Shown here in pieces: positions 1-64,000 of a DNA stretch of 64,000 bases. Every line of letters starts with the position of its first letter. Positions within the stretch are counted from its first letter, which is position 1. The DNA is taken from assembly GCF_004293625.1 (NCBI RefSeq), contig NZ_CP033040.1, forward strand, positions 2,433,001 through 2,497,000, read 5' to 3'. A model generated the notes under the pieces. It was given only the letters and a program-made list of their open reading frames with translations, was not told the origin of the DNA and did no database searches. The translations under genes were made by a program, and so were the position numbers. This DNA is from Thiomicrorhabdus indica. Lineage in GTDB: Bacteria > Pseudomonadota > Gammaproteobacteria > Thiomicrospirales > Thiomicrospiraceae.

Positions 1-60
1 ATTCCGGCGTAATCTGTGCGTAATTTGCTTAACATGCCCAATAGCTTGAGGAGCTAGTCC

Positions 61-726
61 ATGTCCAATGAACAACTATCTTCTGGCGTACAAGACCTTG
101 TTGATCGCCTCAGAGAAAAAGGCATCGAAGAAGGTCAACGTCGTGCAGAAGAAATTTCCGGCAACGCCAAAAAAGAAGCCCATGAAATCATTCATGCAGC
201 AAAGCAAGAAGCTGAACAGATTCTTAATAAAGCACGTCACGAAAAAGAACAACTGGAGAAATCCGGGCGCGATGCCATGAACCTCGCGGCTCGAGATGCT
301 ATTCTGGAACTCAAAGAAACTTTGTCTCACCAGTTCAGCGAACAGGTTCACGGTTTAGTCTCTCACCATTTAAGAGATGAAGCCCTGCTACAACGAATGA
401 TTCTGGAAATTGCCGGCAAAGCTCGTCCGTCAGAAGCCTCGGGGAAAATGGAATTGCTATTGCCCGAAGACGTGGTTGGACTGAAAGAATTACGCCTGCA
501 TCCAGAAAACGTACAGGAAGGCACCTTAAGCTATTTTGTCTTATCCGTATCGGCCGAGCTGTTGCGTGAAGGGGTTACCATTGACACTCATGATGGTGAT
601 GGTATTCGTATTCGACTGGTAGAAGAAGATATTGAAATTGATCTGAGCACCCAAGCGATTACCAATCTGTTTTTGGAACATTTACTTCCACGCTTCCGAG
701 CGCTGTTAGAAGGAAGCATCAAGTGA
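61..726 (+). CDS. V/A-type ATP synthase subunit E
   Basis: Peripheral-stalk subunit of a V/A-type (vacuolar/archaeal-like) rotary ATPase, which couples ATP turnover to H+ or Na+ movement at the cytoplasmic membrane. The 221-residue product has the family layout: an Ala/Glu/Lys-rich N-terminal helix (about residues 15-75) predicted to form a coiled coil with its stalk partner, then a compact alpha/beta head. A strong ribosome binding site GAGGAG lies 7 bases before the ATG, which fixes the start. It is followed by a DUF2764 gene and subunit A, the order seen in bacterial V-type operons of the Chlamydia/spirochaete kind. Identity rests on this context as well as on the sequence, because subunit E itself is poorly conserved. 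Confidence 0.85.
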   Translation: MSNEQLSSGVQDLVDRLREKGIEEGQRRAEEISGNAKKEAHEIIHAAKQEAEQILNKARHEKEQLEKSGRDAMNLAARDAILELKETLSHQFSEQVHGLVSHHLRDEALLQRMILEIAGKARPSEASGKMELLLPEDVVGLKELRLHPENVQEGTLSYFVLSVSAELLREGVTIDTHDGDGIRIRLVEEDIEIDLSTQAITNLFLEHLLPRFRALLEGSIK

Positions 727-780
727 CCAATAACGTCGTTTTTAAAGTCGTATTCAGACTAGCATGAAATAGGTCCAACT

Positions 781-1440
781 ATGCCAAGCCATCAATACTT
801 CACACTGATTTCCAGTTTGCCAAAATTACCGGCTCGCTTTGATGTGCGCAATTATGAACCCATAAACAAGCTACGCTTAGAGCAAAGATTGCAGATGCTT
901 GAACCTGAGGATGCTAAAACGCTAGCGGCATTACAAGATTTTTTCCATTGGGAACACCACCCTCAACAGCATAACGATGAGGAAGTGGTGGAGGTTCTCA
1001 ACAAATTTTTAAAAGAAACCAACCATCCATTTTCGGAAAACTTAGTCATGCATATGATGAATGTTCGGTTTATCAATGCGGCTTTACGCCTACGCCACGA
1101 AAAGAAACCCATGCCACCTTTAGTCAACAGTTGGTGGCATAGACACATTGTTCGTCACTGGGATCAAACAGATTTAGGTATGTCAGCTCGCTATCCTTGG
1201 ATTAATGAACTGCACAGCCTGATTGAAGCGAATAATGTCAAAGCCGTACACCACAAAATGGTCGACATCCTCTGGCAGCATCTACTGAAAGAATCATTAA
1301 ATTATACTTTCAGCTTTGAGGCGGTCATTATTTACAACGCCCGTTGGCATCTAATTCACGGCTGGCAAAAACAGAACGCCGAGCAAGGCAAAACCCAATT
1401 TAACTTATTTTTAGAAGAGGCCTTAGGTAATCATGTCTAA
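781..1440 (+). CDS. DUF2764 family protein, V-type ATPase operon
   Basis: A 219-residue soluble protein of the DUF2764 family, found almost only between subunits E and A of bacterial V-type ATPase operons. There it probably takes the place of the central-stalk/collar subunit C, though this role is inferred from position and not proven for the family. The N-terminus (HQYFTLISSLPKLP) is typical, and the rest is helical and rich in His and Trp. An AGG precedes the ATG weakly. The 3' end overlaps the start of subunit A by 8 bases (ATGTCTAA), which suggests translational coupling. Confidence 0.8.
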   Translation: MPSHQYFTLISSLPKLPARFDVRNYEPINKLRLEQRLQMLEPEDAKTLAALQDFFHWEHHPQQHNDEEVVEVLNKFLKETNHPFSENLVMHMMNVRFINAALRLRHEKKPMPPLVNSWWHRHIVRHWDQTDLGMSARYPWINELHSLIEANNVKAVHHKMVDILWQHLLKESLNYTFSFEAVIIYNARWHLIHGWQKQNAEQGKTQFNLFLEEALGNHV

Positions 1441-3214
1441 ACAAATCAGTCCTTTTGCCAAAGTCACCGGCGTCAATGGCAATATCGTTACCATTGAACA
1501 TCCTCATGGCCACTTGATGAAAAACGAAGTCGCTTATGTGCATGTCGGTGACGAAGCGTTAAAAGCAGAAGTGCTGCGTATCCGAGGCAAAACGGCCGAT
1601 TTGCAAGTCTACGAAGAAACCGCAGGCGTGCAAGTCGGTGACAAAGTCGAACTCACAAACGAACTGCTTTCTGCTGAACTTGGCCCGGGGCTTTTGGGTA
1701 AAGTTTATGATGGTCTACAAAACCCTTTACACTCTGTGGCTGGCTCTCACGGCTTTTTCCTTCCTCGCGGTAAATATCTGGATGCACTCGACAACGTACA
1801 CAAATGGGCGTTTAATCCGTTAGTTCGCTCCGGCGAAAAAGTCATTGCTAGCCAACCGATTGGTACAGTTCAAGAAGGTCGATTTACTCATAAAATCATG
1901 GTGCCTTTCAATCTAAAAGGCGAAGCGGAAATCACTTGGATTCAAGGCGGCAGTTTCAGTATTGATGAACCAATTGCTCGCATTCGTGACCAAAAAGGTC
2001 ATGAAGAAGTCATTACCTTAAAACAGAAATGGCCAGTGCGAATCCCAATTCCTGAAAAACTCATCGAAAAACGCATTGCGGAACGAAAGTTCCCCGATGA
2101 ACCGCTTGTGACCACTTTGCGTTTGATTGACACCTTCTTCCCGATTGCCAAAGGCGGAACCGCTTGTATTCCAGGGCCTTTCGGTGCAGGTAAAACCGTA
2201 TTACAAAGCTTGATCTCGCGCTATTCATCAGCAGACATCGTGATTGTCGTCGCTTGTGGTGAACGCGCCGGTGAAGTCGTCGAAACCATTGAAACCTTTG
2301 CAGAAATGAAAGACCCGAAAGGCGAAGGCACTCTGATGGAACGCACCATCGTTATCTGTAACACCTCGTCGATGCCAGTTGCGGCGCGAGAAGCTTCAAT
2401 CTATATGGGCGTGACCTTGGCAGAATACTACCGTCAAATGGGTTATGACACTCTGGTACTGGCGGATTCCACTTCTCGTTGGGCACAAGCCATGCGCGAA
2501 ACCTCTGGTCGTCTGGAAGAAATCCCGGGAGAAGAAGCTTTCCCGGCTTATCTGGATTCGGCGATTAAGAATATCTACGAGCGTGCAGGCGTAGTGGAAA
2601 CGTTTGATAAGCAAAAAGGCAGTTTAACTTTAATTGGTACAGTTTCACCGGCCGGTGGAAACTTTGAAGAACCAGTGACGCAATCAACGTTAAGCACGGT
2701 AAAAACGTTCCTTGGTTTGTCTTATGCCCGTGCTTATAAACGCTACTACCCAGCGATTGATCCGCTGATTTCATGGTCTCGTTACAGTTTGCAGCTAAAA
2801 GATTACTTTGATGAGCATATAGACCCAAACTGGACCAACAGCATTGAGCAAGTTCGCGAAATTCTGGTCAAAGCCGAGGGGATTGAACAGATGATGCAAG
2901 TGACCGGTGAAGAAGGGATTACTGAAAATGATTTTGTGCTGTTCCAGAAAGCCAAAATGCTGGATTTGGTCTATCTGCAACAAGATGCATTTGATCCGGT
3001 GGATGTCTCGGTTGACCTCAAACGCCAGCAAGAAAACTTCCTGCTATTGAAAAAAATCGTCGATACGGATTTTGAGTTTAATGAAAAATCTGACGCTAGT
3101 CAGTTTTTCACACGCATGACCGGTATCTTTAAAAATATGAACTACTCGGTCTATAACTCGGGCGAATATAACAAACACCTCAATGAAATTAATAAGATGA
3201 TTGAAGCTTATTAA
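1433..3214 (+). CDS. atpA: V/A-type ATP synthase catalytic subunit A
   Basis: Catalytic nucleotide-binding subunit of the V/A-type ATPase head. At 593 residues it matches the family. It shows the N-terminal beta-barrel, the long non-homologous insert that separates V/A-type A from F-type beta, the Walker A motif GPFGAGKT at residues 248-255, the segment CGERAGEV, and the Walker B region around [13 protein letters not shown]. The ATG overlaps the upstream stop codon. Subunit B would be expected next, but the following gene is dut on the other strand, with a hairpin repeat and a copy of the ACCGGCCGGT palindrome between. One copy of that palindrome is inside this gene at 2647, read as Pro-Ala-Gly. 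Confidence 0.95.
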
Positions 3215-3235
3215 AGCCTATTAAAGTCTATTAAC

Positions 3236-3263
3236 GGATTCCCACGCTTCTGCGTGGGAATCC
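3236..3263. repeat. REP-like hairpin between convergent genes
   Basis: A perfect inverted repeat: 12-base arms GGATTCCCACGC and GCGTGGGAATCC around a 4-base loop. It lies between the convergent 3' ends of subunit A and dut. It belongs to the same TTCCCACGC...GCGTGGGAA family as the hairpins near 9579 and 10265. With no T tract on either side it is more REP-like than a classical terminator, though it could protect mRNA ends. Confidence 0.75.
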
Positions 3264-3318
3264 ATAAGCTTGTGCCAACCGATGATTGAAACTCTACCGG
3301 CCGGTAGCTTATCAAACG

Positions 3319-3780
3319 TTACTTCGTTCCCGTTGACCCAAAGCCACCTTGCCCACGCTCGGTGTCATCACCAAACTCTTCCACCTCGGTAAACACCGGC
3401 TGTAACACTGGCACAATCACCATCTGTGCAATACGCTCACCCACTTCAACCTCATAAGCTGTATTTCCACGGTTCCAGCAAGAAACCATTAAAGGCCCCT
3501 GATAATCCGAGTCAATCAAACCCACTAAATTACCCAGCACAATACCGTGCTTGTGGCCAAGCCCCGAACGCGGTAACAGCATCGCCGCCAAGCCCGGATC
3601 ATCCAGATGAATTGCCATGCCGGTCGGAATCAACACTGTTTGCCCCGGCTCAATCGTCATTGGCTCATCAATGCATGCTCGCAAATCTAGCCCTGCCGAA
3701 CCTTTGGTACCGTAATGCGGCATTTCGATTTCATTGCCTAAACGCTTATCTAAAATCTTATATTGAACCTGAATCGTCAT
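3319..3780 (-). CDS. dut: Deoxyuridine 5'-triphosphate nucleotidohydrolase (dUTPase)
   Basis: Hydrolyses dUTP to dUMP and pyrophosphate, keeping uracil out of DNA and supplying the dTMP precursor; a cytosolic homotrimer. At 153 residues it has the usual bacterial length, and all five trimeric dUTPase motifs are visible in order: [28 protein letters not shown] with the catalytic Asp, GERIAQMV, and the C-terminal Gly-rich lid [10 protein letters not shown]. It stands alone, convergent with the V-type ATPase subunit A gene. In many gammaproteobacteria dut sits beside coaBC; here coaBC is 16 kb away. Confidence 0.97.
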
Positions 3781-4202
3781 CTGTTCTCTCCAATAGAATT
3801 ACCAGTGCCAAGATTGTAGCAAACCGAAGCAAACCTAAAACAGATAAAAATACCATTTACATAGGCAATTTCAGAATCTCATCGCCTTTAACCAATCACC
3901 AACAAAGAACCTAAAATAAACAAATTTATAACCGTCCAAAATTGACAGAGAGCAATAGAACGCAGAAATTTCATCCATTATGAATAATGGATTTTCCTAG
4001 AGTCGTCTCTATGCTTTAAAATTTTGATACTTCAATGCCATGTCAGTGTATTTACCAAATACAGATTATTGTTTAGAAAGCCGGCTGAATCTCATAAACG
4101 GACGAACTTTGTTTGGCTACTTCAACATGCCAAAACATGCTATAAAACATACATGTTTCAGAGGCTTCTTTTCTTCACGACTACAGAGACGAATTTTTAT
4201 CT
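3781..4202. other. Intergenic region between divergent dut and a diguanylate cyclase gene
   Basis: About 420 bases without a convincing gene. It must hold the dut promoter on the minus strand and the promoter of the downstream cyclase on the plus strand. The clearest structure is a short inverted repeat CCATTATGAATAATGG near 3976-3991. I see no RNA gene. The short open frames here are AT-rich and lack ribosome binding sites. Confidence 0.6.
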
Positions 4203-5333
4203 ATGTTTGACCGATTTCTCGCTTTTATCAATCACTGGTTCCATTTAACGTTTGAAAACGAAGCCTATGAAAAAGCCTATAACCGAGAATACCTAAAAGA
4301 CAGTTTTCTCCAAAACAAATATGCGATTGCAGTCGGCCTCACCATCTACCTTTCCTATATTCCATTGTCGTATTCAATGGTGCCCGAAGATATTTATCCC
4401 ACGGCTATATCCATACTTTTATTACCTGTCCTGTTCTCAGTCTTATTTTTATCGTTTTATAACAATGACAAATTTGAGCTTTACCGACCTTTGGCCTTAT
4501 TTGTCTACTCACTGGTTATTAGTCTACCGCCGATTATTTTGTTGTTTTTTACCCAACCGGAAAACTATTCCATTTACATCATTAATATGGCTCCGCCGAT
4601 TGTGGCAATCTTTATTGGCCTAGGACTCTCCTTTGCCATTGCAGTCGTTTCAGCGACTTTAGTTGTTCTGCTTCTAGTCGCTAGCGGCTTGTATCTACAA
4701 GTCCCGATTCTGGAACAAATTCATCTTGGACTGCTGATTACTTCGGTCTACTCACTCACCGCAATTGGGGCTTACATTCATGAACGCGCCAAACGAAAGC
4801 TGTACCTGAAGCAATTTAAAGAAGAAGAATTGATTCGAGAAACCTTTACTGATCCTTTAACAGGGCTTTACAACCGCCGCTTTTTACAACGCGAAATACA
4901 GAAAAAAGAGCAGGATCCAACCACCAAATTGGGCGTTTTACTGATTGATATTGATTTCTTTAAAAAATACAACGATCACTACGGACATCTTAAAGGTGAC
5001 GAAATCATCAAGACGGTTGCCCAAACAGCTCAGGATTTCACTGAACTTAAAGAAGGTATGGCGTTTCGATATGGAGGTGAAGAGTTTGTTGTTTTTCTGG
5101 ATGAATCCAATTTAGAAACGCTTTGCCAATTCGCTGACCATCTGCGTCAAAAAGTGGAAACACTTGCTATTGAACATCAAACTAGCGAAACAATAAACAT
5201 CGTCACTCTATCCATCGGTGTTGCCTCCTCATTGGAAGGTGAATCTAACAACCTAACCAACCTGATTCAGCTAGCAGATACTCGCCTCTATGAAGCGAAA
5301 ACTGCTGGTAGAAACACGGTTTTTTGTGGGTAA
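4203..5333 (+). CDS. Membrane diguanylate cyclase (GGDEF domain)
   Basis: Predicted to make c-di-GMP from two GTP. The 376-residue protein has an N-terminal membrane module of about six hydrophobic helices (roughly residues 40-190), a short linker, and a C-terminal GGDEF domain opening with DPLTGLYNRR. The active-site signature is GGEEF at residues 291-295, preceded by the usual Arg-Tyr. The RxxD inhibitory site expected a few residues upstream is absent (the aligned Arg and Asp positions are Leu and Gly), so product feedback through the I-site is unlikely. The membrane part does not match a named sensor domain I recognise. It is a single gene with its own promoter region. Confidence 0.9.
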   Translation: MFDRFLAFINHWFHLTFENEAYEKAYNREYLKDSFLQNKYAIAVGLTIYLSYIPLSYSMVPEDIYPTAISILLLPVLFSVLFLSFYNNDKFELYRPLALFVYSLVISLPPIILLFFTQPENYSIYIINMAPPIVAIFIGLGLSFAIAVVSATLVVLLLVASGLYLQVPILEQIHLGLLITSVYSLTAIGAYIHERAKRKLYLKQFKEEELIRETFTDPLTGLYNRRFLQREIQKKEQDPTTKLGVLLIDIDFFKKYNDHYGHLKGDEIIKTVAQTAQDFTELKEGMAFRYGGEEFVVFLDESNLETLCQFADHLRQKVETLAIEHQTSETINIVTLSIGVASSLEGESNNLTNLIQLADTRLYEAKTAGRNTVFCG

Positions 5334-5419
5334 AAGATTTAAAACACGTAATATATTTTCAGAATGCCTAATGATGGCGACACCTAAAGAAGTATAGAAA
5401 GAAGTACAGAGAATCCAAG

Positions 5420-5923
5420 TCAAGATTGTAGTAAACCGTGATGAATCTCAAACAGATAAAACCCTGCCATTACAAAAAATGGGATCATCGCCAAGGGTAA
5501 CTCAATAGCCGAACCGGTTTTAAAAGGAAACGGCGATTTAAACGCGGTTTTTGCCGGATAAAAAAGCGGAACACCGCGGTGTGTCATCCAGTCCCCCAAA
5601 ATATGACTGGCGTAACCAATATTAAACGCCAACATCGCCTTGCAGGCGCAACCTTGAAGATAGAGCAAAGGCGTTGCCAGAACCATCAATATCAAAAGCG
5701 AGTGCGTCCAGGTTCGATGACCTAGCAAAGTTAAGGGAAGAAACAGCCAACGAATCAGCCAAAAACGCTTAAGCACCGAATGGCGAGCATCCAGATCAGG
5801 AATTAATGAGGCTGCCATCGCGACCGGAAGATAATAATAAACCTCTGGATAGTCAAACCCTATCCAAGGACTGCTGAGCAGATAAACACCACTGCCAAAC
5901 ACCACATGCGAAGCTGCCAGCAT
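5420..5923 (-). CDS. YdjM-like membrane-bound metal-dependent hydrolase family protein
   Basis: A 167-residue inner-membrane protein of the YdjM/DUF457 family, often labelled metal-dependent hydrolase although no reaction is firmly assigned. The conserved polar residues sit between hydrophobic helices in the family pattern: N-terminal His (AASHVVFG), IPDLDAR, GHRTWTHSL, and HILGDWMTHRGVPLFYP, a cluster of His and Asp likely to bind a metal ion. About four membrane segments are visible. The E. coli member is LexA-regulated, but I see no clear LexA box here. It borders the accessory segment that begins near 6.2 kb. Confidence 0.8.
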   Translation of the reverse strand: MLAASHVVFGSGVYLLSSPWIGFDYPEVYYYLPVAMAASLIPDLDARHSVLKRFWLIRWLFLPLTLLGHRTWTHSLLILMVLATPLLYLQGCACKAMLAFNIGYASHILGDWMTHRGVPLFYPAKTAFKSPFPFKTGSAIELPLAMIPFFVMAGFYLFEIHHGLLQS

Positions 5924-6307
5924 CTTAACCCTTCAGGATTGACAAAGCCGCGAATTATAATGGCTGACCAATAAAAAGTGTTACAAATTTCAAGTGAATA
6001 AATTAAAAGAAATTTCCGCTAAAAATTCTGCCAATATGTCTCAGTTTTCGTTAAGATCAATACAACAATATTTCATCCTAAAAAGTATTCGATTAGCTCA
6101 CCAGCCCTAAAAATGAATTTAGGAGAATGCTTTTAGGGCGTATAAAAATTTTAAGCAATTTTAAAAGTCGTGAAAAATCAAATTACTACACTGCATTCAA
6201 TTACTAAATATTTGATATAAAACGGCAATAAAAAACATACTTGAAGCATGTAATATATGGTTTTTAGGATGTCTAATAATAGTTAGGCCAAAAAATAAGG
6301 AGTAACA
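5924..6307. other. AT-rich intergenic region leading into the cassette array
   Basis: About 380 bases without a gene. It holds a 9-base inverted repeat GCCCTAAAA...TTTTAGGGC (6104-6139, 18-base loop), possibly the remains of a terminator or an attenuator, and at its right end the integron-like core site described separately. No integrase gene or fragment is recognisable in it. The promoter of the first cassette gene should also lie here. Confidence 0.55.
6271..6288 (+). other. attI-like integron recombination site
   Basis: GTCTAATAATAGTTAGGC combines an exact integron core site GTTAGGC (6282-6288) with an inverted, imperfect partner GTCTAAT and a short spacer. This is the arrangement of the simple site in attI, or of the right half of an attC. 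The core is the exact complement of GCCTAAC that opens the attC at 7282, as expected for a cassette integrated here. No intI gene lies within the window on either side. Confidence 0.5.
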
Positions 6308-7279
6308 ATGAAAAAGAATGTAAGGGGATTGATTGCCATGGTTGTATTGGGGGTTGCTTTATCAGGGTGCGATGAGTCTCCCAGAACACAAACGGCCTCA
6401 TCTCAATCATCAACCTCGATGAAGCATAAGCCGCCAGCGGCATGCGATGCGTCAACGGTAATTACTGGAAAGAAATACAATGTTCTTGGTTCAGGGATCA
6501 ATGTCAGAAAAGGTCCGGGCGCTTCGTATGAAAAAATAATCAACCAAAAGGCAACAAGCATTATCAAAACCACGCAGTACATTACTATCGACGATACCAC
6601 TACGGTTTTTGAAGAATGCACAAAAGAAGGTTGGTCTTGGATTCATGTCACTAATCCAGATTGGCTCAAAGATTCTCACAGAGGTTGGGTGGCAAGTAAA
6701 TTCCTCGATAAAGGGCAAAATATTGGCGGCGACAAGTACGCTAGTAAAATCAGTTCATCTGCCCTGTCTCCTTACACAAAACAGGGTTATCCTAAAACAA
6801 TCGAAAAATATGGTTCGCGCCTATCAGAAATAGAATCGCTCAGAAGAAAGGCAGCAGAAATGGCTGTCGATAGCGGGAAATGCGACTACGTGATGATGTC
6901 AGAGTTAAGTGATAGCAAGAGCGCGCTTAATCACCTTCATTTCTGGGTGGATTGCAGGAACAAGCAGCGGATTTATCTTGATGAATTTCAAATCAAGAAA
7001 GGCGCACAGGTTTTAACCCAAGAAGAAAAATCATGGGATGAGTCAAGTGCGGTTATGGCGTGTCAGCAGGCGATTAAGGACCGTGCGCTCATTCCTAGTG
7101 AAGTAGACATCCACACAATACTGGGCACGTCGTTTTACAAGGCCCCAACAACACACAATGTCGTTCTTCGTATGGATTTTGATGCAAAGAACGCATTGGG
7201 TACAGAAATTCCATACTCAGCCACTTGTCATTTCGAGCCAGGTGAAGTCGGAACCATTGATATACAGGCAAGGCAATAA
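6308..7279 (+). CDS. SH3-domain lipoprotein carried on an integron-type cassette
   Basis: A 323-residue predicted lipoprotein. The N-terminus has a basic start, a hydrophobic stretch and the lipobox LSGC (Cys at 21). Residues about 55-135 form a bacterial SH3-like (SH3b) domain: INVRKGPGASYEKI is the hallmark, ending with GWVASKFLD. SH3b domains usually bind peptidoglycan or peptides. The C-terminal half (about 150-323) has paired cysteines and no family I recognise. AAGGAG precedes the ATG. The gene sits between an attI-like core site and an attC, so it is a mobile cassette; its function in the cell is unknown. Confidence 0.8.
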   Translation: MKKNVRGLIAMVVLGVALSGCDESPRTQTASSQSSTSMKHKPPAACDASTVITGKKYNVLGSGINVRKGPGASYEKIINQKATSIIKTTQYITIDDTTTVFEECTKEGWSWIHVTNPDWLKDSHRGWVASKFLDKGQNIGGDKYASKISSSALSPYTKQGYPKTIEKYGSRLSEIESLRRKAAEMAVDSGKCDYVMMSELSDSKSALNHLHFWVDCRNKQRIYLDEFQIKKGAQVLTQEEKSWDESSAVMACQQAIKDRALIPSEVDIHTILGTSFYKAPTTHNVVLRMDFDAKNALGTEIPYSATCHFEPGEVGTIDIQARQ

Positions 7280-7281
7280 TG

Positions 7282-7368
7282 GCCTAACAATGCCATAAAC
7301 TCGGACCCCAAAAGGCACCGCTCCTTCGTCGCTATGCTTTTTGGGTCCGGTTATGGCTGGCGTTATAT
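7282..7368 (+). other. Integron attC site (first cassette)
   Basis: An 87-base imperfect inverted repeat directly after the SH3-lipoprotein gene. It opens with the core GCCTAAC and ends with GTTATAT. Internal arms pair as CCATAA/TTATGG and CGGACCC/GGGTCCG around a central loop. Size, core motifs and position just after a stop codon are those of a 59-base-element/attC recombination site recognised as a folded single strand by integron integrases. Confidence 0.8.
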
Positions 7369-7967
7369 TTCAATCCAAAATTTATTTTTGAGAACAAAAT
7401 GAATCCTATAGTTCACTATGATCTGGCATACAAATACCTTTCTACTGATACTCTGTCTTTGATTGTTAATGGAGGAAAGCTTTGGTTTAGTCGTGCAGAC
7501 GTACTAAATGATACTTTTGAACTCAGCCCGTTTCTGATGCCGTTAAATTGGTCTGAAATCGTTGAATTGAAAGAAAGTCAACCACAAATAGCTGATGCAC
7601 TCGTTTCAGAAGCTTTTAAAAAAGTTAGTAGTTCCTTGTACATAACATGTTTTTCAAAACATTATAAAGACCCAGAATCTCAAGTGATGTGGGCTCATTA
7701 TGGCGATGCCCATAAAGGCTGTTGTATCTGTATTGACTTTTCTATTCTAAAAGATAACAAAAATTCAACAGGCCTGTATCCTGTCGAGGTTCAGTATGTA
7801 AACTCTTTGCTTGAAGAGCGTAACTCAAGAACACCCGAAAGTGATGATCTGGGATTGCTTATAGGTGCAACTAAAACAAAAATTTGGGAGTATGAAAAGG
7901 AAGTCCGATTTGTACTAGAGGCCAATAGTTTTGATACAAATAAATTTGAGTGTTCCGGTCAACTCAC

Positions 7968-8791
7968 TCAGGACACTTTTCTTAAAGAATTTTCATACTC
8001 CACTGGTGACATATCATCATTAGCAGTATGAAGCCGTTCTAAGTTGTAATATTTCATATACTCTGCCACATCTTTTTTCATATGTTGGCGAGTGGGTTGA
8101 ACAACTTTAAAAATCCAATCGTGCTTTAAGCTTCCGAAAAAACGCTCAACAACAGCGTTGTACCCTCAAGGGGTAGCTACTCCCAACACGCACCGACATC
8201 ACCCATACTGGCTCTGATTTTGTAGTGTTTTAACAGCTTTCTAAAACGCTTACTGGTATATTGAGAACCACGATCTGAGTGAAAGACAAGACCTTTAGGT
8301 GGACGTCTCACGTTGTAAGCTTTTATCATCGCCTTCATCACTAAATCGGTGGTCATTCTTTTATCAATATGCCATCCGACGATACGTCGTGAATGCAAAT
8401 CCATGACGATGGCTAGGTACATCCAACCTTGGCCTGTACGTAAGTAGGTTACATCGCCAGCCCAGACTTCATTGATATCCATTGGGTTGAAGTTCATATT
8501 TAGCAGGTTGTCAGCCACAGCATCAGAATGTTTACGTTTTGTCGTTACTTTGTAGGCCACTCGCTGTTTGACAACCAACTTGAGTTGTTTCATGAGTTTG
8601 CGCGTTTTGTAAAACGTCATCTCAAAGCCTTCTTTGCGTAAAGCCTTACAAAGTTCTCGGTAACCTAAGCTTTGTCGGCTGCGTTTAAACAACACTTTAG
8701 CTCGACGATATAGATGTAGCTTTTCAGCCGTTATGAGTTTGGCTGGTCGTTTTCGCCAAGCATAGTAATTTGAACGACTGACTTTCATCAC
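7968..8791 (-). pseudogene. IS3-family transposase OrfB, broken by a 20-bp insertion
   Basis: The catalytic half of the transposase, with an rve (DDE integrase core) domain. The first Asp lies in VWAGDVTYL and the second in VFHSDRGSQY. Reading then stops at CWE followed by TAG. Deleting exactly 8161-8180 restores the family sequence CWDNAVVERFFGS with the third catalytic residue (Glu), and the frame runs on through HDWIFKVVQPTR to a stop at 7968 inside the terminal repeat. The first 204 codons (8177-8791) are intact, but without the catalytic Glu the product should be inactive. Confidence 0.9.
8161..8180. other. 20-bp insertion inside IS transposase
   Basis: TACCCTCAAGGGGTAGCTAC interrupts the codons for Trp-Asp in OrfB; without it the IS3-family reading frame is continuous. 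It contains the small hairpin TACCC/GGGTA and the palindrome GTAGCTAC. Origin unknown. Confidence 0.75.
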
Positions 8792-8847
8792 AGAGCATAA
8801 TCGCTTAACTGAAAACGTTTGGCTTTGTTGACGAATGAACTTGTACT

Positions 8848-9141
8848 TTACTTCATTTCTTTCGCAAAGAAGGCGCTGGCCTTTTTTAAGATTTCACGCT
8901 CCATTTTGAGCGTTTTCACTTCTTTTCGCAGCCGCTTTAACTCTGAACGATCATCTTCATCAAGCCCAACACCTAACTGTTCTTGTTCAAACTTGGCCTT
9001 CCAGTTATAGAGCAATTTAGCAGTAATACCCAATGATGTAGCGGCTTCTGATACGCTATAGCCTTGTTCCGTGACTAAAGCGAGTGCTTCTTTTTTAAAC
9101 TCGTCAGAGTAACTTCTATTTTTTCGTTTTGTCATAAACAC
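8848..9141 (-). CDS. IS3-family transposase OrfA
   Basis: A 97-residue first frame of an IS3-family transposase. It shows an N-terminal helix-turn-helix (EFKKEALALVTEQGYSVSEAATSLGI) that binds the IS ends, followed by a leucine-zipper-like coiled coil (about residues 55-85) with the motif LRKEVKTLKMEREILKKASAF. In intact elements orfA and orfB are joined by a programmed -1 ribosomal frameshift to give OrfAB. OrfA itself looks intact here, but its partner frame is damaged. Confidence 0.92.
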   Translation of the reverse strand: MFMTKRKNRSYSDEFKKEALALVTEQGYSVSEAATSLGITAKLLYNWKAKFEQEQLGVGLDEDDRSELKRLRKEVKTLKMEREILKKASAFFAKEMK

Positions 9142-9420
9142 CTCAATAATTAAGACAATTGTCCATTATTAAAGTGTCCTGTCTAATTAAACCAGTTCAG
9201 AGTATGTTAATGACGACAAACAAAATATTTCCGTAGATTTTGACGTGTCTTATATTTCTAAAGTTATTTTCGGCCTTAAATCCTCAGCAGAAGAAATTGA
9301 AAAAATTGTTAAGGCTTTTTGTAATATCGGGCATCTGCCAGATTTTACTCGTTTAGATATTGACCCATTGACTTTAAAAATTATCGAAAAAGATACTGGA
9401 CATAAAAAAGCAATACTTCA

Positions 9421-9477
9421 ACATAACAATTCACTCCAGCCGACCGCTAAAAGCGGCGGCTGAGCTTAATCATTAGC
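9421..9477 (+). other. Integron attC site (second cassette)
   Basis: A 57-base imperfect inverted repeat overlapping the 3' end of the DUF2971 gene. It opens with ACATAAC, which pairs (one mismatch) with the GTTATAT core at the cassette's other end. Central arms are CAGCCGACCGCT and AGCGGCGGCTG with a 2-base loop, and it ends with a diverged core CATTAGC. The encoded tail NNSLQPTA is commonly seen where cassette genes run into attC sites. Confidence 0.75.
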
Positions 9478-9518
9478 CCCTACAGCATTTAAACATCAAG
9501 GTTTTGTCTCGCCCCCAT

Positions 9519-9593
9519 GCTCCTGCGTGGGAGCGCGTATTTTGGATACAAGTTTGCTGGATATGCATTCCCACGCGGGAGCGTTGGAACGAG
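9519..9593. repeat. Two degenerate REP-like hairpins
   Basis: Two degraded members of the TTCCCACGC...GCGTGGGAA hairpin family: GCTCC...GGAGC around TGCGTG at 9519-9534, and ATTCCCACGC..GCGTTGGAACG at about 9567-9591 with one mismatch. They lie upstream of the toxin-antitoxin pair. Confidence 0.6.
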
Positions 9594-9728
9594 GTACCCC
9601 CAGCATAAAGGGAGTCAGCCCAAAATTAATTCCATTTCTTCCCGTCATGCAGTGCTTTTGTTTTTGAAACAGTGACTAAGGTATTTTTGTTAAAATTGCA
9701 CTTAAACACCCAAATCAGGGAAATAAAA

Positions 9729-9935
9729 ATGGATATTGCAGACATCTCGCAAATGAGCATCTCTGAACGTCTTCAAATCATGGAAGCGGTTTGGGATTCT
9801 TTGACTCATGAAAAATCAGACATCTCTCCTCCGAAATGGCATGAAGAGGTGCTTTCTCAAAGAAAGGAAATGATTGAAAACGGCGAAGCTACTTTCACTT
9901 CAATTGAAGAGTTGCGCTCAAAACATAAAGTATGA
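9729..9935 (+). CDS. Addiction-module antitoxin-like protein
   Basis: A 68-residue protein of the putative addiction-module component family (TIGR02574-like). ISERLQIMEAVWDSL near the N-terminus is the family signature, and the rest is charged and probably unfolded without its toxin. The ATG at 9729 follows CAGGGAAATAAAA and fits the family length; the frame is open further upstream but without a good start signal. Its last bases overlap the toxin ATG by 4, so the two are co-translated. It should neutralise the downstream RelE/ParE-type toxin and repress their promoter. Confidence 0.85.
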   Translation: MDIADISQMSISERLQIMEAVWDSLTHEKSDISPPKWHEEVLSQRKEMIENGEATFTSIEELRSKHKV

Positions 9936-10240
9936 ATATCAGAAAAATTCAAGTTCTAACTGAAGCTGAAAACGATCTTGAATCGGGAAGAATATTTTAT
10001 GAAAATCAAGAACAGGGGATTGGTAGCTATTTCTGGGATTCACTGATTTCAGACATACAGTCTTTGACGATTTACGGCGGCATCCATTCTAAAATATTTG
10101 GTTATTATCGAATGACATCCAAAAGGTTTCCTTATTCAATTTACTATGATCTGAAAGGCGATACAGCTTTTGTGATTGCAGTTTTACCGGAAAAAAGAAA
10201 TCCTGATTGGTTGTGTCAGAAATTAACAAACAATCGCTAA
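9932..10240 (+). CDS. RelE/ParE-family toxin
   Basis: A 102-residue small basic protein of the RelE/ParE superfamily. The pattern TEAENDLESGRIFYENQEQGIGSYFWDSLISDIQSL, then RFPYSIYYDLKGDTAFVIAVLPEKRNPDW, matches the helix-helix-beta-sheet fold, including the closing strand and the His/Lys/Arg-rich end. Family members cleave ribosome-bound mRNA or inhibit gyrase; the sequence alone does not say which. ATGA overlap with the antitoxin. Its place next to integron cassettes and REP-like repeats is typical of stabilising modules in accessory DNA. Confidence 0.85.
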   Translation: MNIRKIQVLTEAENDLESGRIFYENQEQGIGSYFWDSLISDIQSLTIYGGIHSKIFGYYRMTSKRFPYSIYYDLKGDTAFVIAVLPEKRNPDWLCQKLTNNR

Positions 10241-10252
10241 TAAATCCCTATG

Positions 10253-10278
10253 CGTTCCCACGCGGGAGCGTGGGAACG
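10253..10278. repeat. REP-like hairpin after the toxin gene
   Basis: Perfect 11-base arms CGTTCCCACGC and GCGTGGGAACG around a GGGA loop, just after the toxin gene. It belongs to the same family as 3236-3263 and is the best-preserved copy in the window. Confidence 0.75.
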
Positions 10279-10292
10279 AGCTAAAAACACAG

Positions 10293-10326
10293 AAACCTCA
10301 GTACCCAAAGGTCTGAGGCTTTGTTT
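10293..10326 (+). terminator. Probable terminator of the toxin-antitoxin operon
   Basis: Inverted arms AAACCTCAG and CTGAGGCTTT around an 11-base loop, followed by TTGTTTTG. The position downstream of the toxin gene on the plus strand fits a Rho-independent terminator, with an interrupted T tract. Confidence 0.55.
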
Positions 10327-10346
10327 TGTCAGAATCGGATTCTGGC

Positions 10347-10384
10347 TTAGGCGCTTAAGGCCGCGCTGACAATCGCTTGAGCTT
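10347..10384 (-). pseudogene. Duplicate of the pgm 3' end (last 11 codons plus stop)
   Basis: On the minus strand this reads [11 protein letters not shown] then TAA, identical in protein to the end of pgm at 13142-13179. All DNA differences are synonymous (three Ala codons and TAA for TAG). No pgm homology continues upstream. The two copies are direct repeats about 2.8 kb apart and enclose the Na/Pi cotransporter and Host_attach genes, the arrangement left when DNA integrates into the 3' end of a gene. Confidence 0.8.
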
Positions 10385-10636
10385 GGTGTGTAGTGGGCTA
10401 ATTGCGAAAGGCGCAACCAAGAAACTCGATTACCTCTGTAATCCCCATTCATTTGTGTCGTTCCAGTCCCTGAGAGAAATCAGAATAAAATTAAATCTTT
10501 ACCGGCCGGTAACAGATAAGGGTGTTATTAGATCTACTGATTTCAGATAGTAAACCTTTCTAAAAAAACAGTGTTTGCCACAACCTTTTAGGCCTGCTTA
10601 TAATGGTCGTTACTGCGCATGCTCAAAAGGATTCTC
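10385..10636. other. Intergenic stretch before the cotransporter gene
   Basis: About 250 bases with no credible gene. It holds one ACCGGCCGGT copy at 10501 and must carry the promoter of the downstream cotransporter gene. The segment next to the pgm duplicate has no homology I recognise. Confidence 0.5.
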
Positions 10637-12238
10637 ATGCCGGAACTTCAAAATCTTATGCTGGCGGGTGGCGGTCTCGGTCTGTTTTTAATGGGCATGG
10701 TCATTATGACCGACAGTCTGAAAAAACTCGCCGGAGACAAAATACGCGCCGCCCTGCTGCGTTTCACCCACACCCCCACCACCGGCGCTATGACTGGTGC
10801 GATCAGTACTGCAATCGTTCAGTCTTCCAGTGCAACCACACTCGCTGCCATCGGTTTTGTTGGCGCAGGCTTAATGACCTTCAGTAACTCTCTGGGCATT
10901 ATCTTCGGGGCCAATATCGGCACCACCATTACCGGCTGGATGGTTGCATTGCTGGGCTTTAAACTGTCGATTGGCTCGATCGCTTCAATCATTATTCTTA
11001 GCGGTGTTTTTCTGCGGCTGTTTGCCAACTCGGGAAAACTTAAAAACAGCGGTCTGGCCATTGCCGGCTTTGGCCTACTCTTTATCGGCATCGACACTAT
11101 GCAGACCGCTATGGCTGGTCTGGTTGATTATGTCGACTTCTCCAAACTGCCCGCCAATAATCTGCTGGGCATATTGCAACTGGTTCTTATCGGTTTGATT
11201 TTCACCACCATTACTCAGTCTTCTAGCGCAGGGGTTGCCTTGACCCTGACCGCTCTATTCAGCGGCATTATCGAATTTGAACAGGCGGTGGCGCTGGTGA
11301 TTGGGATGGATATAGGTACCACCGTCAAATCGTTATTAGCGGTTATCGGCGGCTCAGTCGGTGCCAAACGAACCGGTCTGTCGCATGTGGTTTACAATCT
11401 AATGACCGCGGCTCTGGCACTGTTATTAATTGTTCCCTATGTGCAGGCCTGGGAATGGTTCCAACCCGGCGCACTCTATGAAAATGCCGAAATCGCACTG
11501 GTTGGCTTCCACACGCTATTTAACCTGCTCGGCGTGATTCTGATTCTGCCTTTTACCCGCTATTTTGCCCAACTGATTATTAAGCTTTTTCCACAGAAAA
11601 ATGCCTATATCGACACCTTGGACAAACAGTTACTGCAGACACCAGAACTGGCACTGAATGCCGTTCAGAAAAGCTTAAATGGTTTGACCAAAGCTCTGAT
11701 CAATGAATTGAACCTGATTACCAGCGACCACATAGCTAATCGCAAGACTGATCTGCAGCAGCTACAGCAAAACCTAGATGAAACCCAGTATTATCTGGAT
11801 GAAATCCACCTGAATCAGAAAGATGGTCACCTTTGGCAGCGACTGGTGGAGATGATTCATATCGTTGATCACCTGCAACGTTTGCATGAACGCTGTGAGG
11901 AAGAATCCTACCGAGCAGAAGCGAGCAAACAATTTTCGACCTTGAAAGATACCGCCAACAAAATGAGCAAAGATATTGAAGTGTATCGCCGATTGACACT
12001 TGAGGAAAACTGGCAAGAAACCGTTGCTCTGGCACAAGAACTGAAAAAGTTTATCGACCAGGATGCCGAAGCCTTCCGTCACCAGATGGTGGAGCATATG
12101 GGTCAGGGAACAATTAATGCCGACCAATGCAGAGACGCACTGGAGGCAATTCGCTGGATGCAAAGAGTCAGCCATCATCTGGCACGTTTAAGCCACCATC
12201 TGCAGCAAATGCAGATTCGCTCAGGAAGCTCAGCCTGA
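10637..12238 (+). CDS. Na+/phosphate cotransporter family protein with PhoU-like tail
   Basis: A 533-residue membrane protein of the Na/Pi-cotransporter II family (NptA/YjbB-like), which moves inorganic phosphate with sodium. Two inverted transport repeats each carry the signature QSSSA (VQSSSATTLAA near residue 65, TQSSSAGVALTL near 195) within about eight hydrophobic segments. From about residue 335 on, a helical cytosolic domain resembles PhoU. The ATG at 10637 has AAAAGGA at the right distance; an upstream in-frame ATG at 10619 has none. GC content looks higher than in the flanking accessory DNA. It lies between the two pgm 3' ends, so it may have arrived with that insertion. Confidence 0.88.
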   Translation: MPELQNLMLAGGGLGLFLMGMVIMTDSLKKLAGDKIRAALLRFTHTPTTGAMTGAISTAIVQSSSATTLAAIGFVGAGLMTFSNSLGIIFGANIGTTITGWMVALLGFKLSIGSIASIIILSGVFLRLFANSGKLKNSGLAIAGFGLLFIGIDTMQTAMAGLVDYVDFSKLPANNLLGILQLVLIGLIFTTITQSSSAGVALTLTALFSGIIEFEQAVALVIGMDIGTTVKSLLAVIGGSVGAKRTGLSHVVYNLMTAALALLLIVPYVQAWEWFQPGALYENAEIALVGFHTLFNLLGVILILPFTRYFAQLIIKLFPQKNAYIDTLDKQLLQTPELALNAVQKSLNGLTKALINELNLITSDHIANRKTDLQQLQQNLDETQYYLDEIHLNQKDGHLWQRLVEMIHIVDHLQRLHERCEEESYRAEASKQFSTLKDTANKMSKDIEVYRRLTLEENWQETVALAQELKKFIDQDAEAFRHQMVEHMGQGTINADQCRDALEAIRWMQRVSHHLARLSHHLQQMQIRSGSSA

Positions 12239-12592
12239 ATTCGTCTAAATTCCATAACGACTATAAACAATTCCTATGATGACACTAACACAATAATTTC
12301 AACAAGTTATGATGTAAGCCATTGCAAAGTTAATCGAAAAAAAGAAAACGCTGGCTATTTGAAACTTAGATGAATTTATTTTGAATCTCGACCAACAAAA
12401 GGTTTAAACTGAAAAATCGGTAGCGCCAAAATTCAACATGCCGTTCAACCGGAACCGGCGCTATTGATCCGATTAAAGTGGGTTTACGAAGAGAGGATTT
12501 TTCCCTGCGAAACCTGTTTAAGAAGTCAAACTGGCACAGCCTTTACGCAGGACGCATCCTGATAGTGTCAGTGAATATTGAGGTAGATAAAT
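12239..12592. other. Intergenic region with a strong potential RNA stem
   Basis: About 350 bases without a gene. A bulged stem is visible: AATCGGTAGCGCC at 12415-12427 can pair with GGCGCTA at 12457-12463 and CCGATT just after. A second hairpin CAGGA/TCCTG lies about 40 bases before the next gene. Together these suggest a structured leader for the Host_attach-family gene. No known riboswitch class is evident. Confidence 0.4.
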
Positions 12593-13027
12593 ATGAGCAC
12601 AATAGGTTATGCAATACTTGTTGATCTAGGAAGCATGAAAGTCTTTTCAATAAACAAAAGCACTCAAAATAGCATCTCGCTGCAAACCTACCAGGTCGAA
12701 GAAAACTTTGAGAGCCATGCCAAAATTTCCCAAATATACAGCGATAAAGCCGGTGACTACTCCAATTCCGTCAGTGACGTAGGTAGCTCTTACGAAAACA
12801 AAAGTGATATAGAGATAAAAAAACGCTCAATTGATCAGCTTGGCGACTTTATTAACGATTTTGCCCTGGAACATAAAGGCAAACTGTATTTGGCTGCATC
12901 AGCCCCCATTCACGCCAAAGTCAATGAAAAACTCAGCAGCGCAACCAAAGACAAGATTTGCAAATTCCTGTCCAAAGACTTGATTAAACAGAATGTCAGC
13001 AAAGTCAGCGCCGCTTTCGGACTATAA
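12593..13027 (+). CDS. Host_attach (BaeRF-like) family protein
   Basis: A 144-residue cytosolic protein that fits the Host_attach family (PF10116), bacterial relatives of archaeal release-factor-like proteins. The supporting features are the opening strand carrying short acidic/Ser residues, the central variable charged loop, and the C-terminal pattern FALEHKGKLYLAASAPIHAKV...LSSATKDKICKFLSKDLIKQN, which mirrors the family's conserved LVLvApp...KDLT end. The biochemical role of the family is not settled. GAGG precedes the ATG. It sits inside the segment bounded by the two pgm 3' ends, on the same strand as the Na/Pi cotransporter. Confidence 0.6.
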   Translation: MSTIGYAILVDLGSMKVFSINKSTQNSISLQTYQVEENFESHAKISQIYSDKAGDYSNSVSDVGSSYENKSDIEIKKRSIDQLGDFINDFALEHKGKLYLAASAPIHAKVNEKLSSATKDKICKFLSKDLIKQNVSKVSAAFGL

Positions 13028-13050
13028 AGCCTCTAACCTCAAAACGAAAA

Positions 13051-13092
13051 GCTGACAGCGAACAGGCTTCTGCCATCGCCGTCAGCCTGTTC
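13051..13092. terminator. Inverted repeats between convergent genes
   Basis: GCTGAC (13051) with GTCAGC (13081), and GAACAGGC (13060) with GCCTGTTC (13085), form overlapping alternative hairpins between the convergent Host_attach and pgm genes. There is no T tract, so termination is uncertain. Confidence 0.4.
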
Positions 13093-13141
13093 CCTCTGAT
13101 TACCACCGATAGTCGATTCAGAATAAGGTCGCAGATAAGAA

Positions 13142-14782
13142 CTAAGCGCTTAAAGCCGCGCTGACAATCGCTTGTGCTTCAGAGAGAATCTGTTGCAGAT
13201 GTTCTTCGCCTTTAAAACTTTCCGCATAAATTTTATAGATGTCTTCCGTGCCGGATGGACGCGCTGCAAACCAGCCATTTTCAGTGGTGATTTTCAGGCC
13301 TCCAATCGCCGCATCGTTGCCCGGTGCATTAGTCAGTTTTGCAGTGATTAGCTCACCTGCCAACATGTCAGCCTTGACCATTTCCGGCGACAGATTTTTC
13401 AAAATCGCTTTCTGTTCACGATTGGCCGGAGCATCGATTCGCGTATAAACCGGATTGCCAAATTTAGCGGTTAATTCTTGATATAACTGACCTGGATCTT
13501 TTCCGGTCACTGCCGTCATTTCCGCGGCCAGCAGGTTCAAGATAATGCCGTCTTTATCGGTTGACCAAGGCCCACCATCTAAACGCAAGAAAGACGCGCC
13601 AGCCGATTCTTCTCCACCAAACCCAAAACTGCCAGTTTGCAGACCATCAACAAACCATTTGAAGCCAACCGGAACTTCAGACAAATTCAAGTTCGATGCC
13701 GTTGCGACTCGGTCAATCATGGAGCTGGAAACCAAAGTTTTTCCAACCGCTGCATTCTCCGGCCAGTTTGGACGGTGACTAAATAGATAATTAATCGCTA
13801 CCGCCAAATAGTGGTTCGGATTCATTAATCCAACCGATTTAGTCACAATGCCGTGACGATCCACATCCGGATCATTCCCAAACGCCAAGTCATAATTATC
13901 TTTTAAGTCAATCAAACCCGCCATCGCGTATGGCGACGAACAGTCCATGCGAATTTTTCCGTCTTTATCGACATGCATAAACGAGAAAGTTGCATCCACT
14001 TTTGGGTTGACCACCGTAATATCCAAACCATAATACTCTGCAATCGGATGCCAGAAATCAACGGCTGCGCCACCCATTGGATCGACTGCCAACTTTATGC
14101 CAGCATCTTTAATCGCTTGCATATTAATGACTTTATCCAGCCCTTCAATGTAAGGCGTCATCAAATCTACTGCTTCAACGAATTCACTTTGCATCGCGTC
14201 ACTTAGAGGCATGCACTTAACTTCCAAATTCTCAGCAATAATTTTATTCGCACGCTCCTGAATCCAATCCGTCGCATCTGTATCAGCCGGACCACCGTTT
14301 GGCGGATTATATTTAAAGCCGCCATCTTGTGGCGGATTGTGCGACGGGGTAATAATCACACCGTCCGCAAAGCCACCTTGTCGACCTTCGTTGTACATCA
14401 AAATCGCATTGGAAATAACCGGTGTCGGCGTATAACGACCTTTTGCTTGGATTTTGGTTTGCACATCATTGGCTGCAAACACCTCAATGGCGGTGGCATG
14501 CGCCGCTTCGGACAGTGCGTGGGTATCCATACCTATGTACAAAGGACCATTAATATTCTCTAATCGACGGTATTCGACAATCGCTTGGCAAACCGCTGCA
14601 ATGTGCGTTTCATTAAACGTACGCTTAGTTGAACTCCCTCGGTGTCCAGAAGTTCCAAAACTCACCGCTTGTTCGGGATTACTCACATCCGGCTTCAAAG
14701 TGTAATAATCACTCATCAATTTTGGAATATTCTCAAGTAATGCATGTGGAGCTGGTTTACCAGCCAGAGGTGAAAGAGCCAT
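13142..14782 (-). CDS. pgm: Phosphoglucomutase, alpha-D-glucose specific
   Basis: Interconverts glucose-1-phosphate and glucose-6-phosphate, linking glycogen and nucleotide-sugar synthesis with central carbon metabolism; cytosolic. At 546 residues it matches the E. coli Pgm type. The phosphoserine loop [17 protein letters not shown], the Mg2+-binding loop [12 protein letters not shown], the sugar-binding EESAG segment ([12 protein letters not shown]) and the phosphate-binding [12 protein letters not shown] near the C-terminus are all present. Its last codons are duplicated at 10347-10384, marking this 3' end as a probable past integration site. It is transcribed alone, with two ACCGGCCGGT copies upstream. 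Confidence 0.97.
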
Positions 14783-15079
14783 AAACGCCTCACTGTGTTG
14801 GGTTGAATTAGTCGATTCGTAAAATTATGTATAAATTATCAGAGCCACTTTATTAAAACTCTGGATAAATTCCTAGTACCGAATGTTAGAAAACCGAGGT
14901 TAGAGTTTGTAATCCGCTCTAAAATTAGAGAAATCATATGCCTTATCAAGTTTACCGGCCGGTGAAACTTCTCAAAATTGACATAAACTCTTGATTTTTT
15001 CATAAGCAAAATCTGATATAAATAATGCCAATTCAAGATTACAAAAAACTTTACCGGCCGGTCAAAAAGGATTTAACAA

Positions 15080-15703
15080 ATGTTTCAGAAAATTTCAGAA
15101 TTAGAAACCCCTCAAATTTATCATCATTTAGTGCATGGTGTCGTTCCACGCCCAATTGCCTGGGTTTCAACTCTGAGTAAGGAAGGTATCAGCAATCTAG
15201 CCCCCTACTCGTTTTTCAGTGTTGCCAGCGTTAATCCTCCCGTTTTGACAGTGACGGCTGTGCCATCACGCGATAAGCTTGAAAAAGACACCTTAGCCAA
15301 CCTTTTGGAGACCAAAGAATGTGTGGTAAATGTCGTTACTGAAGACGTGTTGGAAATCATGAATGAATCTTGTGCCGATTTTGCGCACAATCAAAGTGAA
15401 ATCGATGCTTTGAATATTGAAACTCTTGCCAGCGAAATGATTCAACCGGCCGGTATAAAAGCTGCCAAGGTGCGTTTTGAATGCACCCTACGCGACACCA
15501 TTGACATTGCAAAGCAACCGGCCGGTGGCGTTTTGATTTTGTTGGATGTTGTGGGCATTCACATTGATGACTCGGTTGCCGATGGCACTCAAATTGATGG
15601 CAAAACACTCAAAGCACTTGGGAAACTCGGAGGCAACGACTACAGCACGGTCAATGACCAAATTACTTTGGCTCGACCAAGCGCTCCAAAAACTTCTGCG
15701 TAA
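15080..15703 (+). CDS. Flavin reductase family protein (FMN-binding split barrel)
   Basis: A 207-residue protein of the DIM6/flavoredoxin type, predicted to bind FMN and to reduce flavin or transfer electrons. Family features are HGVVPRPIAWVSTLSKEG at the N-terminus, NLAPYSFFSVASVNPPVL (flavin phosphate and ring contacts), and a long beta-rich C-terminal half. The physiological partner is unknown. Two internal ACCGGCCGGT copies (15445, 15517) each encode Pro-Ala-Gly, and two more lie in its upstream region (14954, 15053), making this the densest cluster of the motif in the window. Confidence 0.87.
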   Translation: MFQKISELETPQIYHHLVHGVVPRPIAWVSTLSKEGISNLAPYSFFSVASVNPPVLTVTAVPSRDKLEKDTLANLLETKECVVNVVTEDVLEIMNESCADFAHNQSEIDALNIETLASEMIQPAGIKAAKVRFECTLRDTIDIAKQPAGGVLILLDVVGIHIDDSVADGTQIDGKTLKALGKLGGNDYSTVNDQITLARPSAPKTSA

Positions 15704-15788
15704 GATTTAGGTATCAATCCTATCAATTTAGGCTCTGCTTTAAGATCCACAAATTTTATTCAAACGTACTTATACACTTTTTCACAAC

Positions 15789-15797
15789 TTATCCACA
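15789..15797 (+). promoter_or_regulatory. Consensus DnaA-box sequence
   Basis: TTATCCACA, a perfect DnaA-box consensus, lies between the flavin reductase gene and a small membrane protein gene. It is a single copy with no cluster or AT-rich unwinding region nearby, so it is probably a titration site or chance, not an origin. Confidence 0.35.
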
Positions 15798-15860
15798 ACC
15801 TCGTTTCGAACCACTTTCTGGTGAAAATCGAGGCTGTGCTAACCATAAAAAGTTTCATTT

Positions 15861-16067
15861 ATGTCAAACAACAAACGCGCTTTAAGAAATAGCTTGATCC
15901 TTGCATTGGTCATTGCCGCCATTGCAGTTTATCAAGGCGAAACTCTTCTGACCACAGCACTCAGTTTCATCTTCAGCGGCCTCATTTTTTATGCGGCATT
16001 ACGATTGTCTTACCAATTCAGTGCCAAACTTGCCGGCAATTCTGAGAAAATTAAGTCTGATAAATAA
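15861..16067 (+). CDS. Small two-helix membrane protein, unknown function
   Basis: A 68-residue protein with two hydrophobic stretches (about residues 11-27 and 30-47), a basic N-terminus and a Lys/Ser-rich cytosolic tail. I do not recognise the family. It lies 47 bases before a DUF4136 lipoprotein gene on the same strand and may be co-transcribed with it. Codon use looks like that of its neighbours, supporting a real gene. Confidence 0.6.
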   Translation: MSNNKRALRNSLILALVIAAIAVYQGETLLTTALSFIFSGLIFYAALRLSYQFSAKLAGNSEKIKSDK

Positions 16068-16114
16068 ACCGATTTAATTGAATCGAATAAGAATTAAGGT
16101 TGTGAGGTTGAGTT

Positions 16115-16693
16115 ATGTCTGTCCTTAAATTAAAAAAACTGGTAAGCCTTTCTGTCGTTTTTTCAGCAATGGTGCTTTCTGGCTGTAGTCAAATCACAGT
16201 CAATGAAGATTATGACAGCAAAGCCGATTTCCAAAGCTTACAAACCTTTCAATGGCTCCCTGCCAATTTAGCAACCAATGAAAAAATTGCTGAAACCAGA
16301 GCTCAAGAACCTTTAATGTCAGCACGCATTCAACATGCAATTGAAAAGGATTTAATTGCTAAGGGGTTGCAGTTTTCTCAAAACCAACCTAGTCATTACG
16401 TCAACTTTTATGTCAACAGCCACAAATATATGACTCCCGACTCGACTAGCTTTCAGGTTGGGTTTGGGCGTTATTACCATCGTTTTGGCACCGGCATGAT
16501 GTTTGAAACACCACCTGACTATGTGGAAAACACGCGTTCAGACTTAATCATTCAAATGTTTGATTCAAGCGGAAAAGTCATTTGGCAATCCGAAGCCCGA
16601 ATTGCGCTGGATATGGATGGCACACCGAAAGCTAAGGAAGCAGCGGTTCAAGCACTTATCACAGAAATGTTGAAGAACTTCCCACCAAAGTAA
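16115..16693 (+). CDS. DUF4136 family lipoprotein
   Basis: A 192-residue outer-envelope lipoprotein: hydrophobic signal, lipobox LSGC (Cys 24), then a DUF4136 domain recognisable from the start VNEDYDSKADFQSLQTFQWLP and the end ARIALDMDGTPKAKEAAVQALITEMLKNFPP. Such proteins are common in gammaproteobacterial periplasms, and no molecular function has been shown. The middle part has an aromatic segment (VGFGRYYHRFG). It is possibly in one operon with the small membrane protein upstream. Confidence 0.82.
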   Translation: MSVLKLKKLVSLSVVFSAMVLSGCSQITVNEDYDSKADFQSLQTFQWLPANLATNEKIAETRAQEPLMSARIQHAIEKDLIAKGLQFSQNQPSHYVNFYVNSHKYMTPDSTSFQVGFGRYYHRFGTGMMFETPPDYVENTRSDLIIQMFDSSGKVIWQSEARIALDMDGTPKAKEAAVQALITEMLKNFPPK

Positions 16694-16737
16694 ACGCATT
16701 TACAAACACTTCAAACGCTCAAGTAAACTGGTGCGAA

Positions 16738-17643
16738 TTATCTTTTCGCACCTCTTTTCACGCTGTTAAAATTTGCACCGCTCACCCAATAAGCGCCAAT
16801 TACAATCGGCAAAGCACCTAACACTTGAAACCAATGTGGCGCTTGGTCAAGCAACCACCACGACCACAGCATGGTCAACAAGGGCGAAAACGCAAACAGT
16901 GCATTCACTTTAGTGATGGGCAAACGATAAATTGCCTCAATCCACAGCACTTTCGACAAAAAGAAAATCATGATTCCCACAAAGAGTAAAGACGGCAGTT
17001 GTTGTTGAATCATTTCAAAACTGGGAGAATCTTCCAATAACCACGCCAAAACATAAATGACCGGTAAGGCTAACAATGAGCGCACCAACAAAACCGTTGG
17101 ACTCGATACATACTCACGAGCACGCTTTTGATAAAGGTTGGCAATCGGAGCAATCATGGCAGCCAAAAGCACCAAAAAATCCCCCAATCGCAGATCGATT
17201 TTTCCAGGAAATAATACTAACAAGGCACCCAATGTCATCAAGGCTGCACCCAAAATCTGCTTCACTTGCAGACGCTCTCCGGGTTTTCGCCCCAAAAAAA
17301 CATAGCTAAACAGAATTTGCAAAAACAGGATAATCGCCACATTAATTGCACTCGTGTACTGCAAAGCGACAAACGTCAACGCAAACAAACTGGTAATAAA
17401 TAAGCTGGTCATCGCTAACGGAAAATAGGCTTTCCGATTTTTTAAATCAGAAAACTTTCGTCGACTCACCCACCAGAAAGCCAAGGCGACAACAGCAAAT
17501 AACAAGCTATAAAAATAGGCGTGTAGCCCTCCTAAAGCCACAACACTAATGGCTGCGGCAATCGGAAACCAAGATTCCAGAAAAACCATTCCGGCTGCGA
17601 AACTTTCTCCTTGGCGTTGTCGTTGAGCTTCAATGACTGACAT
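16738..17643 (-). CDS. DMT-superfamily (EamA) transporter
   Basis: A 301-residue inner-membrane permease of the drug/metabolite transporter superfamily, with about ten hydrophobic helices in two EamA repeats (roughly residues 15-135 and 150-295). The substrate cannot be told from sequence; relatives export amino acids, nucleosides or metabolites. I start it at the ATG for MSVIEAQRQ; an in-frame TTG at 17691 would add 16 residues that are charged and atypical. Short cytosolic ends, SRRKFSDLKNR between helices. Monocistronic as far as can be seen. Confidence 0.82.
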   Translation of the reverse strand: MSVIEAQRQRQGESFAAGMVFLESWFPIAAAISVVALGGLHAYFYSLLFAVVALAFWWVSRRKFSDLKNRKAYFPLAMTSLFITSLFALTFVALQYTSAINVAIILFLQILFSYVFLGRKPGERLQVKQILGAALMTLGALLVLFPGKIDLRLGDFLVLLAAMIAPIANLYQKRAREYVSSPTVLLVRSLLALPVIYVLAWLLEDSPSFEMIQQQLPSLLFVGIMIFFLSKVLWIEAIYRLPITKVNALFAFSPLLTMLWSWWLLDQAPHWFQVLGALPIVIGAYWVSGANFNSVKRGAKR

Positions 17644-17737
17644 AGTTTCTTTTTCATGCTCCCTTTCATGAATTAGAACCGAATAAACCAAACTGTTAAC
17701 CTATCAAACACTTCGGAGAGAGCTCAATGCGATCTCT

Positions 17738-18133
17738 TTAATGTTGAAACAAACGATGAACTACTTGATGTATTTCTCGTTCTAGTGCTCGGTTTAAAGT
17801 TCGTTCTACACGGTGTGGCGACGAATGTTGCCCAGAATGATACCCTTTTGAATAGTGATGATGGTGAGGTTTTTGATACGAATTTTTCCAATGTTTACGA
17901 TGAGATGCTTTACCTCTCATAGGGTAGGTTTTGATGGTCACAGTAACCACTTTTTTGCCATAAGGCGTATGTTGCACAATTTTTTTATGTTGAACGATTG
18001 GCGACATTTGGTGATGACTTTTGTAACCATTCCCACCATGATTCCCACCGGCAATGGCCGGACTCATGATAGAAGTCATCCCAAGAGTCAAAACCGTTCC
18101 CAAAATAACATTTTTCATTGCTGACGTTTTCAT
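17738..18133 (-). CDS. Secreted histidine-rich small protein
   Basis: A 131-residue protein with a clear Sec signal peptide (hydrophobic stretch ending SPAIAGG, cleavage near residue 28). The mature part is very basic and rich in His (runs such as KPHHHHYSKGYHSGQHSSPH), with a short helical C-terminus. CTCCTAA before the start, read on the minus strand, is a good ribosome binding site (TAGGAG). I recognise no family. The His clusters suggest binding of Ni, Zn or Cu in the periplasm, or binding to acidic surfaces; this is inference only. No metal transporter is adjacent. Confidence 0.7.
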   Translation of the reverse strand: MKTSAMKNVILGTVLTLGMTSIMSPAIAGGNHGGNGYKSHHQMSPIVQHKKIVQHTPYGKKVVTVTIKTYPMRGKASHRKHWKNSYQKPHHHHYSKGYHSGQHSSPHRVERTLNRALEREIHQVVHRLFQH

Positions 18134-18288
18134 AACACTCTCCTAAGGAACCGCTGATCGAATCAGAGGTTCCCTTATGAACCTGAAAGTTTTGAGCAAA
18201 ACCAAACTCGTATTTCATACAACAATATGAATTAAATTAGGTTTGCCGACAATTTCAGTATGCGTTTGGATTGTGCAAATTTTATGGT

Positions 18289-19476
18289 TCAATCGCCGTC
18301 AACTCTGCCAACAACTTGAAAACAGTTTTGATGCACACTTTTGAATGCTTGATAGGATTTTTGAATATCATACGACTGTATAAATTCAAAGGCCGCTTGA
18401 CCCCATAACACCCTTTTTTCATTATTTTGGAGTATTTCAGCCAAAGCTTCCACCCAAAGCGACTCATCATTAGCTTGGATGACTTGTCCATTTTGACCAT
18501 TTTCAATCAAGCTTTGTGGTCCACCAACATCTGACACCATACACCCCAAGCCACTGGCTTGCGCTTCCATGATCACTTGGCCCAAAGTATCGGTCACCGA
18601 TGGAAAAACAAACACTTCAGATGAGGCATACATTTGTGATAATTCTTCACCAACAATCGGCCCCAAAAAATAAATGTGTTCCGCTCGCAATCGATCTGCC
18701 CATTTTCGGTAACGGCCTTCACCAATCAAAACCAGATCAGCTTCAATGTGATAGGTTTCACGCATCATTTGCCAAACATTCACCAAAAATGGAATATTTT
18801 TTTCAATGTTGATACGCCCGACATAAAGCACTTTTAATCGGGAATCATTCAACCCAAAGGTTTGCCAAATTTGACGATTTTTATGCGCTGGTTGAAATTT
18901 CTGCAAATTGGTACCGGCCGGTAAAACCGAGGTTTTTTCATAGGCTAAACCAATGTCATGCGCCATCACTTCTCGGTAAGCATCTGAACGAGACAGCACC
19001 CATTCAAACGGCTCATAGAAACGTTGCATGACTTTATCCGTTTGTCGTTTTACCCAGTGCAAGCGCGTTAAATCGTAAAGGTAAGCCGGGAAGTCGGTGT
19101 GATAAGTACCCAACATTGGATAACCCAATGACTGAGCAACCGTTTTGGCTTTCCAGCCAAACGGCCCAGGTGTTGAGATATGCACCAAATCCGGCTTAAA
19201 TTGCTGCAAAATGTCAGCAATTGCCGCTTTCTTGCAAAAAACCAAATCCAGTTCTTGATAAAACGGCATAGGCAAACGCCATCGGTATTCTAAATTATGA
19301 ATGTAATCTTTATCAGGAATGGGCTTGGACGTACTGGTAATAATCTGCAAATCAAATTCTGCATCAGTTGCGGCCAACTCGCCCATATCTTGAATAAACC
19401 GTGACACGCCATTTAAATCGCCAAGGGTATCGGTAAACAGACAAACTCTCACAGCATTCTCCTGCACTGAAAACAA
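18289..19476 (-). CDS. Family 4 glycosyltransferase
   Basis: A 395-residue GT-B fold retaining glycosyltransferase. The N-terminal acceptor domain opens with VRVCLFTDTLGDLNGVSRFI and contains HISTPGPFGW and GTYHTDFPAYLYDLT, as in MgtA/PimB-like lipid glycosyltransferases. The C-terminal donor domain has VLYVGRINIEKN and the EX7E-type motif FPSVTDTLGQVIMEAQASG. Such enzymes often add sugars to diacylglycerol or phosphatidyl lipids, which would fit the phosphorus-free lipid gene elsewhere in this window, but the acceptor is not provable here. LPAGTN at 18913 is one of the Pro-Ala-Gly readings of the dispersed palindrome. Confidence 0.87.
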   Translation of the reverse strand: MFSVQENAVRVCLFTDTLGDLNGVSRFIQDMGELAATDAEFDLQIITSTSKPIPDKDYIHNLEYRWRLPMPFYQELDLVFCKKAAIADILQQFKPDLVHISTPGPFGWKAKTVAQSLGYPMLGTYHTDFPAYLYDLTRLHWVKRQTDKVMQRFYEPFEWVLSRSDAYREVMAHDIGLAYEKTSVLPAGTNLQKFQPAHKNRQIWQTFGLNDSRLKVLYVGRINIEKNIPFLVNVWQMMRETYHIEADLVLIGEGRYRKWADRLRAEHIYFLGPIVGEELSQMYASSEVFVFPSVTDTLGQVIMEAQASGLGCMVSDVGGPQSLIENGQNGQVIQANDESLWVEALAEILQNNEKRVLWGQAAFEFIQSYDIQKSYQAFKSVHQNCFQVVGRVDGD

Positions 19477-19564
19477 AGTTTCAGTCTAAAAAAATGCCTT
19501 AATTATTCGATGACATTCCATTGATAAAGTCGCGTCACATTTATGACAAACCTTACCGGCCGGT

Positions 19565-19705
19565 AGAGTTATTCGTAAATTAAAGAGTTGATTGATTTCC
19601 ATATCTGGAGGTGTCGATAGCCAAGGACGGCTATCTTAAAGAGAATAGGAGGTTGAGTTGCGTCTTCTTGAATGAAAATGCATCAACGTGTTTTCATTGT
19701 TTTAT
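19565..19705 (+). ncRNA. Candidate CsrA-binding small RNA
   Basis: Between a glycosyltransferase gene and coaBC. On the plus strand there are three GGA motifs in about 45 bases: CTGGAGG, AAGGAC in the loop of a perfect 7-bp hairpin (GATAGCC at 19616, GGCTATC at 19629), and TAGGAGG. An 8-bp hairpin AATGAAAA/TTTTCATT (19671-19698) follows, with GTTTTATT after it as terminator. This resembles RsmY/CsrB-type RNAs, though it is short and has few motifs. Alternatively it encodes only a tiny peptide after AGGAGG. A promoter such as TTGATA near 19521 is possible. Confidence 0.35.
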
Positions 19706-19731
19706 TGCAAGGTAGGCACTGTATTTTAGGA

Positions 19732-20931
19732 TTACGACTCCGCAATAAACTCCAACAGCTGGCGTGCTTGATCCTGCTTGGAAGAGGAACCCAAAGCCAC
19801 TTCTCGCTCGCGAGTCATTAAAGTCAACGCATTTTCAGACTGATCAAATCCAAGCTTAGCTCCAACTTGATTCGCACAAATCATATCCAAATTTTTCCGC
19901 TGTAATTTGTCGCGTGCATACGCCAACACATTTTGAGTTTCTGCCGCAAAACCCACCACAAACGGTTTATCGTCTTGATTCGCCACCCAAGCCACAATAT
20001 CTGGATTTTTGGTTAAGGTCAGTGTTAATTCATCTGAATCCGAGGACTTTTTGATTTTATGCTCTGCACTCATTGCACTTCGAAAATCGGCTACCGCCGC
20101 CGCGCTAATAAAGACTTGCGATTGCGCATAGCACTGTTTGACTTGCGAAAACATTTCCAAAGCAGAACGCACATCTACCCGATTGACACCGGCCGGTGTT
20201 TTTAAATTAACTGCTCCAGTGATCAGCGTGACTTTCGCCCCCAAAAAAGCAGCTTGTTCCGCAATCGCAAATCCCATTTTTCCAGAGCTACGATTGCCAA
20301 TAAAACGCACCGGATCAATATCTTCAAAGGTAGGGCCTGCTGTAATCAGCAATGCTCGATCTTGCCAAAACTCACCGGCCGGTAACGTTTGTGATAATTG
20401 CTGTTGCGCAAATAACTTCCACGATTCAAAAATTTCTTCGGGTTCAGGCATTCGGCCCGCGCCAACTTCCCCACATGCCTGCTCACCCTCCGCAGGTTCA
20501 AGCACATAAAAGTCGCGACCTTTAAGCACCTGAACATTTTCTTGAGTTGCCGCATTTTGCCACATCAAACGATTCATTGCCGGAGCCAAAACGACCGGCC
20601 GGTCAGTCGCTAAAATTAGGGTACTTAATAAATTATCCGCCACGCCATTGGCAAACTTTGCAATTGAATTTGCTGTTGCTGGTGCCACAACAATCCAGTC
20701 TGCCCAACGCGCCAACTCAATATGCCCCATTCCGGCTTCTTGGTTGGCATCAAATAAAGAATCACGCACCGGTTTTCCAGACAACGCCTGAAAACTAAGC
20801 GGCGCAATAAACTGCTTCGCCCCTTCGGTCATGACCACCTGTACTTGATGACCCGCTTTAATGAATAAACGACACAGTTCCAAGGATTTGTAGGCAGCAA
20901 TGCCACCAGTAACACCTAAAAGGATTTTCAT
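19732..20931 (-). CDS. coaBC: Bifunctional phosphopantothenoylcysteine decarboxylase / phosphopantothenate-cysteine ligase
   Basis: Catalyses steps two and three of CoA synthesis: ligation of cysteine to 4'-phosphopantothenate (CoaB) and FMN-dependent decarboxylation (CoaC). The N-terminal CoaC part shows GVTGGIAAYKSLEL, the active-site region IELARWADWIVVAPATANSIAKFANGVADNLL and PAMNRLMW; the C-terminal CoaB part begins at about residue 190 with ITAGPTFEDIDPVRFIGNRSSGKMG. The ATG at 20931 gives the usual start MKILLG; a TTG two codons earlier is less likely. Three ACCGGCCGGT copies lie inside it. With coaD and coaX in this window, three of the CoA pathway genes are here but unlinked. Confidence 0.96.
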   Translation of the reverse strand: MKILLGVTGGIAAYKSLELCRLFIKAGHQVQVVMTEGAKQFIAPLSFQALSGKPVRDSLFDANQEAGMGHIELARWADWIVVAPATANSIAKFANGVADNLLSTLILATDRPVVLAPAMNRLMWQNAATQENVQVLKGRDFYVLEPAEGEQACGEVGAGRMPEPEEIFESWKLFAQQQLSQTLPAGEFWQDRALLITAGPTFEDIDPVRFIGNRSSGKMGFAIAEQAAFLGAKVTLITGAVNLKTPAGVNRVDVRSALEMFSQVKQCYAQSQVFISAAAVADFRSAMSAEHKIKKSSDSDELTLTLTKNPDIVAWVANQDDKPFVVGFAAETQNVLAYARDKLQRKNLDMICANQVGAKLGFDQSENALTLMTREREVALGSSSKQDQARQLLEFIAES

Positions 20932-21038
20932 ATTCAATTCAGCTTGTTTTTTTAAAATAAAAAATCATTCTACTCGGTCTTATCTTTGGTTAAAGGGTTT
21001 TTCAAGTTCTACCGGCCGGTCATTTTTAGGAAAACAGC

Positions 21039-21590
21039 ATGAAAAAGTTAAATGTTCTCAAATTCAGCCTAAGCGTTTTCATTACGATTTTTATCATTTC
21101 AGCAGTCGATATTTCACACGATTTTAAAGATTTTGGTCATATGAACGCTCATATTTGGGTGGAAATGTTTATGGGGTTGTTATCTTTCATAGCATTTTCA
21201 GTCATTTTGTTATCCATTCGTCAACAAGGAAAAAATCTGGAAACCGCCAATGAAGATCTAACTCAAGTTCAGCAAGAGCTCAAAAAAAGTCATGACAAAA
21301 TACAAAAGCTCGCTGAAGAGTTTTCTCTCATGGTATTAGCACAATTTGAAGAATGGCAACTCACGAATACAGAGAAAGAAATCGGGTTATTACTGCTTAA
21401 AGGTTTAAGTACCGTGGAAATTTCAGAAATTCGCGATACTCGAGAAAAAACCGTTCGCCAACAAGCGTCCAATTTGTACAGGAAAGCAAAGTTAGCAGGC
21501 CGACATGAATTGTCTGCCTACTTTTTTGAGGACTTATTATTGAGCTCAACCTTTACTGAACCCAAACAAATTAATCAAGCTGCACTTTAG
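21039..21590 (+). CDS. Membrane-anchored protein with C-terminal LuxR-type helix-turn-helix
   Basis: A 183-residue protein with two N-terminal transmembrane helices (about residues 7-25 and 42-62), a coiled coil (about 65-100), and a C-terminal GerE/LuxR-like HTH: LTNTEKEIGLLLLKGLSTVEISEIRDTREKTVRQQASNLYRK matches the four-helix DNA-binding unit. This is a one-component membrane-bound transcription factor layout. Its stop codon overlaps that of the convergent sulfide dehydrogenase flavoprotein gene, so it may relate to sulfide metabolism, but that is inference from position. One ACCGGCCGGT copy lies just before its start. Confidence 0.8.
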   Translation: MKKLNVLKFSLSVFITIFIISAVDISHDFKDFGHMNAHIWVEMFMGLLSFIAFSVILLSIRQQGKNLETANEDLTQVQQELKKSHDKIQKLAEEFSLMVLAQFEEWQLTNTEKEIGLLLLKGLSTVEISEIRDTREKTVRQQASNLYRKAKLAGRHELSAYFFEDLLLSSTFTEPKQINQAAL

Positions 21591-22873
21591 CCAAAGGTAT
21601 CATCAAATAGATTCCCTGCCCAGTTAAACATATCTCCATAATTACGGGTGCTCGGGGCACTTGCATAAGGATAGTTTTCTGTACTGACCAGTTGCATTTG
21701 GCCAGTGGAAGCATTGAATTCATACACTGCCGTCAGCCAAGTAGCTTCTGTTCGAGACACTGGACTATAGCAAGCTGAGTTGGTTTTGGGTGCTGGATCA
21801 GGTGCCAATCCAGACAAAGAACGTAACACCGCATCTGCGCAGACTTTGGCTTCTGAGTTCCCTATATGGCCCGCTTTGGGTTGCCCTGTCCCTTGTGAAT
21901 CACCAATCACATAAATATTACTGGCAAGTGTGGATTCATAATTCAACGGGTTAACCGGTGCCCAGTTACCACTATTTAAGCCTGCATCAAAAATAATCTG
22001 TCCCGCTTTTTGATTAGGAATGACATTTAAGACGCTGGCTGAAAGCATTTGCTCTGCGCCGCCATTAACCGAATAAGTTAAAGATTTGGCTTCAGAATTC
22101 ACCGAAGTGACTCTGGCATTTGGAATATAGGCAATCCCATAACGAGCAAATTGTGCTGCAAAAGTTTCTGCCTCAACGGTAAAGTTTGGGTTCTCATCAA
22201 GCACAGTGACTGATGCCCCAAGCCCACGCACATTATTTAATTGATCGGCCACCACACAAGCACGCTCGTAAGGTCCCGGAGGACAGCGATAAGGTGCTGC
22301 GGGAATGGTCAACACAAAACTACCACCGGCCGGTAGACTATCCAATTGCGTTTTGAGCAAATTGGTTTGAACGCCAGCTTTCCAAGCGTGTGGCACTTTA
22401 TTTTCATCATGGCCAGCCACAAAATCAAATTCAATACCCGGCGCCAAAATCAAGCGATCATAACTGAACGCCTGACCATTTGATAATGCAACCGTTTGAT
22501 TGTTTTTATCAATGCTGCTCACTGATGTGTGCAAAATCCGCACGCCACGATTTTGGTGATCTTGATAGCCAAAAGTCAAACTGTCGATGGTTTTTTGGCC
22601 ATTGAGCACCAAGTTACTCAAAATAGGCGAAACATAATTTTCATTCGGTTCAATTAAAGTTACTTGAACACCAATTCCTCCCCACATCTGTAAATATTTG
22701 GCCGCGGTTGCACCAGCAAAACCACCGCCCACAACAATAATATGAGGTAACTCTGCAGCGCTTACGTTTTGCATCACAGCCGGTAACCCAATCGCAGTTG
22801 CCGCACCGAATCCAAGTGATTTCAAAAAGCTACGACGTGAAAAATTTGCGGTTGATAAAGTTTTAGTTTTCAT
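21587..22873 (-). CDS. fccB: Sulfide dehydrogenase (flavocytochrome c) flavoprotein subunit
   Basis: Periplasmic FAD enzyme that oxidises sulfide and hands electrons to a c-type cytochrome. The 428-residue protein begins with a Tat signal (NFSRRSFLKSLG, hydrophobic part to about residue 39). An FAD-binding Rossmann motif IIVVGGGFAGATAAKYL follows, then the FCSD-type segments YVSPILSNLVL, PPGPYERACVVADQL and YVIGDSQGTGQPKAGHIGNSEAKVCAD. The C-terminal FCSD domain is present. The gene lies 9 bases after a cytochrome lipoprotein gene on the same strand, clearly one operon. This is the best metabolic marker in the window and points to sulfur oxidation. Confidence 0.92.
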   Translation of the reverse strand: MKTKTLSTANFSRRSFLKSLGFGAATAIGLPAVMQNVSAAELPHIIVVGGGFAGATAAKYLQMWGGIGVQVTLIEPNENYVSPILSNLVLNGQKTIDSLTFGYQDHQNRGVRILHTSVSSIDKNNQTVALSNGQAFSYDRLILAPGIEFDFVAGHDENKVPHAWKAGVQTNLLKTQLDSLPAGGSFVLTIPAAPYRCPPGPYERACVVADQLNNVRGLGASVTVLDENPNFTVEAETFAAQFARYGIAYIPNARVTSVNSEAKSLTYSVNGGAEQMLSASVLNVIPNQKAGQIIFDAGLNSGNWAPVNPLNYESTLASNIYVIGDSQGTGQPKAGHIGNSEAKVCADAVLRSLSGLAPDPAPKTNSACYSPVSRTEATWLTAVYEFNASTGQMQLVSTENYPYASAPSTRNYGDMFNWAGNLFDDTFG

Positions 22874-22882
22874 AGTTTACTC

Positions 22883-23761
22883 CTAGTCGTCACTTTCATC
22901 GTCGTCGTGATCGTCGTCTTCATCATCATGGTCGTAACTGTCATCATCGTCGTAGTCATCTTCTTCAAGATCATCGTCTCGGTCGTACTCACTTTCGTCA
23001 TCACGCTCATCGTATTCATAATCCGAGTCGGAGCCACTGATTCCTGACAAATAAGCCGCTAAAGCCTGACGTTCTGCCACAGTGTAACCGACCGCTTGCG
23101 CGCCCATAATGTGGGTCACAGGATACTCATTTAATTCTTCGAGAATTTCTGAATAACTTTCACCCAAAATTGAATCCCAACCGTTTACAGATCGACCATT
23201 GGTGCCATGACATTGAAAACATTGCGAAGCCAAGAGACGACCATTCACAGGGGTATAATTCAAGGTATTCGCATAACTGACGCTGTCAGAAGCAACTGAA
23301 ATATCCATATCAGCAAAACCGTCGTTATTCAAATCAACGGCTTCATCTGGCGACATAGGTAATGGAATGTATGCTAAATCCAGCGGTTGCTGCAAATTAA
23401 TCACCGGATTACCATTAAAGGTCAAATTTGTAATAACCTGATTTACAGTTCCCTCATTGGTGACCATCGCAATGCGACAATCGACACTGACTGGCACATT
23501 TAAGGTGAAAGGGTGTTGATCAGTACCATTGAGCACCGAGCTCACTGAAGGATTCGATCCGTTACTGCAATAGGCTTGAATAATCGTGCCGGGAACCGTT
23601 CCGGTTACGGCAACAGTCTGAGTGGTGGTCGTAGTAGGTGCTGAATCAACGGTTGAATCTCCTCCACCTCCACCACAACCTGCCATCAAGACCACAACAG
23701 GAATCGCACTCAGTAGAACAGATTTTTTGGATATTTTTGAATGTTTTATTAGCCTTGCCAT
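22883..23761 (-). CDS. Monohaem cytochrome c lipoprotein with poly-acidic tail, partner of FccB
   Basis: A 292-residue lipoprotein: signal with lipobox MAGC (Cys 29), a Thr-rich linker, a beta-rich region (about 48-170) containing a calcium-loop-like DLNNDGFADMD, then a class I cytochrome c domain with CFQCH (Cys 181, Cys 184, His 185) and a likely axial Met in THIMGAQ (219). The last 49 residues (244-292) are almost only Asp, Glu, Tyr and Ser. As the first gene of the operon with fccB it probably accepts electrons from the flavoprotein, in place of the usual diheme FccA. The acidic tail is unusual and may bind cations or a basic redox partner. Confidence 0.85.
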   Translation of the reverse strand: MARLIKHSKISKKSVLLSAIPVVVLMAGCGGGGGDSTVDSAPTTTTTQTVAVTGTVPGTIIQAYCSNGSNPSVSSVLNGTDQHPFTLNVPVSVDCRIAMVTNEGTVNQVITNLTFNGNPVINLQQPLDLAYIPLPMSPDEAVDLNNDGFADMDISVASDSVSYANTLNYTPVNGRLLASQCFQCHGTNGRSVNGWDSILGESYSEILEELNEYPVTHIMGAQAVGYTVAERQALAAYLSGISGSDSDYEYDERDDESEYDRDDDLEEDDYDDDDSYDHDDEDDDHDDDESDD

Positions 23762-23910
23762 AGATACTCCTTAAGCTGTGCCATCGTCATTAGCTCCAAA
23801 GAACCAATAGAATTTCAGCTTTTAGTATCTATGCTAACAACCCACAAAAATAGAGGACAAAAGACGATTTTCACAAACGTCCAATACGAAAAAGAACTTT
23901 TAAAGAATAT

Positions 23911-24297
23911 TTAACTCAATAACTCATCAAATGGTTCAAATGCCATAGGTCGTCCTTTGGCATTCACAGCGACACCAATGAATTTCGATTTCACCATTAA
24001 TTGATCATCCGTTTTGCGATGCAAATTTTGCACAAATGCATATTTGATACGTGACTCACGTACTATCTCAACCGTAATATAGAAATCATCTCCCGGTTTC
24101 AATGGGGCTTTGTATTCCAGTTCTGCTTTCAAAACCATTAAGTTGATTTCCTGTGCCGCCAATTCAGCAAAATTTACATTGATTGAGTGCAAAAATTCAT
24201 GACGTGCATGCTCCATATAATGCTGATAAATGGCATTATTAACGACCCCTTGCAAATCACACTCATAATCACGCACTTTCAAATCAATGGAAAACAT
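23911..24297 (-). CDS. Acyl-CoA thioesterase, hotdog fold (YbgC/FadM-like)
   Basis: A 128-residue single hotdog-domain thioesterase predicted to hydrolyse acyl-CoA or acyl-ACP. The signature VRDYECDLQGVVNNAIYQHYMEHAR contains the catalytic Asp region of 4-hydroxybenzoyl-CoA thioesterase-type enzymes, with the expected strand YKAPLKPGDDFYITVEI after it. It lies divergent from radC with about 58 bases between starts, so both promoters share that gap. Substrate length is not predictable. Confidence 0.87.
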   Translation of the reverse strand: MFSIDLKVRDYECDLQGVVNNAIYQHYMEHARHEFLHSINVNFAELAAQEINLMVLKAELEYKAPLKPGDDFYITVEIVRESRIKYAFVQNLHRKTDDQLMVKSKFIGVAVNAKGRPMAFEPFDELLS

Positions 24298-24355
24298 TGC
24301 AAAACCTCACACTTTTAATTAACATTTTGATTATATTTCAATTTAGGAGACGACA

Positions 24356-25036
24356 ATGTCGATATTGGATTGGCACGAGAATGACCGTCCTCGCGAGAAA
24401 CTCCTAAAGTTTGGAGCCAATAGTCTAACCGATGCCGAGTTACTTGCGATATTTTTGAGGGTCGGCGTACAAGGCAAAAGTGCTGTCGAGCTTGCACAGG
24501 ATTTACTTGATCATTTTGGCTCTTTGCATAATTTATTAACAGCCAATCAAACAACCTTTTGTAAAGCCAAAGGTTTGGGCAGTGCGAAATTTGCACAACT
24601 CAGCGCAGTGCTCGAAATGTCTCGTCGCCATTTTGAATCGGGGTTGCAACAGCTGGATGCTTTTACCTCTCCCGAATTAGTCGCACGTTTTTTAGAACAT
24701 CAAATCGGCCACCATCATCGCGAACGCTTTGGCGTGTTATTTTTAAATCAACAACATGAGCTAATTGAGTACCAAACGCTTTTTGAAGGCACAATTAATC
24801 AAGCTAGCGTCCACCCCAGAGAAATCGCCGAAGCTGCTTTAAACACTCATGCCGCCGCAGTTATATTAGCGCACAATCACCCAAGTGGCGATCCCTCGCC
24901 AAGCGAGGCAGACATTCACCTGACAAAGCAAATCCATAACGCCTTAGACTTATTCGATATTCGAACACTTGACCATATTGTCTTAGGTGATACCGGCCGG
25001 TGGAGTTCTCTTGCAAAACTTGGCAAAATGCCCTAA
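24356..25036 (+). CDS. radC: RadC-family JAB1/MPN protein
   Basis: A 226-residue protein of the RadC/YicR family. The N-terminal helix-hairpin-helix part (about residues 1-90, [31 protein letters not shown]) is followed by a JAMM metalloprotease-like domain with the motif [15 protein letters not shown]. Originally called a DNA repair protein; the true activity is not established. AGGAG precedes the ATG. The end of the gene holds an ACCGGCCGGT copy read as Thr-Gly-Arg, one of only two copies not read as Pro-Ala-Gly. An incomplete copy lies after the gene near 25098. Confidence 0.93.
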
Positions 25037-25173
25037 TTCACATCACTTGAATTACGTACTTCAACTTAAGTCATAAAACTTTCGAATAGCTGTAAACCAC
25101 CGGCCATATTTCTGTAACAAAAGACCTCTAAGATTTCCCCGATTTCTAATTCAACATCTCAATGGGGAAAACA

Positions 25174-27021
25174 ATGAAACTTAATAAATTAACTTTAGCA
25201 CTAGCTTCGGTTATGACTTCCAGCGCACTTGTTCTGAGTGGCTGCCTGAGTGATAGCGATGATACTAAAACATTCAAGTCGATCGAGTTCACGAATACTG
25301 AAGCGCCTGCGACAGCTGAAAAAATGGCTCAAACCTATACAGAGTCTTCAGCGATTGTGACTTACACAGATGGATCAACTGAAGAATTCCCTCTAACTTA
25401 TGAAAAACTTTTTGGAACATTAGATACCGTTGGTACGAACCCTCACCCAGCAGGTCAGCTTTATGACATAAACGGTTCTCCACTAATGGATCCAAACGGT
25501 GCACCATTAATTGCCGAAACGCCAGACTCAAATAGTTTGCTAAAAGTTGGTGACAAAATTTTCATGGTTTCTCACCTTGAATATGATTGGTTATATGCGG
25601 ATGGATCACGTGCTGGATCACGTGCTCCAATGGGAATGATTCAAACTGAAATCTCTCAAGATGACGATGGTGATTTAGATGCAGTCGATCAAAAACCAAT
25701 TGATTTTTCAGGCGTTGACGGACTTTGGATTCCTTGTTTTGGCTCGCAAACACCTTGGAACACTCACCTTGGTTCTGAAGAAGATTATGACATGCAGTAC
25801 AACCCTCTGAATGGAAGCTATAGTCGTACAACAGCAGCCATTAACGCAATGTCAACGATGTATTTCAATAACACTCGTACAGCAAACCCATACCACTATG
25901 GTTATTTCCCAGAAGTAACGGTTAATGAAGATGGTTCAAATGAAGTGGTGAAGCACTACTCAATGGGTCGTGGTACTTGGGAAGCTGGTAAAGTCATGCC
26001 TGATAGTCGCACAGTTTATTACGGCGATGACGGTACCAACGTGGCACTATTCATGTATGTTGCCGACAAGGCCGGTGACCTTTCATCCGGTTCTCTATAC
26101 GCTGGTAAAGTGACTCAAACAGGCAGCTATTCAGGCAACTTCGAATGGATCAAGCTTGGAAGTGCGACGGATGCAGAGGTTAAAACGCTTGCCGACACAA
26201 CCACGTTTGACGATATTTTTGTCAACGAAGCATTTGATGAAACGACAGAGTCTTGCCCTGCCGGCACAACGCACATTCAAGCAGGTTCTACATTTGATGA
26301 GTGTCTTGCGGTTAAACCAGGAATGGAAAAAGCGGCTGCTTTCCTAGAATCTCGTCGTTATGCCGCTCTTAAAGGTGCAACGGTCGAATTCAACAAAATG
26401 GAAGGTATCGCGGTCAACTCTGCGGATAACCACCTATATATGGCAATTTCATACCTAGACAGAGGAATGCTTGATCAAGGTCTTCCTGCGAGCATGGAAC
26501 ACCTAAAAATGGAAAAAGTAAACGCTGGTGCCACTTTCACTCTTCCAATGTCTGGCGGTCAAACAGATTCTGATGGTAACACTATCGACTCACCACATGT
26601 TGTCACATCAATGATGGTTGAAGACATGCTAATGGGTGTCGATATCTCAGCTGATCAATTCGGTAACATTGCTGATCCAAATCGTATCGCTAATACGGAC
26701 AACATCGCTTTCTCTGACAAAATGCGCACGCTATTTATCGGGGAAGATTCTGGAACGCACGTCAACAACTTTGTATGGGCTTACAACGTCGATACTAAGA
26801 AGCTTTCTCGTATCCTAACTAATGTTTCCGGTTCAGAAGCAACAGGTCTTCAAGTCGTTGATGATATGAACGGTCACGCTTACATCATGTCTAACTCTCA
26901 ACACCACGGCGACTTCATCTCAACAATGAATGCCGATCTTGAAGCACAACTTGATGCTCAAAACATCAATAAATTTGATGCGAACTTCGGTTACATCAAA
27001 GGGATGCCTGCAATCAAGTAA
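25174..27021 (+). CDS. PhoX-like (DUF839) lipoprotein
   Basis: A 615-residue predicted lipoprotein (lipobox LSGC, Cys 24) of the PhoX/DUF839 superfamily. The marker TPWNTHLGSEE at about residues 193-203 matches the family's TPWGTxLxxEE, and later segments KMEGIAVNSADNHLYMAIS, ADQFGNIADPNRIANTDNIAF and LFIGEDSG fit the beta-propeller metal-binding pattern. PhoX is a Ca/Fe alkaline phosphatase; this member is diverged and a lipoprotein rather than Tat-exported, so phosphatase activity is uncertain. The ATG at 25174 follows TGGGGAAAACA. A terminator-like hairpin separates it from a two-haem lipoprotein gene. Confidence 0.82.
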   Translation: MKLNKLTLALASVMTSSALVLSGCLSDSDDTKTFKSIEFTNTEAPATAEKMAQTYTESSAIVTYTDGSTEEFPLTYEKLFGTLDTVGTNPHPAGQLYDINGSPLMDPNGAPLIAETPDSNSLLKVGDKIFMVSHLEYDWLYADGSRAGSRAPMGMIQTEISQDDDGDLDAVDQKPIDFSGVDGLWIPCFGSQTPWNTHLGSEEDYDMQYNPLNGSYSRTTAAINAMSTMYFNNTRTANPYHYGYFPEVTVNEDGSNEVVKHYSMGRGTWEAGKVMPDSRTVYYGDDGTNVALFMYVADKAGDLSSGSLYAGKVTQTGSYSGNFEWIKLGSATDAEVKTLADTTTFDDIFVNEAFDETTESCPAGTTHIQAGSTFDECLAVKPGMEKAAAFLESRRYAALKGATVEFNKMEGIAVNSADNHLYMAISYLDRGMLDQGLPASMEHLKMEKVNAGATFTLPMSGGQTDSDGNTIDSPHVVTSMMVEDMLMGVDISADQFGNIADPNRIANTDNIAFSDKMRTLFIGEDSGTHVNNFVWAYNVDTKKLSRILTNVSGSEATGLQVVDDMNGHAYIMSNSQHHGDFISTMNADLEAQLDAQNINKFDANFGYIKGMPAIK

Positions 27022-27070
27022 TTAGAAAACCTCTCATAAATCTCGTCTTCCAAAGACGATATGACAGTTA

Positions 27071-27095
27071 AAAAGCCAGCTATTGCTGGCTTTTT
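27071..27095 (+). terminator. Rho-independent terminator after the PhoX-like gene
   Basis: AAAAGCCAGC, TATT loop, GCTGGCTTTTT: a strong hairpin with a T tract. It ends the PhoX-like transcript but lies only about 30 bases before the next start on the same strand, so partial read-through may feed the two-haem lipoprotein gene. Confidence 0.9.
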
Positions 27096-27128
27096 GTGTA
27101 ACAAAGACAAATATTAGGAACCTCAATT

Positions 27129-29096
27129 ATGAGAATTTTTTCATTTTCTTTAGGCATCAGTACTCTTCTGATATTATCTGGTTGCGGAAGTCAATCAGAT
27201 TCAGAGCCAGCCAACCATCAAGAAGAGACGCCACCAACGCAATCCGCTTTAGTTGGCACTTACATCAATCCGATTATTTTTGAAGAAAACCCCTATCCTC
27301 AAATTCCTGCACAATGCTATACAGAAACCAGTCTAGGTACTCAAAATGCCTGCCTTTTCTGCCATACAAATGGACTTTACAAACTTGGTCTTGGCAACAA
27401 TAATCCGCAAGCTGGCGCAATTCCTTTAGTCAATTTTCAAATCGACTATGGATTTGATCCGTACACTTTACAAGGACCCTCTGCGGCTATTAACTATTGG
27501 GAAAACACCCTCTACCCAGAAAAACTTGCAGCGGCCGTAGAATCCTTAGGTGAAACACCTAGCTCATGGAATATGACTCAATACATCCAAGAGGACAACT
27601 GGCAATCTGCTTATAACCAACGTTTTGGTGATAGCAAAGACTGGGATAGCGGCTATGACCAAGCATTTCGTCTACTGCCCGGCCTAAATCCAAGCGCCCT
27701 TCCAGCAGATAACGATGGTTTTGTGCGCTCGAACAACAGCGAAGAAGTTTTCTTTGAAGATGGACTTGGCGGAAACACAGGCTGGCGTGCCATTAACTTT
27801 ATGCCCTATGGAATATTTTCTCCAATGACAGGATCTGTCTCAGGAATTTATATTCGTCTACCTGAAAACTATATGAAAAACGAGCTCAATCAGTTTGACT
27901 TGACGACCTACAAAATGAATCTAGACCTTCTCAGGGATGCCATTCAGAATCGTTTAAATGACCAAAGCTCACAAACCTACTATGGCATGGCAAAAAACGA
28001 AACAGTAATTGCAGGTAGCTACCCTCAGGGTACTGAATTCGCACATCCTCTGCATTATGTCGATACCGATGTTGACGGCTCTCATAGAAAATTTCCCGGC
28101 ATGAGAGCAAACCGAGTTAAAGAAGTTCGTTATATGTACAAAGATGAAAACTTTAACCCGATGGAAGCTCGCCCAGGAGATGGTACGGGAGATACCATTT
28201 ATGGCAATGACTCTCAAGGATGGGTAGATAATGGTTCTGGTTGGATACTGGCCGGTTACATAGAAGACACAAAAGGAGAACTTCGACCACAGACTCGTCA
28301 AGAATTGACTCAGTGCATTGGATGCCATTCTGGCCACCATTACGCTACCAAAGACCCAAATTTTACAAGCGGCACTGGAAATACCGTTGACAGCACTTGG
28401 TCTTTCCCTCGTGCGTTTAATTCGGATATTGGTTGGCAAGAAATGGACTATCTTGGAACAAAACTCGTCAACGGCAACGCCGTTTCAACGACTCCAGAAC
28501 CTAAAAACCGCCATGCACAAATCGGTGAATTTGCGCTATTACTTAACTACAGCATCAGTGCCAATTTATACGGTGTTATGCCAGAGTCAATAGAGTCAAG
28601 ATTGCAACAAACAATCACCATAGAAAATGGCTATTCAGACAATTGGAAAAAAATTGACACCACTTCTGCTGATAGCTACGAAACAAGCACTAAACTACGT
28701 CAAGCTCTTCTTAGAGAGTATGTTTCTAAAAGCGCTTACTTGAACTCGGATGGCACAATTAAGGGGTTTTTGCTATATCCTCCTCAAGAAGAAGCGTTGC
28801 AAAATGCCCAACGTTATCGCCAAGTAGTGGTCACTCAACGCTATAACCTTGGTAAAGATGTATTTGCCTCAACACCCATCAGCTACTTCCACTATCGCAG
28901 CTCTGATATAGCTGAAGTGAAATTAGATAAAACACCTTACCAATTCGGCGAAGTTATTTCAGAACGTTCAATTCAAATTGAAGATCCTACTCGCTTCGAT
29001 TACAAGGCAGGAGACGGTATTACCTTAATTAAGGACAACCTTAAGTTTGAAAATGGAGGAACCTATTTCCCCGAATATGTACCTTATCTCCAGTAA
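27129..29096 (+). CDS. Two-haem c-type cytochrome lipoprotein, unknown family
   Basis: A 655-residue lipoprotein (lipobox LSGC, Cys 19) with two haem c attachment motifs: CLFCH at residues 75-79 and CIGCH at 396-400, the second followed by SGHHYATKD. The long regions between are rich in Trp, Tyr and Gly and do not match a family I know; they could hold a catalytic or binding domain. It follows the PhoX-like lipoprotein gene by about 110 bases. Their pairing suggests a shared outer-membrane or periplasmic redox process, which is inference. No ACCGGCCGGT copies occur in this gene or in its PhoX-like partner. Confidence 0.75.
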   Translation: MRIFSFSLGISTLLILSGCGSQSDSEPANHQEETPPTQSALVGTYINPIIFEENPYPQIPAQCYTETSLGTQNACLFCHTNGLYKLGLGNNNPQAGAIPLVNFQIDYGFDPYTLQGPSAAINYWENTLYPEKLAAAVESLGETPSSWNMTQYIQEDNWQSAYNQRFGDSKDWDSGYDQAFRLLPGLNPSALPADNDGFVRSNNSEEVFFEDGLGGNTGWRAINFMPYGIFSPMTGSVSGIYIRLPENYMKNELNQFDLTTYKMNLDLLRDAIQNRLNDQSSQTYYGMAKNETVIAGSYPQGTEFAHPLHYVDTDVDGSHRKFPGMRANRVKEVRYMYKDENFNPMEARPGDGTGDTIYGNDSQGWVDNGSGWILAGYIEDTKGELRPQTRQELTQCIGCHSGHHYATKDPNFTSGTGNTVDSTWSFPRAFNSDIGWQEMDYLGTKLVNGNAVSTTPEPKNRHAQIGEFALLLNYSISANLYGVMPESIESRLQQTITIENGYSDNWKKIDTTSADSYETSTKLRQALLREYVSKSAYLNSDGTIKGFLLYPPQEEALQNAQRYRQVVVTQRYNLGKDVFASTPISYFHYRSSDIAEVKLDKTPYQFGEVISERSIQIEDPTRFDYKAGDGITLIKDNLKFENGGTYFPEYVPYLQ

Positions 29097-29239
29097 ACAA
29101 TAAAAAACAGCCAGCTAAGGTTAATTTTTCGCTAACTTTATGAAAAATTTGAAATATACGAAAATTAAGTTCAAGGCAAACTTGCAATTTGATTAGGTTT
29201 CTTGGATAATTCCGCCTTCTTAATTCGTACTGCCAATTT

Positions 29240-29267
29240 TGACAGGCTGAATTGTAGAAATATTCGA
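29240..29267 (+). promoter_or_regulatory. Likely sigma-70 promoter of rpmB-rpmG
   Basis: A consensus -35 TTGACA at 29240-29245, then 16 bases, then TATTCG as a weak -10 box. It lies about 90 bases upstream of rpmB, within a 260-base AT-rich gap that also has the palindrome ATATTCGAATAT. The fit is good at -35 only. Confidence 0.4.
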
Positions 29268-29357
29268 ATATTTTTATTTTAAGAATATCGAATGAATTCA
29301 ATGAGTTAGCTACTCAAGAAATCTTGAGATATTCAAACTACTAGAAGGGATTGTGAA

Positions 29358-29594
29358 ATGTCTAGAGTATGCCAAGTAACAGGAAAACGTCCTGTAGTCG
29401 GTAACAATGTTTCCCACTCTCACCGTAAAACTCGTCGTCGCTTTTTGCCAAACTTGCACTCGCACCGTTTTTGGTCAGAAGCTGAGAACCGTTTCGTAAA
29501 ACTTCGTGTATCAACAGCTGGTATGCGCATTATCGACAAGAACGGTATTGACGCTGTGATCGCTGATATGCGTTCACGTGGTGAGAAAGTCTAA
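29358..29594 (+). CDS. rpmB: 50S ribosomal protein L28
   Basis: A 78-residue large-subunit ribosomal protein, full family length, with the typical start [21 protein letters not shown] and [19 protein letters not shown] precedes the ATG. It forms the classic rpmB-rpmG operon with the next gene, 10 bases downstream, whose ribosome binding site AAGGAG overlaps its stop region. Confidence 0.98.
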
Positions 29595-29604
29595 GGAGAC
29601 TATC

Positions 29605-29757
29605 ATGCGCGATAAGATCAAGCTAAAGTCCACTGAATCTGCTTATTATTATACAACTGATAAAAATAAGAAGAACATGGCTGGAAAATTCGAGATCAAG
29701 AAATACGACCCAGTGGTTCGTAAACACGTCTTGTTCAAAGAAGCGAAAATCAAGTAA
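29605..29757 (+). CDS. rpmG: 50S ribosomal protein L33
   Basis: A 50-residue large-subunit protein beginning [20 protein letters not shown]. It has the C-minus (zinc-free) form: the usual pairs of cysteines are absent, so it does not need zinc. The strong AAGGAG site stands 8 bases before the ATG. Co-transcribed with rpmB and followed by a strong terminator. Confidence 0.97.
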
Positions 29758-29778
29758 TCTCCATTACTTGATCTTCTT

Positions 29779-29813
29779 AAAAACCCGGAAGCCAAAAGCG
29801 ACCGGGTTTTTTT
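29779..29813 (+). terminator. Rho-independent terminator of rpmB-rpmG
   Basis: AAACCCGG at 29781 and CCGGGTTTTTTT at 29802 form a stem of about eight pairs with a T tract on the plus strand, directly after rpmG. Confidence 0.92.
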
Positions 29814-29864
29814 ATGTCTATTCAAAATGCCAGACTAGAGTGCTTGATACAATAAACAGCAATT

Positions 29865-32564
29865 CTACTCAGGACATGCCTTTTCATCTGTAATCACTTC
29901 TAAACGTAATTCATCTCTTCCTGAAGATTTTGCGGCATACATTAATTGATCTAGCTGTGAATATAAGCAACTACTATTGATCTGATGATTAAATGATTCG
30001 ATAAATAACGCGCCAACCGACACTGTAACGACTTTATGCTGAGAGCCTGGGTTTGATAAGTTCAAGTCTCGGATCACCTGTTGGAATTTCTCCAAATGAT
30101 TCTCAAACACAGAAGCGGTCTTAAACTCCGTGACAACAATAAACTCCTCTCCACCAATTCGGAAAATGAAATCACTGGCACGACCAAAACTTTTCTGAGT
30201 AGCTTTTGCCACTTCTACCAAAACTTTATCTCCCTGCTGATGCCCAAACCGGTCATTAATGGCTTTAAAGTAATCAATATCAAATAACAGCACCGATAAC
30301 TTTAGATTTAAACGATTGGCCTGATGTATCAAAGGATCAAACATTTCATTAAATTGATGTCGGTTATACAAGCCGGTCAGAGCATCGTGAGTCGCCACTT
30401 CTTCAAGACGTTTTTTATCCGTAATATCGACTCTTGTAGCCCATGCACCGACAACTTTTCCTTTTTCAATTTTTGGAGAAGCCGTTAATTCCACCCAGTA
30501 ATCTTCCCCATTGCACCCTTTAGCTCGTGCTTCGTGAGTGACCGACTCTCCTCTAACTACTCTTTGGTATAAGTGCTCATATTCTTGTTCATCAACCTCT
30601 GGATGGCGCAAAACAAAATGCGACTGCCCAACAAGCTGCTCTCGTTGACATCCGGTAAACCTTAAAAACGACTCGCTCACCCACTCCACCTTACCGGTTA
30701 GAAAATTGGTGTAGGTCGCCATAGACAGTTCATTGACCTGATTAATATAAAACGCTTGTTGTCTTTTTTGGCGTTGTAACAACCACAAAAGCCAGCCGAA
30801 AATAGATAAAACAGCCAAAAAACCGAGGGAAACCGCCACTAAGGTTGAGTGATCGGTTTTACGCACCAACTCTAACTGAATCCACTTTTTATAAATTGCA
30901 TTACGCTCTTCCGGTGTAATGGAGCCCAACGCTTTTGTCATAATAGAAAACAAAAGAGGATCTTGATTATCAACGCCAATACCTAACTCAAAACGTGCGT
31001 CACCTTCACCCACAATATGTAAGCCATCAATACCATATCGCTTAATGGCAAAGTTAATTGACGCTAGGTTTCCCGAAAAGGCATAAGCATCGCCTTTTAG
31101 AACAGCTTCTAACCCATCTCTTTCCGTAGCAACCGGCATCAGATCGATTTGCGGATAATTATTCCGTAGCCACTCTTCTGACCAGTACCCACTTGGAACA
31201 GCAACCGTTTTTCCATGTAAGACATCATAATTTTCGATAAAATTCACATCTTTTTTTGCCACTAGCACTAGCGGAAACGAAAGGTAAGGCTTGGTAAAAT
31301 TCATAAACATTTCTCGTTCTGGAGTCGCCACAGCACAAGAAAGAATTTTTGCTTCTCGATCTCGAGCGGCCTGCATCACATCTTCCCAAGGCTTTTGATG
31401 ATAATGCTTAAATCTAATACCTAGCTTTTTCTCCATTAAAGAAAAATAGTCGGCTGCCATGCCAGAAAATTCACCCTTGCTATTTACAAACTCAAAAGGC
31501 TCCCAAAAAGAATCATTACCGATTTGAATTTCAGGATTCTCGTGTAAATATTGAATTTCTTCTGACGTAAGATTCAGAGTAGAAGGGTGAAAAATAAAAG
31601 CTTCGGGAATGAAGTTTTGATATTGAGATTCTGTCACTAAACCTGCTTGATAAGCATTTTTAGCGGCTGCCGCCACTTTTTGAGGCGAAATATCACCAAC
31701 TTTCCCTACATCTGGCACCACAAACATGGCCGTTTCAGAAGCTTCTCCAAATAAAGCTTCTCGACTTTTTTTAACCGAATAATTTTTGACCATAAAATCC
31801 ACAACAGAAGATGGCGATTGGAACGCATACTCCCAACCTTTCGCGGTGGCTTTTTTAAAAGCCTTCACCATTTGCCGATTGATTTGAACAGTCTCTTGAT
31901 GAGAAACAATTACATCCCCTAGTGATTGAACACCAAAACTTTTGGGATCAAGCAGATGAAAAGGAACACCTAACTGTCGCAATATAAAAGGTTCATTGGT
32001 TTGGTAGGCAGAAAAAAGGTCAACATTGCCGTCAACAAAATCTTGAAGGTTACCTGTAGAAGGCACTGTTTTAATCGGCTGATTGACTAGTTTCTTAGCT
32101 TGATTAATCAAGGCAAGAACGTCAACACTCCCATGATCCATAACCGTCTTGCCAGATAACTGTTCAAGATTATAAATCGGCTCTTTAGAGAGCAAGACCA
32201 TCGGAGAGGTTTGAAAATTAGCAAACACTAGGCGAATCGGTTTTCCATGAATAAAATCAGCAACCGAGCTACTATAAGCGACCGCAAAATCAGCACGCTT
32301 ATTGACGACTTCTTCCACAGAAGAAATTCCTGGCTGCCAATCTTTCAAGGTCACATCTAAACCGGCCTCGCGATAGAAACCCTGCTGAATCGCTGCATAA
32401 AACCCAGCAAATTCAAACTGATGATGCCAATTAAGTTGAACGCTGACTGGCGTTAGAGGCTCTCTATTCTTTTCAATCAAGTCGACACTAGCAAAAGCTC
32501 GAAAGCTCAGCAAACTGACCAACAAAAACATAAACCAGAAACGAATGTAGAAAATATCTCTCAT
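29865..32564 (-). CDS. Double solute-binding-domain PAS-GGDEF receptor (diguanylate cyclase)
   Basis: An 899-residue membrane sensor. After a signal peptide comes an NMT1/THI5-like binding domain (about residues 35-300: VSVQLNWHHQFEFAGFYAA, GFYREAGLDV), then a second, SBP_bac_3-type domain (about 340-565: ILSCAVATPEREMFMNFTKPY), one transmembrane helix near 580, a PAS domain with PAC (about 615-725), and GGDEF with GGEEF at 804-808. The inhibitory RxxD site (RASD) is present. It is predicted to sense thiamine-precursor-like or amino-acid-like ligands in the periplasm and make c-di-GMP. A close paralogue lies directly upstream on the same strand. Confidence 0.88.
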   Translation of the reverse strand: MRDIFYIRFWFMFLLVSLLSFRAFASVDLIEKNREPLTPVSVQLNWHHQFEFAGFYAAIQQGFYREAGLDVTLKDWQPGISSVEEVVNKRADFAVAYSSSVADFIHGKPIRLVFANFQTSPMVLLSKEPIYNLEQLSGKTVMDHGSVDVLALINQAKKLVNQPIKTVPSTGNLQDFVDGNVDLFSAYQTNEPFILRQLGVPFHLLDPKSFGVQSLGDVIVSHQETVQINRQMVKAFKKATAKGWEYAFQSPSSVVDFMVKNYSVKKSREALFGEASETAMFVVPDVGKVGDISPQKVAAAAKNAYQAGLVTESQYQNFIPEAFIFHPSTLNLTSEEIQYLHENPEIQIGNDSFWEPFEFVNSKGEFSGMAADYFSLMEKKLGIRFKHYHQKPWEDVMQAARDREAKILSCAVATPEREMFMNFTKPYLSFPLVLVAKKDVNFIENYDVLHGKTVAVPSGYWSEEWLRNNYPQIDLMPVATERDGLEAVLKGDAYAFSGNLASINFAIKRYGIDGLHIVGEGDARFELGIGVDNQDPLLFSIMTKALGSITPEERNAIYKKWIQLELVRKTDHSTLVAVSLGFLAVLSIFGWLLWLLQRQKRQQAFYINQVNELSMATYTNFLTGKVEWVSESFLRFTGCQREQLVGQSHFVLRHPEVDEQEYEHLYQRVVRGESVTHEARAKGCNGEDYWVELTASPKIEKGKVVGAWATRVDITDKKRLEEVATHDALTGLYNRHQFNEMFDPLIHQANRLNLKLSVLLFDIDYFKAINDRFGHQQGDKVLVEVAKATQKSFGRASDFIFRIGGEEFIVVTEFKTASVFENHLEKFQQVIRDLNLSNPGSQHKVVTVSVGALFIESFNHQINSSCLYSQLDQLMYAAKSSGRDELRLEVITDEKACPE

Positions 32565-32770
32565 AGGCTTATTCTATACAGAAACCCATAAGACAGTAAC
32601 AAGTATTCCAACACTCAAAACTACGACTACAACAGGCTATAAGGATATTAAACAACATAAATTCAAAACGACAAAAATCAATTAGTAATTGACATAAAAA
32701 GCAACCTTTAAGTCAACAAAAACAATTAAAACTAAACCGGCCGGTCAATTTATCCTATTCATTATTTAAG

Positions 32771-35521
32771 TCAATTTTTAAAAATTTTTCTTTGTGACAA
32801 GGCTTCGATGCCTCGCTTTTTAACTTCAACACGATTTCGACCATGGTCTTTTGCTCGATATAAGAGTTCATCGACTTCTTTAAAAATAGCATCTGCGTCC
32901 AAAGAGCGTAACTCCGAAGACTGCACACAGCATGCTCCCATGGAAATCGTTACTACGCCATCAATGCCACGAGCATTTTCAATCTTCAAATCAGCAACCG
33001 CTTGACGTAAATCCTCTAAGTTGGCTTCTAAGTCCTTTGCAGAATCACAACTTGCCACAATCAAAAATTCTTCACCACCCATCCGAAAAACTAAATCCTC
33101 TGAACGATCAAACATCGTTTTAAGAACTTTCGCTACACCAACTAATGCTTTATCGCCATATAAATGACCATAATCATCATTCACCCTTTTAAAGAAGTCG
33201 ATATCAACCAAGACAAACATCACTCCTTTATCGGCTTGAATAGTTTGAGCCAAATGCTGATCAATGACCTCGTTATAAAAACGACGGTTGTATAACCAAG
33301 TTAATTCATCTCGAACCAGCAACTCCTCAATACGTTTTTGATCACTAATATCAACAGAGGTCATTAACGCCTTGGTTCTGCGACCTAGCCAATCACTTTC
33401 CGGAGTCAACTTAATTTTCAACCACAGTTTGCCACCGCCAGAGCGCTTAACAATGATTTCACCCTGCCATTCTTGACCTTGTCGTAACTGTTCATAAACC
33501 ACTTCCGGCATTTCAGCATGTAAAGGAATAAAAAACTTTGTGCAACCATAACCAATAATTTCATCTTTGGAACGTCCCAATAATTGACTGAAACGATTAG
33601 ACACCCACATGAAGGTTTGTGACTCCAAATCAATAAACGCCGCATTTGATAACTCATAAACTTGCGTTAAATATCTTTTTTGCATCCTTCTTTGGAACAC
33701 AAATCCTACAATGATTAGCATAAGTAAAATAATTAATCCAATCGCAGGTAGCAAAAATTCAGAATTCAGGTTATCACCGACCTGCTTAACGCCTTTCGCT
33801 TGCAACCAGCGATGCTGAATTTCTTTTTTATCCAGTTCAGGCATCAAAACCAGCGCTTTTTGCAAGACTGAATACAACACCGGTTGAGAACGAGGAACAC
33901 CGATGGAAACAGGTAAAGAGGTATCCAAGTTTCCGACAACTCGGATTCCTTGAACCCCATTTCGTTGAATGGCATCATTTAAAGTCGAAAAGCCAGCAAT
34001 AATTCCATCAGCCCGATTGCTTTTTACGGCAGAAATGGCTAAGGCCATCGTCTCAAAAACCTGCAACTCCATTTCCGGATAATAGTGTCTTAGTAAGGTA
34101 TGCAATCCATGATTGCTAACCGTTGCCAAGGTCAGCCCCATCACATCGTCAAAATTTTTCACCGGCCCAACATTTTTATCGGTTGCCAAAGCCAAATGCA
34201 TCGTCATAAGCGGATCCGTAAACAACAAACGATGGTTTAAGCTTCGGTCAGCAATAACACAGGAAATCGGATGATCAAGATTTCCCTCAAGGATTTCAGG
34301 GTGAAGATGGCTCCAATCTTTCTGATGGGTTACAAGCCTCAGACCTAAATAACCTGTCATAGATTTTAAGTAATCATGACAAACCCCTTGCCATTGACCG
34401 GAAGCATCGAGAAAACTATAAGGCTGGACATTTGGTGAGAATGACACGGACAGAGAATTGAACCTTGACAAGTAATTTTGCTCATCTTTTGTAAAATCTG
34501 CCAATCTCGGATCAAATATCATTTGCTGCAAATTCAGCTTCTCAAACTGTTCAACCGAGATATAACCTAAATTTTTAGCATCTCTCAAAAATGCTTCAAG
34601 TTTATTGATATCCAAATCGCCAACTTTTGCGCCTGCCGGTCGAACAAAACGCTCAATTTGTTCAGCTTCTGCCTGCAAAGCTTCTGGGCTTTTTTGAATA
34701 GGATAATTATTCAGAATGACGTCGATAATTTCAGGTGTATGTTGTAACGCATATTCCCAACCTTTAATGGAGGCTCGTTTAAAAGCTTCAAGCTCTTCTG
34801 GGTTAGAAAATGCAAATTTCCTAGAGGTGAAGACATAATCTCCATAAGATTGAATCCCAAATGTTTTAGGGTCAACGATTGAATACTTAACTTGTCTTTG
34901 TTGCAACTCAAACGGTTCATTGATGGCATAGGCGGTATATAAATCGACTTTTTTATCGATAAAATCCTCAATATCTCCACTGGCTTGCGTAAAGTTTAAC
35001 TTCGCTCCCGCTTCAACCTGTGCACGTTTTTTTAACATTTCCAGCGTATAAACCCCATTCGCATGCGTTAAACGCATACCATCCAATTGCTCTAAACGCT
35101 CTATTGGTTTATGGCTAATTAACACGGCTGGAGAAACTTGAAAAACAGGGAATAACAGCTGAAGCGGTTGGCCTTTGGCGTAATCAATTAGAATATTAGA
35201 ATAACCGATGCCAATGTCTGCTTGATTCTCAAGAATCGCCTGACTGACATCAAGATTCGGACGCCACTCCTGAATACGGACATCCAGGCCGGCCTCTTTA
35301 TAAAAACCTTTTTCTAAAGCCGCATAAAATCCGGCAAATTCAAATTGATGCTTCCAATTAAGCTGAAGTCGAACAGTCGTCAAATTTGAAGAATAAGGCG
35401 AATCAAAAGCAGGAGTCGGATCCGTAGAAGTTGCGATAGATGGATGAGCATTTACACCGAATGACAAGCCAACAAAGACACAGGCCAGAAAAAAATAAGA
35501 GGAGGTTAAGCTTTTGAACAT
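32771..35521 (-). CDS. Double solute-binding-domain PAS-GGDEF receptor, paralogue
   Basis: A 916-residue protein with the same architecture as the gene downstream: signal peptide, NMT1/THI5-like domain (about residues 45-320, VRLQLNWKHQFEFAGFYAA), SBP_bac_3-type domain (about 355-580), a transmembrane helix (near 600), PAS, and GGDEF with GGEEF at 815-819 plus an RSED inhibitory site. The sequences are clearly related but diverged throughout, so an old tandem duplication with different ligands is likely. The 206-base gap between them holds one ACCGGCCGGT copy, so each may have its own promoter. Confidence 0.88.
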   Translation of the reverse strand: MFKSLTSSYFFLACVFVGLSFGVNAHPSIATSTDPTPAFDSPYSSNLTTVRLQLNWKHQFEFAGFYAALEKGFYKEAGLDVRIQEWRPNLDVSQAILENQADIGIGYSNILIDYAKGQPLQLLFPVFQVSPAVLISHKPIERLEQLDGMRLTHANGVYTLEMLKKRAQVEAGAKLNFTQASGDIEDFIDKKVDLYTAYAINEPFELQQRQVKYSIVDPKTFGIQSYGDYVFTSRKFAFSNPEELEAFKRASIKGWEYALQHTPEIIDVILNNYPIQKSPEALQAEAEQIERFVRPAGAKVGDLDINKLEAFLRDAKNLGYISVEQFEKLNLQQMIFDPRLADFTKDEQNYLSRFNSLSVSFSPNVQPYSFLDASGQWQGVCHDYLKSMTGYLGLRLVTHQKDWSHLHPEILEGNLDHPISCVIADRSLNHRLLFTDPLMTMHLALATDKNVGPVKNFDDVMGLTLATVSNHGLHTLLRHYYPEMELQVFETMALAISAVKSNRADGIIAGFSTLNDAIQRNGVQGIRVVGNLDTSLPVSIGVPRSQPVLYSVLQKALVLMPELDKKEIQHRWLQAKGVKQVGDNLNSEFLLPAIGLIILLMLIIVGFVFQRRMQKRYLTQVYELSNAAFIDLESQTFMWVSNRFSQLLGRSKDEIIGYGCTKFFIPLHAEMPEVVYEQLRQGQEWQGEIIVKRSGGGKLWLKIKLTPESDWLGRRTKALMTSVDISDQKRIEELLVRDELTWLYNRRFYNEVIDQHLAQTIQADKGVMFVLVDIDFFKRVNDDYGHLYGDKALVGVAKVLKTMFDRSEDLVFRMGGEEFLIVASCDSAKDLEANLEDLRQAVADLKIENARGIDGVVTISMGACCVQSSELRSLDADAIFKEVDELLYRAKDHGRNRVEVKKRGIEALSQRKIFKN

Positions 35522-35775
35522 TCTAAGTTTTTAGTCTTAAATCTAACGCAATAAATAAACCACCATAATTGAAAAACACCTAAATTCATAGACTTTCATC
35601 CATAAAATTTACCTATACGATAGGAATAGTCCAAAGCACAACTCAAATCTACCGCTTCTGTTTTTTGTTCTAGCTGAATCGGCTAGCGGTGTTTAAAGAG
35701 CTCAGTTAGAGCAAATTCATATTGCTTGAAGCAGAGATAGAACGCTTCAAAGGCAAATATACGGCTTAACCGGCC

Positions 35776-35982
35776 TTAGACCGCTGAAACATACAAGTGT
35801 TCTTTTGCCCAACGAATAGAGGGTGGCATTTTCTCTTCCGCGGTAACCTGAGGTCGAGTTTCAAAATCGTATTTTGCTTCAAACGCCGCATCAATGGTTG
35901 AAAAAGCTGCAATAATTTGGTCTTTATGAAAAATAACATAGTCAGAACCATGGAGCTCAATTGAAAATGGAGAACTGCTCAT
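35776..35982 (-). CDS. Small conserved-looking cytosolic protein, unknown
   Basis: A 68-residue protein (start MSSSPFSIELHGSDYVIF) with no signal or membrane segment. A strong purine-rich site (AGGGAGGGAGA) precedes the ATG, which supports translation. The pattern of a beta hairpin followed by a helix with Phe-Ser-Thr-Ile-Asp-Ala-Ala resembles small phage or plasmid-type proteins, but I recognise no family. It stands alone between a receptor gene and a long non-coding region. Confidence 0.6.
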   Translation of the reverse strand: MSSSPFSIELHGSDYVIFHKDQIIAAFSTIDAAFEAKYDFETRPQVTAEEKMPPSIRWAKEHLYVSAV

Positions 35983-36569
35983 TTTGTCTCCCTCCCTTGT
36001 GAATCGCCTTTCAAGTTTGCTAAAGCACTATTTCTATTTTTTGCTTCGCTTGCAAAGGCGTATGAAATTTTTATCTAATTTTTGTGTGTTCAATTAACTT
36101 AACGACCGGCCGGTAAAAATTTTCAGTCATTTTTTAATGTGCCAACAACCAACGTACTTTTTAAATTGACACATGCTTGGTACAGAAGACTAATCTTTTA
36201 AAAAGACACCCATATGAATGCTTTATGACACTTCTAATCTCTAGCTTTCACAGGTATTTTCTGTATTTCCTTGCACGAGCTTAGATCGTAACGGTATTTT
36301 TCATGCAATTTTTAGCGAGCGATATGAATTCGTTTAAAATAGCTCGAAAACGTTACCGGCCGGTAAAAATTAAGAGGGCTTTGCACGAGTGAGAGATAAA
36401 GCATAAATTGAGAAAAAATTTTGTTGATCTAGGCAAAAAGTGCAGGGAATAGCTAGCTATTCTCAAGCTGTTTAACAAAGTTCAGCAGGATTTTAGCCAA
36501 TTTTGGTTATTTATTATCTCGTGCAAAGCTCTCATTAAGCTTTACCTCAGAAACTAGGAAACAAACACC
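35983..36569. other. Long non-coding region upstream of mutM
   Basis: About 590 bases without a gene. It contains two ACCGGCCGGT copies (36105, 36355) and a 160-bp MITE-like element at 36374-36533, described separately. The 9-mer TTGCACGAG found in that element's ends also occurs alone at 36271. The mutM promoter must lie here or inside the element. Confidence 0.7.
36374..36533. mobile_element. MITE-like non-autonomous element, 160 bp
   Basis: Terminal inverted repeats of 16 bases, GAGGGCTTTGCACGAG on the left and its counterpart (complement GAGAGCTTTGCACGAG) on the right, match at 15 of 16 positions. A 5-bp direct repeat ATTAA flanks both sides (36369-36373 and 36534-36538). A perfect 16-bp palindrome GAATAGCTAGCTATTC sits almost at the centre. 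No coding capacity. It looks like the ends of an insertion sequence whose transposase copy is elsewhere. It lies 36 bases before mutM. Confidence 0.78.
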
Positions 36570-37466
36570 ATGCCAGAATTGCCCGAAGTCGAAACCACTT
36601 GCAGAGGAATTCAACCTGCAAGTGAACAACAGATCATTACCAAAATTGTGATTCGAAATGGCAATTTACGCTGGCCGGTTCCAAACGAAATCCGTACCGA
36701 ATTAATTGGACAGAAAGTAACTCGCGTTCACCGTCGAGGGAAATACATTTTGCTCAGCACCCCTATCGGCACTTTAATGATTCATCTAGGAATGTCTGGA
36801 ACCTTAAGAACCTTACCGGCCGGTACAGATATCAAAAAGCACGATCATGTCGACATCTGCTTTGAAAATGATCAGATTTTACGCCTAAATGACCCAAGAC
36901 GATTCGGTAGCGTCCATTGGCAACCTTTAGCCAAAGGTGAGATTGAAGCGCATAAATTATTGGCCAAACTCGCGCCTGAACCTTTAAGTGATGAATTCAA
37001 TGGCGAGTACTTTTATCAAAAAGCCAAAACACGTTCCGTTGCAATTAAAAGCCTAGTTATGAACTCTGCTGTCTGTGTGGGTGCAGGGAATATTTATGCC
37101 AATGAATCACTTTTTATGAGCGGCATACACCCTCAAACCCCTGCTAAAATGCTCAGTCGCAAACAGTGTGATCTTCTAGTGAGCAATATAAAAACGGTTT
37201 TAGCCAAAGCGATTGAACAAGGTGGGACGACACTGAAAGACTTTATGAGCCCTGAAGGTAAACCGGGGTATTTTGTGCAAGAGCTGCAAGTCTATGACCG
37301 TGAAAATCAACCGTGTCGTCAATGCGGCACGCCCATTCAACGAATTATTTTGAATCAACGTGCCAGTTATTTTTGTCCAAACTGCCAAACGGCTCCCAAA
37401 AGTAATCAGCTGAAAAAACCGAAAGCCACAAGGAAACACCGCCAACCAACGCAGACAAAAATGTGA
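36570..37466 (+). CDS. mutM: Formamidopyrimidine-DNA glycosylase
   Basis: Removes 8-oxoguanine and formamidopyrimidines from DNA and cuts the abasic site. The mature N-terminus PELPEVETTCRGI carries the catalytic Pro and Glu; HRRGKY and HLGMSG follow; GNIYANESLF marks the helix-two-turns-helix; and the C-terminal zinc finger is CRQCGTPIQ...SYFCPNCQ. At 298 residues it is longer than usual because of a Lys/Pro/Gln-rich tail after the zinc finger. One internal ACCGGCCGGT reads Pro-Ala-Gly. The upstream region has been invaded by a MITE-like element. Confidence 0.97.
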   Translation: MPELPEVETTCRGIQPASEQQIITKIVIRNGNLRWPVPNEIRTELIGQKVTRVHRRGKYILLSTPIGTLMIHLGMSGTLRTLPAGTDIKKHDHVDICFENDQILRLNDPRRFGSVHWQPLAKGEIEAHKLLAKLAPEPLSDEFNGEYFYQKAKTRSVAIKSLVMNSAVCVGAGNIYANESLFMSGIHPQTPAKMLSRKQCDLLVSNIKTVLAKAIEQGGTTLKDFMSPEGKPGYFVQELQVYDRENQPCRQCGTPIQRIILNQRASYFCPNCQTAPKSNQLKKPKATRKHRQPTQTKM

Positions 37467-37541
37467 ACAAAACGTGTCGGGATTTTGGCAATATCTTGAC
37501 AAAACTTTCACTGTAACTTGCGTACTATTTCGTAGAGAACT

Positions 37542-38084
37542 ATGATGAAATCTTTAAAACTTCGTCGAGGCTTTGTTATGCCAAGTCAATTTACCAGCCC
37601 TGCTAACCGTCGCCACAAAAAGAAATTACTCTTGTGGGTTATTGCGACGCTTGTTTTATTGGCTCTACTTGCAAGCTTGCAAGGTTGCAGCCAGCAAAGC
37701 AATCACCAAGCAACCCTTTGGCCCATGGATAAAACTTGCGACTTACATAAAGAAAGCTGTACTGCAAAGTATGAAGGGGCAGAAGCCACACTTAAAGTCT
37801 CCCCGCACCCTATTCCCATCGCTCGACCTTTAGGAATTGAAGTTGCCTTAAACGGACTCAACCCGACCTCTGTCCAGCTAGACATTTCTGGAATTAATAT
37901 GTACATGGGATATAACCGAGTACCTCTTAAATCTTCCAAACCCAACCACTGGGTCGGAACCTCAATGCTTGCGTTTTGTACCGCTGAAAAAATGGAGTGG
38001 CAAATTACATTAATGCTGAAAATGGCGGATGGCAAAGAAGTACAGATTCCATACTTTCTAGAAACCGTGAATCGAGCTCCCTAG
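37542..38084 (+). CDS. Membrane-anchored or lipoprotein-like protein, unknown family
   Basis: A 180-residue protein with a basic N-terminus, one strong hydrophobic segment (about residues 28-48) ending LQGC, which may be a lipobox or simply a membrane anchor. The exported part has three further Cys and the segment INMYMGYNRVPL, and resembles small beta-sandwich proteins such as FixH or YtkA only loosely. GGACCAAC-type family marks are absent, so I leave the function open. An alternative start 12 codons in (MPSQFTS) is possible. It follows mutM by 75 bases. Confidence 0.6.
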   Translation: MMKSLKLRRGFVMPSQFTSPANRRHKKKLLLWVIATLVLLALLASLQGCSQQSNHQATLWPMDKTCDLHKESCTAKYEGAEATLKVSPHPIPIARPLGIEVALNGLNPTSVQLDISGINMYMGYNRVPLKSSKPNHWVGTSMLAFCTAEKMEWQITLMLKMADGKEVQIPYFLETVNRAP

Positions 38085-38126
38085 AAAAACTTTTTAGTTA
38101 ATGAATCAGAGATTCAACAAACACCT

Positions 38127-39197
38127 CTATTCTGCGAGGACCACCGACTTAATTAAAGCGAATAAAGTCAATCCTTCCACAATACCCAATCGACTTGCGG
38201 AGTGCTCGGTTATCTCCGCAAACAACTTCTGACCATCCTGTAATTCAAGTCGTACCAGTACACGGTGATTTTCTTGCGGCAATAGTTCAATGACCATAGC
38301 AGGCAAATGATTAATAATACTGAGCTGTTCAGGATCGGAAAGCGCTAAGGAAACGTCTCTCGCCAAAACTCGCACACGCACCATCGACTTATTCAAGCCA
38401 CCTAAATCCGACAGCCACAACGTATTATTACCCATTTGAACAGGGCGCAAACCTTGCTCAATCGGCATAGGCTTCCCTTGCAACACTGACACCGCACCTT
38501 CATCATCAAACAAAGGTGAATCAACGCGAGAAAGTGCTTTTTGTAGGCTTTCAACACGCTCAATTTGACCCTTCGCCATAAACACAATGTTCGTTGCCAA
38601 ACGTTCTACTTCCGCCGGAGCATGGGTAATATACAAAACTGGAATTTGATAAGCCGACACAATGTCTTCAATCAGCGTCAGCATCTGTGCCTTAGAACGC
38701 CAATCCAATGCAGAGAGAGGCTCATCCATGCACAGCAGGTCAGGACGTGTCAGCAAGGCACGAGCAATTGCCACACGCTGCTTTTCTCCACCAGAGAGAA
38801 AATTTACACCGCGTTCTAATTTATCGGCAATGCCAACACGCGTTACAATTTCATCAAAGTCAGCAGGAGAAACAGACTTAGGCAATCGTTTGACCGAATA
38901 CATAAGGTTTTGCTTTACCGTCATATGTGGAAATAATGCCGCATCCTGAAATACAAACCCAATATTACGCTTTTGCGTTGGCACGGCTTTGGAGCCATCC
39001 TGCCAAATGACATTACCAAACGTTAACTGACCGGTTGTTTTTTTATCTAATCCACTAATCGCTCTTAGCAAAGTCGATTTTCCAGACCCCGACCGGCCAA
39101 ATAACACTGTCACGCCTTCCAGCGGTAACTCAAACTCACCTGAATTTAGTTCAAAATTCCCTAGTATCAGCTGAAGATTACCCTTTAGCCTAGTCAT
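38127..39197 (-). CDS. modC: Molybdate ABC transporter ATP-binding protein
   Basis: The ATPase of the ModABC molybdate importer. In 356 residues it shows Walker A GRSGSGKST, the Q-loop (VFQDAALFPH), the ABC signature LSGGEKQRVAIAR, Walker B LLCMDEPLSALD and the switch His (ITHAPAEVERLA), then a C-terminal TOBE (Mop-like) domain (about residues 290-355) that binds molybdate. Its ATG overlaps the modB stop by 4 bases, showing tight coupling. It is the last gene of the modA-modB-modC unit. Confidence 0.96.
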   Translation of the reverse strand: MTRLKGNLQLILGNFELNSGEFELPLEGVTVLFGRSGSGKSTLLRAISGLDKKTTGQLTFGNVIWQDGSKAVPTQKRNIGFVFQDAALFPHMTVKQNLMYSVKRLPKSVSPADFDEIVTRVGIADKLERGVNFLSGGEKQRVAIARALLTRPDLLCMDEPLSALDWRSKAQMLTLIEDIVSAYQIPVLYITHAPAEVERLATNIVFMAKGQIERVESLQKALSRVDSPLFDDEGAVSVLQGKPMPIEQGLRPVQMGNNTLWLSDLGGLNKSMVRVRVLARDVSLALSDPEQLSIINHLPAMVIELLPQENHRVLVRLELQDGQKLFAEITEHSASRLGIVEGLTLFALIKSVVLAE

Positions 39198-39889
39198 CCA
39201 ATCTTCACTCCAAAACGTCGATTAATACCATAAACTAACATCAGCACGACCAAAGAGAAAATCAACATAATCGCTGAAAGCACATGCGCTTGATCGTATT
39301 CCAACGATTCGACGTGGTCAAAAATATCAATGGAAACCATTCTTGTCTCACCAGGAATATTTCCTCCAAGCATCAACACCACGCCAAACTCACCAACAGT
39401 GTGAGCAAACGTTAATGTTGCGGCAACCAAAAAACCTCGTTGCGAGAGCGGAATCACAATCGTAAAAAACCGATCAATGACATTGGCTCGCATTGTCGCC
39501 GCGGCATCGAGCAATTTCTGTGGTACCGCTTCAAAAGCATGCATTAATGGCTGCACTGCAAAAGGCAGTGAATAAAACACCGAACCAACAATTAACCCCT
39601 CTTTGGTAAAGGTCAACTGCCCTTCAAACCCAAAAAACCGTAAAAACTCAGTGACATGGCCATTAGGATTTAAAATAATGAGCAGATAAAACCCGAGTAC
39701 TGTCGGCGGCAATACCAAGGGCAATGCAACCAAAGCCTCCAAGACAATTTTCGACGAGTGTTGCATTCGCGCCATCCACCAAGCCAGTGGCGTTCCGATT
39801 AATAGTAATATCGCCGTCGTCCAAGCCGCCACTTCAAGCGTCAACCAAATTGGTTGTAAGCTGACTTCTACACCAAAAATTTCTATCAT
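39194..39889 (-). CDS. modB: Molybdate ABC transporter permease
   Basis: Inner-membrane channel of the molybdate importer, about five transmembrane helices, 231 residues. The EAA-loop that docks ModC is seen as DAAATMRANVIDRFFTIVIPLSQRG, and PLVLPPTVLGFYLL, GVVLMLGGNIPGETR are typical of ModB. I start at the ATG giving MIEIFGVEVSL; the frame is open 19 codons further upstream, but that stretch is a terminator hairpin (39902-39924) and has no homology. It overlaps modC by 4 bases. Confidence 0.93.
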   Translation of the reverse strand: MIEIFGVEVSLQPIWLTLEVAAWTTAILLLIGTPLAWWMARMQHSSKIVLEALVALPLVLPPTVLGFYLLIILNPNGHVTEFLRFFGFEGQLTFTKEGLIVGSVFYSLPFAVQPLMHAFEAVPQKLLDAAATMRANVIDRFFTIVIPLSQRGFLVAATLTFAHTVGEFGVVLMLGGNIPGETRMVSIDIFDHVESLEYDQAHVLSAIMLIFSLVVLMLVYGINRRFGVKIG

Positions 39890-39901
39890 CTGTTTACCTA
39901 C

Positions 39902-39924
39902 AAAAAACTCGGCTGATCGCCGAG
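39902..39924 (-). terminator. Intercistronic terminator or attenuator between modA and modB
   Basis: On the minus strand: CTCGGC, loop GATCA, GCCGAG, then TTTTTT. A compact intrinsic terminator inside the mod operon. It should let modA (the abundant binding protein) be made in excess of modB and modC. Confidence 0.82.
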
Positions 39925-39993
39925 AAAAGAATAAAGACTTTGCCAAAAATTTTGGACAAAAACTTTATTCAGGGGGAATAACTATGGTTGGAA

Positions 39994-40758
39994 TTAGGGG
40001 GTACTATAGCCGTATGCGTGAATAATCTCTAGCGCTTCAGAAGAACGAATATATTCCATAAACGCTTTAACAGCGGTATTCTTCTCACCACGTTTTAACA
40101 CCAGAGCACCTTGTTTAATTGGCTTGTAATCTGCTTGCGGCACCACCCAGTACTGGCCTTTTTGGTAAATAGGACTTTGTGGGTCAACAATTTGCGAAAG
40201 AGCAATGAAGCCAATCGGTGCATTGCCAGTTGCTACATACTGGAACGCATGAGCAATACTCTCGCCATTGACGATTTTGCTCTTCACCGCATCATACAAC
40301 CCTTTAGATTTCAAATAAGCTTGCGCTCTTTCGCCGTAAGGAGCAGTCTTCGGGTTAGCAATAGCCAAGTGGTTAAACTCAGCTTTTTTCAAAACTTCAG
40401 TCGGTTGTTCGGCAACTGAGTATTTCGCACTGTAAAGAGCAATCTGTCCTTGCGCATAGACAAAATAACTGGCTTCAATCCCCAAACCGTCTTCAATGGT
40501 TTTCAAAGGCCGACGTTCATCCGCGCCAAAAAATGCATCAAAAGGCGCGCCATTTTTGATTTGTGCATAGAGCTTTCCGGTCGGCCCAAACGAAAACTTT
40601 ACTGTGTGACCAGTTTCCTGTTCAAACTTCTCGCCAATCTGCTCAATCGTTTTGGTAAAGTTCGCAGCCACCGCTATAGTCGCGGTTTCTGCCAAAGCTA
40701 CTCCCGAAATGGCAACTCCTAACCACATTGCGAACGCGCTACTGAATATCTTTTTCAT
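39994..40758 (-). CDS. modA: Molybdate ABC transporter substrate-binding protein
   Basis: Periplasmic receptor that binds molybdate or tungstate. A signal peptide (cleavage after GVALA, near residue 23) leads to ATIAVAANFTKTIEQIGEKFEQETGH and FGPTGKLYAQIKNGAPFDAFFGADERRP, the classic ModA oxyanion-binding loops. 254 residues. The ATG at 40758 has AGGAGAG 6 bases upstream; a GTG one codon earlier is less likely. It is the first gene of modABC, behind a probable ModE operator. Confidence 0.96.
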   Translation of the reverse strand: MKKIFSSAFAMWLGVAISGVALAETATIAVAANFTKTIEQIGEKFEQETGHTVKFSFGPTGKLYAQIKNGAPFDAFFGADERRPLKTIEDGLGIEASYFVYAQGQIALYSAKYSVAEQPTEVLKKAEFNHLAIANPKTAPYGERAQAYLKSKGLYDAVKSKIVNGESIAHAFQYVATGNAPIGFIALSQIVDPQSPIYQKGQYWVVPQADYKPIKQGALVLKRGEKNTAVKAFMEYIRSSEALEIIHAYGYSTP

Positions 40759-40773
40759 CACTCTCTCCTAAAT

Positions 40774-40807
40774 AAATATATAGTAATATGTAAATTGGTA
40801 TATATCG
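40774..40807 (-). promoter_or_regulatory. Probable ModE operator upstream of modA
   Basis: AAATATATAG and GTATATATCG form imperfect inverted half sites with 14 bases between, ending 16 bases upstream of the modA start. This resembles the CGnTATAT-type halves of ModE boxes. With modE encoded just upstream, molybdate-dependent repression of modABC here is likely. An ACCGGCCGGT copy lies at 40832. Confidence 0.55.
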
Positions 40808-40914
40808 ATAACTATAAAAAAACCGGACTTTACCGGCCGGTCAAGTTAGTTATGCTTTGCATAATTCTTTAACACGCGCCTTCTCATTCTTGAAAAGGAG
40901 CTTATTTTCATCAA

Positions 40915-41718
40915 TTAATCAGCCACCGCTAACAGTACATGCGAGGCCTTAACCAGAGCACAGGCTCGGCCGCCTTTTTTCAAGCCCATCGCTTCCACAG
41001 AACCATTCGTCACAATAGCAGAAATTTTATTTCCGCCTTCTAAAGCAATCGTCACATCACTATTCACAGCACCGGCATCTAGCTGAACGATCTCTCCGCA
41101 AAATTGATTGCGTGCAGACGTTTTACAACCTTCCATTTCTTCAGCTAGCAACACCCAACTCGCTTTAATCAACGCATAAACATCAGAACCTGCTTCTAAA
41201 TTTAAACGCTCCAAACTTGAAGGGGTTATTTGTGCAACCACTTCAGTCGACTTACCGACGGATAACACCACTTCACAATTAACTGAACCGGCCTGTATGC
41301 TTTTCACGGTGCCATGAAATAAATTACGAGCACTGGTTTTCATTGAAATCTTCCTCATGACATCTAATTGAGATAACACTCCCGGAGAGAGTTCTTCCAA
41401 ATGACGCATCCAATGTTGCATTTGGTCTTGAAATAAAATGTAAGCATTCATTAACTGCTTGCCGGCATCCGTCAACAACATTCCCCCACCGCCAGCACCA
41501 CCTTTTGAGGCATTGACTAACTTTACACCGGCAGCTTCATTCATAGCCTCAACCGCTTGCCATGCTCCCTTATAAGTCATTCCACAGGCTTTAGCCGCTT
41601 TGGACAGTGAACCCAAAGAATCAACTTTTTTGAGCAACTCTAAACGACGCTGTCCTGAGCGCGTCTGTTTGGAACCCAGTAAAAAAGATTGGACTAAATG
41701 TTCAGGAGAATCATTCAC
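40915..41718 (-). CDS. modE: Molybdate-responsive transcriptional regulator ModE
   Basis: Represses molybdate uptake genes when molybdate is plentiful. 267 residues: an N-terminal winged helix of LysR type (RRLELLKKVDSLGSLSKAAKACGMTYKGAWQAVEAMNE), the GGAGGGGMLLT segment, and two C-terminal Mop/TOBE domains (about residues 127-195 and 200-265, each opening with SARN and carrying SVEAMGL or SSLERLNL) that bind molybdate at the dimer interface. Located upstream of modABC on the same strand, with a candidate operator between. Confidence 0.95.
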   Translation of the reverse strand: MNDSPEHLVQSFLLGSKQTRSGQRRLELLKKVDSLGSLSKAAKACGMTYKGAWQAVEAMNEAAGVKLVNASKGGAGGGGMLLTDAGKQLMNAYILFQDQMQHWMRHLEELSPGVLSQLDVMRKISMKTSARNLFHGTVKSIQAGSVNCEVVLSVGKSTEVVAQITPSSLERLNLEAGSDVYALIKASWVLLAEEMEGCKTSARNQFCGEIVQLDAGAVNSDVTIALEGGNKISAIVTNGSVEAMGLKKGGRACALVKASHVLLAVAD

Positions 41719-41772
41719 AAGCGTTATTCCATAAGATACACAACGAGATTATAGAGAGGCTTTGTATTGCTT

Positions 41773-42951
41773 TCAAGCCTTTTTCGGAACATCAACACCC
41801 ACAATTTGGCAAAAACTTCGCATTACCAACTCCAGAAGGTGATCATTAAACTGATAATTGGGATGATGACAAGCATATTGATAGGCTTGGGCTTCTGAAT
41901 CAGCCATGCCAATTAAAGCAAAAGCCCCCGGTCTTTCACGCAGATAATAACTGAAATCCTCAGAGGCCATAATCGGTACTGCCATATCGACATTTGAGAA
42001 ACCTTCGCCCAATTCATTTTGTAACACTTTCCGAAAATGACCGGCCGGTAAAGCGTGATTAATCGTCGCTGGATAGTAAGGCTTAATTTTAACCTGTGCA
42101 TGCACACCATAGGTTTTGGCTGTATCTTCTGCGATTTGTTCAATTAATTGCGTTAAAGGCTCATACCATTGGGGCTCTGAAAATCGTAAGCTTCCAGCCA
42201 AACGGGCTGTTTGAGGCGTAACATTGGACGCTGAGCTGTCTGTTTCAAACTGAGTAACACTCACCACTGTCGCAGCTTGCGGCGGCATTCGTCGACTAAC
42301 AATCTGTTGCAAATTCAAACTAATCGCTGCACCTGCCAGCAGTGGATCACGGCAGGTTTCAGGCTGTGAAGCATGACCTCCAATTCCCTCAAGTTGAATT
42401 TCAAAAGCACCGTTACCCGACATGACCGCGCCATCGGGACAAACCGCAGTACCAAATTCCATTGCTGGCCAATTGTGCCAGCCGTAAACTTCATCGACTC
42501 CCTCCAAAGCACCGTCTTCAATCATTTTCAAGGCACCATGGCCACCTTCTTCTGCCGGTTGAAAAAGAAGCGTAACGGAGTTTGTAAGCTGTGATTCATT
42601 CTGTTTAAGCCATAATGCTGTACCAAGCAAAGCGGCCATATGTCCGTCATGGCCGCATGCATGCATTTTCCCTTCAACAGTGGAAGCGAACTCTACCTCT
42701 GATGTTTCCTCAATTGGAAGCGCATCCATATCTGCACGAAGCGCAATATTCTTCCCACCTTCTTGTTTCATATTGGGCGCAATGACACCAACTGTTCCAA
42801 ACGTTGCACAAGCTCGCCATTCAATACCCCAGTCGGTTAAGACCTGACGAATACGCTCTGCGGTATTTTCTTCTTGCCAAGTCAACTCAGGGTGCTGATG
42901 AAACCAATGACGCATCTGGGTTGCAACTTTTATTATTTCCTGCCACTGCAT
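41773..42951 (-). CDS. M20-family amidohydrolase (hippurate/N-acyl-amino-acid hydrolase type)
   Basis: A 392-residue dimetal hydrolase of the HipO/AbgB/ILR1 group, which removes acyl groups from amino acids. Signature features are MRHWFHQHPELTWQE, the metal ligands in HACGHDGHMAALLG, the catalytic LFQPAEEGGHGA and the final metal His in ACHHPNYQF. The lid domain lies between about 185 and 300. Cytosolic, no signal peptide. The natural substrate is not predictable. It is on the same strand as modE, 54 bases upstream of it, but no functional link is evident. One ACCGGCCGGT reads Pro-Ala-Gly. Confidence 0.9.
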   Translation of the reverse strand: MQWQEIIKVATQMRHWFHQHPELTWQEENTAERIRQVLTDWGIEWRACATFGTVGVIAPNMKQEGGKNIALRADMDALPIEETSEVEFASTVEGKMHACGHDGHMAALLGTALWLKQNESQLTNSVTLLFQPAEEGGHGALKMIEDGALEGVDEVYGWHNWPAMEFGTAVCPDGAVMSGNGAFEIQLEGIGGHASQPETCRDPLLAGAAISLNLQQIVSRRMPPQAATVVSVTQFETDSSASNVTPQTARLAGSLRFSEPQWYEPLTQLIEQIAEDTAKTYGVHAQVKIKPYYPATINHALPAGHFRKVLQNELGEGFSNVDMAVPIMASEDFSYYLRERPGAFALIGMADSEAQAYQYACHHPNYQFNDHLLELVMRSFCQIVGVDVPKKA

Positions 42952-43050
42952 AACTCTTCCTTAAACGATTGCTTTTCCAATACTTGCCATTGTAAAGCCT
43001 TTCTCTAAATTGAAGAACGCCATCTCAATTCAATAAACCTAAATATTAAA

Positions 43051-43142
43051 CGAACAAAACGAATAAAACGCTTGATACATCCAGAAAAACCTTTATAATT
43101 CGCTCAAAAATAGATTAAATACTTATAAATCGAACAAAACGA
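43051..43142 (+). promoter_or_regulatory. Direct repeats CGAACAAAACGA upstream of the HTH-REC gene
   Basis: The 12-mer CGAACAAAACGA occurs at 43051-43062 and 43131-43142, exactly 80 bases apart; the first runs into a near-copy CGAATAAAACGC, and the second sits in the inverted arms AAATCG/CGATTT. The position 70-160 bases before a DNA-binding regulator gene suggests an autoregulatory operator. Confidence 0.45.
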
Positions 43143-43211
43143 TTTAATTTTAAGAAAGACTTCCTTTGAGTCTGCTAGAATCTCATCAAATTACTTTGAA
43201 GCGAGTTTCTC

Positions 43212-43838
43212 ATGAACCCTACTCATCAAAACGAGTACGTCAGCACTCAAAAAGCTTGTGAAATTCTTGGGGTTTCGAAAACCATTGTTAAACGCCTTGC
43301 GGATAGTGGTGAACTCGAAACTTGGAAAACGCCGGGGGGGCACCGTCGAATTCGTTTGGATTCGATTAAGAAAACGTTGGAAGAAAAACATGGTGTCGAA
43401 GAACATCTCTCTTCCAAAAACGCCAAACTGAGCTCTGCGCAGAAAAAAGCGGTATCAGTAATGGTGATTGATGACGATCCCGTCATCCAACAGCTGTTTA
43501 TCAGCTATGAAAAAAACTTTGGGATTCCTATGCACTTGACTCAAGCATTCAATGGATACGAAGGGTTGATTAAGGCCGGAGAAAAATCGCTGTCGATTAT
43601 TTTTGTCGACATCAATATGCCTTATATGAATGGCTATGAAGCAATACACGCTTTACGCCGTTTCAAAAATTTAGAGCAAGCGACACTGATAGCAATAACG
43701 GCTGAACCGATTCAAAGTATTGATCGAAATCAATTGCCTGATGACATTGTGTTACTTGATAAACCACTAAATCCTGATGTGATTAAAAAGTTTATAGATT
43801 ACGAGTTTCAATTGATAAACCAGAAAAATGGTGCATAA
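43212..43838 (+). CDS. Response regulator with N-terminal excisionase/MerR-type HTH and C-terminal receiver
   Basis: A 208-residue protein with reversed response-regulator order. Residues about 8-55 form a winged HTH of the MerR/excisionase type (VSTQKACEILGVSKTIVKRLADSGELETWKTPGGHRRI). A linker leads to a receiver domain (about 80-200) with the acidic pair in VMVIDDDP, the phospho-acceptor Asp in IIFVDINMPYMNG, a Thr in AITAEP and Lys in LLDKPLN. It is followed 82 bases later by a GGDEF-EAL protein gene, so the pair may form a c-di-GMP control unit. Direct repeats upstream are candidate operators. Confidence 0.88.
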   Translation: MNPTHQNEYVSTQKACEILGVSKTIVKRLADSGELETWKTPGGHRRIRLDSIKKTLEEKHGVEEHLSSKNAKLSSAQKKAVSVMVIDDDPVIQQLFISYEKNFGIPMHLTQAFNGYEGLIKAGEKSLSIIFVDINMPYMNGYEAIHALRRFKNLEQATLIAITAEPIQSIDRNQLPDDIVLLDKPLNPDVIKKFIDYEFQLINQKNGA

Positions 43839-43920
43839 CCTACTCTAAATAGAGTGGGAGCTTGCCAGTCGAAATTCATGGTTCTGACTTTTTAAGCACA
43901 CAACTTACGAATAAACAGTC

Positions 43921-46206
43921 ATGACTCACCTTTCGACAAAAAGTTTTATGCAATCTGCTGCGCTAATCATGCTCATCTATAGCGCGCTTTTCGTAGTTTT
44001 ACTCTTTATTACTCAAAACTTTAAACAACAAAATAATGTATTTAACATTTCACAACTACACTTCGAAAGCAAAGCCTCAGAACGGTTAGAAACCATCTAC
44101 CGTTTTTTTAACGGTTTTAAGCCGACTTTAAAAAGCATTGAATCTAATTCTCTATTCCAAAACTACATTGTTAAGGGAACAGATAAAGCGGCTGTAACCG
44201 AAACATTTTTATCAATACAGAAATCATTAAATTGTGTCTCCCGAATTAGCTTTATTGATGCATCAGGCAACGAGCAAATCTCAGTCGTTGGGCCTGCAAC
44301 TCGATACACACCCAAATTACTCAACCACTCCTATTCTATTCCTAAGTCAGAAATGAGGAACCTTGCAGACCAACCTTTTTTTCAAGAGTTCATCAAATTA
44401 CCCTCAGGCGAAATTGGTATCTATAAAATAGAGAACTCGCAAGCCCCTACGAAAGGAAAAGCATCCAAACCTCCAATGACTCGGTACGGCATGCCGGTCT
44501 ACTCACAACAAAAATTAAAAGGCATTTTAATCATTGATGTCTGTCTAAAAGACTTCTTAAACTTGTTTTCAAAGACGACGCTTTATCATATTTATTTAAT
44601 GAATAATAAAGGTACGTTTATTCTTCACCCAGAGAACCTGCATTCTTTGAGCAAGAGTCCTAACCACCCTCTCAATGTGACCGATGTATTCGAAGAGGAT
44701 ATCGCCAATCAAATTCTTAAAAGCCAACAATACTTTGACAATGCAATCTATTCCCAAGCCTTTCATATCAACGATAATCAACAAGATCAATACTATTTGC
44801 TATTAAAGGCTAAGTACTCAAATGCAAGCAATTTCAGTCTTCAGTCTTACGAAGCGGTTGCGATTAGTCTGGTTTTAGCCTTATTGCTCACTCTGCCCGT
44901 CGCTTACCGCCTTACTCGTTCACAACAAACGGTCATCGAAAAATTAGACCAGTTTGCACATGTCGATCAACTGACACAACTACCTAATAAAAACAGTTTG
45001 CTTGAAGACCTTCAACACCATCAGCAAGCCGATATCATTTTGATCTCAATTGATCACTTTTTTGAACTCACCAAAGTTTACGGCTACAGCAAGATCGACG
45101 AACTAATAAAATGTTTTGCGATGCATTTGAACAATTACTGTGCCCCAAACCATTGTCATAGCTACCACATAGGCAGTGAGCAGTTTGTATTATTATTTGA
45201 ATCAAAAACAGAAGTAGATGTCAGTGAAACGCTCAACTCAATAAAAATGATTCTAGAGTCAAAGCCTCTACTTGCCTCAAAGCATACTGAGCTCGATATT
45301 ACACTCTCCATGGGCATTGCGCATTTTGATCATAAACACAACACCCCACTAGATACTCTGCTAGATGCTGAACGATCGCTTTTTGACGCACGAAAAATGC
45401 AATATGCATTTCTACCACCAGATAACAACTCATTATTAACCGAACAAAATGACCAGAAAAACATATGGTTGCTACAGCAAATCCGTTTAGCGGTAAAAGA
45501 TAGTTCTGTAGAAGTGCATTATCAGCCGATGCAAAACGCACAAACCGGAGAGGTTTATAAATTTGAAGCATTAATGCGTCTTCGTGACGATCAAGGGAAA
45601 CTGCTAATGCCATCAGAATTTATGGCATTCGCAAAAGCGACTCAATATTATCCACAACTCAGTCAACAGTTGATTTGTAAGACGATTGAAACTCTGTCAC
45701 GTTTGCCAAAGTCCGTAAATATCTCAATCAACCTCTCTGCTATTGATATCAAACATCCAGAGGTGATGAATACCTTAATTGCAGAAGCAACCAATAAACA
45801 AGTGATCCAACAATTGGTACTTGAAGTTGTGGAATCAGAAGATTTAGGAGACCTTCAAGAAATACTACAAATCGCTAAGACGCTTCACAATCTTGGCTTC
45901 CAACTTGCCATTGATGATTTTGGTTCTGGTTACGCCAACTTCCAAAATATTATTCAGCTAGCCCCTTATTTCAGTTTTTTAAAACTGGATGGAACCATTG
46001 TCACACCTTGTTTGCATGACACACACTACCATCAACTCATTCAATCTATTATAAAAATGGCAAAAACTTTACAGCTAAAAACTATTGCCGAATTTGTTGA
46101 AAATGAAGCCATTCAAGATGAGTTAACGAAATTGGGAATTGATTACCATCAGGGCTACCATATTGGCAAACCCAATGCATTGATTAAAAGCACTCATGAC
46201 ATCTAG
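43921..46206 (+). CDS. Cache-domain GGDEF-EAL protein, probable c-di-GMP phosphodiesterase
   Basis: A 761-residue membrane protein. Two transmembrane helices (about residues 10-32 and 305-330) flank a large periplasmic dCache-like sensor domain. Then comes a GGDEF domain with a degenerate active site (IGSEQF in place of GGDEF), so it should not make c-di-GMP. The EAL domain keeps EALMR (Glu 549), the Asn-rich INLSAIDI, AIDDFGSGYANF and TIAEFVEN, which are the metal and catalytic residues, so it probably degrades c-di-GMP. It ends at a 34-bp palindrome shared with the convergent gene. Confidence 0.88.
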   Translation: MTHLSTKSFMQSAALIMLIYSALFVVLLFITQNFKQQNNVFNISQLHFESKASERLETIYRFFNGFKPTLKSIESNSLFQNYIVKGTDKAAVTETFLSIQKSLNCVSRISFIDASGNEQISVVGPATRYTPKLLNHSYSIPKSEMRNLADQPFFQEFIKLPSGEIGIYKIENSQAPTKGKASKPPMTRYGMPVYSQQKLKGILIIDVCLKDFLNLFSKTTLYHIYLMNNKGTFILHPENLHSLSKSPNHPLNVTDVFEEDIANQILKSQQYFDNAIYSQAFHINDNQQDQYYLLLKAKYSNASNFSLQSYEAVAISLVLALLLTLPVAYRLTRSQQTVIEKLDQFAHVDQLTQLPNKNSLLEDLQHHQQADIILISIDHFFELTKVYGYSKIDELIKCFAMHLNNYCAPNHCHSYHIGSEQFVLLFESKTEVDVSETLNSIKMILESKPLLASKHTELDITLSMGIAHFDHKHNTPLDTLLDAERSLFDARKMQYAFLPPDNNSLLTEQNDQKNIWLLQQIRLAVKDSSVEVHYQPMQNAQTGEVYKFEALMRLRDDQGKLLMPSEFMAFAKATQYYPQLSQQLICKTIETLSRLPKSVNISINLSAIDIKHPEVMNTLIAEATNKQVIQQLVLEVVESEDLGDLQEILQIAKTLHNLGFQLAIDDFGSGYANFQNIIQLAPYFSFLKLDGTIVTPCLHDTHYHQLIQSIIKMAKTLQLKTIAEFVENEAIQDELTKLGIDYHQGYHIGKPNALIKSTHDI

Positions 46207-46210
46207 ATAA

Positions 46211-46244
46211 TTAAAATATGCTACCGGCCGGTAACATATTTTAA
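46211..46244. terminator. 34-bp palindrome built around ACCGGCCGGT, bidirectional terminator candidate
   Basis: TTAAAATATG and CATATTTTAA flank CT-ACCGGCCGGT-AA with the same centre, and only one base pair in the 34 is mismatched. It lies between two convergent genes, and each arm provides a run of T or A, so it could terminate transcription both ways. Confidence 0.7.
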
Positions 46245-46275
46245 TGTCATTGGAACTCTGGCAAGTGGAATCCAG

Positions 46276-46743
46276 TTATTTCTGAGCCTTTATCCATGCT
46301 TGCAAAGCTTCAGCATTATCAAAATACTCAACCGATTCAACATATAAGTTATTCAGTTTCATTGCAGTCACATGGTCTTCTTTTTTCGGCCAACCTTGCA
46401 ACTGTGTTTCATCATTCACGACCGCCATGCGGAAGCTGTAATCTTGCATTTTCGGAATCGCGAATAATTTGGTAATGAATCCAGGCATAGCGGAGACATC
46501 GGCAATGTAAAGTCCACCAACGGCTTCTACATCGGTAATTTCCAAGGCTTCAAGCGATTCTTTTACCGCTTTACCAGCCGCTTTTTCACTGGATAACAGC
46601 ACCCATTTGGTTTGTGGGGTTAGCTCAATCGTTTGCTCATTGGCGTCTTGAAACTGAGTCGCAGGTAAAGTTTGTATTTGTGCTTGTACCGCAAAAGCAC
46701 TCAAACCCAGTGCGACGCCTAAAAATAAAGAACGTAATTTCAT
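46276..46743 (-). CDS. Periplasmic small protein, unknown function
   Basis: A 155-residue protein with a clean Sec signal peptide (cleavage after FAVQA, about residue 21). The mature part begins IQTLPATQFQDANEQTIELTP, has no Cys or metal motif, and looks like a small alpha/beta domain (WVLLSSEKAAGKAV, GLYIADVSAMPGFITKLFAIPKM). Similar proteins are annotated only as hypothetical as far as I can say. It is downstream of a peroxiredoxin gene on the same strand, but a terminator and a large hairpin repeat separate them. Confidence 0.7.
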   Translation of the reverse strand: MKLRSLFLGVALGLSAFAVQAQIQTLPATQFQDANEQTIELTPQTKWVLLSSEKAAGKAVKESLEALEITDVEAVGGLYIADVSAMPGFITKLFAIPKMQDYSFRMAVVNDETQLQGWPKKEDHVTAMKLNNLYVESVEYFDNAEALQAWIKAQK

Positions 46744-46788
46744 AAATACTCCAACCTTTCTAACTTGAAAACTCGCTAAGACACAGCG

Positions 46789-46864
46789 AAAAAGATTTTT
46801 GTCGAGAAACGTAGCGGAGTTTACTCTCAGTAAATGAACAACGTCTCGCAGAAAAAAGTCTTTT
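46789..46864. repeat. Long imperfect hairpin repeat
   Basis: About 76 bases able to fold on themselves: AAAAGATTTTT with AGAAAAAAGTCTTTT at the base, CGAGA/TCTCG, ACGT/ACGT and TTTACT/AGTAAA near the loop. The inner part (CGTAGCGGAGTTTACT...AGTAAATGAACAACG) looks like a dispersed gammaproteobacterial palindromic repeat. It lies just upstream of the 155-residue periplasmic protein gene. Confidence 0.6.
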
Positions 46865-46894
46865 GCAGCCTACACGAGTAGAGTTTGTCTATAC

Positions 46895-46930
46895 AAAAAA
46901 ACCACAGCCTTATTGAAGACTGTGGTTTTT
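46895..46930 (-). terminator. Rho-independent terminator of the peroxiredoxin gene
   Basis: AAAAAACCACAG and CTGTGGTTTTT with an inner CTT/AAG pair give a long stem with T tracts on both strands; on the minus strand it ends the peroxiredoxin transcript. Confidence 0.9.
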
Positions 46931-46984
46931 AATCTGCTCACAAATCCATTTGTGATAACTTTTCTAAAGCATCCAAATCGCTAA

Positions 46985-47632
46985 TTACAGAGATTTTGTG
47001 CAGAAGTAGAAGTCTTTACACTCATACTCGCCAGATTCCATACGAGCTTTGGCTTCTTCAGCCGTCGCAGCTGGAGGAACGATGACCTTGTCACCTTTGC
47101 GCCAGTTTTCAGGCGTTGCACAAGCATTCGCATCAGAAGTTTGCATCGCTTCTACCAAACGAACAAACTCATCAATTTGACGACCGTTTGACATTGGGTA
47201 GTAAACCATTGCACGTAGAATACCTTCTGGGTCAATAATGAACGTTGCACGAACGGCTGAAGTATCTGCTGCACCAGGGTGAACCATACCGTATGCTGTT
47301 GCAACTTTCATATCAAGGTCAGCAATAATTGGGAATTCGATTTCAACACCGAAGTTTTGCTTAATGTTTAGTTCCCAAGCAATGTGAGAGTGGTGAGAAT
47401 CAATTGAAAGACCTAAAAGTTCACAATTCATTGCATCAAAATCCGCTTTACGGTTTTGGAAACCAATGAATTCAGTTGTACAAACTGGAGTGAAATCCGC
47501 TGGGTGAGAGAAAAGCACTAACCACTTCCCTTTGTAATCTTCTAGTGTTTTACGACCGTGAGTAGTCACTGCGTCGAACGCTGGAGCTGGTGCATTTAAT
47601 TGTGGTAGACCTGTGTTTGTCGTAACTTCCAT
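46985..47632 (-). CDS. Peroxiredoxin (AhpC/Prx6 type)
   Basis: Reduces hydrogen peroxide and organic peroxides. The 215-residue protein has the Prx6/archaeal-type active site HPADFTPVCTTEF with peroxidatic Cys 51, and a C-terminal arm with Cys 205 and Cys 211 (SGEYECKDFYFCTKSL), so a resolving Cys is likely, as in archaeal peroxiredoxins. FIIDPEGILRAMVYYPMSNGR is typical. TAGGAG-type site before the ATG. It is transcribed alone with a strong terminator. In a sulfide oxidiser it would guard against peroxide, though nothing in the sequence ties it to sulfur. Confidence 0.93.
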   Translation of the reverse strand: MEVTTNTGLPQLNAPAPAFDAVTTHGRKTLEDYKGKWLVLFSHPADFTPVCTTEFIGFQNRKADFDAMNCELLGLSIDSHHSHIAWELNIKQNFGVEIEFPIIADLDMKVATAYGMVHPGAADTSAVRATFIIDPEGILRAMVYYPMSNGRQIDEFVRLVEAMQTSDANACATPENWRKGDKVIVPPAATAEEAKARMESGEYECKDFYFCTKSL

Positions 47633-47848
47633 TTATTTTCTCCTAAGAAAGATGATGGGATAAATCAAACTTCAATTGTGACTAAGCTCGCTAGTCATTG
47701 AATTAATTAAGTAATGCATAGAATAACCAAATAGCCAACTATCGTCTAATTGAACTTTTACAAGACAGTAATAGCAATTTTCTATCACACTTAAAAAATC
47801 AAAAGTTTATAACTATTTAAAAACCCTGTTTATTTACCGGCCGGTAAA

Positions 47849-48346
<498 letters not shown>

Positions 48347-48401
48347 TTAATCTTCTCTTCTTTTGAAAAACAATGACAAATTGTCACCGGCCGGTAAAAA
48401 A

Positions 48402-49076
48402 CTAATCACTCGCTTTACAAACAAAATATCCATAGCGCACTTGCGAGGTGGTTTTCTCTTTTTGAATTTCCCAACCGGCCGGTAAACTAGGTAACTCTTG
48501 AGATTTTTCTTGTTCTAAATACAAAATACTCTTCGAATCCACATAGCCATTTTCAAACAGTTTTTGCAAAATTGAGGGCAAAAAATCTTTATGAAATGGA
48601 GGATCTAAAAAAACCAGATCAAATGCTTTAGCTATCGGCTGCTCAAGCCAATCAAGCGCATCAGCTTGGAGCATATTTACTCGTTCACCAGACACATTTA
48701 AAGTGTGTAAATTTTGCTCTAGCTGGCTGGCAACCTTCGGTGAAAACTCCACAAACTGCACAAAAGCAGCTCCTCTTGATAAAGCTTCGAGTCCCAAAGC
48801 CCCCGTGCCTGCAAACAAATCTAAACAGCGTGCGCCGGGGACATCGAATTGAAACCAGTTGAAAATCGTTTCTCGTACACGATCTGATGTCGGACGCAAG
48901 CCTTCAGACACCAGTACTGGCAATTTCCGGCCGCGCCAATCGCCACCAATCACCCTTACCTGTCCCTGAGATGAGTGAACACCCAAAACATTTTTAGTCG
49001 ACCGTTTACTTTTCGATTGAGAAACCTGTTTGCTGTTGCGAGTATTCTGCCGGTTTTTTTTTCGATTCATAATCAT
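48402..49076 (-). CDS. rsmD: 16S rRNA (guanine(966)-N(2))-methyltransferase
   Basis: Methylates G966 of 16S rRNA using S-adenosylmethionine. In 224 residues, a basic Lys/Asn/Ser-rich N-terminal extension (about 35 residues) precedes VRVIGGDWRGRKLPV and LRPTSDRVRETIFNWF; the SAM-binding motif is LDLFAGTGALGLEALSRGA, and the catalytic NPPF-type motif appears as LVFLDPPFHKDF. The second Met (MNRKKN) may be the real start. Upstream of coaD. Confidence 0.95.
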   Translation of the reverse strand: MIMNRKKNRQNTRNSKQVSQSKSKRSTKNVLGVHSSQGQVRVIGGDWRGRKLPVLVSEGLRPTSDRVRETIFNWFQFDVPGARCLDLFAGTGALGLEALSRGAAFVQFVEFSPKVASQLEQNLHTLNVSGERVNMLQADALDWLEQPIAKAFDLVFLDPPFHKDFLPSILQKLFENGYVDSKSILYLEQEKSQELPSLPAGWEIQKEKTTSQVRYGYFVCKASD

Positions 49077-49354
49077 TTAACTTATTAATTTCAAAGAGCT
49101 TATTACGACAATCGTAAAAGCATACTATTAACCTTAGCGACTCAATTTACTGCGTTTTAAGTCAGTAGCTGTCGAAAATTCTAACTCGATTCGGTATCAA
49201 CTTAAAAACTCCACCGTTCAGCGGCGCCGAACCTGTTTAAGCGATTTCGAACCTAAACACCACTCTTGATTCCAGTGAATTTCTCTAAATTAAGTTTTAC
49301 ACCAACAAAAATTGTGTGATATTTTGTCTTAAGCTTTTAAACCCGAGATAGATT

Positions 49355-51229
49355 GTGACGCACTTTAACTCAGAACTTGAAAAACTCGCTCAACTTGAGA
49401 CGGAAATTAAATCCAGTCAAATTCAGATAGTGTTACACAACGCAGTTCAAAGTGCTTTCGGAAATATTTTTGTTGGCCTTGTTTTTGCGCTCTTCTACAC
49501 ACACTATACCAACCAGTCCGTTAATATTTGGCTCTACACTTGGCTAGCAGCAATGATTGGTGTTTCCGTCACACGCTGGTTACACAGCGAACATTTACAA
49601 TCCAAGTTTAGTGATCTCAAATCTGAACACGATGTGGATATAGAAACACAAACCGCTTTCCAGACACAACACAAGGCGCACCAATACCTGATTGATTCGT
49701 CTTCAAAACATTATTTGCTCATTCTGTTGACTGCTGGCCTGTGGGGTTTTGCCAGCGTTGCTTTCTTTTCAGAACATCCCATAGGGCAAACCGTTTTGAT
49801 GGTCTCTATCGCAGGAATTGCTGCGGGAAGTCTCTCATCACTTTCTTCTATTAAAGAACTCTTATTCACCTTTATCGCCTTAATTCTAATTCCTTTAGAA
49901 TTCCAGCTCTTTTTCTCTCATGGCGAACAGAGTCTAGCGTTTGCCATTATGTTACTGTTATTCATGGCATTTATTATTAAAACCGGATTGCAACAACATC
50001 AATTAATTCTCGAAACGCTCACGACAAACTTTGAAAATAACCAATTAATTACCGAACTGACCATTGCCAAAAACGTCGCAGAAGAAGCAGTCACCGTAAA
50101 ATCGAATTTTCTGGCTACGATTTCACATGAACTACGAACACCTTTGAATGCCATTCTTGGCTTTACCAATATCCTCAAACAAAAAGAAACTGATCCACAA
50201 AAATTGTATTTTCATGAAGTCGTTGATGAATCAGGTCATCATTTGTTGAGCATTATTAATGATATTCTTGACTTAAGCAGAATTGAAAACCATCAAATCC
50301 AAACACAGCAGCAAACGTGTGATATTACTGAAGTCATCAAATCTGTACTGGATAAACACCGTAAACAATACGAACAAAAATCTATTGAGGTGTTGGTGCA
50401 CAAAAACACTTCTATCCCATCAAATTTAGAATTGGATGTTGCACATTGGAAGCAGATTCTCAATAATTTGCTGTCAAATGCCCTAAAATTTTCTCACCAA
50501 AATACCAAAGTACGAATCGAATTGGAGTATATCCCAAGCACCCAAATGCTCGTCACACACGTAGTAGACCAAGGAATAGGGATTTCTAACGACCAACAAA
50601 AAAAGATTTTTGATGCTTTCACGCAAGCTGATTCAAGTTCTACTCGCCAATACGGTGGCTTGGGTCTAGGGTTAACAATTTGTCATCACCTAACTCGCTT
50701 ACTTGGCGGCCACTTCTCTCTCCAGAGCCAAATCGGTCAAGGTAGCACTTTTACCTTTGATGTTCAGGCCAACGCAACTTCTGATGCACCAGAACCAGAG
50801 AAAAAACCACTTCCAAATTCAAAAATATCAGGCCACGTTCTCATCGTAGAAGACAATCTTACTAATCAACTACTTATGAAAAGTCTGATCGGTAAATTAG
50901 GCTTAACATTTGATATTGCTAATGACGGTATTGAAGCTGTCGAATATTTTGAGAACAACCACTACGATGCCATTTTAATGGATGAGAATATGCCTCGCTT
51001 GAGCGGAACTGGAGCAACCGAACAAATTCGGCAGATTGAAGCGCAAAAGTTTCTGAAACGAACGCCTGTCATTGCCGTCACCGCAAACGCCAGCGACTTG
51101 GACCGAGAACGTTTCTTCAAAGCCGATATGGATGATTTTATTGCCAAGCCTATCAATATTCCTAAATTATGTGAATCCCTTCGTGGCTTTTTAACTCCAA
51201 GTGAAGAACTTACAAACAGTAAGTCTTAA
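49355..51229 (+). CDS. Hybrid membrane histidine kinase with receiver domain
   Basis: A 624-residue sensor kinase. About six transmembrane helices (roughly residues 25-215, with no large periplasmic domain), then a HisKA domain with the phospho-acceptor His 258 in ATISHELRTPLNAIL, an HATPase domain (N box NNLLSNALKFS, G boxes DQGIGIS and GGLGLGLTI), and a C-terminal receiver (VLIVEDNLTNQLL, acceptor Asp in AILMDENMPRLSG, Lys in FIAKPINI). The start is GTG with only a weak purine stretch before it. No partner regulator is adjacent; the receiver may pass phosphate on via an unlinked Hpt protein. Confidence 0.9.
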   Translation: MTHFNSELEKLAQLETEIKSSQIQIVLHNAVQSAFGNIFVGLVFALFYTHYTNQSVNIWLYTWLAAMIGVSVTRWLHSEHLQSKFSDLKSEHDVDIETQTAFQTQHKAHQYLIDSSSKHYLLILLTAGLWGFASVAFFSEHPIGQTVLMVSIAGIAAGSLSSLSSIKELLFTFIALILIPLEFQLFFSHGEQSLAFAIMLLLFMAFIIKTGLQQHQLILETLTTNFENNQLITELTIAKNVAEEAVTVKSNFLATISHELRTPLNAILGFTNILKQKETDPQKLYFHEVVDESGHHLLSIINDILDLSRIENHQIQTQQQTCDITEVIKSVLDKHRKQYEQKSIEVLVHKNTSIPSNLELDVAHWKQILNNLLSNALKFSHQNTKVRIELEYIPSTQMLVTHVVDQGIGISNDQQKKIFDAFTQADSSSTRQYGGLGLGLTICHHLTRLLGGHFSLQSQIGQGSTFTFDVQANATSDAPEPEKKPLPNSKISGHVLIVEDNLTNQLLMKSLIGKLGLTFDIANDGIEAVEYFENNHYDAILMDENMPRLSGTGATEQIRQIEAQKFLKRTPVIAVTANASDLDRERFFKADMDDFIAKPINIPKLCESLRGFLTPSEELTNSKS

Positions 51230-51448
51230 ACACTCACAGCTGCACCACAAAACTCAGATTAAAATACACCACCAATTTTATTTACTGAAATCAAACGCCC
51301 CTCATCCTTACATCTATTATTGCCTGCAAGCTCGACCTCAGATTTTGTCACTTGGGTGTCAAAAGAGTTTCATGCTTCTTTCACCTAAGTTTTCAACGAA
51401 TTATTGATAATCGCTAGAAATAATAAGTCAAAAACCAGAGCGTGAAAA

Positions 51449-53236
51449 ATGATTCATATTCAAAATGCAATTGATGAAAAGTGGCCTAACCTAAAAAACA
51501 AGCCAATTTACCCGCTACTCATCAAGCTGCTTAAATCGCTCATGCATGAAAATGAAATTAACGAATTTATGCTCACACATCAACATCTGAATGGCTTTGC
51601 GTTTTTAGACCAAGTTCTCGAACATTTTGATTTCAGTTATCAGGTCAATTACAAGCAATTGCAATCCATTCCAGCAGAAGGCCGAGTAATTATCGTAGCA
51701 AACCACCCGATTGGCTCACTTGATGGACTGGCATTATTAAAACTCGTTCGCTCAGTACGCCCTGATGTCAAAATCGTTGCCAATGATTTACTGTCCAAGA
51801 TTACCCCTTTGCAAGAAGTATTTTTGTCGGTCGACAATATGGGAGAGAAAGGCTATAAAAGCCAACTTAAGGCAATGCTTAGTGCCTTGCAGTCTGAAGA
51901 AGCCGTGATTATTTTCCCAGCCGGTGAAGTTTCACGAATCCGCCCAAATGGCGTTCGTGATGGCAAATGGAAAGCAGGGTTCTTAAAACTTGCTGAAAAA
52001 TCCAATGCACCGATTTTACCCATCCTGATTGATGCGAAAAACTCTCAGATGTTTTATGCCCTTTCCATGCTATACAAACCGCTTGGCACCTTAATGCTGG
52101 TGCAAGAGATGTTTAATAAAAAAGCCCAGCAAATCGAGTTTCATATTGGCAAGCCAATTCCACAAAGTGCGATTGCTACTTGGCCAACGAAGGGCAAAAC
52201 CCTAGCGAACCAATTTCGAAAATATCTCTATCGTTTAGCCAAACCGAAAAAACTGGCCAAAAAACCCTTTATTGCAACACTTGAAACCATTGCACACCCT
52301 GTCGAGCGAAAAGCCCTAAAGAATGCCATTCAACTGGGTCAAAAGCTTGGTGAAACTTCAGATGGGAAAATGATTTATCTATTTGACTATGATGCCCAAT
52401 CGCCGGTCATGCAAGAAATTGGCCGTCTGCGCGAATTCACATTTCGCAGTGTGGAAGAAGGTACTGGAAAGCGCTTAGATTTAGACGCATTTGATGTGTT
52501 CTATCAACATTTAGTGCTTTGGGATGCACAGGATTGGGAAATCGTTGGTGCTTATCGTTTAGGTAACTGTGCAAAAATTTTACAACAACATACCCCACCT
52601 ATCTCCACCGAAGAATCTTTACCGGCCGGTAGTCTTTCTTCCAATCAAGCCTTACCGTTCTACAGTGCAACACTGTTTGAGTTTCAAGAAGAGCTCCTAA
52701 AATATCTTCCAAACTCCATTGAACTCGGTCGCAGCTTTGTGCAACCCAAATATTGGGGCAAACGCAGCTTGGACTATTTATGGTACGGTATTGGCGCTTA
52801 TCTAAAACAACACCCAGAAATTCACTATTTATTCGGTCCTGTCACTCTAAGCAACGCTTATCCCGTCATGGCAAAAGAGATGATTGCCAGCTTTTATTTA
52901 AAACAATTTGGTGACTACCAATCTTTGGTCAAAGCAACACGTCCATTCGATATATCAGCGAACACACATGAAATTGCAGATGCAGAATTTATTCAGGATT
53001 ACAAAGAAAGTTACAAAAAGCTGAATGCCCTACTCAACTTGCAAGGCGTAAAAGTACCCACTTTATTTAAGCAGTATTCAGAATTGTGTGAAGACAAAGG
53101 TTGCCGTTTTATTGATTTTAATATCGACCCTGACTTTTCCGATTGCATTGATGCCTTTATTTTTGTTGAACTCGACAAAATCAAAGCGAAAAAACGCGAA
53201 CGCTACATGGGAGAAATTTCGGTCGGTGTAGCGTAA
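51449..53236 (+). CDS. OlsF-like bifunctional acyltransferase (ornithine lipid synthesis)
   Basis: A 595-residue fusion. The N-terminal half (about residues 20-260) is a PlsC/OlsA-type O-acyltransferase with NHPIGSLDG (84-93) and IIFPAGEVSR; the C-terminal half (about 290-590) is an OlsB/hemolysin-like GNAT N-acyltransferase (LREFTFRSVEEGTGKRLDLDAFD, ELGRSFVQPKYWGKRSLDYLWYGIGAYL). This is the OlsF layout described in Serratia, which makes phosphorus-free ornithine lipids. It is a single gene without linked partners. Members of the group without proven activity are also called lysophospholipid acyltransferase-like. One ACCGGCCGGT reads Pro-Ala-Gly. Confidence 0.82.
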   Translation: MIHIQNAIDEKWPNLKNKPIYPLLIKLLKSLMHENEINEFMLTHQHLNGFAFLDQVLEHFDFSYQVNYKQLQSIPAEGRVIIVANHPIGSLDGLALLKLVRSVRPDVKIVANDLLSKITPLQEVFLSVDNMGEKGYKSQLKAMLSALQSEEAVIIFPAGEVSRIRPNGVRDGKWKAGFLKLAEKSNAPILPILIDAKNSQMFYALSMLYKPLGTLMLVQEMFNKKAQQIEFHIGKPIPQSAIATWPTKGKTLANQFRKYLYRLAKPKKLAKKPFIATLETIAHPVERKALKNAIQLGQKLGETSDGKMIYLFDYDAQSPVMQEIGRLREFTFRSVEEGTGKRLDLDAFDVFYQHLVLWDAQDWEIVGAYRLGNCAKILQQHTPPISTEESLPAGSLSSNQALPFYSATLFEFQEELLKYLPNSIELGRSFVQPKYWGKRSLDYLWYGIGAYLKQHPEIHYLFGPVTLSNAYPVMAKEMIASFYLKQFGDYQSLVKATRPFDISANTHEIADAEFIQDYKESYKKLNALLNLQGVKVPTLFKQYSELCEDKGCRFIDFNIDPDFSDCIDAFIFVELDKIKAKKRERYMGEISVGVA

Positions 53237-53326
53237 AGAACCGTGATATGTAACTGTATTAATTCTCTGCTAAATTCACTTTCAAAAGTCGCAGAGAATT
53301 TGTTCAGCTCTACCAATAGTGCACAA

Positions 53327-54655
53327 CTATTCTGGTTCTCCCACCATAACCGTTAGCATTTTTTCAGGTTGAATATGCTTGCGCCAAGCTTTCAAGACCT
53401 GTTCCTTGGTAACCTTTTCAACTTGTTTCGGGAACCATTCCAAATAATCCAACGGCAAATCGTAAAAACCAATCATCGAAATATAACCGATGATTTTCCC
53501 ATTGGAATCAAAACGAAGCGGCCATCCACCAATAATGTTTTCTTTAATGGCCGCAAAACGCTCATTGTCAAAATCTTTTAAAAAGTTTTCCAGGGTCTCT
53601 TCAACTACTTTTCTCGCCTCAAAAGCACGAGCATTCTGCGTGGATAGCCCGATAATAAACGGGCCATTTTGTTTCATTGGTGCAAAGTAACTGTAAACAC
53701 TGTACACCAAACCTCGTTTTTCACGCACTTCTTCCATTAAATAAGATCCGAAACCACTGCCACCAAACAATTGATTTCCAACAAACAGTGGAATGTAGTC
53801 TTCATTGCCACGTTCAATTCCTAGTTGCGCCAAATGATAATACGTTTGTGTCGACTTAAAATCTTTCTTTGCAAGAACCGGTTTGGATAACCCTTTAGGT
53901 TTTGGAATTGGTTGCAGTACCTTATTCGACTTTGGCAAAGCAGCACTTAACTGCTCTGCAATCTGCTGCGCCTGCGATTTGGAAATTTTACCGACAATCG
54001 CAATCACTGCATTTTTCGCGTTGTAGTGATCTTGATAAAACTGCTTAAGCTGCGCAACGTTGAGTGCTTGCAAGGATTCAGGTTTGCCGACCGTAGGATG
54101 TGCGTATGGATGATCACCATAAAGCGCCTCCCACAATAGATCGGAAGCCATACTTTGCGGCTTAACGGCCTTCTGTTTTAAAGAGGTTAAGAGGCGCTGA
54201 CGCTCGCGTTCAAAAATTTTCGCATCAAACTTTGGCTTAGCGAGGACTTCCATCAGAGTGCTAACCGCTTTTTGCTGAATTTCTGGTCGAGTCAAAGTTC
54301 GTAAACTGACCGTAGCGCTGTCTCGATTAGCAGAAACAGAAAACTGTGCACCAAGTGCGTTGAAGGCTTCAGCAAGCTGGTCTTCATTCATGGTTTGAGT
54401 TTCAGTTCCCAATAAATCACTGGTAAAACTCGCCAGCCCCAAAGCCGTTCCATCACGTGCAGACCCAGCTTCAAAGGTCATTTGAATATCTAGAATCGGT
54501 AGTTGCTGCGACTCTACGAACATCACTTTTGCACCTGCTTTGGTCTGCCAAGATTCGATATTCAAACCAGCAAACGCTGAACTGGAAAACAAAAAAACTG
54601 CCACAAACGAAACATGACCGATAAATGGCGCAAAGGTTTTTTTAAGTAAACTCAT
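53327..54655 (-). CDS. M16-family peptidase-like protein, zinc site absent
   Basis: A 442-residue exported protein with a signal peptide (cleavage near FAG, residue 29) and two M16 domains. The catalytic HxxEH of domain one is missing: the matching stretch reads ALGLASFTSDLLGTET. Domain two retains the Arg/Tyr pair region (LMEEVREKRGLVYSVYSYF). This is the inactive partner of the active M16 protein encoded directly upstream, with stop and start codons touching, as in mitochondrial-processing-peptidase-like pairs. Together they probably form a periplasmic heterodimeric protease. Confidence 0.92.
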   Translation of the reverse strand: MSLLKKTFAPFIGHVSFVAVFLFSSSAFAGLNIESWQTKAGAKVMFVESQQLPILDIQMTFEAGSARDGTALGLASFTSDLLGTETQTMNEDQLAEAFNALGAQFSVSANRDSATVSLRTLTRPEIQQKAVSTLMEVLAKPKFDAKIFERERQRLLTSLKQKAVKPQSMASDLLWEALYGDHPYAHPTVGKPESLQALNVAQLKQFYQDHYNAKNAVIAIVGKISKSQAQQIAEQLSAALPKSNKVLQPIPKPKGLSKPVLAKKDFKSTQTYYHLAQLGIERGNEDYIPLFVGNQLFGGSGFGSYLMEEVREKRGLVYSVYSYFAPMKQNGPFIIGLSTQNARAFEARKVVEETLENFLKDFDNERFAAIKENIIGGWPLRFDSNGKIIGYISMIGFYDLPLDYLEWFPKQVEKVTKEQVLKAWRKHIQPEKMLTVMVGEPE

Positions 54656-56086
54656 TTACAGCGCTCCTTTATCAGAATTGTTTTCATCAAGCAGAGCAAC
54701 CTTACCGGCCGGTGGGCTTTCAGTCTTCGGAAATAAAACGGCTACCGTTTGCTTGTCACGATGCAGGTATTTTTTTGCCACCGCTTGGACTTGTTCAGGG
54801 GTGACCTTTCTTAAATTTTCCACCCAGTTGTCCAATAAATCCGCAGGCAAACCGACACTTAACAATGATCCAAGAACCGTCGCTTGTGATTGAATTGAAT
54901 CCTGATGATAGATATATTGCGCCTCACTTTGCGCCAAAACTCGCTCTAACTCTAGCTTGGTAACGGGTTGCTGTTTCAACTTCTCAATTTCGGCCCAAAT
55001 CGCTTCTTCAACATCTTTCGGGGATTTACCTTCTGCTGCCGTAGCAGAAAATGTAAACAAGGTGGTTAAACGATCCGTACCGTCATAACCTGCGCCTGCA
55101 CCCACAACAACGTTGGCTTTTCGAACTAGGTTCTTAGCAATACGTGACGAATCATCACCATCCAAAATAGAGGCCAAGACACTCAATGCATAGACTTCTT
55201 GTTTTTCAGTATCCGTTTTGGCTGTCACCAAGGTTGGCGTATGGAAGCCCATGTAAACTTTAGTTAATTCAGTTTTCGCTTTTAAGGTGATCCGACGTTC
55301 GCCTTCTTGAGCAATCTCTATTTGAGGCTTTGGTGGAGTAATGGCTTCGGGCTCATAAACACCATAATATTGTTTGGCCAACTCATACACTTTGTCGGGT
55401 TGCACATCTCCAACCACAACTAAAATCGCATTATTGGGTGCATACCATTTTTGATACCAAGCACGAGCATCCTCTGCCTTCCAGTTTTCGACATCACTCA
55501 TCCAACCAATAATAGGATGATGTGCTGGCGAGTTCATAAAAGCGGTCGCCTTGAATTGTTCATAAAGCTTACTACCGGGCTTATCTTCCACTCGCCAGCG
55601 TCGCTCTTCTGCAACAACATCCCGCTCCTTATAAAACTCCTCATCAGAGACTACGACGTTGCGCATACGGTCAGCTTCCAACTCCATCACACGCTCAAGG
55701 TGCTGTTTACCAACGACTTGGTAGTACGCCGTATAATCGGTTGAAGTGAAGGCATTTTCCTTCCCCCCCAAACGAGCAACAATTTTTGAGAACTCTCCAG
55801 GCTCATGGGTTTCAGTGCCTTTGAACATCATGTGTTCAAGCATGTGAGAAATTCCTGTATTGCCATTTTGTTCAAAATTCGAACCGATTTTATACCAGAC
55901 CTGATGCACTACAACCGGTGAGCGATGATCTTGCTTTACCACCACTTGCATGCCATTATCCAATTGGTATTGTGTGACAACTGTTTCGGCGATGTGCTGA
56001 CCAGTTTTTTGTGATGCCGTCCCCGAATGAGCCATTTGCCACGGCAAACAAACCGCCGCACACATCAACGCTACCTTTGCGATCAT
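54656..56086 (-). CDS. M16-family zinc protease, catalytic partner
   Basis: A 476-residue exported zinc peptidase with a signal peptide (to about residue 21). The inverted zinc motif is HMLEH in TGISHMLEHMMFKGTE, with the distal Glu in VVAEERRWRVED. Two M16 domains follow the insulinase/pitrilysin pattern (GNTGISHMLEHM, LGGKENAFTSTDYTAYYQ). It is first in the operon, its stop directly abutting the start of the zinc-less partner. Substrates are probably peptides or misfolded proteins in the periplasm. A GC-poor promoter region with an ACCGGCCGGT copy lies upstream, divergent from ftsY. Confidence 0.93.
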   Translation of the reverse strand: MIAKVALMCAAVCLPWQMAHSGTASQKTGQHIAETVVTQYQLDNGMQVVVKQDHRSPVVVHQVWYKIGSNFEQNGNTGISHMLEHMMFKGTETHEPGEFSKIVARLGGKENAFTSTDYTAYYQVVGKQHLERVMELEADRMRNVVVSDEEFYKERDVVAEERRWRVEDKPGSKLYEQFKATAFMNSPAHHPIIGWMSDVENWKAEDARAWYQKWYAPNNAILVVVGDVQPDKVYELAKQYYGVYEPEAITPPKPQIEIAQEGERRITLKAKTELTKVYMGFHTPTLVTAKTDTEKQEVYALSVLASILDGDDSSRIAKNLVRKANVVVGAGAGYDGTDRLTTLFTFSATAAEGKSPKDVEEAIWAEIEKLKQQPVTKLELERVLAQSEAQYIYHQDSIQSQATVLGSLLSVGLPADLLDNWVENLRKVTPEQVQAVAKKYLHRDKQTVAVLFPKTESPPAGKVALLDENNSDKGAL

Positions 56087-56282
56087 ATTGGACTCCTAAT
56101 TTCTTTTATATTGGTTTGATACTTCAAAACTTTCGATGAATTCTATTTTCTACCGGCCGGTTAATTCCGATTAAATTGCTTTATAATAACCGGCATTAAT
56201 TTTTTCAATATCTGTCGTGTATTGTCATTATTGTGAATTCAATACACCACAGTATTAATAAAGACTGGAATAGGATAACGGA

Positions 56283-57557
56283 ATGTTTGGTTTTTTTCGC
56301 CGAAATAAGAAGCAAGATGAAGCAACACAAGCAGAACAGCAAGAGTCACAAGAGCTAAATGAAGCGGTAACCGAAGCACCAACGTCTGCCCCGACTGAAA
56401 CCGTTACCAAAGCCCCAACACCTCCTCCGACTGAAACCGTTACTGAAGCGCCAACACCTGCGCCGACTGAAACCGTTACCGAAGCCCCAACACCTGCGCC
56501 GACTGAAACCGTTACCGAAGCGCCAACACCAGCCCCAACTGAAACCGTTACTGAAGCGCCAACACCTGCGCGGACTCAAATCGTTCCCGAAGAAGAACCA
56601 AAGAAAAAAGGCTTTTTCGCTCGTTTAAAAGAAGGCCTAAGTAAGACTCGTAAAACTTTTACCGACAGCCTTGCAAACCTAGTGCTTGGTAAAAAAGAAA
56701 TCGATGACGAGTTACTCGAAGATTTAGAAATGATTCTTTTAACTGCGGATGTGGGGATTGATGCAACCGACCGCATTATTCAAAACCTGACCGATCAAGT
56801 TTCTCGCAAAGAATTAAGCGACCCTCAAACATTAATTGCCTCCCTTAAAGTACAATTAAATCAAATTCTGGAGCCAATCAATCGCCCATTGGAAATTGAC
56901 GAATTCCTAAAAACGACTGGTGGCCCGTACGTGATTCTTATGGTTGGCATTAATGGCGTCGGAAAAACCACAACAATTGGTAAACTCGCCAAAAAATTCC
57001 AGAATGAAGGAAAGTCAATCATGCTAGCCGCGGGTGATACTTTCCGTGCAGCAGCGGTCGAACAATTAGAAACTTGGGGCGAACGCAACAATGTTCCAGT
57101 GATCGCTCAAAAAACCGGAGCGGATTCTGCTGCGGTAATCTTCGATGCAATGCAATCTGCCAAAGCGAAAAACATCGATGTTTTAATCGCTGACACAGCC
57201 GGCCGACTGCATACACAATCGAATTTAATGGAAGAATTGAAAAAAGTGAAGCGCGTGATTGCAAAAGTGGATGACACAGCACCGCATGAAGTGATGCTTG
57301 TCATTGATGCAGGAACGGGGCAAAACGCATTGAACCAAACCAAGCAGTTCCATGAAGCCGTTGGCGTCTCAGGAATAACCCTAACCAAACTTGATGGTAC
57401 CGCGAAAGGCGGCATTGTATATGCATTAGCGGAACAGACACAGGTTCCGATTCGTTATATTGGTATTGGTGAGCAAATTGATGATTTGCGCCCATTCAAC
57501 AGTGAGGACTTTACCAATGCCCTTTTCACTCAAAATGAGACGGCTTCCAAAACATAG
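56283..57557 (+). CDS. ftsY: Signal recognition particle receptor FtsY
   Basis: SRP receptor GTPase that delivers ribosome-nascent chains to the membrane translocon. The 424-residue protein has an acidic A domain (about 1-110), then N (about 125-200) and G domains: GINGVGKTTTIGKLA (G1, from 222), DTFRAAA (G2), DTAGRLHTQSNLMEEL (G3), TKLDGTAKGG (G4). The A domain holds six tandem 12-residue repeats of type ETVTEAPTPAPT (residues 27-98), which is unusual for FtsY and likely to vary in length between strains. A one-mismatch palindrome (GCCGGCCGGT) follows the stop codon. Confidence 0.96.
   Translation: MFGFFRRNKKQDEATQAEQQESQELNEAVTEAPTSAPTETVTKAPTPPPTETVTEAPTPAPTETVTEAPTPAPTETVTEAPTPAPTETVTEAPTPARTQIVPEEEPKKKGFFARLKEGLSKTRKTFTDSLANLVLGKKEIDDELLEDLEMILLTADVGIDATDRIIQNLTDQVSRKELSDPQTLIASLKVQLNQILEPINRPLEIDEFLKTTGGPYVILMVGINGVGKTTTIGKLAKKFQNEGKSIMLAAGDTFRAAAVEQLETWGERNNVPVIAQKTGADSAAVIFDAMQSAKAKNIDVLIADTAGRLHTQSNLMEELKKVKRVIAKVDDTAPHEVMLVIDAGTGQNALNQTKQFHEAVGVSGITLTKLDGTAKGGIVYALAEQTQVPIRYIGIGEQIDDLRPFNSEDFTNALFTQNETASKT
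56361..56576 (+). repeat. 36-bp coding minisatellite in ftsY, six units
   Basis: Six tandem 36-bp units encode ETVTEAPTPAPT and variants (first unit EAVTEAPTSAPT, second ETVTKAPTPPPT, last ending PART). The middle three units are near identical in DNA. The array is in frame, so unit loss or gain changes only the spacer length of the FtsY A domain. Confidence 0.95.
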
Positions 57558-57574
57558 CCGGCCGGTAAAGATGT

Positions 57575-58390
57575 ATGCGATTGCCTGAAATTGAAAATCC
57601 GCATTATCAACACGCTTTCAAGCGTGGCTACCGTCACGCGTTGAACGGTAAAGCTGTGTTTGATATGCCAACAGATTTTCGTCAAGATCAAAAAATGCGA
57701 CACTATTTTGAAATGGGTTGGCAGCAGGCAAATGACCATTTAGCAATCCAACAAAAAGCTCAAGGCAAACCGAACTGGAAAAACCGAAGTATCTGGCTCG
57801 CCTTTATGGTGATTAGCGGACTTTTAACCGCCAAGCTAATGATTGATAGCTATCAACAAGAACGAGAAGAACTTCAAGCTAGAATATCCCCTCAGACAAC
57901 CGACTTCTCCTCTGAAACACCAGCCAATACTCGAGATTTAAGACTGCTCAATGAAGAAGCCTATTCTGACCTGAAAAAAACAGCAAAAACCTTCGCGCAA
58001 ACGCAAACGCTCAAGCTTCAACCAATCGTTGACAGTGAATTAATCATTGAAAAATTTGAACTCACAAGCTTGGCAAACGGCAAGAGCTATCCAGAAAGTA
58101 GCCTGATTCCTAAATTTGAACGACAACTAAAAGCGAATAGCCAAATCAAATCCCCTAACGAAGCAGAAATTTTAGTGCGCTGGATTTATGGCAATCAGTT
58201 GATTGACTCTCAAACTTTTGAGCTAGTGAAAGGCCTAAATCTTATACAAACTCAACAAGCAATGAGCAGTGCTCGACAAGGTAAATGGTTTATTGAATTT
58301 CTCACAAACAATCGCGTCATTCATCGACAGGAATTCAACTATGGTTTCAATGAAATCACTCATAAAAAAGTCCAAAATGAAAACTCTTAA
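57575..58390 (+). CDS. Membrane protein with RMF-like N-terminal domain, unknown function
   Basis: A 271-residue protein. The cytosolic N-terminus (residues about 10-55: HAFKRGYRHALNGKAVF...MRHYFEMGWQQAND) matches the pattern of ribosome modulation factor, RGYxAGxxG...RxxWLxGWRxA. One transmembrane helix follows (about 72-92), then an extracytoplasmic part with a helix and a beta domain (about 135-265). I know no named family with this order. The gene begins 17 bases after ftsY and overlaps the next gene by 14, so it is in the ftsY operon. RMF dimerises ribosomes in stationary phase; a membrane-tethered relative next to ftsY is suggestive only. Confidence 0.65.
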   Translation: MRLPEIENPHYQHAFKRGYRHALNGKAVFDMPTDFRQDQKMRHYFEMGWQQANDHLAIQQKAQGKPNWKNRSIWLAFMVISGLLTAKLMIDSYQQEREELQARISPQTTDFSSETPANTRDLRLLNEEAYSDLKKTAKTFAQTQTLKLQPIVDSELIIEKFELTSLANGKSYPESSLIPKFERQLKANSQIKSPNEAEILVRWIYGNQLIDSQTFELVKGLNLIQTQQAMSSARQGKWFIEFLTNNRVIHRQEFNYGFNEITHKKVQNENS

Positions 58391-58988
58391 TCGACTAATT
58401 TTGATGGTTCTAACGGTTGGAATAGGGCTACTCAGTGGCTGTACCTCTAAACCACCGGGACAATCGTCTTTTTCTACAAAACATCCTCACAAAGCCTATT
58501 CAGAAGTGAGCCGTGAAAATTATGATAACTTATGTCTAATTTATCAACGACACCCTGACTGGAAGATTGCGGCTGAAACCTCTTATAAAAACTGGGGAAC
58601 GCCAGCTTGGAGTCTACTGGCAATTATTCACCAAGAATCACGTTTTAAAGCGAATGCACGTCCGTCAGATACTTCTTCAGGTGCATTTGGTTATGCACAA
58701 GCCACAGATGCCGCTTGGTACGACTATCAGAAGCACACAAAAAATTGGGGCGCCAAACGGAATAATCTAATGCATGCCATGGATTTCATCGGATGGTACA
58801 ACCATCAATCTTACAAACGTTTACGCATTTCCAAACACGACCCTTTTAAGCAATATTTGGCTTATCATGAGGGGCATACAGGTTATCAAAATCGAAGTTA
58901 TTTAAACGAAAAATGGTTACCTGCGGTTGCGAAAAAAGTGGCCGTACGTGCTCGAATGTATGCAAAGCAAATTTCACAATGTCGTTAA
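58377..58988 (+). CDS. Lytic transglycosylase (SLT) lipoprotein
   Basis: A 203-residue predicted lipoprotein: MKTLNRLILMVLTVGIGLLSGC gives a signal with lipobox LSGC (Cys 22). The rest is a soluble lytic transglycosylase-like domain with the catalytic Glu in IHQESRFKANARP, the GAFGYAQA motif and the C-terminal YHEGHTGYQ. It cleaves peptidoglycan glycan strands to anhydromuropeptides. The chosen ATG at 58377 lies inside the end of the previous gene; in-frame ATGs at 58350 and earlier are possible but break the signal peptide pattern. It is the last gene of the ftsY cluster. Confidence 0.85.
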   Translation: MKTLNRLILMVLTVGIGLLSGCTSKPPGQSSFSTKHPHKAYSEVSRENYDNLCLIYQRHPDWKIAAETSYKNWGTPAWSLLAIIHQESRFKANARPSDTSSGAFGYAQATDAAWYDYQKHTKNWGAKRNNLMHAMDFIGWYNHQSYKRLRISKHDPFKQYLAYHEGHTGYQNRSYLNEKWLPAVAKKVAVRARMYAKQISQCR

Positions 58989-59027
58989 TCGATTAAAAAT
59001 GCACCGGCCGGTATAAATTACAGGCAT

Positions 59028-59062
59028 AAAAAAACCGGAAGGATTTTACAATCACTTCCGGT
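59028..59062 (-). terminator. Rho-independent terminator of fabA-fabB
   Basis: On the minus strand ACCGGAAG, 13-base loop, CTTCCGGT, then a run of seven T, just after fabB. Confidence 0.9.
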
Positions 59063-59095
59063 CTCATTAAAACGCGTTTGATTTAGCAGAGATCC

Positions 59096-60316
59096 TTACG
59101 CTTTGTACTTTTCAAATACGACTGATGCGTTCGTTCCACCAAAACCAAAACTATTACTCATAATTCGGTTCAGTCCAGCGTTATCAATACGTTCTGTCAC
59201 AATCGGCATACCTTCACACTCAGGATCAAGCGTGTCGATATTAATGGACGGCGCAATGAAATCATTTTCTAACATCATCAAACTATAAATAAATTCATGA
59301 ACACCAGCAGCACCTAGAGAATGGCCTGACATTGATTTTGTCGAACTGATTTTTGGAACCTTGTCACCAAAAACATTACGAATCGCAGCGGCTTCTTTGG
59401 TATCACCAACCGGTGTAGAAGTCCCATGAGGGTTAATATAGTCAATTGTTCCGTTAACTGTAGACAAAGCCATTTGCATGCAACGTTCTGCGCCTTCACC
59501 ACTCGGAGCAACCATATCGTAACCATCAGAATTAGCACCATAGCCAGTGATTTCTGCATAGATTTTTGCACCACGGGCAAGAGCATGCTCCAACTCTTCA
59601 ACAACAACCATTCCACCACCGCCGGCAATTACAAAACCGTCGCGGTCAGCATCGTAGGCACGAGAGGCCTTTTCAGGTGTGTCATTGTATTTCGTCGATA
59701 AAGCACCCATGGCATCGAATAAAACAGACATCGTCCAGTGAAGTTCTTCTCCCCCACCTGCGAAAACCACATCCTGCTTACCAAGCTGGATTTGTTCAAC
59801 CGCAGTGCCAATACAATGAGCAGAAGTAGAACATGCGGAGCTAATGGAATAGTTAATACCTTTAATTTTAAAAGGTGTTGCCAAACAAGCGGATACAGTT
59901 GATCCCATAGTACGGGTCACCATATAAGGGCCAACGCGACGAACCCCTCTTTCTCTTGCAGTTTCCACAGCACCGGTTGAGTTCGAATTAGAACCACCAC
60001 CAGAACCAGCAATCAAACCGGTACGAGGATTAGAAATTTGCTCATCAGTTAAACCTGAGTCTTCAATTGCCTGTTTCATTGCAATGTAAGAGTATGCGGC
60101 AGCATCACCCATAAAACGCAATTGCTTACGGTCAATGTGGTCTTTAAAGTCAAGGTTCTTAACGGCACCATGAACCTGTGAACGCAGGCCATTTTCGGCA
60201 TATTCTGGCGCAGAAACAATACCAGACTGTCCATTTCGTAAAGACTCTGTCACTTCCTCTTTATTGTTCCCGATACTCGAAACAATTCCAACACCTGTAA
60301 TGACAACTCTTTTCAT
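59096..60316 (-). CDS. fabB: Beta-ketoacyl-ACP synthase I
   Basis: Elongates acyl-ACP with malonyl-ACP and is required for unsaturated fatty acid synthesis with FabA. 406 residues. The catalytic Cys lies in [14 protein letters not shown], the two His in [11 protein letters not shown] and [12 protein letters not shown]; the C-terminal [14 protein letters not shown] is standard. It is 3 bases downstream of fabA on the same strand and ends at a strong terminator. The fabA-fabB operon is a hallmark of alpha- and gammaproteobacteria. Confidence 0.97.
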
Positions 60317-60319
60317 AAC

Positions 60320-60835
60320 TTAAAAACTTTCCGTATTGGTGAACAAGCCAACTTTTAAGTCAGCAGCACTGTAAATTTCACGACCATCAACAAATAGCTT
60401 GGCATCAGCCATACCCATGTATAGTTTGCGCTTAATGACACGCTTCATATCAATGACATATTCAACTTTTTTAGCAGTTGGTAAAACTTGACCATAGAAT
60501 TTAACTTCACCAGAACCCAATGCACGACCACGGCCTGGGCCACCCGTCCAGCCAAGATAGAAACCGATCAACTGCCACATAGCATCTAGCCCTAAACATC
60601 CAGGCATAACAGGGTCTTCATTAAAGTGACATTCAAAGAACCACAAATCTTGAGTGATATCTAATTCTGCTTTAATTTGTCCTTTTCCATAAGCACCACC
60701 TTCTTCAGAGATGTGTGTAATTCGATCAAACATCAACATAGGTGGTAATGGTAATTGTGCATTACCTGGACCAAATAATTCGCCACGACCACAGGCCAAC
60801 AGCTCTTCACGAGTATAACTAGATTGTTGTTCCAT
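60320..60835 (-). CDS. fabA: 3-hydroxydecanoyl-ACP dehydratase/isomerase
   Basis: Dehydrates 3-hydroxydecanoyl-ACP and isomerises trans-2 to cis-3-decenoyl-ACP, the branch point to unsaturated fatty acids. 171 residues from the ATG at 60835 ([22 protein letters not shown]), matching the family start; a TTG seven codons upstream is less likely. The hotdog fold shows the catalytic His in [25 protein letters not shown], with the Asp in the same segment. First gene of the fabA-fabB unit. Confidence 0.96.
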
Positions 60836-60913
60836 TCGGATTCCGATTTTTTTCAAATAAACTTTTGCATTATATCAGCTTGCATTCAATCAATACAATC
60901 CGAGCTTTAGATA

Positions 60914-60949
60914 CAAAAAAAGCCTGTAACCCAAGAGTTACAAGCTTTT
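60914..60949 (-). terminator. Terminator after the tRNA-Thr genes
   Basis: On the minus strand GCTTGTAAC, short loop, GTTACAGGC then seven T. It closes the transcript that contains the two tRNA-Thr genes. Confidence 0.85.
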
Positions 60950-60955
60950 AGAAAC

Positions 60956-61031
60956 TGGTGCCGACATCAAGACTTGAACTTGAAACCTACTGATTACAAA
61001 TCAGTTGCACTACCAATTGTGCTATGTCGGC
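60956..61031 (-). tRNA. tRNA-Thr (anticodon TGT), copy 1
   Basis: 76 nt including an encoded CCA end. Acceptor GCCGACA/TGTCGGC, D arm GCAC...GTGC, anticodon stem CTGAT/ATCAG with loop TTTGTAA (anticodon TGT), T arm TCAAG/CTTGA with loop TTCAAGT. The downstream member of a tandem pair. Confidence 0.96.
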
Positions 61032-61056
61032 GACATGTCAAAATAGACATATAAAA

Positions 61057-61132
61057 TGGTGCCGACATCAAGACTTGAACTTGAAACCTACTGATTACAA
61101 ATCAGTTGCACTACCAATTGTGCTATGTCGGC
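61057..61132 (-). tRNA. tRNA-Thr (anticodon TGT), copy 2
   Basis: 76 nt, identical in sequence to the copy at 60956-61031 and separated from it by 25 bases, giving a 101-base tandem period. Full cloverleaf with encoded CCA. Both are probably cut from one precursor that ends at the terminator at 60914-60949. Confidence 0.96.
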
Positions 61133-61199
61133 ATCTGGAGGCGTATTATAGGCAAAAATTTTAACCTGTCAAACGCTTTGCAAAAAAAAATTAAAAAAT

Positions 61200-61985
61200 T
61201 TAAGATTTCACAGAGTCAACGATTCTTAGCATCCCTTTTAGAACTAAATCTTCTTCTAAAATCACATTGGAATCGATTAAATTCACAAAGGTTTTAGCAT
61301 CACCTCCGGTTAAAAAGACTTTAAACTCAGTTTGCAGTTGAGCATTTAAATCTATAATAATTTGGTTGATAAATGCCGCTGTCATATATAAGGTGCCACC
61401 AAGAATTCCAGACTCTGTATTGGTGGCTAACAATGTTGACTGTGCATCGAATTCATCACTGGACTGATTAGGTTCCAAAAATAAATTCAAATCAGCTGTG
61501 TCTTTGGCCAATGCATTTCGAAGACTTGTTAATCCCGGAACAATAAAGCCGCCTAGATGCTTACCATCCCGAACCGCATCAACGGTAACAGCCGTACCAA
61601 AATCAATGACAATAAATGGAGAGGGGTTGCTTGTAGAGGTCAAAGACATTCCACCCTGCATAGCCATCCAACGATCAGAGCCTAGCAAGTGAAAGTCATC
61701 GTAACCACACTCTAAAGAGCAGCACGATTGTTGTGAACATAATTCAATAGGAAACAATTGCCATTTCGACTGGATAATATTCTTAATCGAATCTAGATTT
61801 TTTGCGTTGGCAACACAGCAATAATAAACTTGATCTACAGAACTCTCGAAATGGGCAAAGAAATGGCTTTCAGGATCTGCTAAAAAATCCGTCAGTAAAA
61901 CACCACCATAAAATTGATAATCACTATTATCAACAACTGCCCATTTAATGCGCGAGTTGCCAATATCTAAAAATACTTTTTTCAT
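61200..61985 (-). CDS. coaX: Type III pantothenate kinase
   Basis: First step of CoA synthesis, ATP-dependent phosphorylation of pantothenate by the CoaX type, which does not respond to CoA feedback and needs a monovalent cation. 261 residues with the ASKHA motifs: FLDIGNSRIKWAVV (phosphate 1), LGSDRWMAMQGG, VIDFGTAVTVDAV (phosphate 2) and FLTGGDAKTF (adenosine). It lies 3 bases after birA on the same strand; the birA-coaX pair is common in bacteria. It is transcribed toward the tRNA-Thr pair. Confidence 0.95.
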   Translation of the reverse strand: MKKVFLDIGNSRIKWAVVDNSDYQFYGGVLLTDFLADPESHFFAHFESSVDQVYYCCVANAKNLDSIKNIIQSKWQLFPIELCSQQSCCSLECGYDDFHLLGSDRWMAMQGGMSLTSTSNPSPFIVIDFGTAVTVDAVRDGKHLGGFIVPGLTSLRNALAKDTADLNLFLEPNQSSDEFDAQSTLLATNTESGILGGTLYMTAAFINQIIIDLNAQLQTEFKVFLTGGDAKTFVNLIDSNVILEEDLVLKGMLRIVDSVKS

Positions 61986-61988
61986 AAT

Positions 61989-62765
61989 CTAATTCGGTCT
62001 AATTGATACCGAGCCGGAACAATAGGTCTTTATGTTTCCACCTAGCTCTATTTCGACTTCTCCGCGCATGTTAACGCCTCGGTATACACCCTTAATTGGA
62101 GTGCCGCTATCATACACAATTACCGATTGGCCATCCTTGAATTTATCAAGTTTTTTGAAACTCTCCATAAAATACTGAAAGCCGTTGCTTTCAAAATTTT
62201 GAATATAGTCAAAGATGTTTTCCAATACAGAGATAAATACCAATTCTTCTGAACGCTTACATAACTGAATCGATGAAAAGGGATAATCTTTACCGGCCGG
62301 TAACCATTTAGTTTTTTGGTAAGAAATATTCATTCCAATACCAAACACCATCCAAGTTTTATTTTTTTCAATCTTTACGGATTCTATGAGAATACCAGCC
62401 ACTTTACCATCGGTATTCCAGATATCATTGGGCCACTTTATCAGTAAACCCTGCTGAATTTGTTTGGATAAAGCCTCAATAACCGCTAAACCTATTACAG
62501 AACTTAAGCCAGCACAACGTTGAATAGGAAGCTGAATCGGCAAACAAAAGCTGAATGTCCAGGATTCATTATCGGATTCCCAAGCTCGTTGTTGTTGACC
62601 ATAGCCTGCAGTTTGATGCTGTGTTATACAAACACTCCGTTCGGGTAGTTTTGCGTTGAATTTTGTTTTCAGAAACCGATTGGTCGAGTCAATTTCGTCC
62701 AATAAGTATGTCTTAAATTCTGGACATGAACGCGTAAGAAGGCGCTTTAAATCGTAAAATCGCAT
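61989..62765 (-). CDS. birA: Biotin-[acetyl-CoA-carboxylase] ligase, no DNA-binding domain
   Basis: Attaches biotin to the biotin carboxyl carrier protein of acetyl-CoA carboxylase. The 258-residue enzyme starts directly in the catalytic domain (YLLDEIDSTNRFLK), so the N-terminal helix-turn-helix of repressor-type BirA is absent. The biotin-binding GRGRRG-type loop is diverged (QTAGYGQQQRAWES), while LIKWPNDIWNTDGKVAGILIE and the C-terminal SH3-like part (GVYRGVNMRGEVEIEL) are normal. An IS3-family element ends 39 bases upstream of its start codon. One ACCGGCCGGT copy reads Pro-Ala-Gly. Confidence 0.92.
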   Translation of the reverse strand: MRFYDLKRLLTRSCPEFKTYLLDEIDSTNRFLKTKFNAKLPERSVCITQHQTAGYGQQQRAWESDNESWTFSFCLPIQLPIQRCAGLSSVIGLAVIEALSKQIQQGLLIKWPNDIWNTDGKVAGILIESVKIEKNKTWMVFGIGMNISYQKTKWLPAGKDYPFSSIQLCKRSEELVFISVLENIFDYIQNFESNGFQYFMESFKKLDKFKDGQSVIVYDSGTPIKGVYRGVNMRGEVEIELGGNIKTYCSGSVSIRPN

Positions 62766-62834
62766 TGTGTGTCAGACACTTAATTTATATTGATTTTATT
62801 ATATGTCCCGTCCTGAAATAAGTTGACACTTTTT

Positions 62835-63569
62835 TCAGGTAAAAAACGCTCGATGAACTTCATCGGGCGTTTTGTATTTTAACGCCAAGTGTGGACGTTG
62901 AGTATTGTAGATTTCAATCGACTCTTTCACCATTTGTCGAGCCTGATCAACATCCTTTGGCTTGGTTAATAAAAACTCATTCTTCAGAATCCCGTTCACT
63001 CTCTCCGCCAAAGCGTTTTGATAGCAATCATAACCATCCGTCATCGAACAGATAATGCCATGTTTTTCATGGAACACTTGATAAGGTTTTGAACAGTACT
63101 GAATCCCTCTATCCGAGTGATGAATGAGTGCCCCTTTTCCTAATCTATTTTTCACTGCGTTCTTTAATGCCTGAAGGACTGGTTGAGCATGCAAAGTGTC
63201 GTGCACATGGTAGCCAACGATCTTACGAGAACAGGCATCGGTGACTAAGCTGAGATAGGCCTGGCCGTGTTGTACTGGTAAATAGGTAATGTCTGCAACC
63301 CAGAGTTTCTCTGGCGCTTTGGCTAAACGCCTTTGCCCCTGCTCTTTGATGAGATTGGGGTGCTTATAAAACCGATGATGACTGTGCGTGGTTTTATGAT
63401 AGGCTCGCTTATTAGGCACTAATAAACGCTGCCAACGTAACAAGTCAAACAACTTGTCTCGTCCAATCTTCAATCCTTCTTGGGCTTTAGCTAATAGCAA
63501 GTTGTGTAGCTTTCGGGTACCAATCCGCGGCTGGCTGATACGTATCGCTTGTACAAAATCCAGAATCAT
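62835..63569 (-). CDS. IS3-family transposase OrfB
   Basis: The catalytic half with an intact rve/DDE core: first Asp in LWVADITYLPV, second in IHHSDRGIQY, Glu in NALAERVNGILKNEF; it ends YKTPDEVHRAFFT. The 244-codon count starts at the first Met; the same frame is open further upstream (NACRFLQISRQAYYQGLQ), since OrfB is normally made by -1 frameshifting from orfA. All catalytic residues are present, so the element may be active. Confidence 0.9.
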   Translation of the reverse strand: MILDFVQAIRISQPRIGTRKLHNLLLAKAQEGLKIGRDKLFDLLRWQRLLVPNKRAYHKTTHSHHRFYKHPNLIKEQGQRRLAKAPEKLWVADITYLPVQHGQAYLSLVTDACSRKIVGYHVHDTLHAQPVLQALKNAVKNRLGKGALIHHSDRGIQYCSKPYQVFHEKHGIICSMTDGYDCYQNALAERVNGILKNEFLLTKPKDVDQARQMVKESIEIYNTQRPHLALKYKTPDEVHRAFFT

Positions 63570-63655
63570 CCGGTATTGCTTTTCTTTGAGCCGCTGCCTT
63601 TGTAATCCTTGGTAGTAAGCCTGACGGCTTATCTGTAAGAATCGACAAGCATTGC

Positions 63656-63982
63656 TTATGTTGAGCCCTTGGATCTGTTTTTGATCGATAACTCGGCTAA
63701 CCGCTTTTTTGTCAAGCTAACTCCAAAGTCCTCTTTCATGACTTTGACGACGCCTTCAAAGAATTGGGCTTTGAGTTTTTCTTCGGCGAGTTCTTGTTCA
63801 AGCTCTTTAATGCGCTGCTCTGGCGTCTTTTCAGCTTTAGTCGTCGGCATAATGATTCCTCGAAGATGTCGGTTAATGGCGTTGGCGTCAGACCAATTTA
63901 ACTTACCATGCTTTCTAAGCCAAACTAAAACGGTAGATCGTCCTTGGATACCATAATGTGCTTGCGCTTGTTTATAAGTCAT
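63656..63982 (-). CDS. IS3-family transposase OrfA, 5' end outside the window
   Basis: An N-terminal HTH region (MTYKQAQAHYGIQGRSTVLVWLRKHG) and a coiled coil (EQRIKELEQELAEEKLKAQFFEGVVKVM). The frame is open upstream to the window end (QVEKGE before the Met), so the true start is probably beyond 64000 and the Met at 63982 is internal. Confidence 0.85.
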   Translation of the reverse strand: MTYKQAQAHYGIQGRSTVLVWLRKHGKLNWSDANAINRHLRGIIMPTTKAEKTPEQRIKELEQELAEEKLKAQFFEGVVKVMKEDFGVSLTKKRLAELSIKNRSKGST

Positions 63983-64000
63983 TTCGCCTTTTTCGACTTG

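Follow-up and report, generated by a model that had tools for sequence, protein, structure and literature searches.

To our knowledge, none of the known DNA-uptake signals is palindromic; the receptor of the Neisseriaceae signal (DUS) is ComP, and ComN/PpdA is a predicted receptor. Self-specific DNA uptake by way of a genomic word has been described for two families only, the Neisseriaceae and the Pasteurellaceae (PMC12616744, PMC1626085), the latter using the USS, whose Haemophilus type, AAGTGCGGT, has an AT-rich 3' segment (PMC1626085, PMC12616744). Both signals are spaced somewhat more regularly than random, and having many more exact than one-mismatch copies makes them unlike regulatory sites; DUS have no flanking motifs (PMC1626085). 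The traits listed in that work are the basis on which we compare the word ACCGGCCGGT with USS and DUS. Another described class comprises HIP1 and the alternate HIPs of cyanobacteria, highly iterated GC-rich palindromes, HIP1 giving way to another word in some lineages (an alternate HIP with RCCGGY occurs in one cyanobacterium); HIP1-rich genomes that lack a CGATCG enzyme exist (PMC4390886).

The window analysed here is a stretch of 64,000 nucleotides of Thiomicrorhabdus indica (NZ_CP033040.1 of assembly GCF_004293625.1, positions 2,433,001-2,497,000, forward strand). The genome, to which all whole-genome motif counts refer, measures 2.83 Mb and resembles that of a sulfur bacterium. As the sequence-only reading had counted, the window holds 30 exact copies of ACCGGCCGGT (Table 1), against a mean of 0.02 and a maximum of 1 in 100 dinucleotide shuffles; its statement that half are intergenic also holds (15 of 30), coding and intergenic copies being sorted by a simple purpose-written gene caller. 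Of its three near-misses, the one at 57557 differs by one mismatch and those at 25096 and 47972 by more than one; the other one-mismatch copies are at 28247 and 41287.

Table 1. Copies of the word in the window. Exact copies were located by word search, supplemented as given in the last column.
Positions	Copy	Context	Further basis
2647..2656	exact	coding (SPAGG); V-type ATPase subunit A-like gene, judged by eye	gene caller, protein read
3296..3305	exact	intergenic, convergent genes either side	gene caller
10501..10510	exact	intergenic	gene caller
14954..14963	exact	intergenic, divergent genes	gene caller
15053..15062	exact	intergenic; 99 bp from copy at 14954	gene caller
15445..15454	exact	coding (PAG frame), flavin-reductase-like gene	homologue alignment
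15517..15526	exact	coding; sole aligned homologue gapped at site	homologue alignment
18913..18922	exact	coding	gene caller
19555..19564	exact	intergenic	gene caller
20188..20197	exact	coding	gene caller
20374..20383	exact	coding	gene caller
20594..20603	exact	coding (RPV frame); homologue ungapped	homologue alignment
21011..21020	exact	intergenic, divergent genes	gene caller
22325..22334	exact	coding (PAG frame), flavocytochrome c sulfide dehydrogenase-like gene	homologue alignment
24992..25001	exact	coding (TGR frame); 2 homologues ungapped	homologue alignment
32736..32745	exact	intergenic	gene caller
36105..36114	exact	intergenic, divergent genes	gene caller
36355..36364	exact	intergenic, divergent genes	gene caller
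36815..36824	exact	coding (LPAG); gene reading by eye like Fpg; relatives LPKD, LPRN, LPSA, ungapped (n=3)	homologue alignment
40832..40841	exact	intergenic	gene caller
42040..42049	exact	coding (PAG frame), M20-peptidase-like gene	homologue alignment
46223..46232	exact	intergenic, convergent genes either side	gene caller
47836..47845	exact	intergenic	gene caller
48386..48395	exact	intergenic	gene caller
48474..48483	exact	coding (PAG frame); 88 bp from copy at 48386	homologue alignment
52621..52630	exact	coding (PAG frame)	homologue alignment
54704..54713	exact	coding	gene caller
56152..56161	exact	intergenic, divergent genes	gene caller
59003..59012	exact	intergenic, convergent genes either side	gene caller
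62292..62301	exact	coding	gene caller
28247..28256	one mismatch, ACTGGCCGGT		mismatch search
41287..41296	one mismatch, ACCGGCCTGT		mismatch search
57557..57566	one mismatch, GCCGGCCGGT		mismatch search

Genome-wide, ACCGGCCGGT occurs 1025 times (one per 2.8 kb on average) and its backwards-written control once, while one-mismatch copies number 285, so that the consensus is strict. A 464-kb sample of the genome contained 176 exact copies where a first-order Markov model predicts 0.11, an excess of about 1500-fold; a genome count near the Markov expectation, which would have undone the sequence-only reading, was thus not what we found. Of these copies 108 are coding and 68 intergenic, the latter in 11.7% of the sampled bases, giving a density between genes 4.8-fold that within them and highest in convergent spacers (2.44 per kb, with 1.27 in divergent and 1.12 in tandem ones). 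Gaps between copies are no more even than random (coefficient of variation, CV, 0.95 for 155 gaps, and 1.12 for 99 gaps where random placement gives 0.82-1.20), and copies are sparser in six neighbouring samples of 20 kb each (1.41-2.13 Mb), which lie at the change in GC skew and past it.

Among the 62 genomes of the order that we compared (32 of them of the genus; coded G001 and so on), 28 carry ACCAGGCCTGGT, at 38-718 copies each, and T. indica has none. We read ACCGGCCGGT as the T. indica dialect of a family-wide word, for which the relatives use ACCAGGCCTGGT with flanks of their own. An asymmetric form, AACAGGCCGGG, is found 511 times in G021 and 300 times in G004, and divides evenly between the strands (255/256 and 146/154), showing no orientation bias; only this dialect allows such a test, since a palindrome such as ACCGGCCGGT has no orientation by which strand bias or the orientation of close pairs could be defined. 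Clade-specific dialects, a trait of USS and DUS, are present in the order. In the motif-poor groups (G023/17/01/12/28, G013/24, G020/26/11, G014, G003 and G053/55/57), no other such iterated word was seen in 38-119 kb of each. Exact 14-mers searched in a virus collection hit 85 and 78 stretches, almost all with a single site and the best with three; a phage-like contig carries the relatives' word three times within 11 kb.

The flanks in T. indica follow a 24-bp consensus, AAWnTTT-ACCGGCCGGT-AAAnWTT, in which agreement ends 12 bp from the dyad, with no second AT-rich segment beyond, and 37 of the 39 alignable coding copies have a site that is ungapped in at least one homologue (gaps being scored within the site's four residues alone, and 69 of the 108 coding copies are without an aligned homologue). 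Copies arise by substitution, not insertion. Because the flanks are unrelated past 12 bp and the homologues ungapped, we reject a short mobile or copied repeat as hardly credible (the sequence-only reading had named a place within one longer mobile repeat as fatal to its view), for all the uniformity of the core and the five close pairs that are identical letter for letter (the four of them that were fetched share their upstream 60 bases). Such close pairs number 44 genome-wide, where random density would give about 10 by simple arithmetic; the 15 inspected are convergent (6) or tandem (9), none coding or divergent, and each lies 12-52 bp from a stop codon, four being copies of one gene end. 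Their hairpins, with energies between about -22 and -34 kcal/mol, make the pairs behind genes terminator-like, and they may end transcription; G021 has three inverted pairs, two of them with a long T run. An intrinsic transcription-terminator word and nothing else would explain these strong hairpins and the dense convergent spacers, but it would leave aside all except at most 88 of the 1025 copies, and a lone copy forms a short stem at most. With most sampled copies lying within genes, we discarded this explanation as very improbable; the transcription-end hairpin of the earlier reading suits the close pairs and fails for single copies.

A HIP-type origin, in which mismatch repair, either methylation-directed or short-patch, creates the word where a methyltransferase acts (the Elhai 2015 model), would fit an iterated GC-rich palindrome born by substitution. 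ACCGGCCGGT contains two overlapping RCCGGY sites, RCCGGY being also found in the alternate HIP of one cyanobacterium, and a C5 enzyme (PF00145) is found in motif-rich G019, G009, G030 and G007. Against this, T. indica gave no match to PF00145 (search covering 32 genomes of the genus) or to PF01555 (N4/N6; searched in all 62), motif-rich G015, G016, G022, G027 and G010 gave none above cut-off to either, and motif-poor G003, G013 and G024 carry the C5 enzyme; the arms extend to 12 bp on either side of the dyad, and an asymmetric dialect exists. Absence of both families from T. indica argues against a HIP1-type cause, which we consider improbable and do not uphold; the resemblance to HIP1 that the earlier reading saw is formal, lying in the iteration, GC-rich palindrome and lineage-specific words, whereas word and arms differ, and its methylation site found no enzyme of these two families. 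Harder to set aside is the main rival, in which selection maintains the word as a site bound by a dimeric protein, abundant inside the cell, with a role in organising or marking the chromosome (a nucleoid, segregation or repair protein). Such a protein would leave this kind of sharp, symmetric 24-bp footprint with A/T arms, and the similar densities of tandem and divergent spacers, the sparser samples around the skew change and the otherwise random spacing agree with it. We nevertheless judge it unlikely: a one-armed version in two species (its arms read in G021) is odd for a symmetric dimer, the ratio of 1025 exact to 285 one-mismatch copies is of the kind called unlike regulatory sites (PMC1626085), the arms match those of a known uptake signal, and moving hundreds of sites to a new dialect by selection on each would be hard.

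The outer arm averaged over relatives is GGTCAATTTT, equal to the arm of the Haemophilus uptake signal, and at positions +5..+13 the mean over 11 groups of relatives (T. indica and G021 left out) is GTCAATTTT, as in the extended Haemophilus USS (p 0.00015, 20,000 shuffles), with p 0.0009 for the Actinobacillus type and 0.73 for the Neisseria DUS. This test leaves aside every position that the search word fixes, and its positions were chosen post hoc after the whole arm including the centre had given no significant match to the Haemophilus USS (p 0.93), the central GGCC being different. Like the Pasteurellaceae USS, the word has hundreds to a thousand copies, a strict consensus, a non-coding excess, an origin by substitution, close pairs and clade-specific dialects. 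It differs in being mostly palindromic, in its GGCC centre with arms on both sides, in its family, in lacking the second AT-rich segment and regular spacing in T. indica, and in being sparser than USS and DUS (about one per kb). With the Neisseriaceae DUS it shares dialects within a family, copy number and terminator-like inverted pairs, but DUS has no resemblance in sequence, no flanking motifs and no palindrome.

We favour, as rather probable, the reading that ACCGGCCGGT with its A/T arms is a mostly palindromic signal for DNA uptake in natural transformation, which would add a third family to the two known. Among the roles listed by the sequence-only reading, the evidence speaks most for an uptake mark. 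The argument draws on the 1025 copies here and on the 28 of 62 genomes with 38-718 copies of another dialect, on the preponderance of exact copies, the non-coding excess and substitution origin, on the 44 close pairs, the strand-balanced asymmetric dialect and the Haemophilus-like outer arms, and on the presence of ComEC, ComEA and prepilins with no PF00145 or PF01555 match. We count against it the palindrome, the random spacing and low density, the null whole-arm comparison and missing AT-rich segment, the phage-like contig, and the occurrence of ComEC and ComEA in motif-free genomes too.

Under the uptake reading, the word would be recognised at the cell surface by a DNA receptor, probably a minor pilin, belonging to the type IV pilus/competence machinery. 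Cells would then prefer their own species' DNA at uptake, and alleles bearing the word would enter them and recombine more often. Copies would then accumulate by point substitution at sites of low harm, between genes and in tolerant loops, to about a thousand; a change of receptor would let the dialect drift, to ACCAGGCCTGGT with its own flanks in relatives and to a one-armed form in two, and close pairs may have been re-used as terminators. It is possible, if less likely than not, that this family marks its DNA for self-uptake by a palindrome readable from either strand, amounting to two inverted half-signals with Haemophilus-type outer arms, that one gammaproteobacterial receptor lineage stands behind both, and that one-armed dialects bridge palindromic and one-sided signals. 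If the word is an uptake mark, this third, Thiomicrorhabdus-like family would offer many dialects, with gains and losses in one genus, so that one could test directly how uptake specificity originates and turns over, and look for the receptor by comparison. Otherwise a site that occurs a thousand times, changes its dialect and has no known binder still calls for an explanation.

T. indica has ComEC and ComEA, and of its ten prepilin matches with E no higher than 0.01, nine are above cut-off. Across the order, ComEC is present in 56 and ComEA in 53 of the 62 genomes, and prepilins occur in each of the 13 genomes searched for them, whether rich or poor in the motif. Since motif-free genomes carry both ComEC and ComEA, these genes do not discriminate; neither they (62 genomes) nor prepilins (13 genomes) correlate with the motif, and we dropped their presence as an explanation of where it occurs. 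Solo pilins were noted in G015, G030 and G022.

The palindromic 10-mer ACCGGCCGGT, counted 30 times in the window by the sequence-only reading, was recovered at all 30 positions on recount, and it occurs 1025 times in the whole genome, where the reversed word used as a control occurs once. The comparison with a Markov background proposed in that reading bears out the excess: 176 copies are present against 0.11 expected under a first-order model in a 464-kb sample (the window together with 20 stretches of 20 kb each, set at even distances along the genome). At no more than one mismatch the genome holds 1310 such sites, hence 285 one-off copies, and the reversed control 51 in all. Density varies along the chromosome: 14 samples carry 6-11 copies per 20 kb, and six neighbouring samples (L034-L039) carry 2-6; this low-density stretch starts near the change in GC skew (1.43-1.55 Mb) and lies on one side of it only.

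When both sides of the 176 copies were folded onto one another at the dyad, the arms showed A at +6 to +8 (frequency 0.55-0.58), no clear base at +9, either A or T at +10, and T at the next two positions (0.56-0.58), with flanks close to background past +12. The site is therefore a palindrome of 24 bp, AAWnTTTACCGGCCGGTAAAnWTT, built around a rigid core of 10 bp. The 464-kb sample has 47 one-mismatch copies, and 29 of them deviate at the outermost core base. By the calls of a simple, purpose-made gene caller, 108 of the 176 copies lie within genes and 68 in intergenic DNA, which constitutes 11.7% of the sample, so that the word is about 4.8-fold denser there; per kilobase it is most frequent in convergent spacers (2.44), followed by divergent (1.27) and tandem ones (1.12). 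Most coding copies (79/108) are read in the frame xxA CCG GCC GGT (Pro-Ala-Gly). Homologues from relatives' DNA (at least 40% identity, site covered) were available for 39 coding copies: in 37, at least one homologue runs without a gap over the site's four residues, and in two every homologue is gapped; overall, gaps fall at the site in 5 of 59 alignments, some alignments being poor beside it. Most copies therefore originated by substitution in place. An Fpg-like gene has LPAG in the window and LPKD, LPRN or LPSA in relatives (five loci found; of the named ones the closest come from Thiomicrorhabdus, two at 62-64%, and from a Thiotrichales MAG at 62%).

Thirty-one other species of the genus carry only 0-15 copies of ACCGGCCGGT each, and 20-kb samples of relatives revealed a different word, the 12-mer ACCAGGCCTGGT, which is absent from the window's genome. 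Of 62 genomes from the order, 28 carry 38-718 copies, three carry 16-25 and the remaining 31 carry 0-6 (reversed control, 0 in each). In a draw of 369 genomes from the class, no member outside the family exceeds five copies. Flanks are lineage specific: CAAWT 3' of the core in G019, AA-TT in G030, A[AG]CAGGCCTG words in G005, G008, G018 and G025, and further lineages with flanks of their own. In G021 the word is one-sided (AAACTCAACAGGCCGGGT), with A/T on a single side only (21 sites). The window's arm, CCGGTAAAnWTT, differs from that of G030, CCTGGTAAnTT, at +3, +5 and +6 only (ungapped, dyad-aligned). On a midpoint-rooted ComEC tree of 41 genomes, a gene that may itself have recombined, carriers of ACCAGGCCTGGT are scattered, falling in four genera and, within the window's genus, in two clades, and G008 additionally has 38 copies; this scatter points to a 12-mer that was probably ancestral, was lost in several clades and was replaced in the window's species. 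The latter is the sole species with the ACCGGCCGGT dialect, and its ComEC (L156) shows the longest terminal branch of the genus, at 1.54 changes per column against 1.32 for the second longest.

In the cyanobacterial genomes that Elhai considered, overrepresented words are reported to have a putative cognate methyltransferase, and HIP1-rich genomes lacking the CGATCG enzyme are noted as well (excerpts of PMC4390886). Profile searches of the window's genome gave no match to C5 (PF00145) or PF01555 methyltransferases and thus, for these two families, no word-methyltransferase link as in cyanobacterial HIPs. Within the genus, motif-rich genomes occur with a C5 enzyme (G019, G009, G030, G007) and without a match above cut-off (G015, G016, G022, G027, G010), and three motif-poor genomes have one (G003, G013, G024). 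Close pairs look terminator-like: ACCGGCCGGT-N(3-30)-ACCGGCCGGT occurs 44 times in the genome against about 10 expected by plain arithmetic from random density (control, 0), and among the first 15 pairs, inspected as loci, none is coding, none lies between divergent genes, all have a stop codon 12-52 bp away, and predicted folding is about -22 to -34 kcal/mol. Three inverted pairs were seen in G021, 24-26 bp apart, and the two that run into a T stretch resemble intrinsic terminators. Five of the 44 pairs are identical in sequence and the four fetched ones have 60 upstream bases in common, indicating copies of one gene end, with the pair carried by a duplicated or mobile gene.

The uptake sequences of Pasteurellaceae (USS) and Neisseriaceae (DUS) are described, in the sections of PMC1626085 consulted, as occurring about once per kb without orientation bias and with a preference for non-coding DNA. 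Their spacing is said to be somewhat regular, apart from some inverted pairs that lie close together; exact copies outnumber one-off ones, copies arise by substitution, and the USS also has an AT-rich segment directly after the core, A's first and T's last. Here, all these traits were found except density, one per 2.8 kb against about one per kb, and regular spacing, which was not found; strand balance is testable on the asymmetric dialect only, where AACAGGCCGGG shows no bias (255/256 in G021, 146/154 in G004). Given this match, we favour the reading of ACCGGCCGGT as a DNA-uptake signal, in which word-bearing DNA would be taken up preferentially through a specific receptor, a drive that would accumulate the word. 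The window's genome has ComEC, ComEA and two groups of prepilin genes; ComEC and ComEA are found in motif-free relatives too, which is not decisive because many competent bacteria are described as unselective in their DNA uptake (PMC1626085, in part). An IMG/VR phage-like contig has three ACCAGGCCTGGT in 11 kb, two between mechanical open frames, and is perhaps a phage of the family carrying the host word.

The outer arm also resembles the Haemophilus USS. With the window's species and G021 set aside, log-odds were averaged across 11 groups of relatives at +5 to +13, positions left free by the search word CAGGCCTG. The result is GTCAATTTT, which the extended Haemophilus USS, AAAGTGCGGTCAATTTT (PMC12616744, in part), holds exactly, after a G matching +4. 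Against shuffled signals p is 0.00015 for this USS, 0.0009 for the Actinobacillus type and, in contrast, 0.73 for the Neisseria DUS; groups vary singly, and G046, G050/56 and G035/42 show the arm poorly. An earlier test of the whole arm, fixed centre included, was not significant (p 0.93) because the family's centre, GGCC, differs from the USS; since the +5 to +13 test was framed after it, we regard the resemblance as suggestive. Pasteurellaceae and Neisseriaceae are, in the part of PMC12616744 seen, the only families known with uptake words, and titles naming such words among the matches listed concern one or the other. Judged by title, the open-access literature has ACCGGCCGGT only in the context of metal-mediated base pairs and, among the matches listed, nothing on ACCAGGCCTGGT or its parts as a genomic motif; open-access searches for uptake sequences with Thiomicrospira or Piscirickettsia returned nothing, nor did open-access searches for competence with Hydrogenovibrio, and for Thiomicrorhabdus with palindrome, one of the two papers returned speaks, in the excerpts available, of CRISPR only.

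Coordinates of word-related features and of neighbouring observations
Feature	Location	Remarks
One-off copies of ACCGGCCGGT (three)	window 28247, 41287, 57557	
Low-density stretch	G000 (window's genome), C1 ~1.41-2.13 Mb	
Repeated gene end with pair (L211, L212, L215, L217)	G000:C1:477752, 486540, 540636, 762300	
IMG/VR phage-like contig	L251:1067-7683	
V-type ATPase subunit-like genes	window 61-3214	by eye; unusual in a gammaproteobacterium
Two adjacent paralogous genes, ~900 residues	window 29865-35521	periplasmic binding domains + PAS and GGDEF end, by eye
Dense short repeats (L079)	G053:C1:1-20000	28 copies of CCTAGCCGC + neighbours; unrelated to the palindrome
Eight copies of GTGGGAACGA (L081)	G056:C1:1-20000	perhaps a CRISPR array
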